DNA of 64,000 nt from NCBI RefSeq assembly GCF_035083965.1, contig NC_089723.1:30879193-30943192 (forward strand), given 5' to 3'. The position numbers and the translations under genes were made by a program. Positions within the stretch are counted from its first letter, which is position 1. Each line of letters starts with the position of its first letter. Shown here one piece after another: positions 1 to 64,000 of this stretch. The notes under the pieces are model-generated. The model ran no database searches. It worked only from the letters and a program-made list of their open reading frames with translations, and had not been told where the DNA came from. Source of the stretch: Branchiostoma lanceolatum (Eukaryota > Chordata > Leptocardii > Amphioxiformes > Branchiostomatidae).

Positions 1-433
1 TGGCTTAACGTCCCGTCCTAAGGACTGCGACCCTTTCCGGTAGCGTGCATTTCGGGTGAGCGACACAGCCGGAAGACAGGGCACAGTACGCATGCGCGGC
101 ACACGCGGTTTCATGTTGTTTGTCCCCTGCTCTATATCTACCATGATGCTTCGCATCTCCCAGCATGAATTGCCATTGGGATTCGTGAAAATGTCTCTAT
201 GGTCTGTAACTAGCCCGTGTCACGCAAATCTCTCCCTGCCAGGGGCTAATCCCCCCCCCCCCCCCTACTCTCCAAGCAGAGGTTGGTGGAAAACATTGTG
301 ACCTTTTCATCATATGCCCCCTTTTCTGCCGACGATCTTTTCCACCAACCTCTGCTTGGAGAGTACCCACCTCCCTCTAGTTTGGAGTCGGTCAGTCGGG
401 CTAGTCTGTAACCAATCGACTTCATTGTTTCAG
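1..433. other. Intron or upstream sequence of the SLC43-like gene
   Basis: No coding exon is recognised before the acceptor at 431-433. The stretch holds a poly-C run at 251-265 and the fold-back element at 266-367. Short open frames here run through the palindrome and look non-coding. Confidence 0.6.
266..367. mobile_element. Fold-back MITE, 'CTCCAAGCAGAGG' tip family, copy 1
   Basis: The two ends are inverted repeats of about 28 bp beginning TACTCTCCAAGCAGAGG and ending with its reverse complement. The 102-bp unit has a short unpaired centre. No open frame of transposase type is present, so it is non-autonomous. Flanking target-site duplication is not clear beyond a possible TA. The same 15-bp tip is found at 7532-7739, 14659-14775 and about 37570; copy 4 resembles this copy almost end to end. 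Confidence 0.85.
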
Positions 434-3400
434 AAACTGTACGAGCGTGGGTTTGACATCCATGTCATGTTCTACCTGTGGACGGGCGGAGCCGTGATAC
501 AGTTCCTCAGTGCCATCTTCCTGACGCCGGACGAACCCATTCTCCCACCGGCGCGGGGGTCGGAGGACACGTCGTTGGGAGACTCGTACTCCAGCGGGTC
601 GTCGGAAAAGTCCTCGTCGAACTCTGTATTCAGAAAGGGCTCCAAAGACCAATGGTAAAGATGACTATGAGTTCAAACCTTTTTTGTAAACAAACGATCC
701 TTATTTGGTAAAGACCTACCCGGTGACAAAAATGAGAGAAACTTGTAATCAACCTTGAACAGTTTGATCAGGTTTGTAAGTCACGGGATAATAAAGTTCT
801 TTGTACACAACTAATTGTTTTGTTCAAGAGACCGCATCTGTTAGCAGCGACACCTTGCTGCAGTGCGTAACAGAATTGCATTCAGGAAGGTAACAGACGG
901 ACGAAACAGTTGAATAAAACAGCTCATTGTTTACGAAGAATTTTGTTATCCATTGCAATCATCCTGTTTACAAACAAACAAGAAACAAACAAAACGATAA
1001 AAACAAAACAAATGGCACCAAAACATAACAAAATTCATAAGTGTTAATTCTTTTCGACCCGTCCCAGGTTGACCACAGAAGTGCAGACCGAGCCCAGTGC
1101 CAGGTCCTTGTACCTGTCTCCAGACTACCTGTGGCTGCTCGTCTGGCTCTCCGTCTTACAGCTCAAGTTCTTCTTCATGGTCGCCATCTTGAACCAACAA
1201 CTCAACGTCCTGTCGCTAGACGACGGTTCATCAGGTGCGTGGTACGATTCACGAGTTAAACATGAAAGACATGATAGCTTGCAATTTGAAAGTTAACCTG
1301 TGTTGGTAGAATTCATTATGAAGGTATTTTTTCCGGCAATTTCTGACACAAAGCTTTGAATGTCATCCTCAATCCTCTATTTCTTTCCAGTGAACTGGTA
1401 CCTGAGCTGCTTCGCCATCATCCAAGGCGCAGGGCTCCCCTTCTCGCCCCTGGCCGGTTGGGTCATGGACAGGGGCTGCAAGAAACCAATAGCGGCGCCT
1501 AGCTTCTTGATGATGTACTACAGGATACAGAACATTGGCCATCGGTTGGCCCTGCACCAAGACAGCAACAGTAACTACAACTTCAACTTGGTCTACAGCC
1601 TGAAACACGACAGGAGAGGTAAGTTACGTTGAAGGATCGAATCTGTGAAGCTCAGGGGTTACTATGTTGCCTTTTATGGTACATGTATAAGTTTCACAAG
1701 GCTGCCTGCGAAGAAACTAATAGACTAAAAGGGTGAACATGATGAGTTGTTTGCATTTTCCAATACCAAAGCCTAAAGCAACTGTCTCCCAATCTTCTAC
1801 TTCTATCGCTTTGCTTAGCCTGATGAAAATGAGATTACCAGCAGTTTGCGCATACATGTACATAGTTACAATTAGTTACAGTTAGTTTTGAGAAGTGCTT
1901 TATTCTGTAAGCTACTGTAAAAATTATCTAAATCTACCACTACAGCCCTGGAGCTTCAGTTGCCAGACGAGCACGTGGACCAGAAGGACCAGTCCAGAAG
2001 AATCAAGAATTGTGCAGTTTCTAGTCTCGTCACTTGTTGTCTAGGTTCTGTTCTGTGCATTGTTGACGTCATTCCAGTCTTACAAGTCCAGGTAAGCCAC
2101 ATTTGTGATTTAATGATAATCAGATGATAATCAAATCCCACTTCTGACACCATGTTGTATCTAATATTTTTCTTTGGGTTTCGTCTATAACTATTTTTTC
2201 TGTATATTTTTTTTGCCCTTTCCCAGTGCTACTTTCACACTGGTGAGGTTGGATATATTCTTTTTTTCAGATCCTTGGTTTCGTGGCTTTGATTGGCCTG
2301 AGAGGATTCCTGTATTCTACGTACACAGCGTACATCACAATCATGTAAGTACACGGGTATTTCTCACTAATCCTATTACTACATGTGCCGTGGGATTCAG
2401 TAATCGCGATAAAACCAGGTAAATCTGGTAATGGTCACTTTCGGAATCTAATGCTATTGCCAATTCTTATATCGGACTTACCTGGCATCATCAGGATGTT
2501 CATGGTTCCAGATGCGATGCGAAACGTATTGTGGGTAATATGGCAACGTTGAAGGCCCTAATACATGTACATACACACAACACGCCTGGACATGTATAAA
2601 CACTGTTAAGCATGGTATAGACAACAAATGTATACAAATCAGGGACCGCACCTTTGACATACTACCCACACTGCATTTCGCTGCGCATGCGCAGATGGAA
2701 CCATGAACAGTCTTATCCAGTCATACATGTACCGAGCAGCCTTACAATACTTGGAATCTATCGCTGTTGGCAAATTTTCACGACAAAGGTCAACATATAT
2801 CTGTTATCATAATCCAGTTAATGTAAACCCCAAACATTGAAGTGGCTCACAGTATGCCTTGTTTTGTTATGGACTGAAGTAAACAAAAAAGGAGCATGAT
2901 CAACACTAAGGTTTGCAAAGCCTTTACATGTTGTACTTTTCTCTCCTAGTTTCCCGCCATCTCACCACGGCCGGCTGATGGGCGTGGGGTACGTGGTCGC
3001 TGCAGTGGTGGACCTGCTGATGTACCCGGCATTCCTACTGATGGAAGGGGCCCTGCGGGGAGACCCGTTCTATGTGAGTATTCGTACCCACTTAGAGCCT
3101 ATAGAGCGTCATCACGGCGGACGCACCGATGACGTTACGTGAATACATGACATCATCGGTGCATCCGCCGCCATTTTGTTTTTCTTATTTTCATTTCAGC
3201 GAATCGAAGCCTGTTTTCGGACAGTTAAAGATCCGCTCACACCTTGAAATAACCACCATGAAGTTTCCAAAGCTCAAAGAAAAGCATGACACAAGAATAT
3301 TTCAGATTTTGCCAATAGAACGAAAATATGCAGTATTCGTTTGAGCAACGACTTATTGATATGCAAATAAGGACCCCAGTATGGCACACAGTTTTCGTTG

Positions 3401-4023
3401 CTGTGACATCATCTTCGATCACTGATGTTAGAACACTTTTGATTGATATGAATATCAAGATCACGTAGCTGAATACTCTCTATATAGCAGCAACAGATCA
3501 GAGTAAATAGTTAGGCTGCGTTCCAGCACAAAAAAGGAAAGTGTCCCTCTCAAGCCTTAAGCAGGTTCGAATCACCAACCATTTAGGTCACATGACCGCA
3601 CGATACTGGCACGTGACATCGGGAATAGCCCAAACATTGCCAGGAAGTCTATACCGCCCTATCACTGTAGAGGAATGGCTGATGTGCCCTTATTTAGTTG
3701 AGATTTCGTAAGATCAGCAACAGATCTGATGCGTTATGAAGGTTTAGAGATCCAAACGTATATGAATATGGTAATATCGCGATAAAAGTTGCATTTCATA
3801 ACTTTGACTGTAGATCAAATGCTTTATCTTTTTTTGCTAATGTCGAAATATCTTAATTTGATGCCTTGTTCTTTTTCTTTCCTTGTACATGTAGATCAAT
3901 GTTGTGCTGCTGCTGCTGTCACTGGTGGCCTTTGGTTTACCGGCGTACCTTACGCGGAAATGTCGAAGGTCAGCCAATGGCAACCATTTACTGACGCTGC
4001 TCCCCGCCCCAACCAAAGTGTGA
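434..4023 (+). CDS. SLC43A3-like: SLC43-family membrane transporter, SLC43A3-like, 5' end missing
   Basis: Seven exons join in one frame: 434-654, 1068-1234, 1391-1618, 1946-2091, 2271-2344, 2950-3073 and 3895-4023 (stop TGA). Each has GT donors and AG acceptors, and the phases agree across all six introns. The product is the C-terminal half of a multi-pass transporter of the major facilitator type. It has hydrophobic segments in every exon and a long polar loop between the fourth-from-last and later helices. The block around FPPSHHGRLMG, followed by a conserved G(D/E)PF and then a final LLLLSLVAFGLP helix, matches the end of SLC43 proteins as I remember them. SLC43A3 moves purine nucleobases in vertebrates and SLC43A1/A2 move neutral amino acids; the substrate here cannot be read from sequence. 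Earlier exons must lie before position 1. A small fold-back transposon lies in the sequence before the first visible exon and another in intron 5. Confidence 0.82.
2497..2709. mobile_element. Inverted-repeat MITE in intron 5 of the SLC43-like gene
   Basis: The left arm begins TGTTCATGGTTCCA and the right arm ends with its complement. Imperfect pairing continues for about 50 bp on each side, including GTGGGTA blocks. The interior has no coding potential. The element lies wholly within the intron between exons 2271-2344 and 2950-3073. Confidence 0.7.
3115..3170. repeat. Short hairpin in intron 6 of the SLC43-like gene
   Basis: Arms CGGCGGACGCACCGATGA and its near-perfect complement are separated by about 20 bases. 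It resembles a very small fold-back insertion or a structured intron segment. Confidence 0.6.
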
Positions 4024-4195
4024 TACAAATATAGCCAACTGCAATACAAAAACTCGGTGAATATGCAAGCAGTTTTGCACACTTGTAAATATGCAAGCAG
4101 TTTTGCACACGTAAAACACACAGGGTAAAAATATAGTCTTCTCGCAGGCTGCAGTCTGCTTCACACTCGCGAGGTGGTGTTTTTGTAACGAGGAC

Positions 4196-4201
4196 AATAA
4201 A
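4196..4201 (+). terminator. Poly(A) signal of the SLC43-like gene
   Basis: AATAAA lies 172 bases after the stop codon of the SLC43-like gene, on the coding strand, in AT-rich sequence. A two-copy tandem repeat of about 28 bp (ATGCAAGCAGTTTTGCACAC) sits between the stop and this signal, at 4060-4110. Confidence 0.55.
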
Positions 4202-6629
4202 ACCTAATAGTATTTTCAATATACAGTTTCGCTACATATTTTGTAAAGATGGGTATGATGCAATGCAGGAATGACTGCGTTAAACTGTTGGGCTTGGATC
4301 ACTCAGGAAAAATGCGATTCCTTGTCGACATGTCAGTTAAGAAACTAGTAAACGGAACAAAGGCGTGAATCATATCATGCCTTTAACATAAGGGCGGCCG
4401 CCTAATACATTGCAAGAAGCACGTATGGATAGCCTAGTCTGCCTATGAGCTGCATCGGTGCTACGTTTATTGTCTAGCTCATTTATCATTCAGATCTTGG
4501 TGTAATCATTTCTACAAATCATACCAGTAGCCTCTGTTACGAATCGCTATCCGTGGTGTCTAATTGTATATTATGTAACATTTGATAATCACGTAAGATG
4601 TAAAATGATGGTGTTTGATATATCTTGCTGTACATTACCTGGTCATCAAAAGAGAATAAAGTCGCGTACAACTTCAATGTATGAACAGTGCTGCGTGGGT
4701 ACTGTATTCTTGATAATGCTGTCGACAGGTTCTTATATTGTCTTTCCTGTGGAAAAGAACAGAAAGTACAGACGTACTGGAAACGGAGCGAGTATTCAAG
4801 TGTCTCCGTACAGATGTTGTCTGATATGTTGTACAGATGTTGATATTCTTAATTACTACGTGATTTTTATTGTACTTGTTTTATTTAGAAGTCTGTTCAA
4901 GAGATGTTTCAGTTTGTGGCGCCATGTCACGGGGTACAACCCACGTCATCAAAATGGCGACAGCCCGCCGGTGGGTGGAGGTTGGTCGTCCACAATTTCG
5001 TCTTCTACTGTCCTTCAAAGAGGTCGGCATGTAACCTACCTAGCTCAGAAGGTGGTAGATTATTTCAGGATCATTTGAAGCCAATCATTATCGTTATGTC
5101 GTCAAAGGCGGCGTTTGGCGATTGTTTACCCTGATGCTCTAGATTTGCGACGTCGCCACTTTACAACCACTTTCCTTACACCTAGACTTGACCAACAAGA
5201 ATTTTTGGGGCCTCATGATTCTATGATACTCTGCCACCTCATAGGCTAGGTCAGGTAATACACCGACCCCCCATGAAGGATACCAAAAGAGGACATTGTG
5301 AACGTGGACCTACCACCGCTCACCGGTCGACTGCCGCCATTTTGATGACGTAGTTGTACCCCGTGTATGTGCCCTCGGATCAACTACATGTACTACGTAC
5401 TGACCAACTTCGTGCAATGAACTACCATGGGACCACTGTGGAATATGTACTGAGTTGAGATGGTTGTACTTGTCTGGATATGTGAGCAACGTAAGCGTGT
5501 TGAATAACAAAGACGTAAAACATTGGTGCTTATTGGTGGTAAATTTACAGCTTCAAAAGTGTGTAGAAGAAATATGTTGAACTTTGATATTTGTTTCTAG
5601 ACTCTGATTCGTTTTGTATATTAATTGAATGTTCATATTTGACTAACGAAGCAGAGATGAAACTCAGTCACTTGATTTGAAGGTTGCTGGAATTGAATAT
5701 GGACAATCGTACTCGCCGATGAACATGGTTCAGAATCACAGCTATGTATAGTTTATATGAGTTGTAAATAAAACCCACGGAAGCTTCTATGATGGTCTCA
5801 CCTTTCTTATTATACAGATAGATAAACTTAAAGAAAATATAATTCTCGATGTTTTAAGCTATTATAACAATATTTTCATATTTGAAACAAAGTTGATGAT
5901 CTGCTATCGAATAGCCCAGCTTGTAGGTGACCCAAAATCATCCGAAAATCAATGGTTCAAAGTTGACATCTACTCCAGTCCTGAACCGTGAGGGGGTGGG
6001 GAGGTGGTAGTATTACAAGCACGTTTGGGACCGCATCCTTCTCACTACAGCGCCACCCTACTTATCTACGGTCCCAATTGGAAAAGGGCCCGCCGGGGAG
6101 GTAACGGGCTGGGTTTTTTTGTGTGCACTTTTTGGCGTGACCACTATCTGGCCCCGTGGGACACCCTGCGTCTGCCGGGCTATTTTTGGGCCCGGCCGGG
6201 ACCCCGAATAACTCTAGCCCGGACTTATTCAAAGCGGGAGCCGGTAACAAATAGACACCGTGAGTTAATCGTGCGAACACTGGGGTACCCCCGCAATTAA
6301 GACCGTAGCATATATACACATTTCCTCGGATCGCACGTATGATTCGCATCCTCGTTGTCTTGTTATCTTCTTGATGCTGGGGCAACAATTGATGAGTTTC
6401 GATGCATGTATTGAATGATGCACGTTTCTGTCTTCAAGACTACTTTCATGCGCACATACTGAGACATCATTGTTTCCTCCAATTCTTGATGAAATCAATT
6501 TTACCATATGTCGTATCTTATACAATTGTGTAGCAATAAAGTTATCCGCGTTTCATGAGTCCCATCAGTAGTGTATAGTGTATGACATGTATGCTAACCG
6601 CACTGTCATCGTACTACTGTATTACATGT
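4202..6629. other. Intergenic region between SLC43-like and SLC31 genes
   Basis: No gene is supported. It holds the inverted-repeat element at 4921-5374 and a GC-rich block at about 6050-6290 with open frames on both strands and no recognisable domain. The remainder is AT-rich without visible structure. Confidence 0.6.
4921..5374. mobile_element. Inverted-repeat transposon relic, about 455 bp
   Basis: Left arm 4921-5005 and right arm 5290-5374 are inverted copies with roughly 75 bp of imperfect pairing. Shared blocks include CGGGGTACAAC, ACGTCATCAAAATGGCG and ACCGGTG. The interior has no transposase-like frame, so it is non-autonomous. The longest frames crossing it read through the arms and are not genes. 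Confidence 0.75.
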
Positions 6630-8128
6630 TCATTTGATGTCTATGTCTGCAAAAAAGACGAAGTGACCCAGACCGGCACCCAGGAAGACTGCGCCGGCCA
6701 GCCAGCCGTTGTACGTCATGACCACCAGCATCAGACAGTAGGCCAGCACAACCTGCAGCACGTGGAGTAAGGACTGAGCCAGGTGGAACCGGAACCTGGA
6801 ACGGGAGTCGACAGAGTTGTGAGACGTGTGTGTGTTAAAACAAGGAGGTTCTATATAACCTTCTTGGTTAAAAAGAAAGAAAAACGGAAGAGTTAATCAC
6901 TCATAATTTGCATCTAATTATGTGAATGTCTACAAGAGCTATAACTTAACTGTTTGCTGTGAATCAGGAAAATCCATGCATCCCTTCGGGTAATTCTCGT
7001 TCAAAGTTTCCGACAAAAACGCCCATACAGTTCCAATACAATGTTGTAGAGGTCCCGAACCCAAACACCATCGAATGATCTAACCCATTTTGTTCGATAC
7101 CGTAGCACACGAAATATACAATTCCAAACAGCCTTATCACTTCATTTATATGAAAACAGATGATTGCGTAAGAATCCGGCCGTGTGACCGGCACACATTC
7201 ATTATCTTTTGTGTTAAGTGAGTCACAGCAAATTCTGATGAAACATTTCTGGTCCGGTTACGGGAGCATGTAAGCTTCCTATGTATGCAAATAAAATGCA
7301 AATGACATTCAAATATGACGTAGTCCTGCACAGACTCGAGCCGTAGGTACAAAGGTTGGTGACTTTAGGTCATATTTGATCACGTAGGATTCGTAGGTAA
7401 GGTACCGCCGCATACAAAGGAACACAAAAAAACACGCTATGTATAGAATTATCACAATGCTATATAACATACTTTCAAATAAACCTACCAAAGAAGTGAG
7501 AATTTTAGATAATTTTTCTGTAGCCATACAATACTCTCCAAGCAGAGGTTCGGCTCTGGCTGATTATTGGCGTGATTTTAGGCGTTTTTGTCGGGCTTTC
7601 TATTTTGTCCCGTTTTCTTTATGTCGCCAAGCCAAACCTATGCTGGCCTGGCAACATAAAGAAAGCGGGGCAAATAGAAACCCCGACAAAAACGCCTAAA
7701 ACCACGTCAAAAACCAGTCGAACCTCTGCTTGGAGAGTACCTATACAAATGCTTGTTCTGTTGCACTGATAGCTATAGCTTGAGGCAAATATGCATAACG
7801 GTAATACAGTATATTCAGTTGCTGTACAAACGCCAGGCCCCAACCACCCATCTACTTACTTTCTCTTCCTTGTCAGAGCGACGTCAGGCGGTGACTTGAG
7901 TAGCGGCGTTCTTTCCTCCAGGTCGGAAGTTTCCCCCGTGTCTCTGTTCACCGACATCTTCTTCCCTTTCGCCACCCACCCCACGAGCCGCTTCAAACCC
8001 TCGAAGAGCGCGCCCACACAAATGATAGCGATCACACTGAAGGCCATACCGGTCGCGTCTTGCACGGACCAACCGTCAAACAGAATTATAGCCTGGTTGG
8101 ACCAGTAGAAAGACATCGGCATATCCAT
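6630..8128 (-). CDS. SLC31A2-like: SLC31-type (CTR) copper transporter A
   Basis: Two exons on the minus strand: 8128-7860 (ATG to phase-2 donor GTAAGT) and 6795-6630 (acceptor TTCCAG, stop TGA). Together they encode 144 residues, within the usual size of CTR proteins. The N-terminus is MDMPMSFYW, a short Met-rich start. TM1 follows around residues 20-45 and a charged cytosolic loop holds DLEERTPLL. Exon 2 gives TM2, with the diagnostic MLVVM (MxxxM) copper path, and TM3, with GAGLG (GxxxG helix packing). CTR proteins form trimers that pass Cu(I) across plasma or endosomal membranes. The short N-terminus without a long Met/His ectodomain is more like SLC31A2 than SLC31A1. The phase-2 intron position is the same in all three copies in this window. 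Start chosen because the upstream in-frame extension has no ATG. Confidence 0.88.
6796..7859 (-). other. Intron of SLC31 copy A
   Basis: A single 1,064-base intron with GT-AG ends. It contains the 208-bp fold-back element at 7532-7739; I see nothing else recognisable. Confidence 0.75.
7532..7739. mobile_element. Fold-back MITE, 'CTCCAAGCAGAGG' tip family, copy 2
   Basis: Ends are TACTCTCCAAGCAGAGGTTCG and its exact complement. The arms continue as an imperfect inverted repeat of about 95 bp with matching blocks such as GACAAAAACGCC and its complement, leaving only a short loop near 7640. Arm sequence is unrelated to copies 1 and 3 apart from the tip. Possible flanking duplication (CCATACAAT and TATACAAAT) is imperfect. 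Confidence 0.85.
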
Positions 8129-8286
8129 TTTGGCTGCAACAAGGTCTCTCTCACGGGCGTTCGGGAAACGAGACCTACAGTATTTTGGACTATGTCCCCT
8201 CCCCACACTTCATACGCCTTGCCGTATTAGCTTTATAACCATGGTACCAAGCGTGACGTCATCATTACCCTTCCTGGACGGCCTTT

Positions 8287-8509
8287 AAGCCCATGTCACA
8301 CTCCGCATGGGTTGCGTATTAACATGTTTTTGGTTCAGGTTAAGTTTGCAACCGTAGAAGTAATTTCTTTGGTTTCATAACTAGACTGCTCAATGGTGGG
8401 TCAAAGTAGAAAACAACTTCCTCCCCGCAAAATTTACTGAAACCCCAAAAAAAGTTACTGCGGAGCTCATGCGCCCTTGAATATACGCACAAGTGTGACA
8501 GGGCCCTTA
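8287..8509. mobile_element. 'GGGCCCTGTCACAC' MITE, copy 1
   Basis: The right end reads ATACGCACAAGTGTGACAGG followed by GCCCTT, and the left end is its degenerate complement. The same element, in the opposite orientation, is at 20702-20944. About 220 bp, no coding capacity. Confidence 0.75.
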
Positions 8510-8557
8510 GATCGAAGTCTTCTGGCAGCGATGTACGTCCTGGGTAATGTTACGTTC

Positions 8558-8683
8558 ATTACCTTCGCCAAGAAGGTCATGTTTTAGGTGCCGTCTGTGT
8601 TGGTGCATGTGTGTGTGTGTGTACGTGTGTGTGTGTGTGTGTGTCTGTGTGCGTGTGTGTATATGTGTGTATGTGTGTGTGTT

Positions 8684-8719
<36 letters not shown>

Positions 8720-8935
8720 TGCGTGCGTGCATACGTGCGTGCGTGTGTGCGTGCGTGTACTATGAGTGTGTGAGTGAGACCAGCATTACTCGACAAGTTA
8801 TGGATGGATACTAATGATGTTTTGTAGGCGGGTAGGGGTCGGGCAAACGAAAGCCAAGTTCGATAATGTAATTGGAAAACCTAGCGGCGTTCTTAGGTAC
8901 TGCCATGGCTGAAGAATTTCGGGATGGTTACTGCT
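8558..8935 (+). repeat. Hairpin-ended dispersed repeat ('ACCTTCGCCAAGAAGG'), copy 1
   Basis: It starts with a small hairpin (ACCTTC, loop, GAAGGT), followed by TGTTTT, a GT-rich stretch and the blocks GGCGGGTAGGGGTCGGG and CCTAGCGGC. Related copies are at 15136-15455 and 44670-44990, with a more diverged one at 47678-47880. Confidence 0.7.
8596..8760. repeat. GT/GTGC microsatellite
   Basis: About 165 bases of near-continuous GT with interspersed GC and AT steps, expanded inside the dispersed repeat at 8558-8935. Confidence 0.95.
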
Positions 8936-9599
8936 ATTCACACAATTGATTTACAAAATTACAAGATAATTGCTTAAAGTTTGTAGACATGATACTACGA
9001 TTTCAGGCGTAACATATCGTTGCAACAAACGTACTTTTATTGACATAAATTCGAATTGGTTCAACTCAACCACAGCTGCTAGGTATACGACATCATCATT
9101 GCTATAGTACAGAGTGTTTTCACGCGACGTTATAGGGACACCAACATGGAGGTGGACACAGCTATTTGTATTTCAGTTGACCATAGCTCTTTCATCAAGA
9201 GATCCTCTGACCCTCTCAAATAAACTCTACTTTTAAGTGTGCATAGCTCACAGCAAGATGAAAAGAATACGAAACAAAGGCTTGCCGATAAAACACAAAC
9301 GCAGTGTGCAACATGCTAATCAAGGACACCAACATGGCGGTCCGCACGTGCCCGCTTCTGTGATATTGAAAGTGCCTGAAAACGCCCTATATCGGTCCAT
9401 ATAGTGTTGAACAACGTCCACTCTTCCCGTTTGTAAAACACACTGGTGACCAGTTTTCTGTCAAAGTTCAATGTGCGATGGTCCAAACCTTACAGTATGG
9501 TATGGGTTGACATCTTGAAAAGGTGATAGTCACCTGTTATGTCAATCCTTCCACAAATGTGGTAAAACTGAATAAAGATGAAAATAAAATGAAATCAGA

Positions 9600-10922
9600 T
9601 CACAGACGTTGTTTGCTGGGCAGTGGATCTACAGTTTCCACCCTGACACCCATATCTGCTGAGAAGACGAAGTAACCGATACCAGCACCCAGGAAGACTG
9701 CACCGGCCAGCCAGCCGTTGTACGTCATGACCACCAGCATCAGACAGTAGGCCAGAACCACCTCCAATACATGCAGCAAGGACTGGGCGATGTGGAATAT
9801 CAACCTGTAGGATGTAGAGTTAAAGTTAAGTTGAAGTTAAAGTCCTAGCAGCCTGAGCTCCTGGTTATCCCTCCCCCTACTTTGCCCCTAGCGGGGTTAT
9901 TTGGGGGTAATCGAAGTTGTAGTTGAAATCCTGGGTTGGTGATATCGGAAGGGACGTAAAATGGGGGTCCTGTGTTCGAGGAGGTGCCTCGAGCATATTA
10001 AAGGGAAGGGCTAGTACCCCCCCCCCCTGTAAAAAAATATACCCTGCTACAGAAACAGCAAGGAAACTTGCTGCCCTATGTGCCACTACTCTGAACGAAA
10101 GATCGTATATGTGCTTGGTGCCACTTACGTCTGTTGAAAGACTAGACAAGAACGGGTGAAATTTTCAAGTCTGTTAAGCTTAAGACTGTGTATGTCTTCT
10201 GTGTTTGAAGTACATTACAAGTGTTTAATTAATAGTATCGTTAGATGACATTCCCAACAAAAATATTTGAACGTGCATTGCATGATGAAGATACAACTAA
10301 CCGATTTCTATTTTGAAACTAATGTAAACGTTAGAGATCGGTCAAAGAGAATGTACAAAACAAAACATTATATTTGCAAAGTTGGCCCATGACAAAAACA
10401 AAAGTTTAGAAAAAACATACACGTGTACAGTCCTGGTAAATCTATGGCGTTCATTTTTTTCTGAGAAGAATTCAATTGTCTATAACAAATGGCATGAATA
10501 AAGGAGACTAATTATTAAACAAAAGTACACAAACAACAACGGTCCGGGCAAACACCTGAAAAAAAGCTTTCCAAACGTGAAAACAGGTCCGTGTGACTGT
10601 GATATATTTTCACCAATTTTGTGATGTGTAGATGACTTGTTTCCTGTTGTTGTTGTTTTGCGATAGAAGTACATACCTCTTAACTGCTAGTTAGAACTTA
10701 CCCCTGTTTAGACGAGTTTTGGCCGCCATTTCGTACATCCACGAGGCCTTCTTGTCTTCTCTTCCCGAGCCACCACACGAAACGTTTCAGTCCTTCCACC
10801 AGAGCTCCGATACACACGATTCCCACCACACTGAAGAACATACCCACCGCATCCTGCACTGACCAGCCCTCAAACAATATGGTAGCACGGCTGGAGAAGT
10901 AGAAAGACATCGGCATATCCAT
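9600..10922 (-). CDS. SLC31A2-like: SLC31-type (CTR) copper transporter B
   Basis: Exon 1 runs 10922-10702 and exon 2 9804-9600, joined through a phase-2 GT-AG intron, giving 141 residues. The start codon has a near-perfect Kozak context (CACCATGG); the in-frame extension upstream has no ATG. The protein begins MDMPMSFYF, TM1 ends before EGLKRFVWWLGKRRQ, and the cytosolic loop is shorter than in copies A and C. Exon 2 carries LMLVVMTYNGW (MxxxM) in TM2 and GAGIG in TM3, followed by a 20-residue tail. Exon 2 is very similar to that of copies A and C, including at the DNA level, whereas the loops differ. Role inferred from family: trimeric Cu(I) permease or copper-release channel. Confidence 0.88.
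9805..10701 (-). other. Intron of SLC31 copy B
   Basis: An 897-base intron. The end nearest exon 2 holds a fragment of SINE family 2 (9843-10090); the rest is AT-rich with nothing recognised. Confidence 0.75.
9843..10090 (+). mobile_element. SINE family 2, copy in SLC31-B intron
   Basis: Shares with 15958-16195 and 21794-22062 the head fragment AGCTCCTGGTT and the body GGGACGTAAAATGGG plus GTTCGAGGAGGTGCCTCGAG, ending AACAGCAAGGAAAC. The tRNA-like head is degraded. Confidence 0.75.
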
Positions 10923-11316
10923 GGTGGTGATGGTGGCCACGTTTCAGCAACAGGATCGTTCAAAGATTAGTGGAACAATGCTGAATATTGTCATACAATA
11001 TTGGCCCATTGGCTTGGTGAAGTTACAGATTTGGTGGTGCCTATTTGACGAGAGAGCGTTTTGGGAGAAGACCAGCTGACGCTGGAACCACAGTTTTATT
11101 TGCCCTCTGTATCGAGTCTTCTGCGGTCAGGGCATTGCGAGTGGACTTTGAGCTCCAGCGCGTTCTGAGTTTGTGGTGACGACTACAGGGCCATAAGGGT
11201 ACGGTGTCACTAGCACCTAATAGCTAATCTCAAAGTGGATCTTCGCTTTCTGGGTGCTCCGTTTTTCTATAAGATTCATCAGTCCTCGAATGGTCTAGCA
11301 TAGCATAGCACCCATT

Positions 11317-11510
11317 AACATTAATCCGCCGGGTACATAAATCCGCCACTTTGAAAAACAGTGGGTTTGAGAGATCTGTAGTGCATCATCCCCAGGTATA
11401 TGCACAGTTATACAGGAGTGCATCATAATGGGGGATATTGGGTTGGAGATCTGTTTGGAGGTATCTATTCAGGGTGGCGGAATTATGTACCCTGGTGCAA
11501 TTATGTTAGT
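11317..11510. mobile_element. Inverted-repeat MITE ('GGTACATAATTCCGCC' ends)
   Basis: Left end AACATTAATCCGCC then GGGTACATAAATCCGCCAC; the right end is the complement with few mismatches. A second inner inverted pair (GAGATCT and TGCATCATCCC type blocks) is visible. Length about 194 bp, non-coding. Confidence 0.75.
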
Positions 11511-12159
11511 AGATGTTAACGTCTCTAAAGGATGTCTTTAGTAGCTGTGTTTCGTTTTTAATTCGTACGGCAACGTCATGTACTAAATTGATGTCCAACT
11601 GTACCTATCCGGCCCGAATATCATATATCTGAAATGTTGAAGAAATGCAAAGTCGCCCTGTCAATCTTTATTGCGTTGATATCGATCTTCTTGTTTGATA
11701 AAATTACTACTTCCATGTATTTGAGGGGGCAATTTATCTTCTGCTGGCCACACAAAAATCAACTATCCATTTTCCATTTTCTAACATAACTAAGAACATA
11801 CACCGTTATAGAAAGGCGTCCCTTACAAAGAAGGACTGATAAACAAGGAAATAGTGTAAGCAGTAGTCAGAAGAATTTTGAAGTGTATGCCGTCAAGGTC
11901 AGCGCTTCCTGAAGCAGCTGACGGTTCAAAAGTGCCATCTAGTAACAAATAGTAGTACTTCAGTTGTACTTTAGTGCTTCAAGCCTTATAATTTCAGCCG
12001 GCAAAAATGAGATGGCATTGTTTAATACAGGTTTGACGCATATGGCCATAGTTGGTGAGGCTAGTGTTGTCTTCGTCAGACAGCATTAATTAGAGATACC
12101 AGCGACCTGTATTTATATTTGTTGTTTTTCTATTAGTTGCACATCCCCGATAAACCGTC

Positions 12160-12530
12160 TCATGGCGGGACACACTAGGTTTGTACTGAAGAGTACAAGC
12201 TGCATATCCGGACTTATCTATTTGATCCGCTCACACCGGGAATAGACCGGACTCTTTTCGATATTAAAGTGTGGTGGGCGGGGCACGTGGCTCTCTAAAA
12301 CACGGGACCTCCATTCAACGTCCTGTCTGAGGGACGTCCCTAATAACCGAAGTTAGGTACTCATTTGCACCTGAGTGAGGTGAGTAAATTGCCTTTCCCA
12401 AGGGCACAACGCCAACGGGACAAGTCAGGGGAACCTGGATTCGAACCCAGGACCTCTGGGTTCTGGGCCAAACAACCTGACACTTCGCCACCGTGACGCC
12501 ACGTGACGACCTGACCTCATCATTACATTG
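12160..12530 (-). mobile_element. SINE family 1, tRNA-headed, full length
   Basis: Read on the minus strand it has a tRNA-like head with a B-box (GGGTTCGAATCC), then GTTGTGCCCTTGGGAAAGGC, then GCAAATGAGTACCT, GGGACGTCCCTCAGACAGGA, and a tail ending near AGCTTGTACTCTTCAGTACA. About 370 bp. It sits immediately left of the duplicated block and may mark its boundary. Confidence 0.8.
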
Positions 12531-14048
12531 TATACTATTTTAGCCTGTGTTTAAAATACACATTTTGATTCGGCCCCCTGTCCCGAGAGGCGAGAGCTTT
12601 TGTTCGTTCACTTCGGAGACTGTAGCTAACGTTAGTACCAATAGGAGCCCAGGATTCTCTCGCACTATGAAGGATAGTCATCACAGCCTCCAACACCATG
12701 GTCAAATTTAGATAGTTCTCAGTGCAGTCTAACAATATATTAGTGCATATTAGCATATCATGACTGTAACTTGTTATGCATAAATCGACAGGTTTAGGAT
12801 GTTCCTAATTCTCCTGATTTATAGTTTCATCATGCTTCTAGGAGCCTGACAAGCGGAAGTGCTATCAAAAACATGATTTAGTTAGACTTTAAAGGCAGGT
12901 TTGTGGGTTTTCCGCAAGAATGCACGGTGACGCCACTGGGTCGTAACATTAATACGTCGAATTTTTTGACCGATTAGATAGAATGTTGACCTAGACTTAA
13001 GAGCTAACAACTGTGAATCAAACGCCCGAATCGTGATCACTGCCCAGGACTCAGGGGAAGGGAAGGGGTTAAAAAAACGATTTTCTGGGCAACTGTTATT
13101 AATTCAATTGGCGTGAAAAACAAGTAGAATAGCAAAGAGCCGGACAAATGTCAAAGTAGCAGAACACGGGGCTTACCTTTGACCTTTAAGTAGTTCGGAT
13201 ATGAAGTATTGCAAAATTATCCTTGTTAAAATCGCACAGATCTATTACATACACGACAGTGAGGTGGATATTGTACTTTGGGATATGGGCATAGTGCGAT
13301 TCTGAGACGACTTGAATAAAAAATTGGGAAGTTTGACCAATCGGCGTATGTATACTATTTGCGCCTGAAGGTTGCATGTAACTGCCCGAAGCGGTGAGTC
13401 GGCTACAGTGCGGGTATGCCATCTTTAAAGGGTAAGATTATTAACCTTTGACTCATCTACGGTCTGTGAATAAAGTCACTATACACGTGGCCAAACTGTA
13501 TTTTATTTACAGCTCACTAAAGTTGCATCGTTTTATAGGAAACCTCACAGATTAGTCATAGATGACACCTACATGATGTTGTTGGTTGTTATGACAGAAG
13601 AAAACCTCTGTCTTTCTTTGTTTCTTTTGTTTTCGTGGGAGCCATGCCAAAATCATCATGATTTATTGCCAGTGAAACAGTAATACAACGACTGCCTTTC
13701 AGTTTTTACCTCAGCGGGGAAGGAGATTAATCACCGACGGGGGCACTGTTTTTGTTGTGTTTGTGTGTTCGCACCTATAACTCAAATCCTTTCGAGGGAT
13801 CTGTATGAATTTTGGTATCTGTGTAGTTATTAAGGTCCCGAAAAAACACAGCGAATGTCGGCCCCAACGCAGTATTTTCAGGTTCTGCATCATTGCAGAA
13901 AGCCACCCCCGTCCTGAGTGTAGTGTGGTACAGTCAGCCGTCCCCGACGAATGAACCCTTATCATTATGGTACGGAGATTGCGTGTACTGACGGTAAATG
14001 AGAAGGGGGGTCACTAACATCTGGGATGGTTAGCGCTATGACATTAAA

Positions 14049-14612
14049 GGAGTCCTAAAGTCCGTAGGGGGGAGTCATTTTCCAATAGATAATAATTTTA
14101 GGAAGTAAAAATGAATACTTTTTACAGCACACGATAAAGTACCGACCAGTCCCGTGCGCATTAATTAAAAAGCATTCTGTATTCTACTAAATTCTCCAGG
14201 TGACCCTCTATTTTCTAACCAATTAGATTGAATAACCTCAGCCTATGGCTGAATACAATGTGCCTGACAAGGCCTGACAAAAGTCAAGATACAAAAAGAG
14301 ATTCAGGGGTGATAAGAAAAATTTTCCTTGTTATGTGTTCTTTTATATCTTATTAACAACTGGCCTTATTATTGTGCTTATCCCCCCTACCTCATTTATG
14401 CCAAAAATATTCACGACGAAGGGCGTGTATTTACGTATAGGGAATACATGGGTAGGATCTGCATGGGTTTAGTGAGTATCATATTGTTTTCAAAAACACA
14501 CCTTATGTAATTCACCACAAGTGGAATTCTGTAAAAAATCGGCTGATTATGTATTAATTGATACATAATCTAGCGGAAAATCCCCCCCCCCCGTCTGGAG
14601 TTTAGGACTCCC
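14049..14612. mobile_element. Inverted-repeat transposon present only in the pseudogene copy
   Basis: Left end GGAGTCCTAAAGTCC followed by a G-run and ATTTTCC; the right end is the complement (GGAAAATC, C-run, GGAGTTTAGGACTCC). The tandem copy is continuous across this point at about 18555-18565, so these roughly 564 bp are an insertion. The interior lacks a transposase-like frame. Confidence 0.8.
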
Positions 14613-14658
14613 AGGAAGTCACAAATACTCTTGATATTTTCACGGAGGTATGACATCT

Positions 14659-14775
14659 ATTCTCCAAGCAGAGGCTTCGATCGAGAGGGGTAGTTTTGTC
14701 CGGGATTTTAACGTTCCTCTCGTTAAAATCCCGGACAAAACTACCCCTCTCGATCGAAGCCTCTGCTTGGAGAAT
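14659..14775. mobile_element. Fold-back MITE, 'CTCCAAGCAGAGG' tip family, copy 3
   Basis: A nearly perfect palindrome with arms of about 55 bp starting ATTCTCCAAGCAGAGGC. It is flanked by a 9-bp direct duplication ATGACATCT (14650-14658 and 14776-14784). The tandem copy of this locus has a single ATGACATCG at 18594-18602 with no insertion, which confirms the boundaries and the duplication. Confidence 0.93.
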
Positions 14776-15135
14776 ATGACATCTTCGATTTGTTGTTTCA
14801 CACAGTACCAACTCACCGACAACAACTGAGGCCAGGGGAGGATATTTCAATACATCGGAGGTTGAACGATAAGGTGAGGTATTTCTTTTCATTCAGGAGA
14901 AAGACTTTATCTTGATATCTGATGTAAATATTGTCCTTGATCGTTCTTATCATTTTGATCGCGATTGGATTCAGGGTTAGAGCTACCGTACGTTGGGTTT
15001 AGGTTTTAGGTTACTAGACGAATGTGTATGGAGAAAAGTTTGGTTTGGCATGGCGTTTTATGAACTGATGCTGTACCCTTTTGATAAAATGAAGTCTCTA
15101 AAGGCACGCAGTATCTGTTTGGTAGTAGTTTTGGC

Positions 15136-15455
15136 TTCGTTACCTTCACCAGAAGGTTATGTTTTCGGTTTTGCTATGGTGTAGTGGCTGTGGAGCGTTT
15201 GTGTATTTGTGTGCAAACAGCGCTAGCGCTAGCATACTAGTAACATGAGAAGCTGAGGATGGATTTTCATGATATTTGGAAGGCGGGTAGATGTCGGAGA
15301 GACGAAGGTGAAGTTTGATGATGGGCCTCCTAGCGGCTCCCCATGGTACAGCAGTGAAACTTCCAAGCTTGAGATTGCGTATTCTAGAAGTGCTTTGGTC
15401 GTGATAGTTGAGCGATAGATAGCTCTTGAGGCAGGAAATAAGTTTGGGCCCATAG
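15136..15455 (+). repeat. Hairpin-ended dispersed repeat, copy 2
   Basis: Starts ACCTTCACCAGAAGGT then TATGTTTT, and continues to GGATGGATTTTCATGATATT, GGCGGGTAGATGTCGG and GGGCCTCCTAGCGGC. The distal part is also present in the intact tandem block at 18720-18830, so the repeat pre-dates the duplication and was partly lost there. Confidence 0.7.
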
Positions 15456-15957
15456 TGGCTTTAAATTTGTTCGGAACTTCAGTAGACCTTTTTGGTTTTT
15501 TGGAAACCTTCGGAGTTGATTACGTATTCTTTTATGAAATCAAACTGACCTTTTTATTTGTGTGTTCTTCATAGAAAGTGGATTATGACGTACTTCAACC
15601 CCTACACGGACCTCACTGTGAACAAGTCCCAAGTCTATCCAGGACAGCCCATCAACTTCGAAAACAAAAAGCGAAGGAAAACGCGAAAAAACATCGGTCG
15701 GGAAACAATCAGCAACAAATTATATCGTCTAGTCCCCGAGTCGTCACCTCTTCTGGGCAAGCACTTCCGGTCCTGTGCTGTTGCAGGGAATTCTGGGATT
15801 CCATCCAAAAATGTGATTGGATGACTTGTGACTTTATTGCTCGGCAATTACATTGCCAGATACAATTATACAAACATTGTAAAATAGCAGTAGTGGCAAT
15901 CACTTTAAATTATTTTTTTGGCACAGTCTAATATTTACACTAACTCAGCCTATCTTG

Positions 15958-16195
15958 CAGGGATGTCCCTGTAGCTCAACTGGTAGCAGCCTCACAGTTA
16001 AGCTCCTGGTTTTAATTTGTTGCTAACTGGGATTGAATGGTTCAGGATATCTTGGTTGGGGCTGAACCCGTCTTTCGGGAGGGACGTTAAATGGGTGTCC
16101 CGTGTTCGAGGAGGTGCCTCGAGCACGATAAAGGGGAAGGGCTAGCGACTCCTCCCTGCAAAATATGCCCTGGTACTGAAACAGCAAGGAAACTT
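15958..16195 (+). mobile_element. SINE family 2, tRNA-headed, in pseudogene block
   Basis: Head GTAGCTCAACTGGTAGCAGC resembles a tRNA A-box region. The body contains TTGGTTGGGGCTGAACCC, GGGACGTTAAATGGGTGTCC and GTTCGAGGAGGTGCCTCGAG. The orthologous copy after the intact gene is at 21794-22062, so this insertion pre-dates the tandem duplication. Confidence 0.85.
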
Positions 16196-16603
16196 TTCCA
16201 GTGTTATACCACACTAATAATACATATCTGCATTTTTAGCACTGGTATCTGTCTACATGTAGTCACCGTGTCTATAGACAATCCTTCTTACGACTTCAGA
16301 TTAAATTTGATTACACTTTGCAATGATGCATTGAAGTACTATTGACTTGAATCTAGCGATTTCGTAATGGTTCTACTAAACGCTTATCACCCTAAATGTC
16401 ATCTGATGGTCATAAAGTACAGTAGGGGTGTCCTCACTAGATAGTTATGAACAACACCTCCAGCTACATGTGAAAAGGCTAACGTTAGGTGTGACAGGTC
16501 GTTCAGTGTAATATAACAAGCTACTGACGAAAACCTTGACTGCGAAGATTAATGTGTTGTGCCCAAGGGCGTTTATACCGGCTATACAGATACAGATACC
16601 ACC

Positions 16604-19600
16604 ATGGCGGACAGAAAGGCGTACTTTCGACTGATGGCTTCTGGAATACTTCTTGCGTTTTTCACGACCATTTTGATTAGCAGAAAGGCACGACAGCCTT
16701 CACAGCCAATTCCAGTCGACGTCAGCAAATCTCGGAGGAACCTTGCTGTTTCCACAAAGTACAGGTAGGTTTAGCCTGTGTTTAGTACACACTCTGTCAG
16801 GGGCCGGTCGGGCGCCCTAGGCCTGTCCCGAGAGCTTCTGGTCGGAGACTGTAGCTGGTGCCAATATCCTGTAGCTCAGGATTATCACTATATATATGGA
16901 AACCAGTCATCACGGCCTCCAGCACCATGGTAACAGACAGATCTCAGTCTGACAACATATTAGTGTGTGTTAGCACATACCGTAACTTGTTATGCATAAA
17001 TCACCAGGTTTAGGTTGTTCCCAATCAGTCTCCTGATTTATAGCTTTAGGCCTCTGGGGGCCGACAAGTGGAAGGGCTACTACAAAAGTAGGTTTATGGC
17101 TGGGTTTATGGATTAAAAAAGAATGCACGGGACATAATTGGGTCGTAACATCATGTAAGATTTTTCGACCGATTAGATCACGCTCATCTAGCGTTAAGAA
17201 CTAACAACTGTGAATCAAACGCCCGAAACGTGATGAATCCAGGAAAAGGGAAGGGGTTAAAAAAAGATTTTCAGGACATCTTGCAATTAATTCACTCGGT
17301 GTACAAGACAAATTGAATAGAAAAGGGCCAAAAGAATGGCAAGGTAGCAGAACACAGCACTAACCTTTGACCTTTAGCTAATTATGTTTGCCTTCATGGA
17401 GGGGAGCATATTCAGTTTCTGCTACGTTTCTTCATCTTTTTCTTCTTCTTCAGTTCACCAAAGAAATAGGGTCAATGACCTTCACCAACCAGCTGTCGCC
17501 ATGGTTACTGCTAAGGTATAAGCCATCATGTGGTGTTCGATTACATTACATGTGTATAGCAAGTGCTGGAGGGGCTGGTCACCATACCCATGAAGGTGTT
17601 CTAGTAAGAATAAAAAGAGCAGTTATTAAGCGCTAGACCATGTGAAGGTAAACATTATTGTATTTGTTTGCAAATATTATCTTACAATATAAAGTACATG
17701 TAGTGCAAAAGCATGACTTTCGTATTGACAGCGATCACGAGGTGGATATTATACCTTGTGGTATAGGCATAGTGCGATTTTGAGACGGCATGAATTGGAT
17801 TGTGACGTTTGTTTGCCCAATCGGCATATGTATAAGACCAAGAGACCACGTCTTGAGATATAATAGAAATCGACAACAAAACAACAACATAATTGCGCGT
17901 GAAGGTTGCATCTGCCTGAGGCGGTGAGTCAGCTATGTAATCCTTAAAGGGTAAGATTATCAACCGTTGACTCATCTACGTCTGTAAATAAAATTATCAT
18001 ACATGTGGCCAAACTGCATTTGCATTTAAGTGGCATCGATTTATATGACACCTCAAAGACTAGTCATAGATGTAACCTACATGATGAATGTCGGTTGTTA
18101 TAACAGAAGAAAACCTCTGTCTTTCTTTGTTCCTTTTGTTTTCGTGCGGAGCCATGCCAAAGTCATCATGATTTATTGCCAGTTAAATAGTAATACAACC
18201 ACTGTCTTTCAGCTTTTGCCTCGGGGAAGGAGGTTAATCTCCGACGGGGGTACTGTTTTTTGTTGTGTTTGTGTGATCGTGCCTATAACTTAAATCCTCT
18301 TAGGGGTTTGTATGGATTTTGCTATTTGGGTAGTTATTTAAGTCCTGAAGAAGCACAGCGAATGTCGGCCCCAATGCAGTGTTTTCGGGTACTGCTGCAG
18401 CACCGCAGAAAGCCACCCCTTCCTGAATGTAGTGTGGTACGGTCCATTGGCAGCTGGTCAGCCGTCCCCGACGAATGGACCCTTATGGAAGGGAGATTGT
18501 CTTGAAGGTGGAAAGGGGGGTCACTAACATCTGGGATAGTTAGGGCTATGGCATTAAAGAATTCACAAAGACTCTAAATATTTTAAGTGAGGTATGACAT
18601 CGTCGATTTCTTGTTTCACACAGCACCATATCACCGAGAACAACTGAGGCCAGGGGAGGATATTTCAATAGATCGGAGGCTGAACGGATAAGGTGAGGTA
18701 TTTCTTTTCTATCGATCAGTTGAGATTGCGTATTCTGGAAGTGCTTTGGTCATGATCGTTGAGCATTAGATAGCCCCTGAGGCAGGGAATAAGTTTGGGC
18801 CTCCTAGCGGCTTTGTTCGGAACTTCAGTGGACCTTTTTTGGAGATGATTACCTTTTCTTTCATAGTTGACCTTTTTTGGAGATGATTACCTTTTCTTTC
18901 ATGAAATCAAACTGACCTTTTCTATTTGTATCTTCTTCATAGAAAGTGGATTATGACGTACTTCAATCCCTACACAGACCTCACTATAAACAAGTCCCAA
19001 GTCTATCCAGGACAACGGATCAACTACGAATACAAACAGCGAAGAAAAAGGCGAAAAAACATCGGGCAGAAAACAATCAGCAAAATATTCTATCGTCTAG
19101 TCCCCGAGTCGTCACCTCTTCTGGGCAAGCACTTCCGGTCCTGTGCTGTTGTGGGGAATTCTGGGATTCTCCTAGGTAGCCGTTGTGGTCGTCAGATCGA
19201 CTCTGCAGACTTCGTGTTCAGAGCTAACCTGGCTGCCATCGAAGGGTTCGAGAATGACGTGGGGACAAAATCTAACTTCACCACCATGAACCCCTCCGTT
19301 CTTTCGCACGATTATGCAATCGAAGGAGACTTTAATAACGCCACTATTAGAATTAGAAATATGTTTCTAAAGCGACTGCGTCTCATCCACGACCAGATTC
19401 TCCACATCCCAGCCTTTGTATCGGCGGGAGGACCCCGAGCCGTGGAGTTTGTCAACAAGGCGATACTGAAATATAGATTACCAATGAAGATGTCGTATGC
19501 ACCGAGCAATGTAAATGAAAAATTGACAGAGTAAGTATTTCACATGCGAGAAGTATTTCTTGATTCATAATATTCACACATTATAGCACTTCCCTGTCAA

Positions 19601-21560
19601 TGTCATATGCACATCAAGAGGTATCACTGGAAGGATTAAATACTAGTAGTAATATCTTCGTTATAAATGATGGACAAACTATCTATGATGCAACCGATCG
19701 ATGGATCAGAAGTGATCTGTAGGCTTCTATTTGGCCTGATATCGATATACCTTGAGCATATGGTAGGGACACTTTCCCCGCCCCCTAACCATACTGGACC
19801 GCTTTTTCCGACGTTCGGACTGGACCACTCTTTCTACCGCCCCGAGACACTATATGAGGCCCTGAAAGTGAAAGTGGTATCTACTTGTTCAATAGCCCTC
19901 TGTCAACGTCGTTTGTAAATGCCGTTTTATTCGTGCATTATGATTTATCATGCATTATTTCCATGTTTTCTTCCTATGCGCTCTTACATGGCCTGGAGTC
20001 CGCTTTCCCAAGCTCCGCTCCTCGCCAAGAAGATGGCGAGGAGCGGAGCTTGGGTAGCGAATTACACTTACGTACACATATACGATACAAGAAGAGAGCT
20101 ACGCGGTTTGGGGCATGTGATGTCTTTAATATGTGCGTCTGCTCTGTGATAGAGGCTTATTGGTTGTACAAAGACATCAACGGCCAAGGACTGTGGCCTT
20201 GGCGGCCGGCAGTTACAAAACAAACTGCAGTGTAGCATTTACGTACGGTATTGGTAAAGTTACACAATTCTGATCGTTCTTTAAAGAAACGAAATTGCAG
20301 TAGGGGCGGGACGGTGGTAACATTGAGCGGGAGGCAAGCCCAGCCGTAGGGACGGCGGATGTCGCTATTAATGAAAGCGGCACTAGCGGAGGTCAAGCGT
20401 CGCTTCCTCAGCGTAATTCCCTACGATTGGTCAACTGACCAATCCTACTATGACTAAAGCTAAGAAGACTGGACTCCAGGCTATTTTTACATACATTTGT
20501 GTTCTAACCATGTGTTCTTCTTACCATGCGTTCTTACCATGCGTTCGTATGCATGTGTTTTTACTATGCGTTCTTACCATGCGTTCTTACTGTGTTCATG
20601 CCGTGTGTTCTTACCATGCATTCTTACCATGAGTTCTTACTATGTCCGTATGTTCTTACCATGCGTTCTTACCATGAGTTCTTACTATGTCCGTGTGTTC
20701 TTAGGGCCCTGTCACACTTGTGCGTATATTTACAGTGCGCATGAGTTCCGCAGTAACATTCTTTTGGTTTAAGTGAATTTTGCGGGGAGGAAGTTTGTTT
20801 TCTACTTTGACCCACCGTTGAGCAGTCTAGTTATCAAACCAGAGAAATTACTTCTTCGGCTGCAAACTTAATTACCTAAACCAAAATCATGTTGATACGC
20901 AACTCATGCGGGCTTGTATATACGCACAAGTGTGATAGGGACTTTACCAAGCGTTCTTACGGTGTTCTTACCATGTGTTCTTACCGTGCGTTCTTACCAC
21001 GTGTTCTTACTATGCGTTCTTACTATGCGTTCTTATATGCCACGCGTTCTTGATATGCGTTCTCACCATGCGTTCTTACTGTGTTCTTACCACTATGTTT
21101 TCTTCTTATATGCCACGCGTTCTTGCTATGCTTTCGTACGTACTGCATTCTTACAACGCCTTCTTGATTACCACGCTTTCTTACTATGCTTTCTCACCAT
21201 ACGTTCCAAGTATGAATTCTTAGCATGCATTCTTACTTTGTGTTCTTACCATGTGTTCACATTTTCAACATTCCTAGGATGTGGAATGATTCACCCTTCA
21301 AGCCAAACCGGTCATCGACAGGATGCATATTATTTGTAGTGGCCGCCTGTCTATGCGACCAGACCCACCTTTACGGATTCTACCCATTTGATAAGGACCA
21401 AAATGGACGAGAAAAAAAATATCATTACTATGGAGATTTCAAAGAAAAGTACCTCGATCCAAAGCACGTAATGAAAGAAGAGTATCGGGCGTATCAGACC
21501 TTCCACAAGCGGAAGGCACTGGTACTGCACACAGAGCCTTGTAATGACAACGAACTCTAA
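16604..21560 (+). CDS. ST8Sia-type sialyltransferase (GT29 family)
   Basis: Exons: 16604-16764, 17454-17515, 18943-19530 and 21278-21560 (stop TAA). Exon 1 starts in an ACCATGG context and encodes a short cytosolic tail plus an uncharged segment ([15 protein letters not shown]), the signal anchor of a Golgi type II enzyme. Exon 3 holds sialylmotif L ([20 protein letters not shown], then DVGTKS and MNPSV). Exon 4 holds motif S ([20 protein letters not shown]), YGFYPF, motif III (HYYG) and the C-terminal HKRKAL. The family transfers sialic acid from CMP-sialic acid; the motif L wording resembles alpha-2,8 enzymes, but linkage and acceptor are inferred. Exon 2-3 and 3-4 phases agree. Exon 1 ends in phase 2 while exon 2 needs phase 0, so a small exon is missing between them or exon 1 uses another donor. 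Total near 364 residues, as expected. Confidence 0.85.
19990..20483. mobile_element. 'GCCTGGAGTCC' hAT-like element, long form
   Basis: Left end TGGCCTGGAGTCC, right end GGACTCCAGGCTA. A strong internal hairpin (CCAAGCTCCGCTCCTCGCC and complement) lies next to the left end. Candidate 8-bp flanks CTCTTACA and TTTTTACA agree at 6 of 8 positions. A compact relative is at 48332-48467. Confidence 0.75.
20505..21262. repeat. 13-bp minisatellite (TTCTTACCATGCG-type), interrupted
   Basis: Degenerate tandem units of about 13 bp (consensus close to GTTCTTACCATGC) fill 20505-20701 and 20945-21262. The MITE at 20702-20944 is inserted between them. Unit variants include CATGAG, TATGTC and CACGCG endings. 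Confidence 0.92.
20702..20944. mobile_element. 'GGGCCCTGTCACAC' MITE, copy 2, inside the minisatellite
   Basis: Left end TAGGGCCCTGTCACACTTG, right end CACAAGTGTGATAGGGACT. Internal sequence (GACCCACCGTTGAGCAGTCT and similar) matches 8287-8509 in reverse. It interrupts the array, so it inserted after the array formed. Confidence 0.85.
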
Positions 21561-21572
21561 TGAAGAATAATC

Positions 21573-21643
21573 ACTCCATCCATCCATCCAACCAACCAAC
21601 CAACCCATCCATCCATCCATCCATCCATCCATCTATCCATCCA
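21573..21643. repeat. CCAT/CCAA tetranucleotide array
   Basis: About 70 bases of CCAT units with a CCAACCAACC interruption, starting a dozen bases after the sialyltransferase stop codon. The deletion in the pseudogene copy joins at the equivalent of this array. Confidence 0.9.
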
Positions 21644-21793
21644 CAAAGATGTGATTGGATGACTTGTGAATTTATTGCTCGACAATTGCATTGCCAGATA
21701 CAATTATACAAACACTGTAGAATAGCAGTAGTGGCAATCACTTTAAATTGTTTGTTGCACAATCTAATATTTACACTAACTCAGCCTATCTTG

Positions 21794-22062
21794 CAGGGAT
21801 GTCCCTGTAGCTCAACTGGTAGCAGCCCCACTGTGTGAGTTAAGCTCCTGGTTTTAATTTGTTGCTAACAAGGAGACCCCAGCATGGTTCAGGTCAACTC
21901 GATTGGGGCTGAACCTGTCTTTCGGGCGGGACGTTAAATGGGTGTCCCGTGTTCAAGGAGGTGCCTCGAGCACATTAAAGGGGAAGGGCTAGCAACCCCT
22001 CTCTGTGAAAAATATATCCTGCCAAGGAAACCTGCTGCCCTATGTGCCACTAGCCACTTGCA
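21794..22062 (+). mobile_element. SINE family 2 after the sialyltransferase gene
   Basis: Same head (GTAGCTCAACTGGTAGCAGC) and body as 15958-16195, at the matching position of the tandem duplicate. Ends near AAGGAAACCTGCTGCCCTAT. Confidence 0.85.
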
Positions 22063-23088
22063 TAGATCATTTACATGCTGTAAATGTACATAAAATCAGT
22101 TTAGCTGTGTTAGAGATGATTTAGAATATAGATGATTACTTAGCATGCATGAATAGCATGTAATTTTTCCACTGTCTTTCCATAATACAAATCTGCATTT
22201 TTAGCGATTGGTTATAATCTATCTGTACATGTATGCCCCGTGTCTATAGTCAATCATTCTAATGGCTTATAATATCAATCAGATTACACTAAATATGCTT
22301 TGATACACTATTGACTTAAAGTTTGTAATGTCTTACTGAAAGGAACTATTTGTCTTATCTATAATAGTCACATGGCTTAACCAGTTGGTATAGAGAGTTT
22401 GTCGTGCATTTGGGAGGCCATGGGATCAAACCCCAACAGAGTTATGCATACATACTGCTTTCTCTGCTTAGCACTCATGACTAATAGTATGGTACTTAAA
22501 CACACCCAAAAAATGTCAAAGCACACATTACGTACATTCCTATCAAAAGGTAAAATACTGTCCATCTAATAACCTACTAGTCTGTTGATATTTGAAAAGT
22601 AAGACATTACAAAAATGACAACATTGCAAAGGCTTCTGGCCATTAAAACCCTTCTTTGGGAGAATTATGTGCAAGCAGTGCACTGTCACATCATTGACAA
22701 AATTCCATGTTGTTCAGATACATTTTTGTTTCCTGATCTATTACTAATTATACACAAAAAAAATGATAATTCTAATATAACTCTGACTGAATGGTACATT
22801 ATCATTTATAATTTCTAAAGAGAAGTTTCAATGGAAAATCAGCATATTTTGTAGGTGTCTTGTTTTTCTGACACACAAAAAACTACTAGTATCCAGGGCT
22901 GCAGTTAGTTCATGTAGATGTTTCAATTCCCTATTACAAAATCTGCTTGAAAGATTATTTTCTTAGTAACTTCTATCATTACACAAATGAGCTGGGATAC
23001 TTCCCACTCTTGAGTTCAGTATCACTTCCCTAAAATACCCCCACACCCCCCAAAAAAACAATTAGATTTTACCAAACAACCAATCAAA

Positions 23089-24679
23089 TTACAGTCTTTG
23101 TGCTGTAGGTTGTTGTTTTGCGCTGTCTACTCGGATGTTCATGTTTGCTGCGAAGATGAAGTAACCGATACCGGCACCCAGGAAGACTGCGATGGCCAGC
23201 CAGCCGTTGTACGTCATGACCACCAGCATCAGACAGTAGCCCCCCGCTACTTCCAACACATGGAGTAGGGACTGCGCAATGTGGAACTTTAACCTGAAGT
23301 CACAAGAAATCAGCCTATTAGTATAGTAGCTAGCAGGGCGTCAGGGTCTCTTTTGGATGCCCTACACTAAGAAAGCAAGTAGATTAGACGCCATTCTTTT
23401 GCAGAGGACTCACAGAGGACACCCTGTATCCCTGGTAATAAGTAGTACATACACATGCACATGTGTTCCCCCCACACACTCACTGCAAAATGGACCGTTC
23501 CACATACAGGCAGTTGAACAGCATGTAAATTGATTGACATGCAATACTACCAGGTAATTGTTAATCCATAGAGCACATTGGCCGGGAAGCTCTGGTTTCC
23601 ATTGCCCCCCCCCCCTCATTTTTGGATGCCCTGTCTATAAATCCGAGCTAAAAGCCTGAAAGAAATGAATGTAGATTTTTTTTAAACTAATGTAAATCCT
23701 GAAATAGTTACAGTGTTTGTATTGCATACCTGGTAAATCACCAATACGTAGCGTAACACATAGGGTTTGTACTGAACAGTACGAGCTGCATATCCAGGCA
23801 GATTTATTTGATTCACTCATACCGGGATGGACCCCTACTCTTTGCGATAAATGTGGTGGGTCCAAGGGACCGAATCCTTCACACGTCCTGTTGTTGTGCC
23901 CTTGGGAAAGGCACTTAACACCAATTATTTCATCCCTTAACTCAGGTGTAAATGAGTACCTAGCTTAGGTTAGGGACGTCCCTCAGATAGGACCTTAAAT
24001 GGAGGTTCCGTGTTTGAGGAGAACCACACCTCAAGCATGTTTAAGAACCCAACACACACGAAAAGGGTAGGGGTCCATCCTGGTATGAGTGAATCAAATA
24101 AATCTTATATCTATTTATTCATTTATATCTAGTTTCTTTATACAGGGTAGGCGCCCTCAGTGCTAAACACACTGCTTTTCAGGCGTGCCCTGTACAGAAC
24201 AACATATTAGTAAACAGACTGAATAACACAACAAGGAGATAACATAAACTAATGAACAAAAAGTAACCCAAATAATAATATATTATGCAACTTGTGCTGT
24301 TCAGTGCAAACCTGATCTCTTGTGCCGTGAGGCGGTTTACCGGGTATGTAATACAAACAAACAAACAAACAAAGAAACAAACAAACCTCCTCCTCTCGAT
24401 GTGTTCTATACTGGGTGGGAACTGGAGGGACCTCAGCAGAGGAGACGTCCCCTGGCCCTGCGCATCAGGGGTTTCCTGGATGCTGTTTCTCACGTCTAGC
24501 GGATCCTTCTGCCTCCTCTTACCCAGCCACCAGACAAACCGCTTCAGCCCCTCCAGTAACACAGCCATAGCTACAATCGCGATGACGCTGAAACCCAACC
24601 CGAGAGCATCCTGTACCGTCCAGCCACTAAACAAAATGGTGACATTGGTGGAGAAGTAAAAAGACATGGGCATATCCAT
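23089..24679 (-). CDS. SLC31A2-like: SLC31-type (CTR) copper transporter C
   Basis: Exon 1 is 24679-24387 and exon 2 23293-23089, giving 165 residues, the longest of the three copies. It begins MDMPMSFYFS, has TM1 near residues 22-45, then EGLKRFVWWLGKRRQ and an extended loop with TSPLLRSL and IERRR. Exon 2 carries MLVVMTYNGW (MxxxM) in TM2 and GAGIG in TM3, with the tail ending QQPTAQRL. The phase-2 intron matches copies A and B. The donor GAG|GTTTGT is weak because it is formed by the first unit of a GTTT microsatellite. The gene is divergent from ARL15, with start codons 571 bases apart, so the two may share a promoter region. Function is by family: Cu(I) transport by a trimer. Confidence 0.87.
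23294..24386 (-). other. Intron of SLC31 copy C
   Basis: A 1,093-base intron. It begins (minus strand) with a GTTT array at about 24353-24386 and contains a composite of two SINE family 1 pieces at 23757-24115. The remainder shows nothing recognisable. Confidence 0.75.
23757..24115. mobile_element. SINE family 1, head-to-tail-inverted composite
   Basis: The first part (23757-23868) is the SINE tail in reverse orientation (GGTTTGTACTGAACAGTACG). It is joined to a forward copy that starts just before GTTGTGCCCTTGGGAAAGGC and runs to its own tail. This looks like an inverted nested insertion or a rearranged pair. Confidence 0.7.
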
Positions 24680-25250
24680 ATTTCTAACTCCTCGAATCTT
24701 TCTTCGTCCAAGAATATCTTTCAGAGTAGATAATTAAAGACGTCGGTTCCTTCAAAGCGAGCGGAAGACATTTAAGGCCGCAGAGGAGGTATCAGGAGAA
24801 AGTTTAGAAGTTTTGAGCGTAGGTTTCCAAAGCTGCGTAAATGTCTCGGACTGTCTCCTCTAACTTCCGCATAGCTTTCACCTATAACCTTTGACCGGCC
24901 GATGATTTCACTCAATCTATGGGGAACTCTGTATAAACTAAATACATAAAAAAAGACATTCAAATGAATTAAAAGTGGTCAAAGCATTCAATAATCTATT
25001 GTAATTTTGTGCCGAAAAAATGCTTTCGTTGATTAAAGAATAACTTACTTTTGATACAGTGGAATCAGATGGAGAAAAATGTCCCCAATAAAAAAAATGG
25101 GATGTTTTATGTGGTACTTCCAGAAGTCGCCAGGCGGCGCAGCAATCCTAGCGGTACCGTTGTTGCACAGAAGACGCGTTTTTGGGAGGGAAGAAGCGTT
25201 GTTTATGCACGTTTTTCCAGTTCCGTGACGGCCATGTAACAGCTAACGTT
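24680..25250. promoter_or_regulatory. Putative bidirectional promoter region of SLC31-C and ARL15
   Basis: The region separates two divergent start codons. It is GC-richer at 25120-25230 near ARL15. No TATA box or factor site is claimed. The assignment rests on geometry only and on the tentative ARL15 first exon. Confidence 0.4.
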
Positions 25251-28200
25251 ATGTGTTCGGAAAGGTGCCAGTTGGCCATCGGGGCTTGCAGAATAATCTG
25301 TTACAGCGTAAGTATGGAGAAAAATCCATCGGAAGATTGCAGCATAATCCATTTTGTGAAGCCCCCCTCCCCACCTGCAGACAGCGAGTTGTAGCTATCG
25401 GTTTGTCGTTTAATTAACCGAAACATATTGTAAAGGGTAAGCTAGGATGTTCCTGTCAATATTTTTTTCGTACTATTGACATGATGTTGCTATCAATAAC
25501 TTGAATAAGATTTTTTTGGCAATATTAACGTTTGGTAACATAAATTCGGGGTTTTTCCGATAATGGTTGACTGAAATCAATCTAGCAGAACAATAAACCA
25601 TCCTTTTTTTCTATAATTCTGTCAGTATCATGTACTATCTTTGCACTAATCATATATATGGTAGATTTTGTCTCTAGTTGTGCTGACACCATAATATTTC
25701 AACTTGAAACTACCGTCCGCCGCACGTACAATGACAGTGCTGTCGGACAGGGGGGCACATTAATTCGGGAGAGAAGATTCGTCTTGAATATCTTACCGCT
25801 AATCACATTTTATACAGCAGCTATTCGTTCCATCCTTGGCTTGAGGAGAGTGCTATAGATATAGACGTGTCCAAGTAAAAAAAATACACGAAAAAACGGC
25901 CTTACCGCACACATCAGGCCAGTTCGGGAACAACCCGTGTGTTGAGTCGGTATAACTTCACTCAAAGTCGGCCCATCGTCATCATCGGGCAACGTGTAAC
26001 GTTCCATTATTCATGGAAAGTTAGCTGGATGCCGTAGCAATGGTAATACTACTATGTCCATGTGTTCCTTGTTGTGTTAGGAGCAAACTTTGAGGAAAAT
26101 ATCTTCCTCAGTCCACTATCACACGCAGCATTTAGACAAAAAAGTGTTCCTCACAAACCTTTGTCGTCTGCTTGACAACAGGATTCTGGTTAACAATATG
26201 GCGGCGGGAAAATACACGTGCCGTAGGTTGTAGCAACAGAGAGGAGTTTTGATGATTGATCACATTTAGAATCCAGTTGCAGGTTAGCAAAAGAGATTGT
26301 AATAAGTTGTCTTGTAAATAATTGTGTTTAGCAGGAAGCGGATGTGAAATTTTTCTTATTAACCAGCCGACAACCATGTTGTGTAATTCTCCCATGAAGC
26401 CCTCAGACTGTTCCAATAAGGGACGGAGAGTTTTTGACCTCGTCGCCTTATAATCCATGCTTATCGAAGCTTTTCAGACAGTGTTCTGAATACGTAAGTC
26501 TGTCAGGTTTGCATTTCTAGCGGTATTACTTATGTTGCATCTAGCACATATCCCTAAATACCCCGTTTTCGACAAATCCCGAATTTAAGTACCCTACGAA
26601 TTTATGTTACCCAACGTTAACAGGTTGTTCCTGTCAACAAAAATATTTTTCTGCTATATATTTGATATTGTGGCGTCGTGTGGCGCAACTGTAGAACACG
26701 CGGCTGTCAAACAAAGGGTCCCGGGATCTAGTCCCAGGTGCGCCCAGAGACATGTCCGAACTTGCGCCCCGACGTTGTGCCCTTGGGAAAGGCACTTAAC
26801 ACGGCTATCCTCACTTCACTCAGGTGTAAATGAGTACCTAGCTCTTCTAGGGTTAGGGACGTCCCTCGGATAGGACGTTAAATGGAGGTCCCGTGTTTGG
26901 GGAGAGCCACACCCGGCGCACGTAAAAGAACCCACCACACCTTTCGAAAAAGAGTAGGGGCATGCCCCGGTGTGCGATGGTCCAAATCCTTCTATCTGGA
27001 GTTGGTGATTCACTACAAATCACCCGGATGGAGGCCTGGCGAACCTCCGTCTCGTATTAGCCACACGGTGATTTACATCATTCACCCGGGCGGGAGATCT
27101 GGCGCATCACTGTCTTGTACGACTGCCAACGAAAGGGTATGTCACCCCGTAAAGGGGCGGTATAATCCTACGCAAGGGGCCAGTTCTGGCCTGTGCACGT
27201 ACTACTACTACTACTACTATATATTTGACATGATATTACTAGTACTGCGTACTGTCAATAACTATAGCGTTATATTATAAGAATGTTCGGCACTATAGCA
27301 GGATGTCCATGATCCTGTATACCCTAACTCTTTATTGAACCCTAACTCTGAGGATTATCTTGTGAGATGCTGCAACAACAGACTAATTGACATTCCTGAG
27401 CAAGTCAAATACCTCTTGGTAGGTTTCCAATAAGTCACACCATGCAAGTATGCACTTTCAGCTGGTTTATTCTTGAGCTGGAAAGACACTTTCCTAGTCT
27501 GCCAGGTTGTCTCTCGAGACCTCTTTGTTATGCATGCGTGCTAGTCAGGTGAAAATGAGTACCTCGGATATAACGTTAAATGACGTGTTTGGGGAGAGCC
27601 ACACCCCACGCATGATAAAGAACCCACCACACCTTTCGAAAAAGAGAAGGGGCACGTCCCAGTGTGCAATCGTCCAAACCTTAGTCAGTAAGAAGGCTAC
27701 AAAAGTCTTCAGCAAGTTGAAGTTGGTAACCTCAAAATGAAGAAGAAAGAAAAGAAGAAGTAGTCTATATGTTAATGCTGCTAACTAGCATCACATGTTA
27801 CAGACACGTTATTCTTCTTTCCCTTCCCCACAGCTGTACAGAGCGGTGTGCTGTTGCACCCCTCCCGCCCCCCGACCAGAGTACCACGTGGTGTGCCTGG
27901 GGATGTCCGGTGCTGGGAAGACCACACTTCTCACCCTGCTGTGTGGGGAGACCACAGATGACATCGAACCCACCTCAGGTATTGTCTTGTCTTGCCGTTA
28001 CTGCGCACACTCTTGTTGATGAGTATTATCGCAAGTAAGTAGTGCATCCTGCTCATAGTCGTTCCAGTTACTTTATATCATGTCCAGTGTCCAAAAAAAT
28101 CATAGTCTGTATCCAATCCATGTCAGTATCCAAGGGAGGAGGGGGTCTTATTTCCCTGCTGCTGTTTAAACTGGACCTGTGGCCGCAACCACCGCCTCCA

Positions 28201-31200
28201 CTTCGTCTTTGTGGAGGTTGTTCCAGTCCCGGATGGTTCTGGGCAGAAAGGACTCTGCCCTGTACAGTGTTCTGGTCTTAATCCTTGTGAACTGTTCAGT
28301 GTACATGCGGCGTCCACGCGGAGGTGCTGGGACTATCTTGTCCCTTATGACCGGACACTCGACGAGACCATCTCTGATCCTGCAGAACACCTCGAGCCTT
28401 TGTATCCTGCGTCGCTGCTCAAGCGATTCCCAGCCCAGTTGTAGCAACATGCTACCCACACTTGACTTGTTGTGGTAACGGTTCAGCACAAACCTAGCAG
28501 CCCGTCGTTGTACCGATTCCAACCTGGCAATGCTCTTCTGGGTGTACGGGTCCCATACACTGGACGCGTACTCTAGGAGTGGTCTAACAAAGGCTTTGTA
28601 AGCCTTTTCCTTAATACTGGTAGAACTAATTTTCAGGTTTCTTCTGAGGAAACCCAGGACCCTGTTCGCTTTGTTTGCCATGTTGTTGATGTGGTGATCC
28701 CACGTACCATCGTGACTCATTGTGACTCCTAGGTACTTTACTGTGCGGACTGTTTCTAGGGTGTGACCATGTAGTACGTAAGAACGGGATAGTGGTGTCC
28801 TACTCCTGGTAACCGCCATGGACACGCACTTGGCTGGGTGGAACTGCATGTCCCAACTCCTCTCCCATTCTGCAAGGTGTTGGAGATCTTGTTGTAGTTG
28901 GTCTTGTTGCTTGCTGTTTACTACAACCTTATACACTGCTGTATCGTCCGCAAACAGTCGAGCCAGTGCTGTCAACTTCTCTGGTAGGTCATTTATATAT
29001 GCTAGAAATAGGCTGGGACCTAGTACAGAGCCTTGCGGGACTCCAGACCTGACTTCTACGAATGAGGAAAGGTGTCCGTCAACCCGGACCGCCTGGCACC
29101 GATCTTTGAGGAAACTGTCTATCCATGACAGCGCGGTACCTTGGATACCGTAGCGTCGGAGCTTGTGGATAAGCAGACTGTGGTTGACGCGGTCAAACGC
29201 CTTTGCAAAATCCATTACAAGGACGTCGGTCTGCTTTCCACTTTCCAAGTTGGTCGTTATCTCCTCTGAGAAGTCCAGGAGCTGGCTCACACAAGAACGA
29301 CCTGGTCGAAATCCGTGCTGACTGTCATTCAAGATGGAATAGGTTTCAAAGTGTCGCATTACAGAGCCAACCACAATGTGCTCCATAATTTTGCATACAA
29401 TACATGTCAATGATACGGGTCTATAGTTAGCAGGGTTATATTGTTCTCCTTTTTTGAAGATTGGCGTGACATAAGCCCTCCTCCAGTCCTTTGGGACTGA
29501 CCCCGTTGTTAAAGAGGACTGAAAGATGACTGTGAGTGCTGGTGCTAGCTCATATATGCATGTGTGGTGTGATGTTGCATAATAGCAGGGTTTGGGGCCC
29601 AGAACCCAGGGGTCCTGGGTTCGAATCCCCTGACATGCCCCGACATTATGCCCTCGGAAAGGCACTTTACACGAATTTCCTCACTCCACCCAGGTGAATA
29701 TAAGTATTTACAAGTAGCTTTTGTTAAGGATCATGTCCCTGGGATAGGGCATTAAGTGGAGGTCCCATGTTTGAGAGCAGCCACACCTCAAGCATTTAAA
29801 AGAACCCACCGCACTTATCAAAAAGGGGAGGGGTCCTTCCTGGTGTGACTGTGAGTACTTGAGTGGATCAAAATTCAAATAAGTCTGCCCAGATATACAG
29901 CTTGTACTGTTCATTATATCATACCCGGGTTAACGTTATCAACTGAGATCAGATTTTGCCAAAGATTATTGCCATGGGTTATGTCAAGAAACTGTATTGT
30001 TTTCTGTCTCACACAAATTTCCAGAGACTCAAGCTCTGTTGGTAAAGATACATTGCACTGGCAGTACTTAGTAAGAACAGCAGAGGTCTCTTTTAGATTA
30101 CCAACACTTTTACATCAATGAGATACTAGTATATGCCACATTTGTACATTTGTCTTTTAGTCTTACTGATGAGCCATTGTGAGGAATAGAAAAAAATATG
30201 TTCATAAAAGATGTACCTTATTCTTATGATAGTACTAATTATTTTATCAATTGTATATTTTACAGGTTTCAATATCAAAGCAGTTCAGTTTGAAGAAGCC
30301 ATTCTCAATGTGAAAGAAGTTGGAGGCAAGTAAAAACTTGCTTATTTTGTCTCCTGGCTTTGGACTGGGTCCACTGTTGTTCACCCCTCTGTATATCTCC
30401 ATCTAAGAAGGTCTATAGATCATGTTGCGCAGAAGGGGTAGGCTTATCATACTTTTAGCAGATATAATCATTTCAATCCCTAAAAACTGCTGTTTAGTCA
30501 ACAATTCAAGAATTCCCATTGTCTAGCCGAAAGAAAAAAACAACAGTAACACTGTAACACAGTAACATATGTAATTATCAGGAAACAGGGTCCACTGTGC
30601 GTCCAGCTGCAAAAGAGGGCGTCTAAATTCTTTGTTATTTTAGTATATGGCATCCAAAAGACGCATGGATGCATAGCTAGCCAAAAGTCTGACCATACAT
30701 ATCTCTGATCTAACCAGGTGGGGAAAACGTCAGACCATACTGGGACAGGTACTACCAGCACACCCAGGGGGTGGTGTTTGTCATGGACAGTGCCTGTACC
30801 CAGGGGGACTTACAGACTGTGGGCAGCCTCCTCGTCGGCATCCTATCCCATGAGTCCCTGAGAGGGCTTCCATTCGTCCTTCTTGCTAGCCACCAGGACA
30901 AGACAGAAGCAAGGAGCTCTGAACAGGTAAGGCTCTAAACCTTAAGGAATAGCCAGGGTATCATCCTCCATTGCTACTGCTGGTTGAATATCTTTTAGCT
31001 TGATCATGACGGAGCAAGCCTGGGAAGCTCAGGACAAATTTTGTCCCCAGAGCTTCCCACAGTACCCCACATCTCCCAGGCTGCAATGGGGTCAAAGAAA
31101 ATGCCTCTTCTTGTATTAGATGCCACAGATGCCATTATTTGTGTTCAATTTGAAAAAAAAAATTAAGAAAGAAAACAATAAGACTTTTTTCTGAGCAAAT

Positions 31201-34200
31201 CAGAACCCAAAAAGAATATGGCCGTTTTGTCATCTTTTTTTTACTCTGGAAGCTGATATATCCCATCAGTTGTTATACAGGTGTATATGTTCAGATGCAG
31301 GTACCGATAGCCCTCTCCTGTACATGTGGGCACAAAGCCCTGTACGTACACCGCAGGCGTATATATTTAGACCCGGCTGTCAACATTCTTCATGGCCATT
31401 AACCTGTTGTTTTGTCCATTCTATCCAGCGGGTAAATGCCACGGATTCGGGAGGCGGGTGTTGAAATAAACACTCGAACAAAGAATGCTGCACTCTCTGC
31501 CCTAGTTCCCTGTGTTTACACGCACCTCTACACCTGTCACATTTGGCTGACGTACAGGACTCAGCCTTGACCTTGACAGTTCAGTTCCTTGACCTTTACG
31601 ACAAAGCTGTCTCAAATGCAGGAATGTAGAATTCAATGCATGCCAAGGAACACACTCTCACGTCCCCGCAAACGGACAATGCCCCTCCTCGTTTTTACCA
31701 CCTCTTTGGGAAGTGTACGGTTGTTAAACTTTAGCAGTGTGTACCATCTTTAACCTTTTCGCTGCTGCCTTACCCCGTAATGAATATAAAGAATTGGTAG
31801 GCAAACAGCTACTTTAGTGTGCTGAAGGTTAAAGTTGGTCTTACTGGGGAGGGGGTATAAAGTGTTAAAGATTTGACATCAGTTATTAGATTATACGTCA
31901 TAATATTATACATGTACTAGTATGTCTCTTTAACTCTCTTACCTCCACAATGGTCAAGATACTAGTACATATGTTGTACAATTTATTATTATGTTTTGTA
32001 CAGGTATTATTTATCTTGTGTCTGGAAGACTGCTATGCTTAGATATATGAGATAGATATCTGTACCTACAGTTGATATGGTAAACTGGTACACAAAATTA
32101 ATGTAGGTACAAAATATACTCTGGGTTTTTAATAACAGTGCTCAAAATACAAAGAATTTGCTCAAAATACAAACAATTTCCAGAAAAAAAGTATAATTTA
32201 TAAACAACTTGCAATTTTGCTTGCTGAAAATAATTTGGAACTATATGATACATGTATAAGCTGGTAGGTATTCTGGTTTAGACCTGGTCACATAAGAAAA
32301 CAGTCTGAAAGTAAGATAATGCCTGCAAGCAAATCATAGACTGAGTTAAACCCACATCATATGAAGTGCTTACAAAGTATGTATGATAACACTATAGGCA
32401 AAGTAGTGGGCAACCTCAAGCCAACCTTATACACTCACGACGTCACGCTATAGGTTTCACCATACCAAGAGGGTTATGCGTATAGAACAAGAACTGTGGC
32501 ATTGGTATTTGAAATGTAGTCCCATAGCCATTTTGATGCCGTAGCGGCAGTGGGTTGTTATCCAATGTGCCTAGGCCATGGTATTGGAAGGTGGAGCCCA
32601 TCCTTCTACTAGTATCTCCTTCCACTGCCTTTTACCTCCCCAACCGAAGTCAGGTACCCATTTTTACACCTGGGTGGAAAATCGTGTTAAGTGCCTTTTC
32701 CAAGGACACAACGTCTTACTTGGAATGTCAGGAATCAAACCCATGACCCCTGGGTCTCGTGTCCGCCATCCTAACCACTCGGCCATTTGAAACCACAGTG
32801 ACAGTATTCAGGCTGAGGAATTTGGTGAAATATTTTTCAAATTGGAGGTAAAACTTTTGTAATGTAACAATGGTAGCAGAAAAAGAGTATTTCTAGCCCT
32901 AGATAGCTGTACACATACTTTCACCCTGTCATACAGTCTCGCACCAGTGGGTATTGTTTGTAACTTCCAGCAATGTCCAGATGTAGAAAACGATTAACAA
33001 CACTTAACTTGAAAAGAGGGTCCTTAAGAGGTAAGCATCCCAGGAATGTATTATGCGGTCAGTTGTATATTTTGGAAACGAGAACTACTTTGGGGGGATT
33101 CCTTTGCACTTTTGTTGCAACTTTGATGACTGGTAGTTTGGTAGTTCTACCAGGTGGGTTACTAAACTTACGTGCCCTCACATCTTGTTATTGTAACCGA
33201 AACCGGCTCTAATGCGCTATATCTGGACAACCACCAAGCTCTCAAAAAGAGTTGTTGAATGTACTTGGAACGGCGCCTTATCCCCACGGGACAGCAACTT
33301 GGCATGGAGAGGACCGTGGTGACATGTAGCGATACAGCGGAGCTTAACGCCGGTGCTAGCGTGGAAGCCCGGGTCGCCCGGGGTCACGGTAAATTTAACT
33401 TGCCGCATTCCATGGCCGTGTAACAACAGCCCCAAAGTAGCCGTCTCCACAACACCTTCTCTAAAAGTTGCTGAAACATTGACAAGTTCAGAGGAGGGTA
33501 TACGATAACACGGCGTGTTGCTTTTCCTCACATGGGGGTACACGCGAGTCCCGTCGTACCCATTACTCAACATAATTACATGCATGTATGCACACGTTAG
33601 AGTCTGCCACAGAGAGAGCGGACCACACCCGCTCTGGGACGGAGCCAAAGAAAGGACTCCGGGCTTTTACACTTCCAGCGTACCTAAACTATAACAAAGG
33701 TTACGGCTGAAGAAGCAGTGTTTCTCCAAAAACATGGGCGGAGATGTCAACAGTGAAAGGTCCTGCCAGTGAATATAGTCCGAGATTCGTTTCGCAAAAT
33801 CATGGTTGTCTCTGGCTTTAGATTTTTTTCCTTCCCACTTCATATTTTACTCACAAACCATATGTGAGCCGTATTTTGCAGAATGCCAAAAACGCAACAC
33901 AATTGACTAAAGTGCAATAAGCTTCTTTTGAAATTCGAGTAAGACTATTTGCCAGGTGACTAACGAAAAGAATAATGTCACGGATCAAGTAGGCTTTAAC
34001 TGTATTAGAACAAACTGTAAGTTGGGTTACTTGGAAAGTGGCCTCTTAGGACCAAATGTCACCATATATGGAATGTAACATTTCTTATTCTCAATTCTTT
34101 AAATCTGTCGGTATTGCACGCACGCTTGTTGCTAATACTAGTAGGATACTTTGCAGAATGACGGAATTCGAAGGAGAATCTAACGTAAATATAGAATACA

Positions 34201-37200
34201 ACACAGGGTATTCCGTATCACCCGAGGGCGATCCGACCCGCGGGAGGGCTGGGACCGAGGGTGATGCGGAATACACCGTGTTGTATTTTATTTATGTCAT
34301 ACCCACCCGAGAAAACACCATTTCAATGCGTAATGCGCCAAAAGTTGAGGGAGTTTTGTGTCCTCAAACACAAAACTGTAGCAACATTGATTCCAACCTG
34401 CAAATCCCGTATTCGAATTTTCGATTGTGGCGCAACCGGCGCGCTCGAAATGCATTCGAAATATTCTATGGAAGCCTGTGTGATACAACTCTCGAACCCT
34501 ACAGTATGTAATACGGATAGTTATCACACGGTCCGGAACACCTGTATCAGGCCCAGGTATGAAATAATCCAGATTGCTGTAATCTCAATTGTTATTTCCT
34601 AGAAGAGCCATAAGACGTCACGAAAAAGGACAGAGCAGCTGCTAGTAATCACCACTTACTTTGACAATATCAGTTCCAACTTGCGTGTAATACATGAAAA
34701 TCCTTGTCCAGCACAGGGCTTAGATAATAATGCATTATGATGACGTACATGTGATGTACTGTATTGTAGGTCTTAGCCAAAGCCTTATCTTTTTCTCCAT
34801 TGCCAGGTTACATACAACATCAACAAAAAAAAACAAATTACGGTATTAAAAGTATAGAATAAAGTGGATAATTAATGAGTTGTCTAATGATACCTTTGTC
34901 ATATCACAGCTTGTATCCAAAATATGTAAAACCTGTGCATATTCGGATTATAGTTGACAGTAAATCTTGAAATGTTTACGGCATTGTTTTTTTTAGCAAC
35001 CTCTCTATTGCGAAATCATGACTTCAAGAGATTAAACATATGTCCATTTCATCACTTCTGTACAGCGGAATTGTTTCAACTGCAAATTTAAAACATAACA
35101 AAAGACTCCTTTCTCCTACTACTGCAAAAGAAATGAGTATACAGTATGTGGTTACTTAGAAATTATTGTACTGGAACTGCGAGAATGGGACCAGGTGTCC
35201 TCACATTTCTTTACAGCCAGCTACCCTTTGATCTTACATTTTGAGAGGTATCATTTCTGATTCTTAAATCTTCAGGTGCGTCGATATTGCGTGCAACCTT
35301 GAAAAACGATTTATGGTGTAAAATCCTTGACATTTTGCCACAAGTATCAGGGAGTATTTTACAGATTAACCCGAATGTTGCCCTTTCGACTGAAGCTGTT
35401 TCGACGTAATTTAAGAAGCACATCAAGCCAAAGCCAAATCCTTTTCCACATTGCTTTGGTTACCTCTGATGTCAACGGAAATACAGATTACCTGTTGATG
35501 ACTGCCGTATATCGTAGAGAATATTTCATGGATAAAGGTTGACCAGTGGTATCAAAGTCTTCTCTGAATGATATGCCAGGTTATACCCAGCATATACCAC
35601 AGATTATCATACGCTCAGGTAGATATCGTTGACCAATCAGAAGGCTCCATTTGCGGGTCTGTAATCTTCATACAGACCCGAAAAGCAGATCTGTAAACTT
35701 CGTATGGACCCGCGGGTCTGTAAACTTCGTATGGACCCGCGGGTCTGGAAACTCCGTACGGACCCGGTGTTCGAACGTTACCATTAAATGACAGGAGGTT
35801 TTGTTTTTATATTTCATGTTAAGACAAATACTACACAAATCAAATACAACACAAAGTACTACTAACTACTATATGGATAATGGCTATATGATAATAACGT
35901 TAATGACCCGCTTTCCTTCGGTACTAGTATAGACTGAAGGAAAGCGGGTCATTAACCCTATATTAAATTATTTGCAGACACATGAAGAAAAATATGTTTT
36001 AAGTTGGTCAACCCATTACAATTATGTTCTCAACAAAAGCATCAGTTTATGTCAATTGTTAAAGGTTTTGTCTGTACACACAAAAGGTCTATTCCTCCAA
36101 TTTTGTTCACGAATTTGTCTCAATCCGTTGTGCCCACGCGACTATTCAATGTTAAGCTACGCCCATGATCTACTAATGCAGCACTAACACCACGAGATCA
36201 ACACTTTGACGAACGACAAATGTCAAGTAGATGAAGTATATGTCACTTATATTGGTAACCGCCTTTATAAGGTCTCACACGCCAGTCAGGCCATCCCATA
36301 GGAAATAACGTTAAAACACGAACCTTTCATGGCTGTAATTCCAATGAAAACACAGAGCTTCCGGAGATGTTTTACTTTCTATTGCAAGCACACACAATCT
36401 TTAGACAATGAAAAAATTGTCACCAAAATATAACCTATGGAGCGATCTGTGATGGCATTTAAACTGCCGTTACCTGCCAGCCGCAAGAGGCTTTCTGGTG
36501 CCGAGAGAGCCCGATCGCAGTACTCAGGTCAAAATAGCGTGTACGTCGCTTGGATGCCGAAACTTTCCTGCCTTATCCTGTCAGAGATGAACAAGCTTTC
36601 ATCTCAAATACTTCTTATATCAGGTGGGATCGATCAAAGGCAAATTATCATTGACTTAAATACCTGACTTTAGGGCCCAATTTTTTTTTTAGCCCGCACT
36701 CTTTTGGCATCTACACGCGGAGTAATACAGGCATGAGACCATAATTTGTGGCATTTGTGATGTACATTGTATTCTGTGATAGAATTACTTATATTGGTAA
36801 CTGCCTTTATAATTTGTGGCATTTGTGATGTACATTGTATTCTGTGATAGAATTACTGTGAAGGGTCAAATTTATGCCATGGTATAATGTTTGCATTGAC
36901 CTCTTTGCCAAGAACTTAAAACCACCGGGAAAATGCTTGTTCTGTCTCCTGCCCGCCGACTACCTTGTTTCAACCACAAACTAAAAACCACCGCAAACAC
37001 TCCATTTGTCCCTGCTCACACAAAATGCTTTCACTTTTTTTACCTAGTAGGCTGGTTTTACATTTTTGTCACATGGCATGAAGTGATTTACACTGGATTA
37101 TACAGAAATTGGGTCCCCTTTTGTAATACATGTGATATCTTTCAGCTGACCAAAGACTTGGAGCTGCAGAAGTTGTGCGCCGGGCGACAGTGGGCCGTGC

Positions 37201-37304
37201 ACCCGTGCTCCACGCAGGACCAAGGAGCAGTACGACAAGCTCTGGAGCAGTTTGTCACATTCCTCTTGAACACCGGCAAGGAAAGCGAAGAAAACAGGGT
37301 GTAG
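25251..37304 (+). CDS. ARL15: ARL15, ADP-ribosylation factor-like GTPase 15
   Basis: Exons: 25251-25307 (tentative first exon), 27834-27978, 30266-30325, 30718-30926 and 37146-37304 (stop TAG). All phases agree and the product is 209 residues; human ARL15 is 204 from memory. A Cys cluster (CCC) lies at about 25-27, where vertebrate ARL15 is lipid-modified. The P-loop is GMSGAGKT (42-49). The switch II region reads NVKEVGG instead of the Arf WDxGGQE, so the usual catalytic Gln is absent, a known ARL15 trait. The base-recognition motif is SHQDK (145-149) in place of NKxD, again as in ARL15. ARL15 acts at Golgi and endosomal membranes and has been linked to magnesium transport by CNNM proteins. 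Intron 3 has a GC donor. The last stop codon abuts a transposon. Exon 1 (MCSERC to CYS) is the least certain part. Confidence 0.9.
26665..27005 (+). mobile_element. SINE family 1, full length, in ARL15 intron 1
   Basis: Head with tRNA-like start (GTGGCGCAACTGTAGAACAC) and B-box-like GGGATCTAGTCCC, then GTTGTGCCCTTGGGAAAGGC, AAATGAGTACCTAGC, GGGACGTCCCTCGGATAGGA, AAGAACCCACCACACC and TTTCGAAAAAGAGTAGGGGC. This is the cleanest copy in the window and the best reference for the family. Confidence 0.88.
27535..27690 (+). mobile_element. SINE family 1, internally deleted fragment
   Basis: Matches the second half of 26665-27005 (AAATGAGTACCTCGG, GGGGAGAGCCACACC, AAGAACCCACCACACC, TTTCGAAAAAGAGAAGGGGC). 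Confidence 0.75.
28050..29560 (-). mobile_element. 5'-truncated non-LTR retrotransposon (Jockey/CR1-L2 type), RT intact
   Basis: One uninterrupted minus-strand frame (28166-29665, 499 codons) carries a full reverse-transcriptase domain. It includes NPANYRPVSLT near residue 77, HGFRPGRS (117-124), VMDFAKAFDRVNHS (150-163), SGVPQGSVLGP (207-217) and the catalytic FADD (238-241). It then has a CR1-like C-terminal region with SFLPRTIRDWNNL. The endonuclease domain is missing, so this is a 5'-truncated copy that cannot move on its own. The first roughly 37 residues come from reading antisense through the adjacent SINE and are not part of the element. The lack of stops or frameshifts over about 460 codons suggests a young insertion. 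The 3' end lies near 28050, where CTGACATGGATTGGATAC follows the stop on the minus strand. Confidence 0.93.
29560..29925 (+). mobile_element. SINE family 1, full length, abutting the LINE
   Basis: Head with B-box GGGTTCGAATCCCC, then ATGCCCTCGGAAAGGCACTT, AAGAACCCACCGCAC, AAAAAGGGGAGGGGTCC and the tail ACAGCTTGTACTGTTCA. The LINE's truncated 5' end meets the SINE head directly. Confidence 0.85.
32545..32800 (-). mobile_element. SINE family 1, head half
   Basis: Minus strand: tRNA-like head with B-box-like GGGTTTGATTCCTGAC, then GTTGTGTCCTTGGAAAAGGC and AAAAATGGGTACCTGAC. Related head halves are at 39548-39775 and 54075-54200. Confidence 0.7.
34194..34287. mobile_element. Short palindromic MITE
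   Basis: Arms AATACAACACAGGGTATTCC then GTATCACCC, mirrored at the right with few changes; 94 bp overall, GC-rich centre. Open frames crossing it are palindrome read-through. Confidence 0.8.
35653..35767. repeat. Tandem cluster of self-complementary units
   Basis: Three to four copies of a roughly 30-bp unit, GCGGGTCTGTAAACTTCGTA then TGGACCC, in which GGGTCTG-type and CAGACCC/TGGACCC-type ends pair. The cluster forms a run of hairpins whose stems share the core GGGTC/GACCC. Confidence 0.85.
35899..35956. repeat. Perfect 21-bp inverted repeat
   Basis: GTTAATGACCCGCTTTCCTTC and its exact complement flank a 16-base loop. No matching second copy was noticed in the window. Confidence 0.92.
36741..36858. 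repeat. Tandem duplication, 68-bp period
   Basis: The block ATAATTTGTGGCATTTGTGA through TGTGATAGAATTACT occurs twice, with near identity, at 36741 and 36809. Confidence 0.92.
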
Positions 37305-37972
37305 CGTAGCCTGGTATCCATCCTATTCTAGCTCCAGTTCTCTCCTCTGATCGCTTGCCTGTCAAATAGATCGCCACCCGTATCCATTTAAACATTTGGC
37401 ATATATGTCATCAATTATTGCGGCTTTCAAAAATTTTGAATATGAGCGATCGCTGTTTTTTTTCAATGACTGGTGGGCAAAAGGACTGGTTAGCAGGCTA
37501 GATTACTAATTAACATTTGCATTAGCAGATCAAATTATTGATGAACGTGTAAATTGATCTTTTGCCGGTGAACTCTCCAAGTAGAGGTTGGTGGAGGAGA
37601 TAATAACTTTTTTATCATATGCACCGTTTTCTGTCGGCACTCTTCACCAACTGCTTTATGCCTACCACTGCTTCACCGTGACATCATCTGGATTAGCGTA
37701 AGCGGGGATTAAACTTTTGTATGCTCCCCATCATGATCACCATGCCCTCTTCTTCTTATTTTCTACTGCCAAGCCTGATAGCAATTAGATTATCGGCAGC
37801 CTGCCTTTCAGAGGACTGCGTGATTTGGAGCCAATCAGAGCTATCGCCTAGACATATATTTCACATGAAAATTCAAATGCCAATCAATCGTCCATTTAGA
37901 ACGTGACATACCGTTCGGTTAGGAAGCGATCAGAGGAGTGAAACAGATCCAGAATAGGATGGATACCAGGCT
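37305..37972. mobile_element. hAT-like element inserted at the ARL15 stop codon
   Basis: Terminal inverted repeats of about 50 bp start TAGCCTGGTATCCATCCTAT on the left and are complementary on the right. Both sides carry the 8-bp duplication GGGTGTAG (37297-37304 and 37973-37980), typical of hAT-type insertion. The left duplication ends in the TAG stop codon of ARL15. The interior contains a degraded copy of the CTCCAAGCAGAGG fold-back family at about 37570-37655. No transposase frame is present. Confidence 0.85.
37570..37655. mobile_element. Fold-back MITE, 'CTCCAAGCAGAGG' tip family, copy 4, nested
   Basis: ACTCTCCAAGTAGAGGTTGG, then a centre with ATCATATGCACC and TTTTCTGTCGGC blocks matching copy 1 at 266-367. 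The right tip is decayed after TTCACCAACTGC. It lies inside the element at 37305-37972. Confidence 0.75.
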
Positions 37973-39397
37973 GGGTGTAGTTTGTAACATTACACAATCA
38001 GCTTCTGAAGCAATGTGGAAAGTATAAAAATTCATCAGCAAAGATTTTGTGATTTGTGTTGTGAAACTGACATTATGCTGTAAACAGCTGCAATGTGAAA
38101 CTATAATGATGATACAAAAATTGGGCTGAACAATGAAGTTGCTGCACTTCTCATATGATCAGATGGCTATTATTTTATTTTGATATGTTTAATTTTCATT
38201 GCTCTGTGACTGTCATGTACATGTACTTTCAAGTTCCGTGAGTTGCGTTTTATTTAATGACTACAAAGTGTGCCTTACACTGAAACAGGATGTTCAGTGT
38301 GTCACAGGATGTCTACCATGCCAGTTGCTATGCTAATCCATGCACCCTTTTTTCACAAACCTATATATGAGAAAAATGCTATTTATTAGTTGCTTTGCTA
38401 TGTAGAGAGCTAGGTTTTTATTTTTCTAGGAAAAGTAACATTTGTGTAGGTGTGTTGTGTACAGTTGTGAGCATACTTCTCCATTGTTTATGAACAAAGC
38501 CTTCTATCCAACTTGTGTCTGGCTGTATGGACCAATTACTGATCAATTGATTGATTACTTTATCTTTGTAATGCTCATTTGTCATTAACAGACTTGAATG
38601 TGTAATTAATAATGTAAAAGTAACAATTACAACATTTTTTTAAATTTGATAGTTTCTTATTGTGTGAGCAAATGTTAGGGCAATTGGCTGGAAATCACAA
38701 CTTTGAAATAGGGAAGATGTGATCATAATGTAGTACTGTTGACATGCTGGAAAATAATTTGATACCTCTTCAATTACATCCCCTTTCCACTACAGCCTGT
38801 AACTGCTGAGCCACTACTATTTAAACCAAGAAGTCTTTTTATGTTTTGTATGTTTTGTTGTCTTTTAAATCATACTTTTGTACCGTGCAGTATTTTCCAA
38901 TTAAAGAATTAAGGGTCAATTTTCATCACTTAACGGTCGCTCATCAATCGCCGTATGGTGGAAAGGGGGCCTTAGAGTTAGAGTTAGAAAAAAAATGTCC
39001 TGAAGTTTTCTGAGTGTCTGCAGCAGCTGATTTGCAAGTGTACCCCTCTTTCTACTCTTTTCTACTGCCTGTCATAATTTCATAACAATACAATCATTGT
39101 ACAAAACTGCCATTATGACATCATGGTATTCTTAATTTGAAAGTGCTCTACTTGGGTGTTGTGAAAGTGGATTATTTTGACTTTTTACATACTATAATAT
39201 ACAGTAGTAATATATTATATATTGTGCTTGATAAGTTAGATAATAACCATAGCCATTTTGAATTTTAGGCCGTAGGGTCCACTGTGGCACAGGGCTGTCT
39301 CCAGCCTGTCCCTCCATCCTGGGATAGAAAATTGCTTGTTGGGACGGACAAAAATTTCACCTGTCCATAAAAAAAACTGACTTTCATGACATTTACA

Positions 39398-39483
39398 TGA
39401 TTAAAACATATTTCTGTAAGCTTAAGATGACAGATTTAACTGATTAAAGCATATTTCTGTAAGCTTAAGATGACAGATTTAAC
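39398..39483. repeat. Tandem duplication, 43-bp period
   Basis: Two adjacent copies of TGATTAAAACATATTTCTGT to CAGATTTAAC with one change. Confidence 0.93.
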
Positions 39484-39547
39484 AACAAAATCAACCTCAT
39501 GAGATCCCAAACAATTAGTGTGACAGAAACATTTAAAAGCTGAAGAC

Positions 39548-39775
39548 AGCACTGGTGTGGTATTGGAAGATGGAGCTCATCCCACTTGTCATGCTCTTTA
39601 TCTCCCCATCCAAAGTCATCAGTCAGGTGCCCATTTACACGTGAATGGAGTGAGGAAAGTCGTGTTGAAATGCCTTTACCCAAGGACACAACGTCTAGCC
39701 AGCAATGGAACCTGTGACCTCTCGATCCTGTGCCCACTGGCCCAACCACTAGGCCATCGGCCTTGACAAGCCCTA
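39548..39775 (-). mobile_element. SINE family 1, head half, minus strand
   Basis: Reverse strand gives the CCAGTGGGCACAGGATCGAG head region, GTTGTGTCCTTGGGTAAAGG, then AAATGGGCACCTGAC. Similar to 32545-32800. Confidence 0.75.
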
Positions 39776-40027
39776 GGATATTCTTTGAAGGGTTTCCATG
39801 TGAAGAAAAAGGCACCACAAATGTTATTTTAAAGGGCGTGCGTACCTCAGTCTTATGCATATACACTCTTGTCCTGAAAAATTCAACATAGCCTTGGTTA
39901 ACCCTCAGTCTCCAAAGAGGCCACCGAAGTCAATGTTTTACTATTTCTGTTAAAAGTTACTGTTTCTGTCATACTGCTTAAAATGATATTGAAAACTGGA
40001 GCCATAAGAACATGGTTCGTTCTAGCC

Positions 40028-40187
40028 CTTCCCCATTTAAAGTCCCTTCCGAAAGATGGGTGCAGCCCCAACCGTGATGCCCTTCCCAGGATTGAACCAG
40101 GGTCTTCCACTCCAGTTACTAAATAATTGGAACCAGGAGCTCAACTGTGAGGCTGCTACCAGTTGAGGTACAGCGACATCCATGTAA
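40028..40187 (-). mobile_element. SINE family 2, tRNA-headed, minus strand
   Basis: Reverse strand: CTGTACCTCAACTGGTAGCA head, GAGCTCCTGGTTCCAATTA, a B-box-like GGTTCAATCCTGGG, then GGTTGGGGCTGCACCC and GGGACTTTAAATGGGG. Confidence 0.82.
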
Positions 40188-40589
40188 AAACACATAAGAT
40201 GTTGTTAGCAACAAACGGCAATGTTAAAATACTCGCCCTGGTGTCTGCTGTGCAGGCTAGTGAAGCCTAGACTCCAGACTTTGGTATTGGTCAGCCCAGC
40301 CCCCCCACAGCGTAGCACCCAAACCTAACCCACGGACCAGTGTTGTTGGTTCAAACACTCCCTTGACACTTTGGGGGCAAGGCCAGCAGATTAATGTGAG
40401 AAAGTAACTTGAAGAATGTGCCTATTTTAACAAACTAAATATTTTTGGCTGCCTCTTTAGTAACTTGTCCTGCATTTCCCTTCAACAACACCTGAGATAA
40501 TCATTGATTATATAATGTTTTGTATGATTATAATATCAGGTGTATTTGCAGCCAGTGCCACAGGCAGATACCCAATGTGTAGGGTAATG

Positions 40590-40799
40590 AGGCTGTTTAA
40601 CGTGTTCGAGGCACCTCCTCGAGCACGGGACCCCCGTTTTACGTCCCTCCCGGAAGACGATTTCGTGGAAAGCTTCGTGAGGCTACAGCAATCCGGACGT
40701 CCTTGGTTGGTCTCCCATCCAAGCACTGTCCGGACCGCGCGTTGCTTAACTTCCGAGATCGAGGGATCGGGTGTATCCAACGCGCCACGCGGCCGTAGC
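40590..40799 (-). mobile_element. SINE with a 5S-rRNA-like head and family 2 body
   Basis: The minus strand begins at 40799 with a 119-base sequence close to 5S rRNA, then passes directly into the family 2 body (GGGAGGGACGTAAAACGGGG, GAGGAGGTGCCTCGAACACG) to about 40590. An AT-rich tail (ATTATAATCATACAAAACAT) follows near 40500-40540. The arrangement matches the SINE3 class, where a 5S-type internal RNA polymerase III promoter drives the element. Confidence 0.85.
40681..40799 (-). rRNA. 5S rRNA-derived sequence (SINE head, not a functional gene)
   Basis: On the minus strand it starts GCTACGGCC, contains ATCTCGGAAGTTAAGCAACG and TGCTTGGATGGGAGACC, and ends GCTGTAGCC, the expected order of 5S rRNA with the paired ends GCTACGGC and GCTGTAGC. 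Length 119, against about 120 for true 5S. The box A region (AAGTTAAGCA) and the box C region (TGGATGGGAGACC) are well kept, while the region between them has several changes. It is fused to a SINE body, so it is called a retroposed derivative. Confidence 0.85.
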
Positions 40800-41099
40800 A
40801 TTATGCATGATATGACTGTTTTTTGTCCACAAAATGTGCATTTATTGCACACGTAATTGTGGGAAGTGTTCTAATTACAGCATTATTAGTTAACAGTCAA
40901 GATAGCATCGTGGGAAGTGGACCGATGGCACCATCACAATACATGTACATGTACACTCAGTTTTGATTAATGATATTTAGTAGGTTTGCCAGACAAAGAA
41001 TACCACAATTTATTTTGTAACACAATCATGTCATCTTAGGGGAGTAACACACCACGTTTGTATGTTTTATCAAGAAACACAGGCTACCTTAAGCCCCCC

Positions 41100-41235
41100 T
41101 CTCACGTCCCTTCTGAAAAACGTTAGCAGCCCCAACCAAGATATCCTGTCCCAGTATTTGATCGGGGTCTCCCAGTTAGCATCCAATTGGAACCAGGAGC
41201 TCAACTGTGAGGCTACTACCAGTTGAGCTATAGAG
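41100..41235 (-). mobile_element. SINE family 2, tRNA-headed fragment
   Basis: Reverse strand: ATAGCTCAACTGGTAGTAGC, CTCACAGTTGAGCTCCTGGT, GGGAGACCCCGATCAAATAC and GATATCTTGGTTGGGGCTGC. Confidence 0.8.
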
Positions 41236-42217
41236 TATCCCTCAGATGGATCTTAGGACACCACAAAACCCTTAAGTTGTGTGAGCTTTACCTGTCGGTG
41301 TTGGTTAATTACATCTTAAAACTTTCATCTTTTTTGCAGCAGGTTAGTTAAGGGGTCATTGCCCTTCCCTGCCCTCCCTCTGGACACCATGTTTGTTTAG
41401 TATTAACTTGATATCCCTCTTCTCTTACACCCAGAGGGAAACACAACAATCCTATTTTGTCTACCCACTACGGGCGATTCAAAATATTTAGAGTTTAGAC
41501 ATAGCTGTGATAATTGTATTTTGGTTGTACTTCAGGCAGTTTCCAAATGATGGGGTCAGCTTTTTTTTCACTCAGAACTGAACGTAATCCTGCTTAGAAT
41601 GTGCTCTTACTTTATAAAACACACAATGCACATTAGTTCTAGAGCTGTTGAAACACAGGAGATGAGTTAGTAGTCTCGTGGCTCCCGGGAATCGAACCCA
41701 GACAATTTACTGGTGGTCAGAGCAAATTTGTAACAATGACTGTCATATTAAAAAGTCTTATAGATAACTCACATACCGTTTTTATATCTGCTATTCAAAG
41801 ATGAAAACCCCATTGGAACTGTTAGAGGAGCTACACGATCTTGTTATGCAATGATACTGTGTCATTTAATCCCATATACATGTAGGTCTGCCAATGCAGG
41901 CTAAAGACTGAACATTGATATGACAGTAAGGCCATGTTGACTCGATTATACAGTATGGATGACATCTGCATGCCCATCAATTTTCGTCCGCTTCCGAAAA
42001 AAAGTTTGCGACTAAACTGGAAATCGTACAAAGCAGCTGAAAATGAGCAAGAATATGATGTACAGTATATTGCAAAAAAAAATCAGAAAACGGAATATAC
42101 AAATGTCGTTCAATGCTTTTTTTCCTATCATAATTCACTCCTTGCACAAAATGTATGTCAAGCCCCGGTCACAAGTTTTCAAAAGTCATCCAAAAATTTC
42201 GAAATGAAAGAACAAGA

Positions 42218-42400
42218 ATAAAGAATTTATTGTTTCTAAGTATATACCATGTTTTGTAAGTTCAGTCATTTGTAAAACCTTGCTGACCACTTAGATTCCA
42301 TAACCTATTTTGTTGCCCAACTTTTTTCCGCACACTCGCATCAGTTTTGCAGTGTCCATAGGATGTCCTACATATAATCAAATCAGAGTGGCCTAACATT
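42218..42400. repeat. Dispersed repeat, copy 1 (partner at 48560-48770)
   Basis: Shares with 48560-48770 an ordered series: TAAGTTCAGT, TAAAACC, TGACCA, TTAGATT, CCCAACTT, TTTTGCAGTG, CAATCAAATCAG. Identity looks like 65-75% by eye. No coding frame is conserved between them. Confidence 0.65.
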
Positions 42401-42694
42401 GTCTAAGCTAGCATCCACAGGGTTTAGATAGTGACCTTTGTGGGAATCCATACCACAGCACCTGTCAATACCCTCATGAATGAAATAATTCAGTGTGAAT
42501 AATGCACAATTAGGACCAGATATACCACTCCTTGGGCAGAGGCCAAATAATTTCTCCATCTTAGTCTGTGTTAAGGTCTACCGCCCTTTCATTACACGGT
42601 GGTTTATTTGAGGTTCGTGTCCCCCATGAAATAAAGAGTCAGGTGATAATCAGGTGGGTGGGAACGGATGAATAACTTACATTACATAAACTTA

Positions 42695-43096
42695 CAGGGC
42701 TCGAAATACTGGCTGCATGTGCACTTTTCTGCATCCAAAATTGGAGCCCTGCACATAATTTTTGACTTGGTGAACCGGTGCACCTTGATATTTGTTTAGG
42801 GTTTTGCTTGCAAAAGTACTATAATAACTTGTTACACTTAAATACACAGCATATTCTTGACATTCATATGTTGGAAAATTCATAAAACCATTCTTGTATT
42901 ACGTCTTGTTTAAAATTGTCAAGCTAGCCATTAAGAATTTCAAACTCAAACTTTAAAGAGTGGCAGTAAGGTGTGTTACTATGCTTTGCTGACATTCTTC
43001 TTTATTCTATGTTCAGTTTTGGACCCAAATTTTGGTCAGGGCACCTACATTTTTAGGTTAAGTGCACCTATTCCCAAAAATGAATTTCGAGCCCTG
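42695..43096. mobile_element. 'CAGGGCTCGAAAT' inverted-repeat element (hAT-type ends)
   Basis: Ends CAGGGCTCGAAAT and ATTTCGAGCCCTG are perfect inverted repeats, with more pairing inward (GTGCACC and GGTGCAC-type blocks). CAGGG ends are typical of hAT elements. About 402 bp, non-coding. Target duplication not clear. Confidence 0.75.
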
Positions 43097-43143
43097 TCTT
43101 TGCCTGAAAGTTCATCTGTCTTAGCATATATCATTCTAAAAGA

Positions 43144-43278
43144 TTGAACTGTAATTTCCAACGCAAAATTTGAACTTGCCCAGATTTTCGACTTTCCAAC
43201 TCTCTGTAGACTGTCTCAGTCAAGCCATGAGCAATCCTCCACAAACGATTTGGGTTAGTCTTGGAAATTACAGTTCAA
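43144..43278. mobile_element. Short MITE ('TTGAACTGTAATTTCCAA' ends)
   Basis: TTGAACTGTAATTTCCAA at the left and its complement at 43262-43278; 135 bp. It directly follows the previous element. Confidence 0.75.
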
Positions 43279-44669
43279 CCTTGCTTTAGAACTTACATAA
43301 CCATTGTGTGGAGGCTCTAGTATGTATTGTCAATTTTGAAGAATGTACAAACGTACATGTACGTCTCAGAGTTATATTAAGCATCTTGAGGCAGAGCAAG
43401 CAGTAACCACTGCCCAGGCAGGCTCTGGACAAAAGTGCGTGGAAAGCAGTGGTGGCCCGCATCGTTGACAGATGAAAGCGGCGATGATGATGATGATGAT
43501 GAAACTTTGCCCGGGGGTAGATTGCCATACAACTTGGTCCCTTTTGTTAGGTGAGGCGCAATGCAGACCAACATATATCTTCGGCTTGACAGAACCTTTT
43601 CTGGACCTTTAAATGTCACCATTCAAGATGAAAAAGCAATGAACGACTAATTGAAAAGAAGAGATCATGCTGCATGAAGTTAAGTACCAGTTCTTAGAAG
43701 TTTGTAAATGTCTTGAAGACCGGTATTAGTGTCACCTTCCGAGGGGATTTTGAGATCCCGGAAAGTGATATGGGACTGTTCAGGCCTAAATGAAAGAGTT
43801 GCACACAGGTAATCTTTAAAGTCACATGTAGTTGTCAATTGAAAGTCTTTTGTATTAGAGATTATTTCACCTGTTTGAACCTCAGAAATGTTGTACCATA
43901 CAATACAGTCTAAGTGAAGGGGACAACTAACGACATAATCTATCCGTCAACCTTAATGGAGGAAAGGTCAATCACCTTTGCTCTTCTATTTTAAATACTT
44001 TTAACATTATATTCTGTAATATTCTAAAATAACCTTCATAACTCTTTGCATGTTTTTGATCTGCCCAATTCCATTAACTCATTAGCTGTTTTCAATATCA
44101 TTTTACTGGGGACACTGCTTTGTTCAAATCATTTGTAAAAAGTTGGCTTTTCTATTCTATCATTCATATGTTCTTAACACCTTAAACAGACACACTGAAC
44201 TAAAATCCCATTTCCTTCTTCGTTCATTGAGCCAGATGGCATCCCCAGCTGTCTGTGTCTTTGTTTCTGTACATGTTCATTATCACTTACTGTTAGTGTC
44301 AGCCGACACCAGTATGCTTTTGTTTGTTGCCATGACAACCCGTACACACTGGGCCGAGGCAATCGACCGTCCTCCGGCGCTGGTATGCATGGAACCCGTG
44401 AGGCGACAACAGTTTGTTCCCAGTCTATCAGCATGGCCAGCTTGTAACCCCCTCACCATCAAAGTCCGTCATTGCCGACACAAAGATCCCTGACCCTGGG
44501 TCCTATAGCCGACACAGCAAGCACAGTGGTATCGCGTGTCTGAAAACATCATTTTCAAGTGTCTGCTGGGCATTTGATACGGACATGTTTCAGGCTCTTT
44601 CTCAACCGTTGGCTTTTATACAGGGATAAGGTACAAAGCAAGGTGCATTGAACCCGAGAAAACTATCAT

Positions 44670-44990
44670 TTACCTTCGCCAAGAAGGTCATGTTTTGGGG
44701 GCTATGAGTTTGCTTGTCTGTCTGTGAACAGCATAACTTGTGAAGTTGTGGGTTTACCTTTATGATATTTGGTACGTTCAACTTGGTAGGTGTTGGCAGA
44801 ATGAAGAAACTGTTAGACTATGGGCCCCCTGACAGCTTTTCATGGTACTGCAGCATGCCTTCTGCTTTCCATATCTCGTGTTTAGGACATGCCTTGGTCA
44901 TGATTTTGTAATGGAAGACAGCTCTCAGACTGGTAAAGAAGCGGCATAGGTTTAGGCATAGGCCCCCTAGCAGCTTTTTTTCAACACCAT
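44670..44990 (+). repeat. Hairpin-ended dispersed repeat, copy 3
   Basis: ACCTTCGCCAAGAAGGTCAT then GTTTTGGGG, CTTGTCTGTCTGTGAACAGC, TATGATATTTGG, GGGCCCCCTGACAGC and AGGCCCCCTAGCAGC. Confidence 0.75.
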
Positions 44991-47677
44991 AATCTGCAGG
45001 TGGACACAATCTTCTCCAAGTGGTTTGAACATGAAATCCCTGACAATGCCTGTGCCTGTGCTCATGCATGCCTTTCTTTACAACTTTTCTTTAAATTGTT
45101 AGTGAGGATAGATGTTGTATATACATGACTGTACACATGCTATTTCAAGACTGTCCTATATGTAGGATGAAGGAACTTATTCTACCTTTCACCTACTTTA
45201 GGAGGAGGGCATTTACACCAATTCATGTGCTAATTTAAGATGGTCCCATAGAACTTATTTTACCTTTACCCTACTTTAGAAGGAAGAAATAAATCTACTC
45301 TAATTTTTTTTTTCAAATAAAAATATCATGTACAACGAAAGTATAATTGCATGACCAATCCTATGGAAATGAATGTTGATAAAGCAAAGCAACAGTGTAT
45401 TCAATCTAATTTTACAAAATTATTGTACACATAAATTCCTTCTATACATGTGTAGCTGATGCCTTCATTAAAGTAGAGCGATCGACCTCAAACTGGAGAT
45501 TTTTCGGTAGCTACATGTAATAGTGCAATGCAGCCTTGCCACTGCTTTGAAGTCCAACACATCGGGTCACCCCTACTCTTCTTGATAAATGTGTTGTGTT
45601 CTTTCATATAATTGAAATCTATTCATCTTCCAAATGTATGAAACAGTTCAAAGGTCTACCACCACAAAGATTAATGAGCTCATGCTCCACTTGCTTCCTG
45701 TTCTCCAGGGAAGACCAAGGTTCCCAGTGCCCATCAGCCTTGACCCAGCAACTTTGTTGACACAAGGCTTAGGGCTAAGCACAGCTCTGGAGTTCATCTG
45801 TCAGCGGCCTGGTCACTGTATGGCTGGAATCAGGACAGGCACTGCCCAAGCCTACATCCCTCCTCCATCAAAATTCCTACATTTGATGGCTGGTGTCTGT
45901 GCAAGAAGGAGTGCAATCGCATAAGGTAGAACGTCGTTTCTTAGATGATGGCCGTTTGTATCCGTACCCGAGAACGTGATTGGCCGTTGGCAAAACGAGA
46001 TCGGACGTTTGAAATATAGTTCAGTTTTTGAACGAGTTTTTAGTACTAGTTTCACTTTTCAGTTTCAGTTTCAGTTGAGTTTTAGGATCCACAGTGTACA
46101 TTCGTGTTCTTTTGCTGTCACGGGTCGCGAAAGTCGTCTTTGCCACCGTCCATATCTCCAAAACGTCGTCCTCACAAACCGCAGCATTTCGAATCATAGG
46201 GAGAATAGCACCAACCACCACTCCCTACATCTGCACTTCAAGTCTATTAATATACACAGGTTAGTATGAATAACGGTCATGGAAAAGTAGTAAGGGGATC
46301 TGAAAACTATGAAGAAAGCACTTCAATATCAATTTCAAAGTTGGCATGGTCTGTAGATGTCTAGAACAATTTCACAAAAGCAGGCGAACTGACGGTTGAA
46401 CACATTTTATTGGTATTGGTGACCAGGTGTGCTTGGCTAAAAATGCGAACAGTCTAGCAAAACCGCATTGCACTACTAGATAAGAAAAAAGTGTCATATT
46501 TCGTCCTTAGTTTCCTGCTTTACCTTGTACGTAAATTGTACGTACGTTGTATGTTGGCCATGGGGCCAAACACTGTAATTCATGAAGTTTATAGCTGCAG
46601 TAATTTTATATTCACGGTTTCCACATTGAAGTCTGTGCTCTGTTGTTCTATCGTACTACAGTATTATTTCAACCGCAAACTTAGCGTATGCGTCCCTTCC
46701 CCTCCTAGTCCTACACTAACATTAAGTCCCTGTGAACTTAAAATGCTTTCCAGTAAATAAAAGGAAGAATTATCAGAAATAAAACAGCCAAATTGGGGAG
46801 CTTATCTGGATCACTGCCAGTATACAAACATTATAGGTTGAACATGGTCTGGAGCTATGGCAGACTATCAACAAGCTCAGAAGTGCCATCAAAACCTGAT
46901 TCACTCAAGACCTCGCAAAAGACTGACAACATGACATAACCTCTGTAGCCCCGAGGGATGTTCCTAGACAGCCCCCCTCCCTCATTATTGCTGCCTGTCA
47001 CAACAGGCTGGTTGCCTGGATATGTCAAGGTCGTTAGTGTTGCGTAACCGGAGATGAGAACACGCTATTCTGTCGCCACCTGTCCATCATACCTCAGGAT
47101 ATCAGAGGCCAAGTCGCCAGTAGGTCTTAACACAAGAATGCATAATTGCCTGAAAGTCAGCTTGCTTAAAAGCTCAGAACATTTTGCAGGATCAACTGTT
47201 GAAGAGTAAGAAACAGACCCTCAACATACTCAGCTACCAGTATATAAATCACTTGACTCAACAAAGGTCTGAAAACATATTCTAGAAGTGTGGGAAGTTA
47301 CCTTGGGGTTCCAGACCCTCTAACACCAACCTCATGTGACCCATAAGTATAAATTAAACAAGTCATTCTAAAGAAGGGAACACTTTCTGGCAGCCAACAG
47401 GTACTAGTATTAAACAAAGTCCAGAGTTCTTCCTTACTTCTTATGCGTTAAGAATGAATGCAGCAATGTTTTTTTTCATATATGGCCTTGAATGTGTTGA
47501 GAAAACGGAAATGATAACAAAGTCAAGGATTGCACAACAAAAATCATACTAACTTTGAATATCAACTACATAATCTTGAAGACGTCAAAAGATGCCCATG
47601 ACAACAGGACTCTCAAGGCCTCGATCAATGCCATGTCCATCTGATCGATGATGAGCCTTGTCCTGAACTGGAAACAA

Positions 47678-47880
47678 GATTGTCACCTCCATGAAATATG
47701 GAGGTATTGTTTTGTGTGTGTGTGTGTCTGTTTGTGTTTCCGGATATTTGTGGTCAGCGAAAGTTAAAAGAACCTTAAGGCCTCTGGATGGATTGTAATG
47801 ATATTTAGCAAGTGGGTGAATGTTGGGAAGACGAAGGTCAAGGTAGATTTTGGGCCCTTTGGTGTGTGACCTTGTTCCTT
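47678..47880 (+). repeat. Hairpin-ended dispersed repeat, variant with a different hairpin
   Basis: ACCTCCATGAAATATGGAGG starts it, followed by TATTGTTTTG, a GT run, GGATGGATTGTAATGATATT and GGGAAGACGAAGGTCAAGG. The order of blocks matches copies 1-3 but the tip hairpin differs in sequence while keeping pairing. Confidence 0.65.
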
Positions 47881-48085
47881 TGACAAACAGTCAGCAGATA
47901 TTTAAGAAATTTCTCAAAAGGTATGTCAGTGATTGAAGAAGATACGGTAGCATCAAAGACTGGAGGACATAAGTATCATCTATCCTTCGTGGCAAGTGGC
48001 GTCTTGAACAGAGATAAATTCGCCCTTGAAGGACATTGCATCTAGTTTTCAATGTCAGATGCACAGACAATTAATCAAAGGAATG

Positions 48086-48125
48086 TGTTTTTGTCACCAT
48101 GTTGTGCGCCATGGTGACAAAAACA
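48086..48125. repeat. Perfect 16-bp inverted repeat
   Basis: TGTTTTTGTCACCATG and its exact complement separated by 8 bases. Confidence 0.9.
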
Positions 48126-48331
48126 TGCCAATCTGCAAGTATTGTCACGCCTCTAAGACTTGATGATTTATGTCTGAACAACTCAAGTACGTTTGAAGAT
48201 AAAATAGCCTTGAAAGTAGTCTTAAAGTCTGCATTTAACCAAGACTATTAGTTATAACCTCCTTAACTTAACCTTTAGCACACTGAAGTAGCAATTTGGC
48301 TATGAATTCTCTATTGCTTGAGGGGTTAGGC

Positions 48332-48467
48332 TCGCCTGGAGTCCAGCCTTTTTAGCTTTAGTCCGCTACCCAAGCTCTACTCCCCACCAAGAGATGTCAA
48401 AAGATGCCTTGGCGGAGAGCGGAGCTTGGGTAGCAGACTACAGCTAAGAAGGCTGGACTCCAGGCTA
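48332..48467. mobile_element. 'GCCTGGAGTCC' hAT-like MITE, short form
   Basis: Ends CGCCTGGAGTCCAGCC and GGCTGGACTCCAGGCTA, with arms of about 60 bp including TACCCAAGCTC and complement. Flanking TTAGGC occurs on both sides with a one-base offset. It is the compact relative of 19990-20483. Confidence 0.82.
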
Positions 48468-48559
48468 GCATTAGGCAGCAGGGAGAAGGTTAAAAACTAC
48501 TATTCCATGCAAAATGTATTTCGAACCAGAGGCTAAGTTTCCAAAGTCTTCCATATGTG

Positions 48560-48770
48560 AAAGAACAAAGAATCTACTGTTTGTTCTACTACATGTATGT
48601 CCTGTAAGTTCAGTTATTTCTAAAACCCTCCTGACCATTGACTTAGATTTGATAATAGCGTTGGGAACTTTCTTTTTGGCCCAACTTGTTGGTTTTCTTG
48701 CATCAATTTTGCAGTGCCCAGAGGATGTCATTCATACAATCAAATCAGTATGACATAACACATACACATT
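48560..48770. repeat. Dispersed repeat, copy 2 (partner at 42218-42400)
   Basis: See the shared block order given for 42218-42400. Lies just after the MITE at 48332-48467. Confidence 0.65.
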
Positions 48771-50405
48771 TCCAAGGTGTAAGATCATGTACCAGTAGGT
48801 TAGGAAGCACTTAATGTTCTGATATCATCTACTATATCCTCCAGAAACTCCCTTTTGGTAAAGACCACCCTAGGCAAAACATGTGGGTGGGGCTGTTAAT
48901 CCCTTGTGCGTGTGTTGATGATACAGGTGTATTTACAAGGTCAAGGGCAGGGCAGTGCAGTCCCACAGAGCAGCTTAGTGGCCACAGCCCAGTCTTGTTC
49001 ATTAAACACACAGTGTCTCAAGCCATCCGACACTGTAGCCCGTATACAAAACTTGTCCTCGCGTTACCAGCATATATCTGTACAAAAGCTCAGAGTTTCT
49101 GAACACAACATCAGGTAAAGGTACCGGTAAAGAGAGTTTAGGTACTGGTCTGTAATAAGTACCTGTACCTGAGCAATTCAACAAAGTAACCAGTCCTGTG
49201 GTCTTCAATGATGACTGAAACAGTAAAACTGAATGAGGACTTTTGGTAACACCTACATGTACATTGTACTCTCGCTAGAGGATCTCAAAGCACAGATGGG
49301 TCTGATTTCAACACCCATTCAATGTTTTCATGTTTTTCATCTTTGTTGTAGGAGTATCGTTACTGTTTGACTTTTATCAAATAAGATGATCATCATATTT
49401 GATTCAATTCAGGTACAATGTCATTATCGATATAGATATACATTTTGTATTTTGGACTTTACCAAATTGACATGACTTAGGGCTTTTTCTGAAGAGGAGA
49501 AGATGGGTGATGCATCCACTTACCCTGGGCATAAGATTCAGATTGCCCAGAGATGCTACTAGACCACATGTTGCCACAGCATCAACTGTGACCTGTCTAA
49601 CAGTAATTTTCCCTCTCAAGAAGCCTTAGAATACCCCCATTTTAACTTTAAAATCTCTGAACTCCACACCTGAGAAGGGGGAAAATCTACACCGACCCCC
49701 ACTCTGTTGCTCCACTCCCTCGCACCACCATGCAATTTTTTCCAGAAAAAAATGTTATTTTCGCAGTACCGTATCGGTACCCCTAATCTGTACTGCTGTT
49801 TTACATGGCCTTTCCTTGACCCTTGCCAGCCACGACTGTTTTGGACCCACCTCGGTCCCCAAACAAATTACAGGGCTGCTTGCCAGGTCAGCAGATGCAA
49901 GGAAACTGTCCAGTCCCAGCGATCGTGAATGTTAAGAATCTTGTTTATAGCATGAGCTGGTGGGGAAAGAGTGTCTGGCTCTCCAGGGGCGTAGGCACGG
50001 GTTTCCCATACATGGAAACGCTTCTGCGTCTGTTTGGGACACGTTAAGCAGTCAGGGGACGACCCGAGGACTAACGGCGAAGAAACCACTGACATTTCTG
50101 AAGGTCCTACAATACGCTAGATAGCTATGCTGTGATACAAAACATTCACTCTCCGCAAGAGTGCAGACAATTTTTACTGACTGCTACTGATAAGATATAC
50201 AGACAGTACAGAGTTGGAAATGGTCCACACTGAAAACTTCCATACAAACTTCATACCCTTGTACTTGTAGTGCCTAGTGGAACATAGGGCAGCATGTTTT
50301 CTTGCAGTCAACTTGTATGAACAACGTATTGATGAAAATAATTTCTTTCTCCAAACAGTATGGATCAAAGACAAACACACACTGATAATAGTGATATGTT
50401 CACTT

Positions 50406-50411
50406 TTTAAT
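50406..50411 (-). terminator. Possible poly(A) signal of NDUFS4
   Basis: ATTAAA on the minus strand, about 168 bases beyond the NDUFS4 stop codon. It is a common variant signal; no stronger AATAAA was noticed nearby. Confidence 0.35.
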
Positions 50412-50578
50412 TTAGATACAGACACCTGAATTAGACCACATCCCACAATTTAACCTCTTCCGGTCTTGGTCAGACACATGCATCAGTTCTAGAGTGTAAT
50501 GAAATAACAAAAAGACATAAATTCTGTCTAACACATTTTTTGCTTACACGTCAAACCATTGAAGATACGGACTAGATA

Positions 50579-53500
50579 CTACTTGGTAGACACTCGCGTT
50601 TTCTTGTCCCAGGAGAAGTTGGCGCCGTAAGACTTTGCTTGCATTCTCGGTTCACGCTTTTCTTCCACCTCCCAAGACCAACCTAATATAAGAACAAAAA
50701 TATGAAAAGTAATTATCATAACAATTTGAAAAGTTTAAGTTATTATTGAAAGTTTATTGCAAGTACATGAAACATGATATGACAGATAGACAATGGATAA
50801 CAATATATACCACGTGACTATTCTATTCTAAATACTGACACTAAATTCTAACTTATTGGGTTCGACTTCTTTTTCTGAGACAGTGGAAGATGAACGATCC
50901 CACTTTTTCTGCAATGTGTGGGTTTTGTGATGTAAAGAAGAGGAGAGTAGTTTTTTGTCTGTAAACATTATTTTTTCTGCTCTTACTGGCTCTTACAAAT
51001 GTACCTCATTGTTGTTTAGTGTCAATGCATGACAAGAACCTCTTAAGAGATCTATTTTTCATCCATTCAAGGTTGATTTTATCTTTAATGTACATTCATC
51101 AAGGGAATTGGACCTACCATTTCTGTCACAGTAGGCCATAGCATCCTCTTTGGAGTCAAAGGACATTGTGACAGCCAAGTTGGACAGGGGATCAGCCCTG
51201 AGAAACAGAGGAACATACATTGTAAATGCTATAAGTCTGTACGTATCTGTATCTGTATCTACATATAACCTGCATCTATATAGCCAGTATAACCGCCCTT
51301 CAGCGCAACAGACCACAAGTCACCACAATAGACCAATTTGAACGACACAAACTGATTTCGTCATAGGGGGAGATTTTATACATAAACTGTCTATGTCATC
51401 GCACACGTCCATTAAGAATGGAATATGTTTGAATGACGTTCCGCGAACGCTGACCGGTGTCACTGAGCCCGGCATCTCACAGGTACATTTGTATTCACTA
51501 CCCCCGGGCGGCCCAGCGCTTGCACACATGCCTGCTTTAAACGTTTCAGCATATCGCTATGCAATGTCAATGGCTATTTTCCTTCCTCACTTACAAAAAA
51601 TGGCTTATTTTGTACTTATCTGTCATAAATCAGTCAAATTGTAATTGAACACCTGCTAATCGAACACCTGCCTCCTCTGGCTTCGGGAAATGTCATTCAA
51701 AAGTGTGCAATGATGTGGCAGTGTTTGTGTATAAAATCCCCCCCCCCCATGACGAAATCACTTTGTGTCGTTGAAATTGATCTATTAAAGTCATGAAAAG
51801 AACTTGCAACATCTTCCATATAACTGAGGCTGGAAAATCCACTAAAGCATTAAATGATATGATCTGTGATGAAATCATCATGCATGTACAGTACTTCAAA
51901 CATTACCACTAGACAGTATGAAACCTATGGAATAATGCTATACAATACATGACTGCCATGCTGATTTCATAAAGTTTGATTTCGATTATCATTCATCTCA
52001 TACCAGCAGACATACATAAATGTAGAAAAGAGCATCTACTACTAAAAGTCTGGCCACAAATTGTGTGCGACAACGAAAAAAAGGAGGTCTGACTGCCGTA
52101 AGTTTTAGTATCATACCCATAGTCTCTATGTCTGACACGCCCCTCTTATTTTTTAAATTTTGATGAACATTTGATTAACGGCCTCCAAAAATGTGCCTGA
52201 ACTACAGATTATGACTGCTAGGTCTGTAATTTTAGCAACCTAAACTCCCCCCCCCCCTACATCTTTCTGCTGATTTGTGGGCGTAGTAAGAGATGGGGAG
52301 GGTTTTATTTGGGGATTAGTCTTGGCTCCATGTCTGCAAGTCTTCAGGCGATACTTAAATCTCTGCTGCATTCATCTTAAAGGATTGGCACTGTAATAAT
52401 GCCCTTGGGAACAGCAATGCTTCATGCAACTACACGTGATTCATAGACCTTGATTTCAGCAAGGACATTATAATTAATAATTTTATTTGCAAGTTCTTGC
52501 CCGAGGGCTACTTGCAACATGAAACAATGCATAGCAAGGGTATACTGTACAGATAGTGCGAGTTAACAATGTTGACAAGTAGAACACATGGCTATTCTAA
52601 GAACTACTATGGAATACAATCTACGCTTTCTGGGTTTGACTTCTTTTTTGGAAGCAGTGGAAGACGAAGTGTCCCACTTTTTTTGTAATGAGTGGGTTTT
52701 GGGAGGTTAACAGCTAGGGTTCTAGTTTTCTTTTCCTCAGTAAACATTTGGAAATTGAGGTAAGTTTATAATGTCCTTGATTACAGGAACACAAAAAGGA
52801 CTACATGAGTGTAAGTCTTGAGCCATACATATGCCAGACTATAATTTCACTTTTTGTGTACATGTACCTATTTTCACTAGAAAAAAGTAGAATTAGAATT
52901 TCAGATGTAATCTTTAAGCATCAAGCTGTCTGAGTGTTGCAAAACTGTAGATATTTTTATGGACTTCAATACACGAATAGTTACTTTTCCATAAAGAATC
53001 TTTATGAGTTCCCTGGTGGCAAGACAAGGAAACAGGACAGGACTTTGAGACAATGATATCATTATCAGTACTTACATGTATACTTAGATGGCATTGTTTT
53101 AATGTGGCTAATGACAAGAGGTGGTAGGCCATGCAAGGTTGTTGGCCGGTCAGTAGAATGAGACAATATCCCACACTCTTCTTTATCAATTTTTTCCTGT
53201 AGGACTTTACAAAATTTTATTAGTTTTTTGGTACTTTCAGAGCCTCTCCTTCAAATACATTTCAGGATCATGTGGTGCCCATATATCAAAACCAAATGAC
53301 CTGAAATTTGGAAGAGGGGTTGGGCCTATGGGCACAGGACTTCATTCGCATTTTTTGCATAGACCATTTCAATTCAAAATGATTTACTTTAAGTATGTAG
53401 CTATGTCTGTAACTAATTTCTGAACTTATTTTTTATTGTCTCATTGGCTCTCTATTGGGGGAAAACAAATGGAAAAATTGCAAAACATTTAATCAATTTG

Positions 53501-55398
53501 CAATTCACATATAGCATACATGTATGTAATACAGGAAGCTTTTAGTATTATGCAACTTAGCTGTTGACTACAATTGACAATACCAGTGTCCGACCATGAC
53601 TTCCAATTAAAACTATGAGAATCATCTTATGTCATGGTATGGCCTTGATTGACATAAAAGTTTCATTATCAATTCCCATAACTGTAAGAAAGTATCCCAA
53701 ATCCCAAATGTTCATTTGATGTTCTTTTAGTGCTTTTTAATAGAGGAAGTCCAGTACTTTACTTAGGTCTGCTGTAGTACTGATGTCAATGACCGGCCAT
53801 CATTTTATCAATATCAAAAATTGTCAAGGTCAAAGACTTTAATCATACATAATCTCATTATCCTTTCATTTCAATTTTTCTTTATATTGTAAAAAAAAGT
53901 TACAACCATTCATATCCATGTGAAAGTGATCTCGAACCAGTCTAGAGCACAGAAGCTGAGAAGGGCTAATCTTCCACTGGTAATGACAGAAAGATAGGCG
54001 CTATGTACAGTAGCTACAGGTTCATTCCACCAGAAAAATTCCCCGAGTTCTTTTTGGCAAATGCAATAAACAGTGGACCACAGCATAACGTCTCGTCCTG
54101 ATGACTGATACCCTTTACAGTAGCCTGCATCTTGGGCTAGCTGGGATTCAAACTCCTAACCTCTTGGTCCAGAAGCCTGGTCACTCACCGCTGTACTACA
54201 TTGTACACATCCTACCACAATAGCATTGTTAATTCTAGACATCTTAATGCTACATTCTATTGACATGTGTATTATCTTACAAAAGTCAAGACTTACGAGG
54301 ACCCCCATCCCATGAGTGGGTTCTCCCATCTCTCCGTAGTGTTGAATTCTATCTTCCACTGGCGCGTGCCGGCCGAGCCGGACTGCATGGCGTTACGCGC
54401 GGGGACATAGATCCTGGCCTTCCGCGTGGAGAGCTGCTCCTCAGGTACCCCTGACAATGGGGCCAGCTCCTAGATAGACAGAGTGTATATTGTTACAATA
54501 GGAATGATATATAGTAAGCTGGCAGGATATATTCTATAGCATGTTGTTAAGCAAAGAAAACGCATAAAATCAATATTAGACCACAAGTGGCATTGCATGG
54601 CATAATGGCAGGGTGTTTGGCCCAGCACCCAGAGGTCCAAAATTTATCCTCAACCAATTTACACATCAAGTCATAGTGTTTCAAGACATAATGTCCTTGA
54701 CTGAAGGTAGAGCCTGGGACTAACCAGGTTGACACTCAGGCTACTTCATTACACTACACTTCTCACATACTAAGTATATGTTTGTGCAAAACAACAACAC
54801 AGGACATACCACTTTTTCCTCAAAGGGGGTGATCTGTTTTTCTTCCGTGGCAGTTGCAGATGGACTGGTCTCTTGGGATAGATTCCTTATACAGGCAGCA
54901 GCAGCTCTGAAGAACGTTTCAAAAGACATGCAGCAGAGTGTTAGTTTCGATTTACATTCGTAGATACAGATTATGGGCTATTATCCAGAAAGAAAATTAT
55001 AGAGTAGAGTGTGATAGGCTAGCGCTGAGGGGCGAAAGAATTGGTTGTAACTCACGGAAAGATGTGTGTTGCAGCAAACTACATGGCATGGACGTAAAGT
55101 AGACAGCGCTCTACAAGGCTCTAGCTTACATGTAGGTCTAGGTACCTAGTATAGTAGAAAATCTAGAAATACGTTTGGAGACGCCCCCCTCCCCACTAGC
55201 TACCCAGCTTAGGTCAACCACTTCGTCGCGGATTTTCATACATTCCCAGCAACCTACGACTTCAAATTTCCTCAACAACTTGCGTAAGTTGGTACACATC
55301 ACACAGAACTTTGTTAAAATGCTAACATCTCACCTGTGCGGCCGTACGAAGGCGATTCCCGCTGTCCTCAGTAGTCCGTTTCTCAGCAAGGACGCCAT
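50579..55398 (-). CDS. NDUFS4: NDUFS4, complex I 18-kDa accessory subunit
   Basis: Complete gene, five exons on the minus strand: 55398-55334, 54906-54810, 54469-54297, 51197-51118 and 50682-50579 (stop TAG). All splice sites are canonical and all phases agree; 172 residues against 175 in human. The N-terminus ([20 protein letters not shown]) is a basic, hydroxyl- and Arg-rich mitochondrial targeting sequence. The mature part has the family signatures [52 protein letters not shown] and the terminal TRVSTK. NDUFS4 sits on the N-module of respiratory complex I in the matrix and stabilises assembly of the NADH-binding arm. The C-terminal RVST is the reported kinase target in mammals. Start chosen at the only ATG of exon 1, in the context AAAATGG. 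Confidence 0.97.
50750..50960. repeat. Repeat pair member in NDUFS4 intron 4
   Basis: Shares with 52475-52750 the order TTTATTGCAAG/TTTATTTGCAAG, CATGAAACA, GGGTT(C/T)GACTTCTTTTT, CAGTGGAAGA, TCCCACTTTTT and GTGGGTTTTG. It resembles a retroelement 3' end; the family is not identified. Confidence 0.65.
52475..52750. repeat. Repeat pair member in NDUFS4 intron 3
   Basis: Partner of 50750-50960, same orientation; slightly longer, with GCAAGTTCTTGCCCGAGGGC near its start. Confidence 0.65.
54075..54200 (-). mobile_element. SINE family 1, head fragment
   Basis: Reverse strand: GTACTACAGCGGTGAGTGAC, CCAGGCTTCTGGACCAAGAG, GTTTGAATCCCAG (B-box). The body is short or lost. Confidence 0.55.
54590..54735 (+). 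mobile_element. SINE family 1-like head, degraded
   Basis: GCATGGCATAATGGCAGGGT, TTGGCCCAGCACCCAGAGGT, then AATGTCCTTGACTGAAGG. Lies in NDUFS4 intron 2. Confidence 0.5.
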
Positions 55399-55729
55399 TT
55401 TGGTAATTCTGTGACGTCACATGTGTCTCTCTCTATGGATTGTGGGTACTTTGAAGAGTTCACTGGTGAGTATGTCAACGAAAATTCTTCTTCGTATCAT
55501 TCAGATTTCTAGTATATAATTGCTCAGTTCACAAGTTACAGTGATTAACTAACAATCCAAGTGAGCATTGAAAACTGTCACGGCACTTTCTGGCGATATA
55601 GAGGAGGAAGTCCTCAGTTGTGCGAAAGTGTCTGATTTTGGTCACTGCCAAAATGGCGCCAACGTCTGAGCGTCATGGCGGGAATCTCTTTCGAATCTGA
55701 TGAATTTCTGTCCAGACTTTCAACCATGA

Positions 55730-55969
55730 CAGAAAATAGAGAAGGAATTTTCCTTGTTGAAATTATGGGTGAAAAACAGACGCATTGCTAAGTACTGCGT
55801 TGCCAATGTCTTGTATAGTTTGTTCAGTCTTCAAGTTTATTTTTTCATTGACAATGACCGAAGTTGTTCTTCGGTGGAGCAAGGCTACTATTATTTAATC
55901 AATGTCCTTGGCATATTGGATGAAGTCGGACAGATACTTCGAAGATTGCTCGCAGAAATGAATGAATAA
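55730..55969 (+). CDS. Unassigned open frame divergent from NDUFS4
   Basis: An 80-codon frame, ending in TAA at 55967-55969, encodes a plausible helical sequence with basic and Leu-rich stretches (KLWVKNRRIAKYCVANVLYS then DEVGQILRRLLAEMNE). It has no usable ATG near its start. It could be a last exon if CATGACAG at 55725-55732 is an acceptor. An alternative ATG frame starts at 55676 (MAGISFESDEFLSRL) but stops after 38 codons, out of frame with this one. I recognise no domain. Position about 280-330 bases upstream of the NDUFS4 start would suit a divergent gene. Confidence 0.3.
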   Translation, partial: QKIEKEFSLLKLWVKNRRIAKYCVANVLYSLFSLQVYFFIDNDRSCSSVEQGYYYLINVLGILDEVGQILRRLLAEMNE

Positions 55970-56378
55970 AAAAAGGATTTTTTATGACACTTAAACATAA
56001 TACATTATTAATGACGAATGAATGCATAAATATACTCGGGGCGTATCAGACTAGTAGGAATTTTGATTGACATCGTCCACACCGGGTGATTTTGTGCTTG
56101 TTGCAATTGCCAATGGGAAGCCTTTTATTTGATTAGATTCGTCTACATGTGTTTTGAGTTGAATGTCCCACCGGTAAGTGGGCTAATCAAAGCATTTCCT
56201 GCGTAAAAAATAGTGGGATATAATTCGCAGCAGAGTCCATTTTTGAGAATAAAAGAGCTCAAAGAGAAGTTCAATAACAACAAACAAGACCAGTAGTCCA
56301 GCACCCTAGGACACTGGTACCCATTTATGCACAAATCCGCGTTTCATTCAGACGACACCTCTATCAGGCCATGCATGT

Positions 56379-56403
56379 TTGTTTGTTTGTTTGTTTGTTT
56401 GAA
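56379..56403. repeat. TTTG microsatellite
   Basis: Six uninterrupted GTTT units. Confidence 0.93.
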
Positions 56404-56804
56404 CCTTTGTTTATTCATGATAAGTTCAAATCGGCACATGGACTTTGTTCATCGAGTGTATGAAAACAAACCTGGCTCGTTTAGAACTGCATGATAAGAC
56501 ACACGAATCTCTTGAAGCTAATTAAGGTACTCTGTACTATCGAAATGTCTGGACTCTCCGTATATTGTATACATTGTATACACGGTGCTGCACACGAAGC
56601 CTTGAAACTAGATAAAATGGCCTGCACGAAATGTCCTTGGAGAGGTAGGTACAAGACTATGACCTTCAGAAAGCGCCGCGTCTTATACGCGTACGTCACA
56701 GCTAGACCCTTGCAAAGACATATAGATGCACAAGGCAGTTCGTTTGGCCCGGCGAACAACAGGCTTGATAGATTGTTATTTACTTCCCTTATAGCCCCTT
56801 AACT

Positions 56805-57012
56805 AGGGCAGCGACCTCGCTGCGACCTACATGTACAAATTGACAGCGCTCAACGAATTTCATAGATGAAAAACTAATATTTTTACGCTTTATGTGTAGA
56901 CATTTTGTTATGTTTTCCGTCAGACTTTTACATTTGTTTTGCATGATATTCCGATTATAAAGTCAAGGGTTACACAAATCCAATTTAGGTCGCAGCGAGG
57001 TCGCAGTGCGAT
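56805..57012. mobile_element. Inverted-repeat MITE ('GCGACCTCGCTGCGACCTA')
   Basis: GCAGCGACCTCGCTGCGACC at the left and TAGGTCGCAGCGAGGTCGCA at the right are inverted; the outer bases pair loosely. About 210 bp, non-coding. Confidence 0.75.
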
Positions 57013-58140
57013 CGCCGTTTAGTGGAATGATGACCTTACTAACGTCTTTTCAATATTGTTTACGACATCGTTTCCCTGCGACGTTTTTCTACAGTAATTG
57101 CGAAATAAAACAGCTATAGGCCAGCCTTAGCGGAATATTATAGATACTTTTTGACATCATATCATACCTCCCCTGATCCAAGTAGAAAAATAGAAGACAA
57201 GACTAATAGTGTCTGCAACATTTCTTTTTAATACGACCACATACGCTACGTGATGCCCATGTGCGTGGTACATCGACATCGAGAAATATCATGTTCATGT
57301 ACCATTTGTGTACTACGTACAGTACTTTGATTATCACAATGTTCGTTAAAATGAGCGTCCAAGCTACTACAAGTCCTATAGCTGTAGTTCATGTTTATAT
57401 ATTACTTCGTCTATATGTATACAAGGCAGAGCCTGTTTTATCTTGTAGTTAATCTTGACGGAACTACTTTAACAAACTGTTACTGATGTACAGAGATGTA
57501 GTGTTGTATTGTCTTTACGAAGGCGGCCTTATATATGCTTTATATGTTCAGTTTGCATCAGTCAAAATGTTATCGGTCCTGGCATTTGAGGCGTTATATT
57601 ACTGTGGTCTCCTACTTTAAAACATCAGCCGCAAAGAGAGTAACTGAAATACTGTTTCAAAAAAGCAAGAAAATATACACGAACATTCGCACATAGTTCA
57701 CATTTTTACACAATCATCTCTTCAATACTTACACCACGCATACGGCAAGAAACTTTGACTCTCATTCCATATCTTTATAAGGGATATTTTGCAAATTCAC
57801 AATACCTGAGCATACACCCACATTACACATAAATAATAAAAATATACAATACAGTCCTTGTAACAATATTTTCCTTTGGATTTCAATATCTTTGAAAACT
57901 TATATAGATAACCTGCCATACATTTGCCATGCATATACACTAACAACTCAAAGAATAGGAACGCTGTCGACAACTGCGAGTAACTGCAACACTGTTGAGT
58001 GACTACATTAGATCTAAGGACAAGAAGAAAAAAACTATTCATGGGAGGAGTACTGGAATGATAGTGTGCACAGTGCATATATTAATGTATTTTACTCGAT
58101 AGAGTTTTCATATGGAAAGACGCCACAGCTAGATGCCTGT

Positions 58141-61100
58141 TCATCGACTTTCGTCGTCTTCCCCATCGGTGAAACTAGCTGAAGAACTTCCCGCTTCGCC
58201 CGACATGGAGCCCTCAAAGAGATAGGCGTCCGTCATCATCGGCATTCTATCTGAAAGGAGAAAGTATGAATTGAATGATTCTTTGTAGAAAACTTGATGA
58301 ATAACTACATGTACCAGGGCACAAAGCGATCTGCACACGCAATTGCACAAACATTAATACATGTATCATCCCAACATGTCCGTTCTTCCAAACGAGCAAT
58401 GGCTAACCGTTATCTAGTATAGCCTTTCATAATGTCTGTTACTAAAGATTTGGATGAACTGTCGACTCCATCTCATAGTGCTTATTGTGTCTTGTCAGGA
58501 TATGTTTTTTCCTGGAACCGATGTTCAGCGAATCATATGTTTGTTATGCATGGTTTTGTCGGATTGCTTTGGAGTTGGAGGATTGTGGAAAGATAGATCT
58601 AGAATCGGCTTCAAGTTCTGCCATTGAATACGACACCCTTAATCTTTCGGTTGACTGATTTTAGTAAAGTTCATGTCATAAGCAGGCGCTCTGTATCAGG
58701 AGAACCCACACCCTATCCACATCATACTGCCCTACTACTATTTCAACTACTGACATCGTTGTCTATGCTTGAAAGTTCATCTGTGTTGGTGGAATGATGG
58801 CATCCATGCTTTCGCGTCGATAGGGACGGGGTAGTACACCATAAACTTTTGATCTACTGGTCACCGGACTACGTGTTCTATCTGCATAAAGTGACGCCAT
58901 GGAAGCGGTCGATTGCTTAACAAGAAAAAAGACTGGTGCTGCAACATGTTCAATGGAAAGTCCCACTGCAATGCTACTAAGGAATATCTTTATCTTGCCT
59001 GTCATTAGTGTCAAGGAATACATCTTACCTCCCGTGCAACGTCCCATGTGCTTTGTCTCGATGATGAAGCCTGTTCTGCAGGACGTCTCTCTCATGTCAC
59101 ACCAGTCGGCATACGTCACGCCATCCGACCCGCAGATCGGGTCTGACGGAGATGCTTTGTGGTGTGAGCAGTCCATCCCACATGTCACGCACCGCGGGTT
59201 GTTGTTCTTGTCCACGAGACACCGTTTCCCTCTCCCGCATGCCAGCCCATCGCAGGTCATCGACCCTGGGTTAGAAAAGAATCTGTTACCTAAACTGTTC
59301 GGGATTACCGTCGGCTAATGCACCGCTAGACCACAATCTTAGCATAAGCATGGTTTTAGGGGGGCGTACCGCAATGTTTGCGTGGGATGTTAGAATGTCA
59401 AAGAGCACGCATGGGCAGCTGCCATGACCGAGCAAGACAGCACTACCACTCGATTGTTTCTGGTCGGTTCCCCGTAAACAAGCACGGTGACCCCGTCCAT
59501 GTTCGATATTGTAATGACGATGACAGACATGTACGTTGTCTGTTTAACGTCACGGCTGTCTGTTTGTCTGCTCGTCTGAGGGGAATGTATGGACATCTTC
59601 AGCGACTGATATCCGCTTGTGTTGGTGGTCCTATCCATAACATGTCTTGATCAAGTGGCGCTTATCGCGACAGGGTAACCGCAAGCCCTAAGCCCCGCGA
59701 TGGCATGCCTGATATGTCTGGTTACATCAAGTGTTTTACTTAACAGGCGGCGTACAAGGAATGTACAAAAGCTGGGGGGATTTGCCACTGCTTCACTGCT
59801 ACCCGTTTTAGGACTTATATCCTCTTACAGCTGGAGCAAATCAGGGATGTTGCGGTTGTGTATAAGGGTATTCTAGGGAACTCACCTCTGCATAGCCCCT
59901 TGTAGGCAACGCCAATGGTGTGGCCGGCTAGACAGGTTGCCTCTCGAAGGTGGCACTCACTCGGATACGTTACACCGTCAACCCCACACACCGCGTCCGC
60001 GAGTGACGGGGTTGCAAGGCAGTGGAACTCACAGGACACACAGTGGGGCGTTTCGTTCTGGTCCATAACACAACGGTTCCCCGGTGGACACGTCACGTCA
60101 CCGCACGAAGCTAGAAAATTTCGATTCAATTGGTTATAGGGACCAATTGTATAATACGATGACATTAGACAACCATTTTTTGTCCTAGTACAACCTAATT
60201 ATTGACATGAGAGGTCATCTATGTTGGAATACAACGTTATAGAAGACATGTTCAACTGCATCCGGACCCGGCCATCAACTTTCATTGGACCGGGACGGGG
60301 GCTGCTACCACCTACCACCTACCTTTGACCCGTTGCTCAAATCACGTCACGCTTCCGGGAGGTGGCGGGTTTTGAGCAATCGGGTTATCAGTTATCCTAA
60401 TGAAGAAGATTTTGAGGATTGGTCTAAAAGTAGGTGAGTCCAATCTCTGAGATGTAAAATCTGTCCACGACAAGCTAATTATCAGTCATGTTACATCTTT
60501 AACTGTAAGGGCGTTATATCTTACTTTTGCAAATGCCGTTGTAAGAGACCTGTAGGTTCGGTTGAGACAGTCTGCACTTGGTTCTCAGGAGGCTGCAGTA
60601 CGTTTTGTACGTCTTGCGATCCGTCCCGCAAACGGCTCCCCGTGTGGGTGGGTCCGAACAGTCAGGTGAGCAGACACATCGGGGCTTGTTTCTTCTGTTC
60701 ATCTTGCAGCGCTTGTCTGGTCCACACTCAACATCATCACACGTCTCTGTTATAAAGTGATGGATGGAGAAAAAACGTCAGTAACGTTTAGTGCTCTCTC
60801 TACTTTGCTTTAGCCTCCGTAGCAGGCTTTTTGTTTTTTACTATCATGTGCTATTTTCTGATTGTATATTGTGTTCCAATTGGTACCGTGCTTCTGACAG
60901 CGTTCAGCCTAAAAAGACGCCGAATGGGTGCAGACATTTTGGTGTGGGTGCCATTCGATTACTACCGATGCACCTACAATCGCTGCCCTGAAAGAAAAAA
61001 AACAGGGTAGCGAGTGTAGGAACCCCTTGTAGTACTTGGATGGCACCCAGGCTACAGACATTTGGCTGGGCGGCTGTTAAAAGTTTAATAGCAATCAGAA

Positions 61101-61876
61101 GACTGATGTACAATCAGGAAACGGCACTTACGCCTAAAAAGAGTCTAGCCAGGAAGCCTGCTATGGAGGCTATCGGCTTCAAGTATGGTCGCCAGCAAGG
61201 TCTGCATTTCATTCTTTTAAAAGCCACGAAGTTAGTTTGTCACGCAGGTGTTGGGAAGAGCAGTGATGAGGCACAATACTACTGTACCGGTCGAGGATGG
61301 AAGCTTACACTAGAGACTATGGTGATGAGGAAACAAGTCCACCCTAAGCAATTTCTCTTGAATTCCTTTACTCATGATGTGCTAGGATGCTGGTCTCACG
61401 GGGTTTCATGTAGGCAAAGTAAAATTAGTAGGGTCTAATAAATGTTTCCGCTATATTAGATTAGATAAAGAGACAAGGCTGGTACTGTTATTTCAAAAGC
61501 ATGAAAGTTGTAAAATGAATTTTGTCACCTATGACCAGATACTGCCATCAGGATCATCTAAGACCACCATGCAGAACACTTACACTTAGGTTTTCTTAGC
61601 TTGTCTTTCATGGTACCCACCACGCGGAGAATTTAAAGTGTAAGCACCAACTTGTATAGATGCACTTACCCTCTTCAAACTCACCTCGGCAAGGCTCGCA
61701 GCCGGGCGCGCCATCACCGAACGCTCGCCACTTGAAGAGTGTTCCCAGGTCGACGTCCTCCTCTGTGTAGGCGATGCTGACTCCTCCAGATCTACAGCAC
61801 CCTTCCTTAGACACGAACGCCTTGATCAGGCCTTGGCACTTCCCGTTCTTGGACATTGTCGTCCAGCAGTGTCCAG
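58141..61876 (-). CDS. FST: Follistatin, signal-peptide exon not found
   Basis: Five exons, minus strand: 61876-61685, 60746-60525, 60110-59886, 59265-59029 and 58250-58141 (stop TGA). All introns are phase 1 and canonical, the pattern of exchangeable extracellular modules. Exon by exon they encode the N-terminal domain (GHCWTTMSKNGKCQ, EEDVDLGTLFKW, APGCEPC), FS1 (TCDDVECGPDKRCKMNRRNK), FS2 (SCGDVTCPPGNRC, CGVDGVTYPSECHLREATC) and FS3 (TCDGLACGRGKRC, CGSDGVTYADWC), then an acidic Ser-rich tail (FTDGEDDESR). Vertebrate follistatin has the same N-domain plus three FS domains and wraps activins and some BMPs to block receptor binding. The basic stretch in FS1 matches the heparin-binding site. 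Not FSTL3, which has two FS domains. The secretion-signal exon must lie beyond 61876 and is not identified. Confidence 0.96.
60250..60415. repeat. Inverted repeat in follistatin intron 2
   Basis: TGACCCGTTGCTCAAA and GTTTTGAGCAATCGGGTTAT form an imperfect inverted pair around an ACGTCACG centre. Lies in the intron between FS1 and FS2. Confidence 0.5.
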
Positions 61877-62034
61877 CTGCAAGGCAAATGTAGAGATATT
61901 GTGATACTCTTGCTATATAAATTGAATCGACAACTCGTGCTGTGTGCACTATGGAGTACAATATGTCTGTGGTAGAGACGGAGGACGCCACAAACTATAT
62001 ACTACACTTGATCCACTGCTCAAGTCACGTGATC

Positions 62035-62160
62035 GCAATCTGCATAAAGTGATGTCATAGAAGTGGTGGATTCATTCCTTGACAATGACTGGTGTCATAC
62101 AGTCGAAACTTTGGTTACGTCCGAATCAGTGTGTTGGAAATTGCAGTTTAAAGATCGATT
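62035..62160 (+). repeat. Follistatin-intron repeat ('ATCTGCATAAAGTGA')
   Basis: Shares with 63072-63190 ATCTGCATAAAGTGA, GTCATAGA, GTGGATTC-type blocks, then a TTGG...TGCA.TTTAAAG end. Related ends are also at 58870. Confidence 0.65.
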
Positions 62161-63071
62161 TTCCTTTCATGGTAAAATACGTCCTTTCGATGATTCGCGA
62201 ACGATCCTTTAATCAGGAGCGGTGAAAGATGCATATGGTTGTATGAAGTTGTATTTTCATTGAAAATAGTCTTTCGAACCCTCCGCTTACGCATGCTGAC
62301 AGTGTAACTCACTAACGTCCATGATTAATCGGATCGAAATTCTGTTTCTTCTTAACAAGTTGGACGCCTTTCTATTGCGTCTCTCATCAGTTTTGGAAAG
62401 CAATGATCCGACAAATCATGCATGATGCATGAAAGTACGTAGACATGTCCACCAAAGTATTGTATTTTACACCGTGGAGTCAGGAAGTCTGTCGCCGTTT
62501 CTTTTCGTAAGGAATTAATTTTCTCTCAGTAATTCTTCGCTACGTTACTTTTGGTCAGTGACGTTTTCTGTAATACCTTTTTTAGACTATATGTGGAGAG
62601 AAGCACTATGGTTCTTGAATGAGTTTTTTGTGTGTGTTTTCCAAAAAGGTCTGTTGTAGTTAAGTGCGGGCATTGTGTCTTTTATGGTATAACAGGTGAG
62701 AAATGGCATTCTCTTCGTAGACTGTAATCTTCGAATACTGGTCTCTGGTGATAGTATTTCTGCTGCAAAGAGCTAGAGGATGTCTTTGCATAATGGGTTT
62801 GGTGACAGGAAAATATAGAGCTATTGTGATATTGTTGCTATACAATGAATCGGCAACTCGTGCTGGCGATAAGAAAATAAATACAAAATCTATAGTAGAG
62901 ACGGGGGACGCCACAAACTATCTTATCAAAGTCTTCATGATTTTGTTCCAATGAAAACTTTAACACGTAGAATCATCGTGGTTATTAGTTTGGCTTATAG
63001 CTTTGGAATAGACTGGTTTTGACCAAATATCTATCCGATCATTTTCCTGTATAGACAGGGGACAGTGCTTT

Positions 63072-63240
63072 TTTAGATCTGCATAAAGTGACGTCATAGA
63101 CGTGATGGATTCTTCTTTGACAAAGAGTGGTTTAGTACAGTAAAAAAATTTGGGTTAGTCCAATTTTTTCTGTTGGCCATTGCATTTAAAGGTATCTTCT
63201 TGACGATGAAGTCTACTAACACAGACGAACTTTCAAGCTA
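63072..63240 (+). repeat. Follistatin-intron repeat, second copy
   Basis: As above, longer, ending ACACAGACGAACTTTCAAGC, whose complement appears at 58765-58785 (GCTTGAAAGTTCATCTGTGT). Confidence 0.65.
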
Positions 63241-63822
63241 ATTTGTAGTTATGTCGGCATTCTTGAGGTAGCCGTTCCGTAGGGCGTTTAGTTGTTGAAG
63301 GTTGCACTTCCTACTTATCATTTTCCGTTCTCTCAGCATTGAGATAGCTGCCTGAGAGGTCTTAAAAATGTAGTTCCGCAAGGACTACCAAAAGATAGCA
63401 ACGTTATGCGTGCGTTCATCTTCAAGGTTTCCTTAACATCCTCTCCAGTAGGTAAGCCTTGGATTTCACGTGTGTTGTTTGTCCATGAGATATATGTTAC
63501 AACATTCCGTTGTCGGCGTTCAGGCATAATCATACATATCAGTACTAGCTTCCTGGATCTTGTGGCATTTTCCACCCACAGACTGACCGGACGGGTTCTT
63601 ATCATGTATTCCAACTAGATCTCCCCTAACTGCAGCCAGCTCCTCTAATAAAGTGTACTATGTGGGAAGGGGATTCCAGACGTCTTTATATGCCAGGTCA
63701 GGTGTGTGTGGCCAGACATCGTTCGAAGTTAGTTAGCCGAGACGGTCGGTCCCATTTGGATTCCTTTCCGGGTCCAAGTTGATATATACATCTAGAGCGG
63801 TCGCCAGGGCATTACGGCCCAG

Positions 63823-63886
63823 ATTCAAGGTCTACAGACGGCAATGACCAATGTTAAATTCAAGGTCTACAGACGGCAATGACCAA
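63823..63886. repeat. Direct repeat with 38-bp period
   Basis: TTCAAGGTCTACAGACGGCA then ATGACCAA occurs twice in tandem. Confidence 0.88.
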
Positions 63887-64000
63887 CATGTAAAATAAAC
63901 GGCGTGGTCAATACTACGGCGCCTCCAGTCCGCGCCCCACCTACGGCGATGATTAAGATAAGTGGTGTCTGCTAATGATCGATAAAGGCTTCGTTATTGC

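Follow-up and report, generated by a model that had tools for sequence, protein, structure and literature searches.

The window that we analysed, a stretch of 64,000 nucleotides of Branchiostoma lanceolatum DNA, encodes FST, NDUFS4 and ARL15. Read on the minus strand the three genes run FST>, NDUFS4>, <ARL15: ARL15 and NDUFS4 face each other tail to tail, and FST lies upstream of NDUFS4 and is read the same way. Together they span 25251-61876, bounded by the presumed start codon of ARL15 on one side and on the other by the 5' edge of the exon for the N-terminal domain of FST (Table 1). We picked out open frames by eye, built gene models from exons linked at their splice sites, and ran the products against Pfam and PDB sequences. 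Nine of 10 window proteins matched at least one Pfam family (one of these below the cut-off) and one matched none. Identity to the PDB namesakes over aligned residues was 48.5 % for ARL15 (79/163), 63.2 % for NDUFS4 (79/125) and 49.8 % for FST (143/287). The order and orientation claimed for the reverse strand in the original prediction, FST(+), NDUFS4(+), ARL15(-), are thus seen directly in the exons and in the Pfam and PDB matches.

Table 1. Features of the FST-NDUFS4-ARL15 block, with positions in the window and the support for each.
Feature	Position	Strand	Support
Putative ARL15 exon 1 (MCSERCQLAIGACRIICYS)	25251..25307	+	ATG and in-frame GTAAGT donor only
ARL15 exon 2, P-loop GMSGAGKTT	27834..27978	+	splice joins, PDB alignment
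Reverse-transcriptase open frame, 504 codons, in ARL15 intron 2	28169..29680	-	RVT_1 6e-36
ARL15 exon 3, ends at GC donor	30266..30325	+	splice joins, PDB alignment
ARL15 exon 4, switch II EVGGGEN across exons 3-4	30718..30926	+	splice joins, PDB alignment
ARL15 last exon and stop	37146..37304	+	splice joins
Interval between ARL15 and NDUFS4 stop codons, 13,274 bases	37305..50578	.	no protein gene detected
Full-length 5S rRNA-like element	40680..40800	-	Rfam RF00001, 60.9 bits (gathering 38)
NDUFS4 exon 5, ending KTRVSTK and stop	50579..50682	-	splice joins, PDB alignment
NDUFS4 exon 4	51118..51197	-	splice joins, PDB alignment
NDUFS4 exon 3	54297..54469	-	splice joins, PDB alignment
NDUFS4 exon 2	54813..54906	-	splice joins
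NDUFS4 exon 1, basic N-terminus	55334..55398	-	in-frame join to exon 2
FST follistatin-domain 3 exon	59029..59265	-	Pfam, PDB alignment
FST follistatin-domain 2 exon	59886..60110	-	Pfam, PDB alignment
FST follistatin-domain 1 exon, basic KRCKMNRRNKPR run	60525..60746	-	Pfam, PDB alignment
FST N-terminal-domain exon	61685..61876	-	FST_N 2.6e-20, PDB alignment

The FST gene (61876-59029, minus strand) consists of an FST_N domain and three follistatin domains with one exon each, which Pfam reports as FST_N and three Kazal_2 stretches, and the three joins between these domain exons are all in phase 1. Among PDB sequences the product is nearer to follistatin than to FSTL3 (306 bits over 2-291 versus 150). 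There was no candidate for the signal-peptide exon with an accepted donor in 61880-64000, and that exon may lie beyond the window. The 3' end was inspected in one translation only, and the FST model stops at 59029. The NDUFS4 gene is complete in five exons (55398-50579, minus strand). Its product matches the Pfam family NDUS4 (PF04800) at 7.6e-38 and a PDB sequence at about 179 bits, the alignment to 5lnk_c reaching the last residue, and it ends in TRVSTK as in mammals. Judged by eye, its basic N-terminus looks like a mitochondrial targeting peptide.

ARL15 lies on the plus strand, where four of its exons are certain (27834-37304, stop codon included). The product matches the Arf family at 8.4e-37 and among PDB chains is closest to ARL15 itself, with 180 bits to 8f6d_B; ARL3, the family next in rank, reaches 99. 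A hallmark of ARL15 is the replacement of the Gln in the Arf GGQ motif. The alignments show this catalytic Gln replaced here too: the window ARL15 has EVGGGEN and the PDB ARL15 ELGGADN, where ARL3 has DIGGQRK. The exon 1 at 25251 is putative; five candidates fit the pattern ATG-to-GT[AG]A[GT], and this is the sole one with GTAAGT. A search for this exon with the N-terminal 16 residues of human ARL15 gave its top score inside a minisatellite, and this hit was discarded. Intron 3 begins with GC instead of GT (30326-30327, GGAG/GCAAGT) in the reading that keeps the frame. The reverse-transcriptase frame in intron 2 belongs, by inference, to a non-LTR element. Intron 4 holds a 149-codon open frame (33220-33666, minus strand) whose codon score of 19.0 is coding-like and which has no Pfam match.

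The gap of about 13 kb between ARL15 and NDUFS4 had been described as gene-free. This stands for protein genes, of which neither the codon-usage scan nor Pfam detected any, and has to be amended for the 5S-like element that lies inside. The scan gave no signal clearly above 20 block-shuffled controls in 37305-50578 except at this G+C-rich element; four weaker peaks of 11.0-12.8 fall among the highest values that the controls gave (3.3-13.0), and the positive controls, being the exons used for training, show only that the scan runs. The interval contains ten stop-to-stop frames of at least 100 codons; none of the seven that were tested had a Pfam match at E 0.1, and the result was the same for all ten long open frames tested when three from ARL15 intron 4 are included. 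Besides the 5S-like element, Rfam at a relaxed threshold returned for the interval a single snoRNA match far under its cut-off (22.9 versus 80 bits), and a tRNA scan returned no match. On the minus strand at 40596-40800 the 5S-like head is followed by a stretch that is 86-89 % shared with 9946-10002, 16069-16132 and 21917-21979 on the plus strand; the element is probably the head of a SINE that shares a central domain with other SINEs. Self-comparison, which detects a repeat only if the window contains another copy of it and is silent on constraint, assigned to repeats 10 % of 37311-50600, 7.5 % of 27780-37310 and 35 % of 1-25000.

The next genes past the 5' end of ARL15 are three Ctr genes on the minus strand with a GT29 sialyltransferase among them. 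The former are copper-transporter genes of the SLC31 type at 6633-8209, 9603-10943 and 23092-24733 (Pfam Ctr 1.8e-30, 5.9e-26 and 1.8e-33, in that order), and at the DNA level their copies are 82-86 % alike in the C-terminal exon and 67-74 % alike in the other exon. A tandem segmental duplication at 12613-22320, with pieces that are 73-92 % alike, covers the start of the sialyltransferase exon twice (15549-15821 and 18905-19531, plus strand); the first of these ends abruptly inside the sialyl motif and is possibly a pseudo-exon. The PDB chains closest to the GT29 protein are those of an alpha-2,8-sialyltransferase, which we take to be ST8Sia III. Downstream of the sialyltransferase exon there is a long minisatellite with units of 13 and 43-45 bases (20498-21258). 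Hydrophobic exon-like frames at 302-4031 on the plus strand resemble an MFS transporter; the searches did not confirm such a gene at 0.3-4.0 kb, MFS_1 scoring 25.2 bits against a cut-off of 33.4 and a longer exon set matching no family. On the other side of the block, the FST flank inside the window amounts to only about 2 kb.

The layout had been proposed to be that of human chromosome 5q11. Human FST and NDUFS4 probably lie on strands that match the orientation in the window, and the three-gene order of the human MOCS2-FST-NDUFS4-ARL15 segment is the same. The human block is presumably far larger, roughly 0.8 Mb compared with 36.6 kb here, and its neighbours on the ARL15 side, HSPB3 and SNX18, differ from the Ctr and GT29 genes found in the window. 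Conservation of order with 5q11 seems to end beyond the 5' end of ARL15. Order and the direction of ARL15 are borne out in print. A table of a human 5q11.2 deletion gives, in sequence, PELO, ITGA1, ITGA2, MOCS2, FST, NDUFS4 and ARL15 (PMC11629504), and intron 1 of human ARL15 is placed at 53.52 Mb, at the end away from NDUFS4 (PMC8439666), so that ARL15 occupies the minus strand and points towards NDUFS4. The expectation of no intervening genes holds in the human table, where FST, NDUFS4 and ARL15 are consecutive, and is weakened by the pig: on SSC16, NDUFS4 and ARL15 are annotated around one 115-kb region inside which an extra coding gene, ENSSSCG00000041656, is also annotated (PMC10694980). 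Given this gene, some annotations may not place NDUFS4 and ARL15 strictly side by side. A 4.2-Mb region of cattle BTA20 (24.1-28.3 Mb) contains FST, NDUFS4 and ARL15, given there as a set of genes without their order (PMC11758328).

Long-range regulation across the block, which the original prediction had suggested, gains support from human chromatin contacts. A review citing HUGIn states that in human liver Hi-C the FST promoter touches rs6450176, a type 2 diabetes-associated variant in an ARL15 intron more than 500 kb away (PMC9437546), a statement that occupies one sentence of that review. In a Hi-C study of HPV16-integrant clones, intron 1 of human ARL15 carries a TAD boundary with a cluster of CTCF sites; inside one TAD this boundary makes a host contact with the MOCS2-FST interval, which one clone shows more weakly than another (PMC8439666). 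Taken together, the two accounts sketch a human domain containing FST, NDUFS4 and the greater part of ARL15, and the contacts fit control DNA of FST that reaches over its neighbours. For B. lanceolatum, both the contacts of FST across the block and their role in its survival are matters that we infer. The whole window contained no match to a CTCF consensus with at most one mismatch, where 0.92 would be expected by chance. The three genes had been described as unrelated in function, which is not fully correct. In its GTP-bound form ARL15 opens and activates Smad4 and promotes the R-Smad-Smad4 complex (PMC11063908), and follistatin, an activin antagonist that is also counted among the BMP antagonists (PMC13121700), acts against ligands of the same pathway.

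How the block arose and why it has persisted are separate matters. Under full shuffling only 1.3e-5 to 2.5e-5 adjacent collinear triplets in the same orientation are expected per genome pair, by our own arithmetic for genomes of 10,000-20,000 genes; under a looser rule (a 24-gene window, any order) the expectation is 0.03 to 0.06. Chance is negligible for an adjacent collinear triplet and the linkage was therefore inherited: FST, NDUFS4 and ARL15 are inherited neighbours. That they were brought together by chance or by misassembly, for which one may point to the single contig on which the linkage is seen, is very improbable in view of this expectation and of the fact that the exons found join in frame. 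Gene order alone shows inheritance and is no evidence of selection, a consideration that favours passive retention, in which the ancestral order would have stayed unbroken in two slowly rearranging lineages with no regulatory constraint. This explanation also draws on the reverse-transcriptase element within an ARL15 intron and on the ARL15-side neighbours, which appear to have turned over; the human chromatin contacts that span the block speak against it. It is a plausible account that we would nevertheless bet against. A survey of 49 genomes under permissive rules is pertinent here: in the figures that it prints the vertebrate ancestor inherited 70 blocks, and shuffled genomes gave 110, 120 and 124 (PMC8851819). 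These figures are a warning against a functional reading of loose blocks, and the FST-NDUFS4-ARL15 triplet is stricter than the rule of that survey. Set beside the microsyntenic blocks of Robert et al. 2022 (PMC8851819), the triplet, with the human order taken from print, falls within the pairwise rule of at least three orthologues and at most five intervening genes.

An alternative with a functional basis is that FST, outside the cell, and ARL15, acting on Smad4 inside it, have been kept together, under shared control, through their common concern with signalling of the TGF-beta family. The promotion of the R-Smad-Smad4 complex by GTP-bound ARL15 would suit such co-regulation, as would the fact that FST is listed among the targets of FoxL2 with Smad3 (PMC11063908), but a human cell-line study describes the expression of ARL15 as constitutive (PMC4053963) and a subunit of the respiratory chain, NDUFS4, sits between the two genes; we consider this explanation improbable. 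The reading that we prefer centres on FST. As a developmentally regulated secreted antagonist, FST would depend on control DNA that extends over NDUFS4 and is located inside or past ARL15; its two neighbours would be bystanders held in place, and the whole would form a genomic regulatory block with its far edge near the 5' end of ARL15. In its favour we counted the identities and layout of the genes, the human order, the human contacts, the change of flank past ARL15 and the breadth across mammals; against it we counted the reverse-transcriptase frame in ARL15 intron 2, the zero CTCF-like sites, the extra gene in the pig, the block counts of the 49-genome survey and the source of the human Hi-C accounts, a single review sentence and a single study of HPV16-integrant clones with a weaker contact in one of them. 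On this balance there is about an even chance that the block has been kept at least partly through the regulatory reach of FST over its neighbours, an arrangement of a known type, and an FST-centred regulatory block appears a likelier reason for its survival than passive retention.

The FST-NDUFS4-ARL15 block is a further case of an already known kind of gene neighbourhood. As in genomic regulatory blocks and ancient metazoan microsyntenies, a developmental signalling gene here stands next to a housekeeping gene and a neighbour rich in introns, in a long-kept order. Hallmarks of a genomic regulatory block are an array of highly conserved non-coding elements over target and bystanders and coincidence with a chromatin domain. 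The target in genomic regulatory blocks is a transcription factor whereas here it would be the secreted antagonist FST. FST and NDUFS4 fit the scheme of target and bystander, whereas ARL15, which acts on Smad4, is not clearly unrelated. No description of the triplet as an ancient microsynteny was found in the paper listings and text passages searched, and NDUFS4 in combination with synteny and follistatin gave no match there. A survey of ancient metazoan microsynteny was reportedly made by Irimia et al. 2012, and the triplet may well be present already in its tables.

A follow-up of fasting insulin names ARL15, ITGA2, MOCS2 and NDUFS4 for its chromosome 5 locus, a list from which FST is absent (PMC6448992), and elsewhere the human metabolic locus is printed as ARL15/FST (PMC7511027). 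We raise tentatively, as a proposal that is itself doubtful, that the regulatory domain of FST is older than the vertebrates and has its far boundary in intron 1 of ARL15; the human ARL15/FST signals for type 2 diabetes and adiponectin would then act via FST through an ancestral enhancer landscape that is compact, at about 37 kb, in B. lanceolatum. If retention was passive, the block is another ancestral linkage. If the introns of ARL15 have harboured enhancers of FST from a time before the vertebrates, assigning the intronic variants of ARL15 (PMC9437546) to FST would gain backing, and a 37-kb invertebrate locus would make a small test bed for the human metabolic locus.
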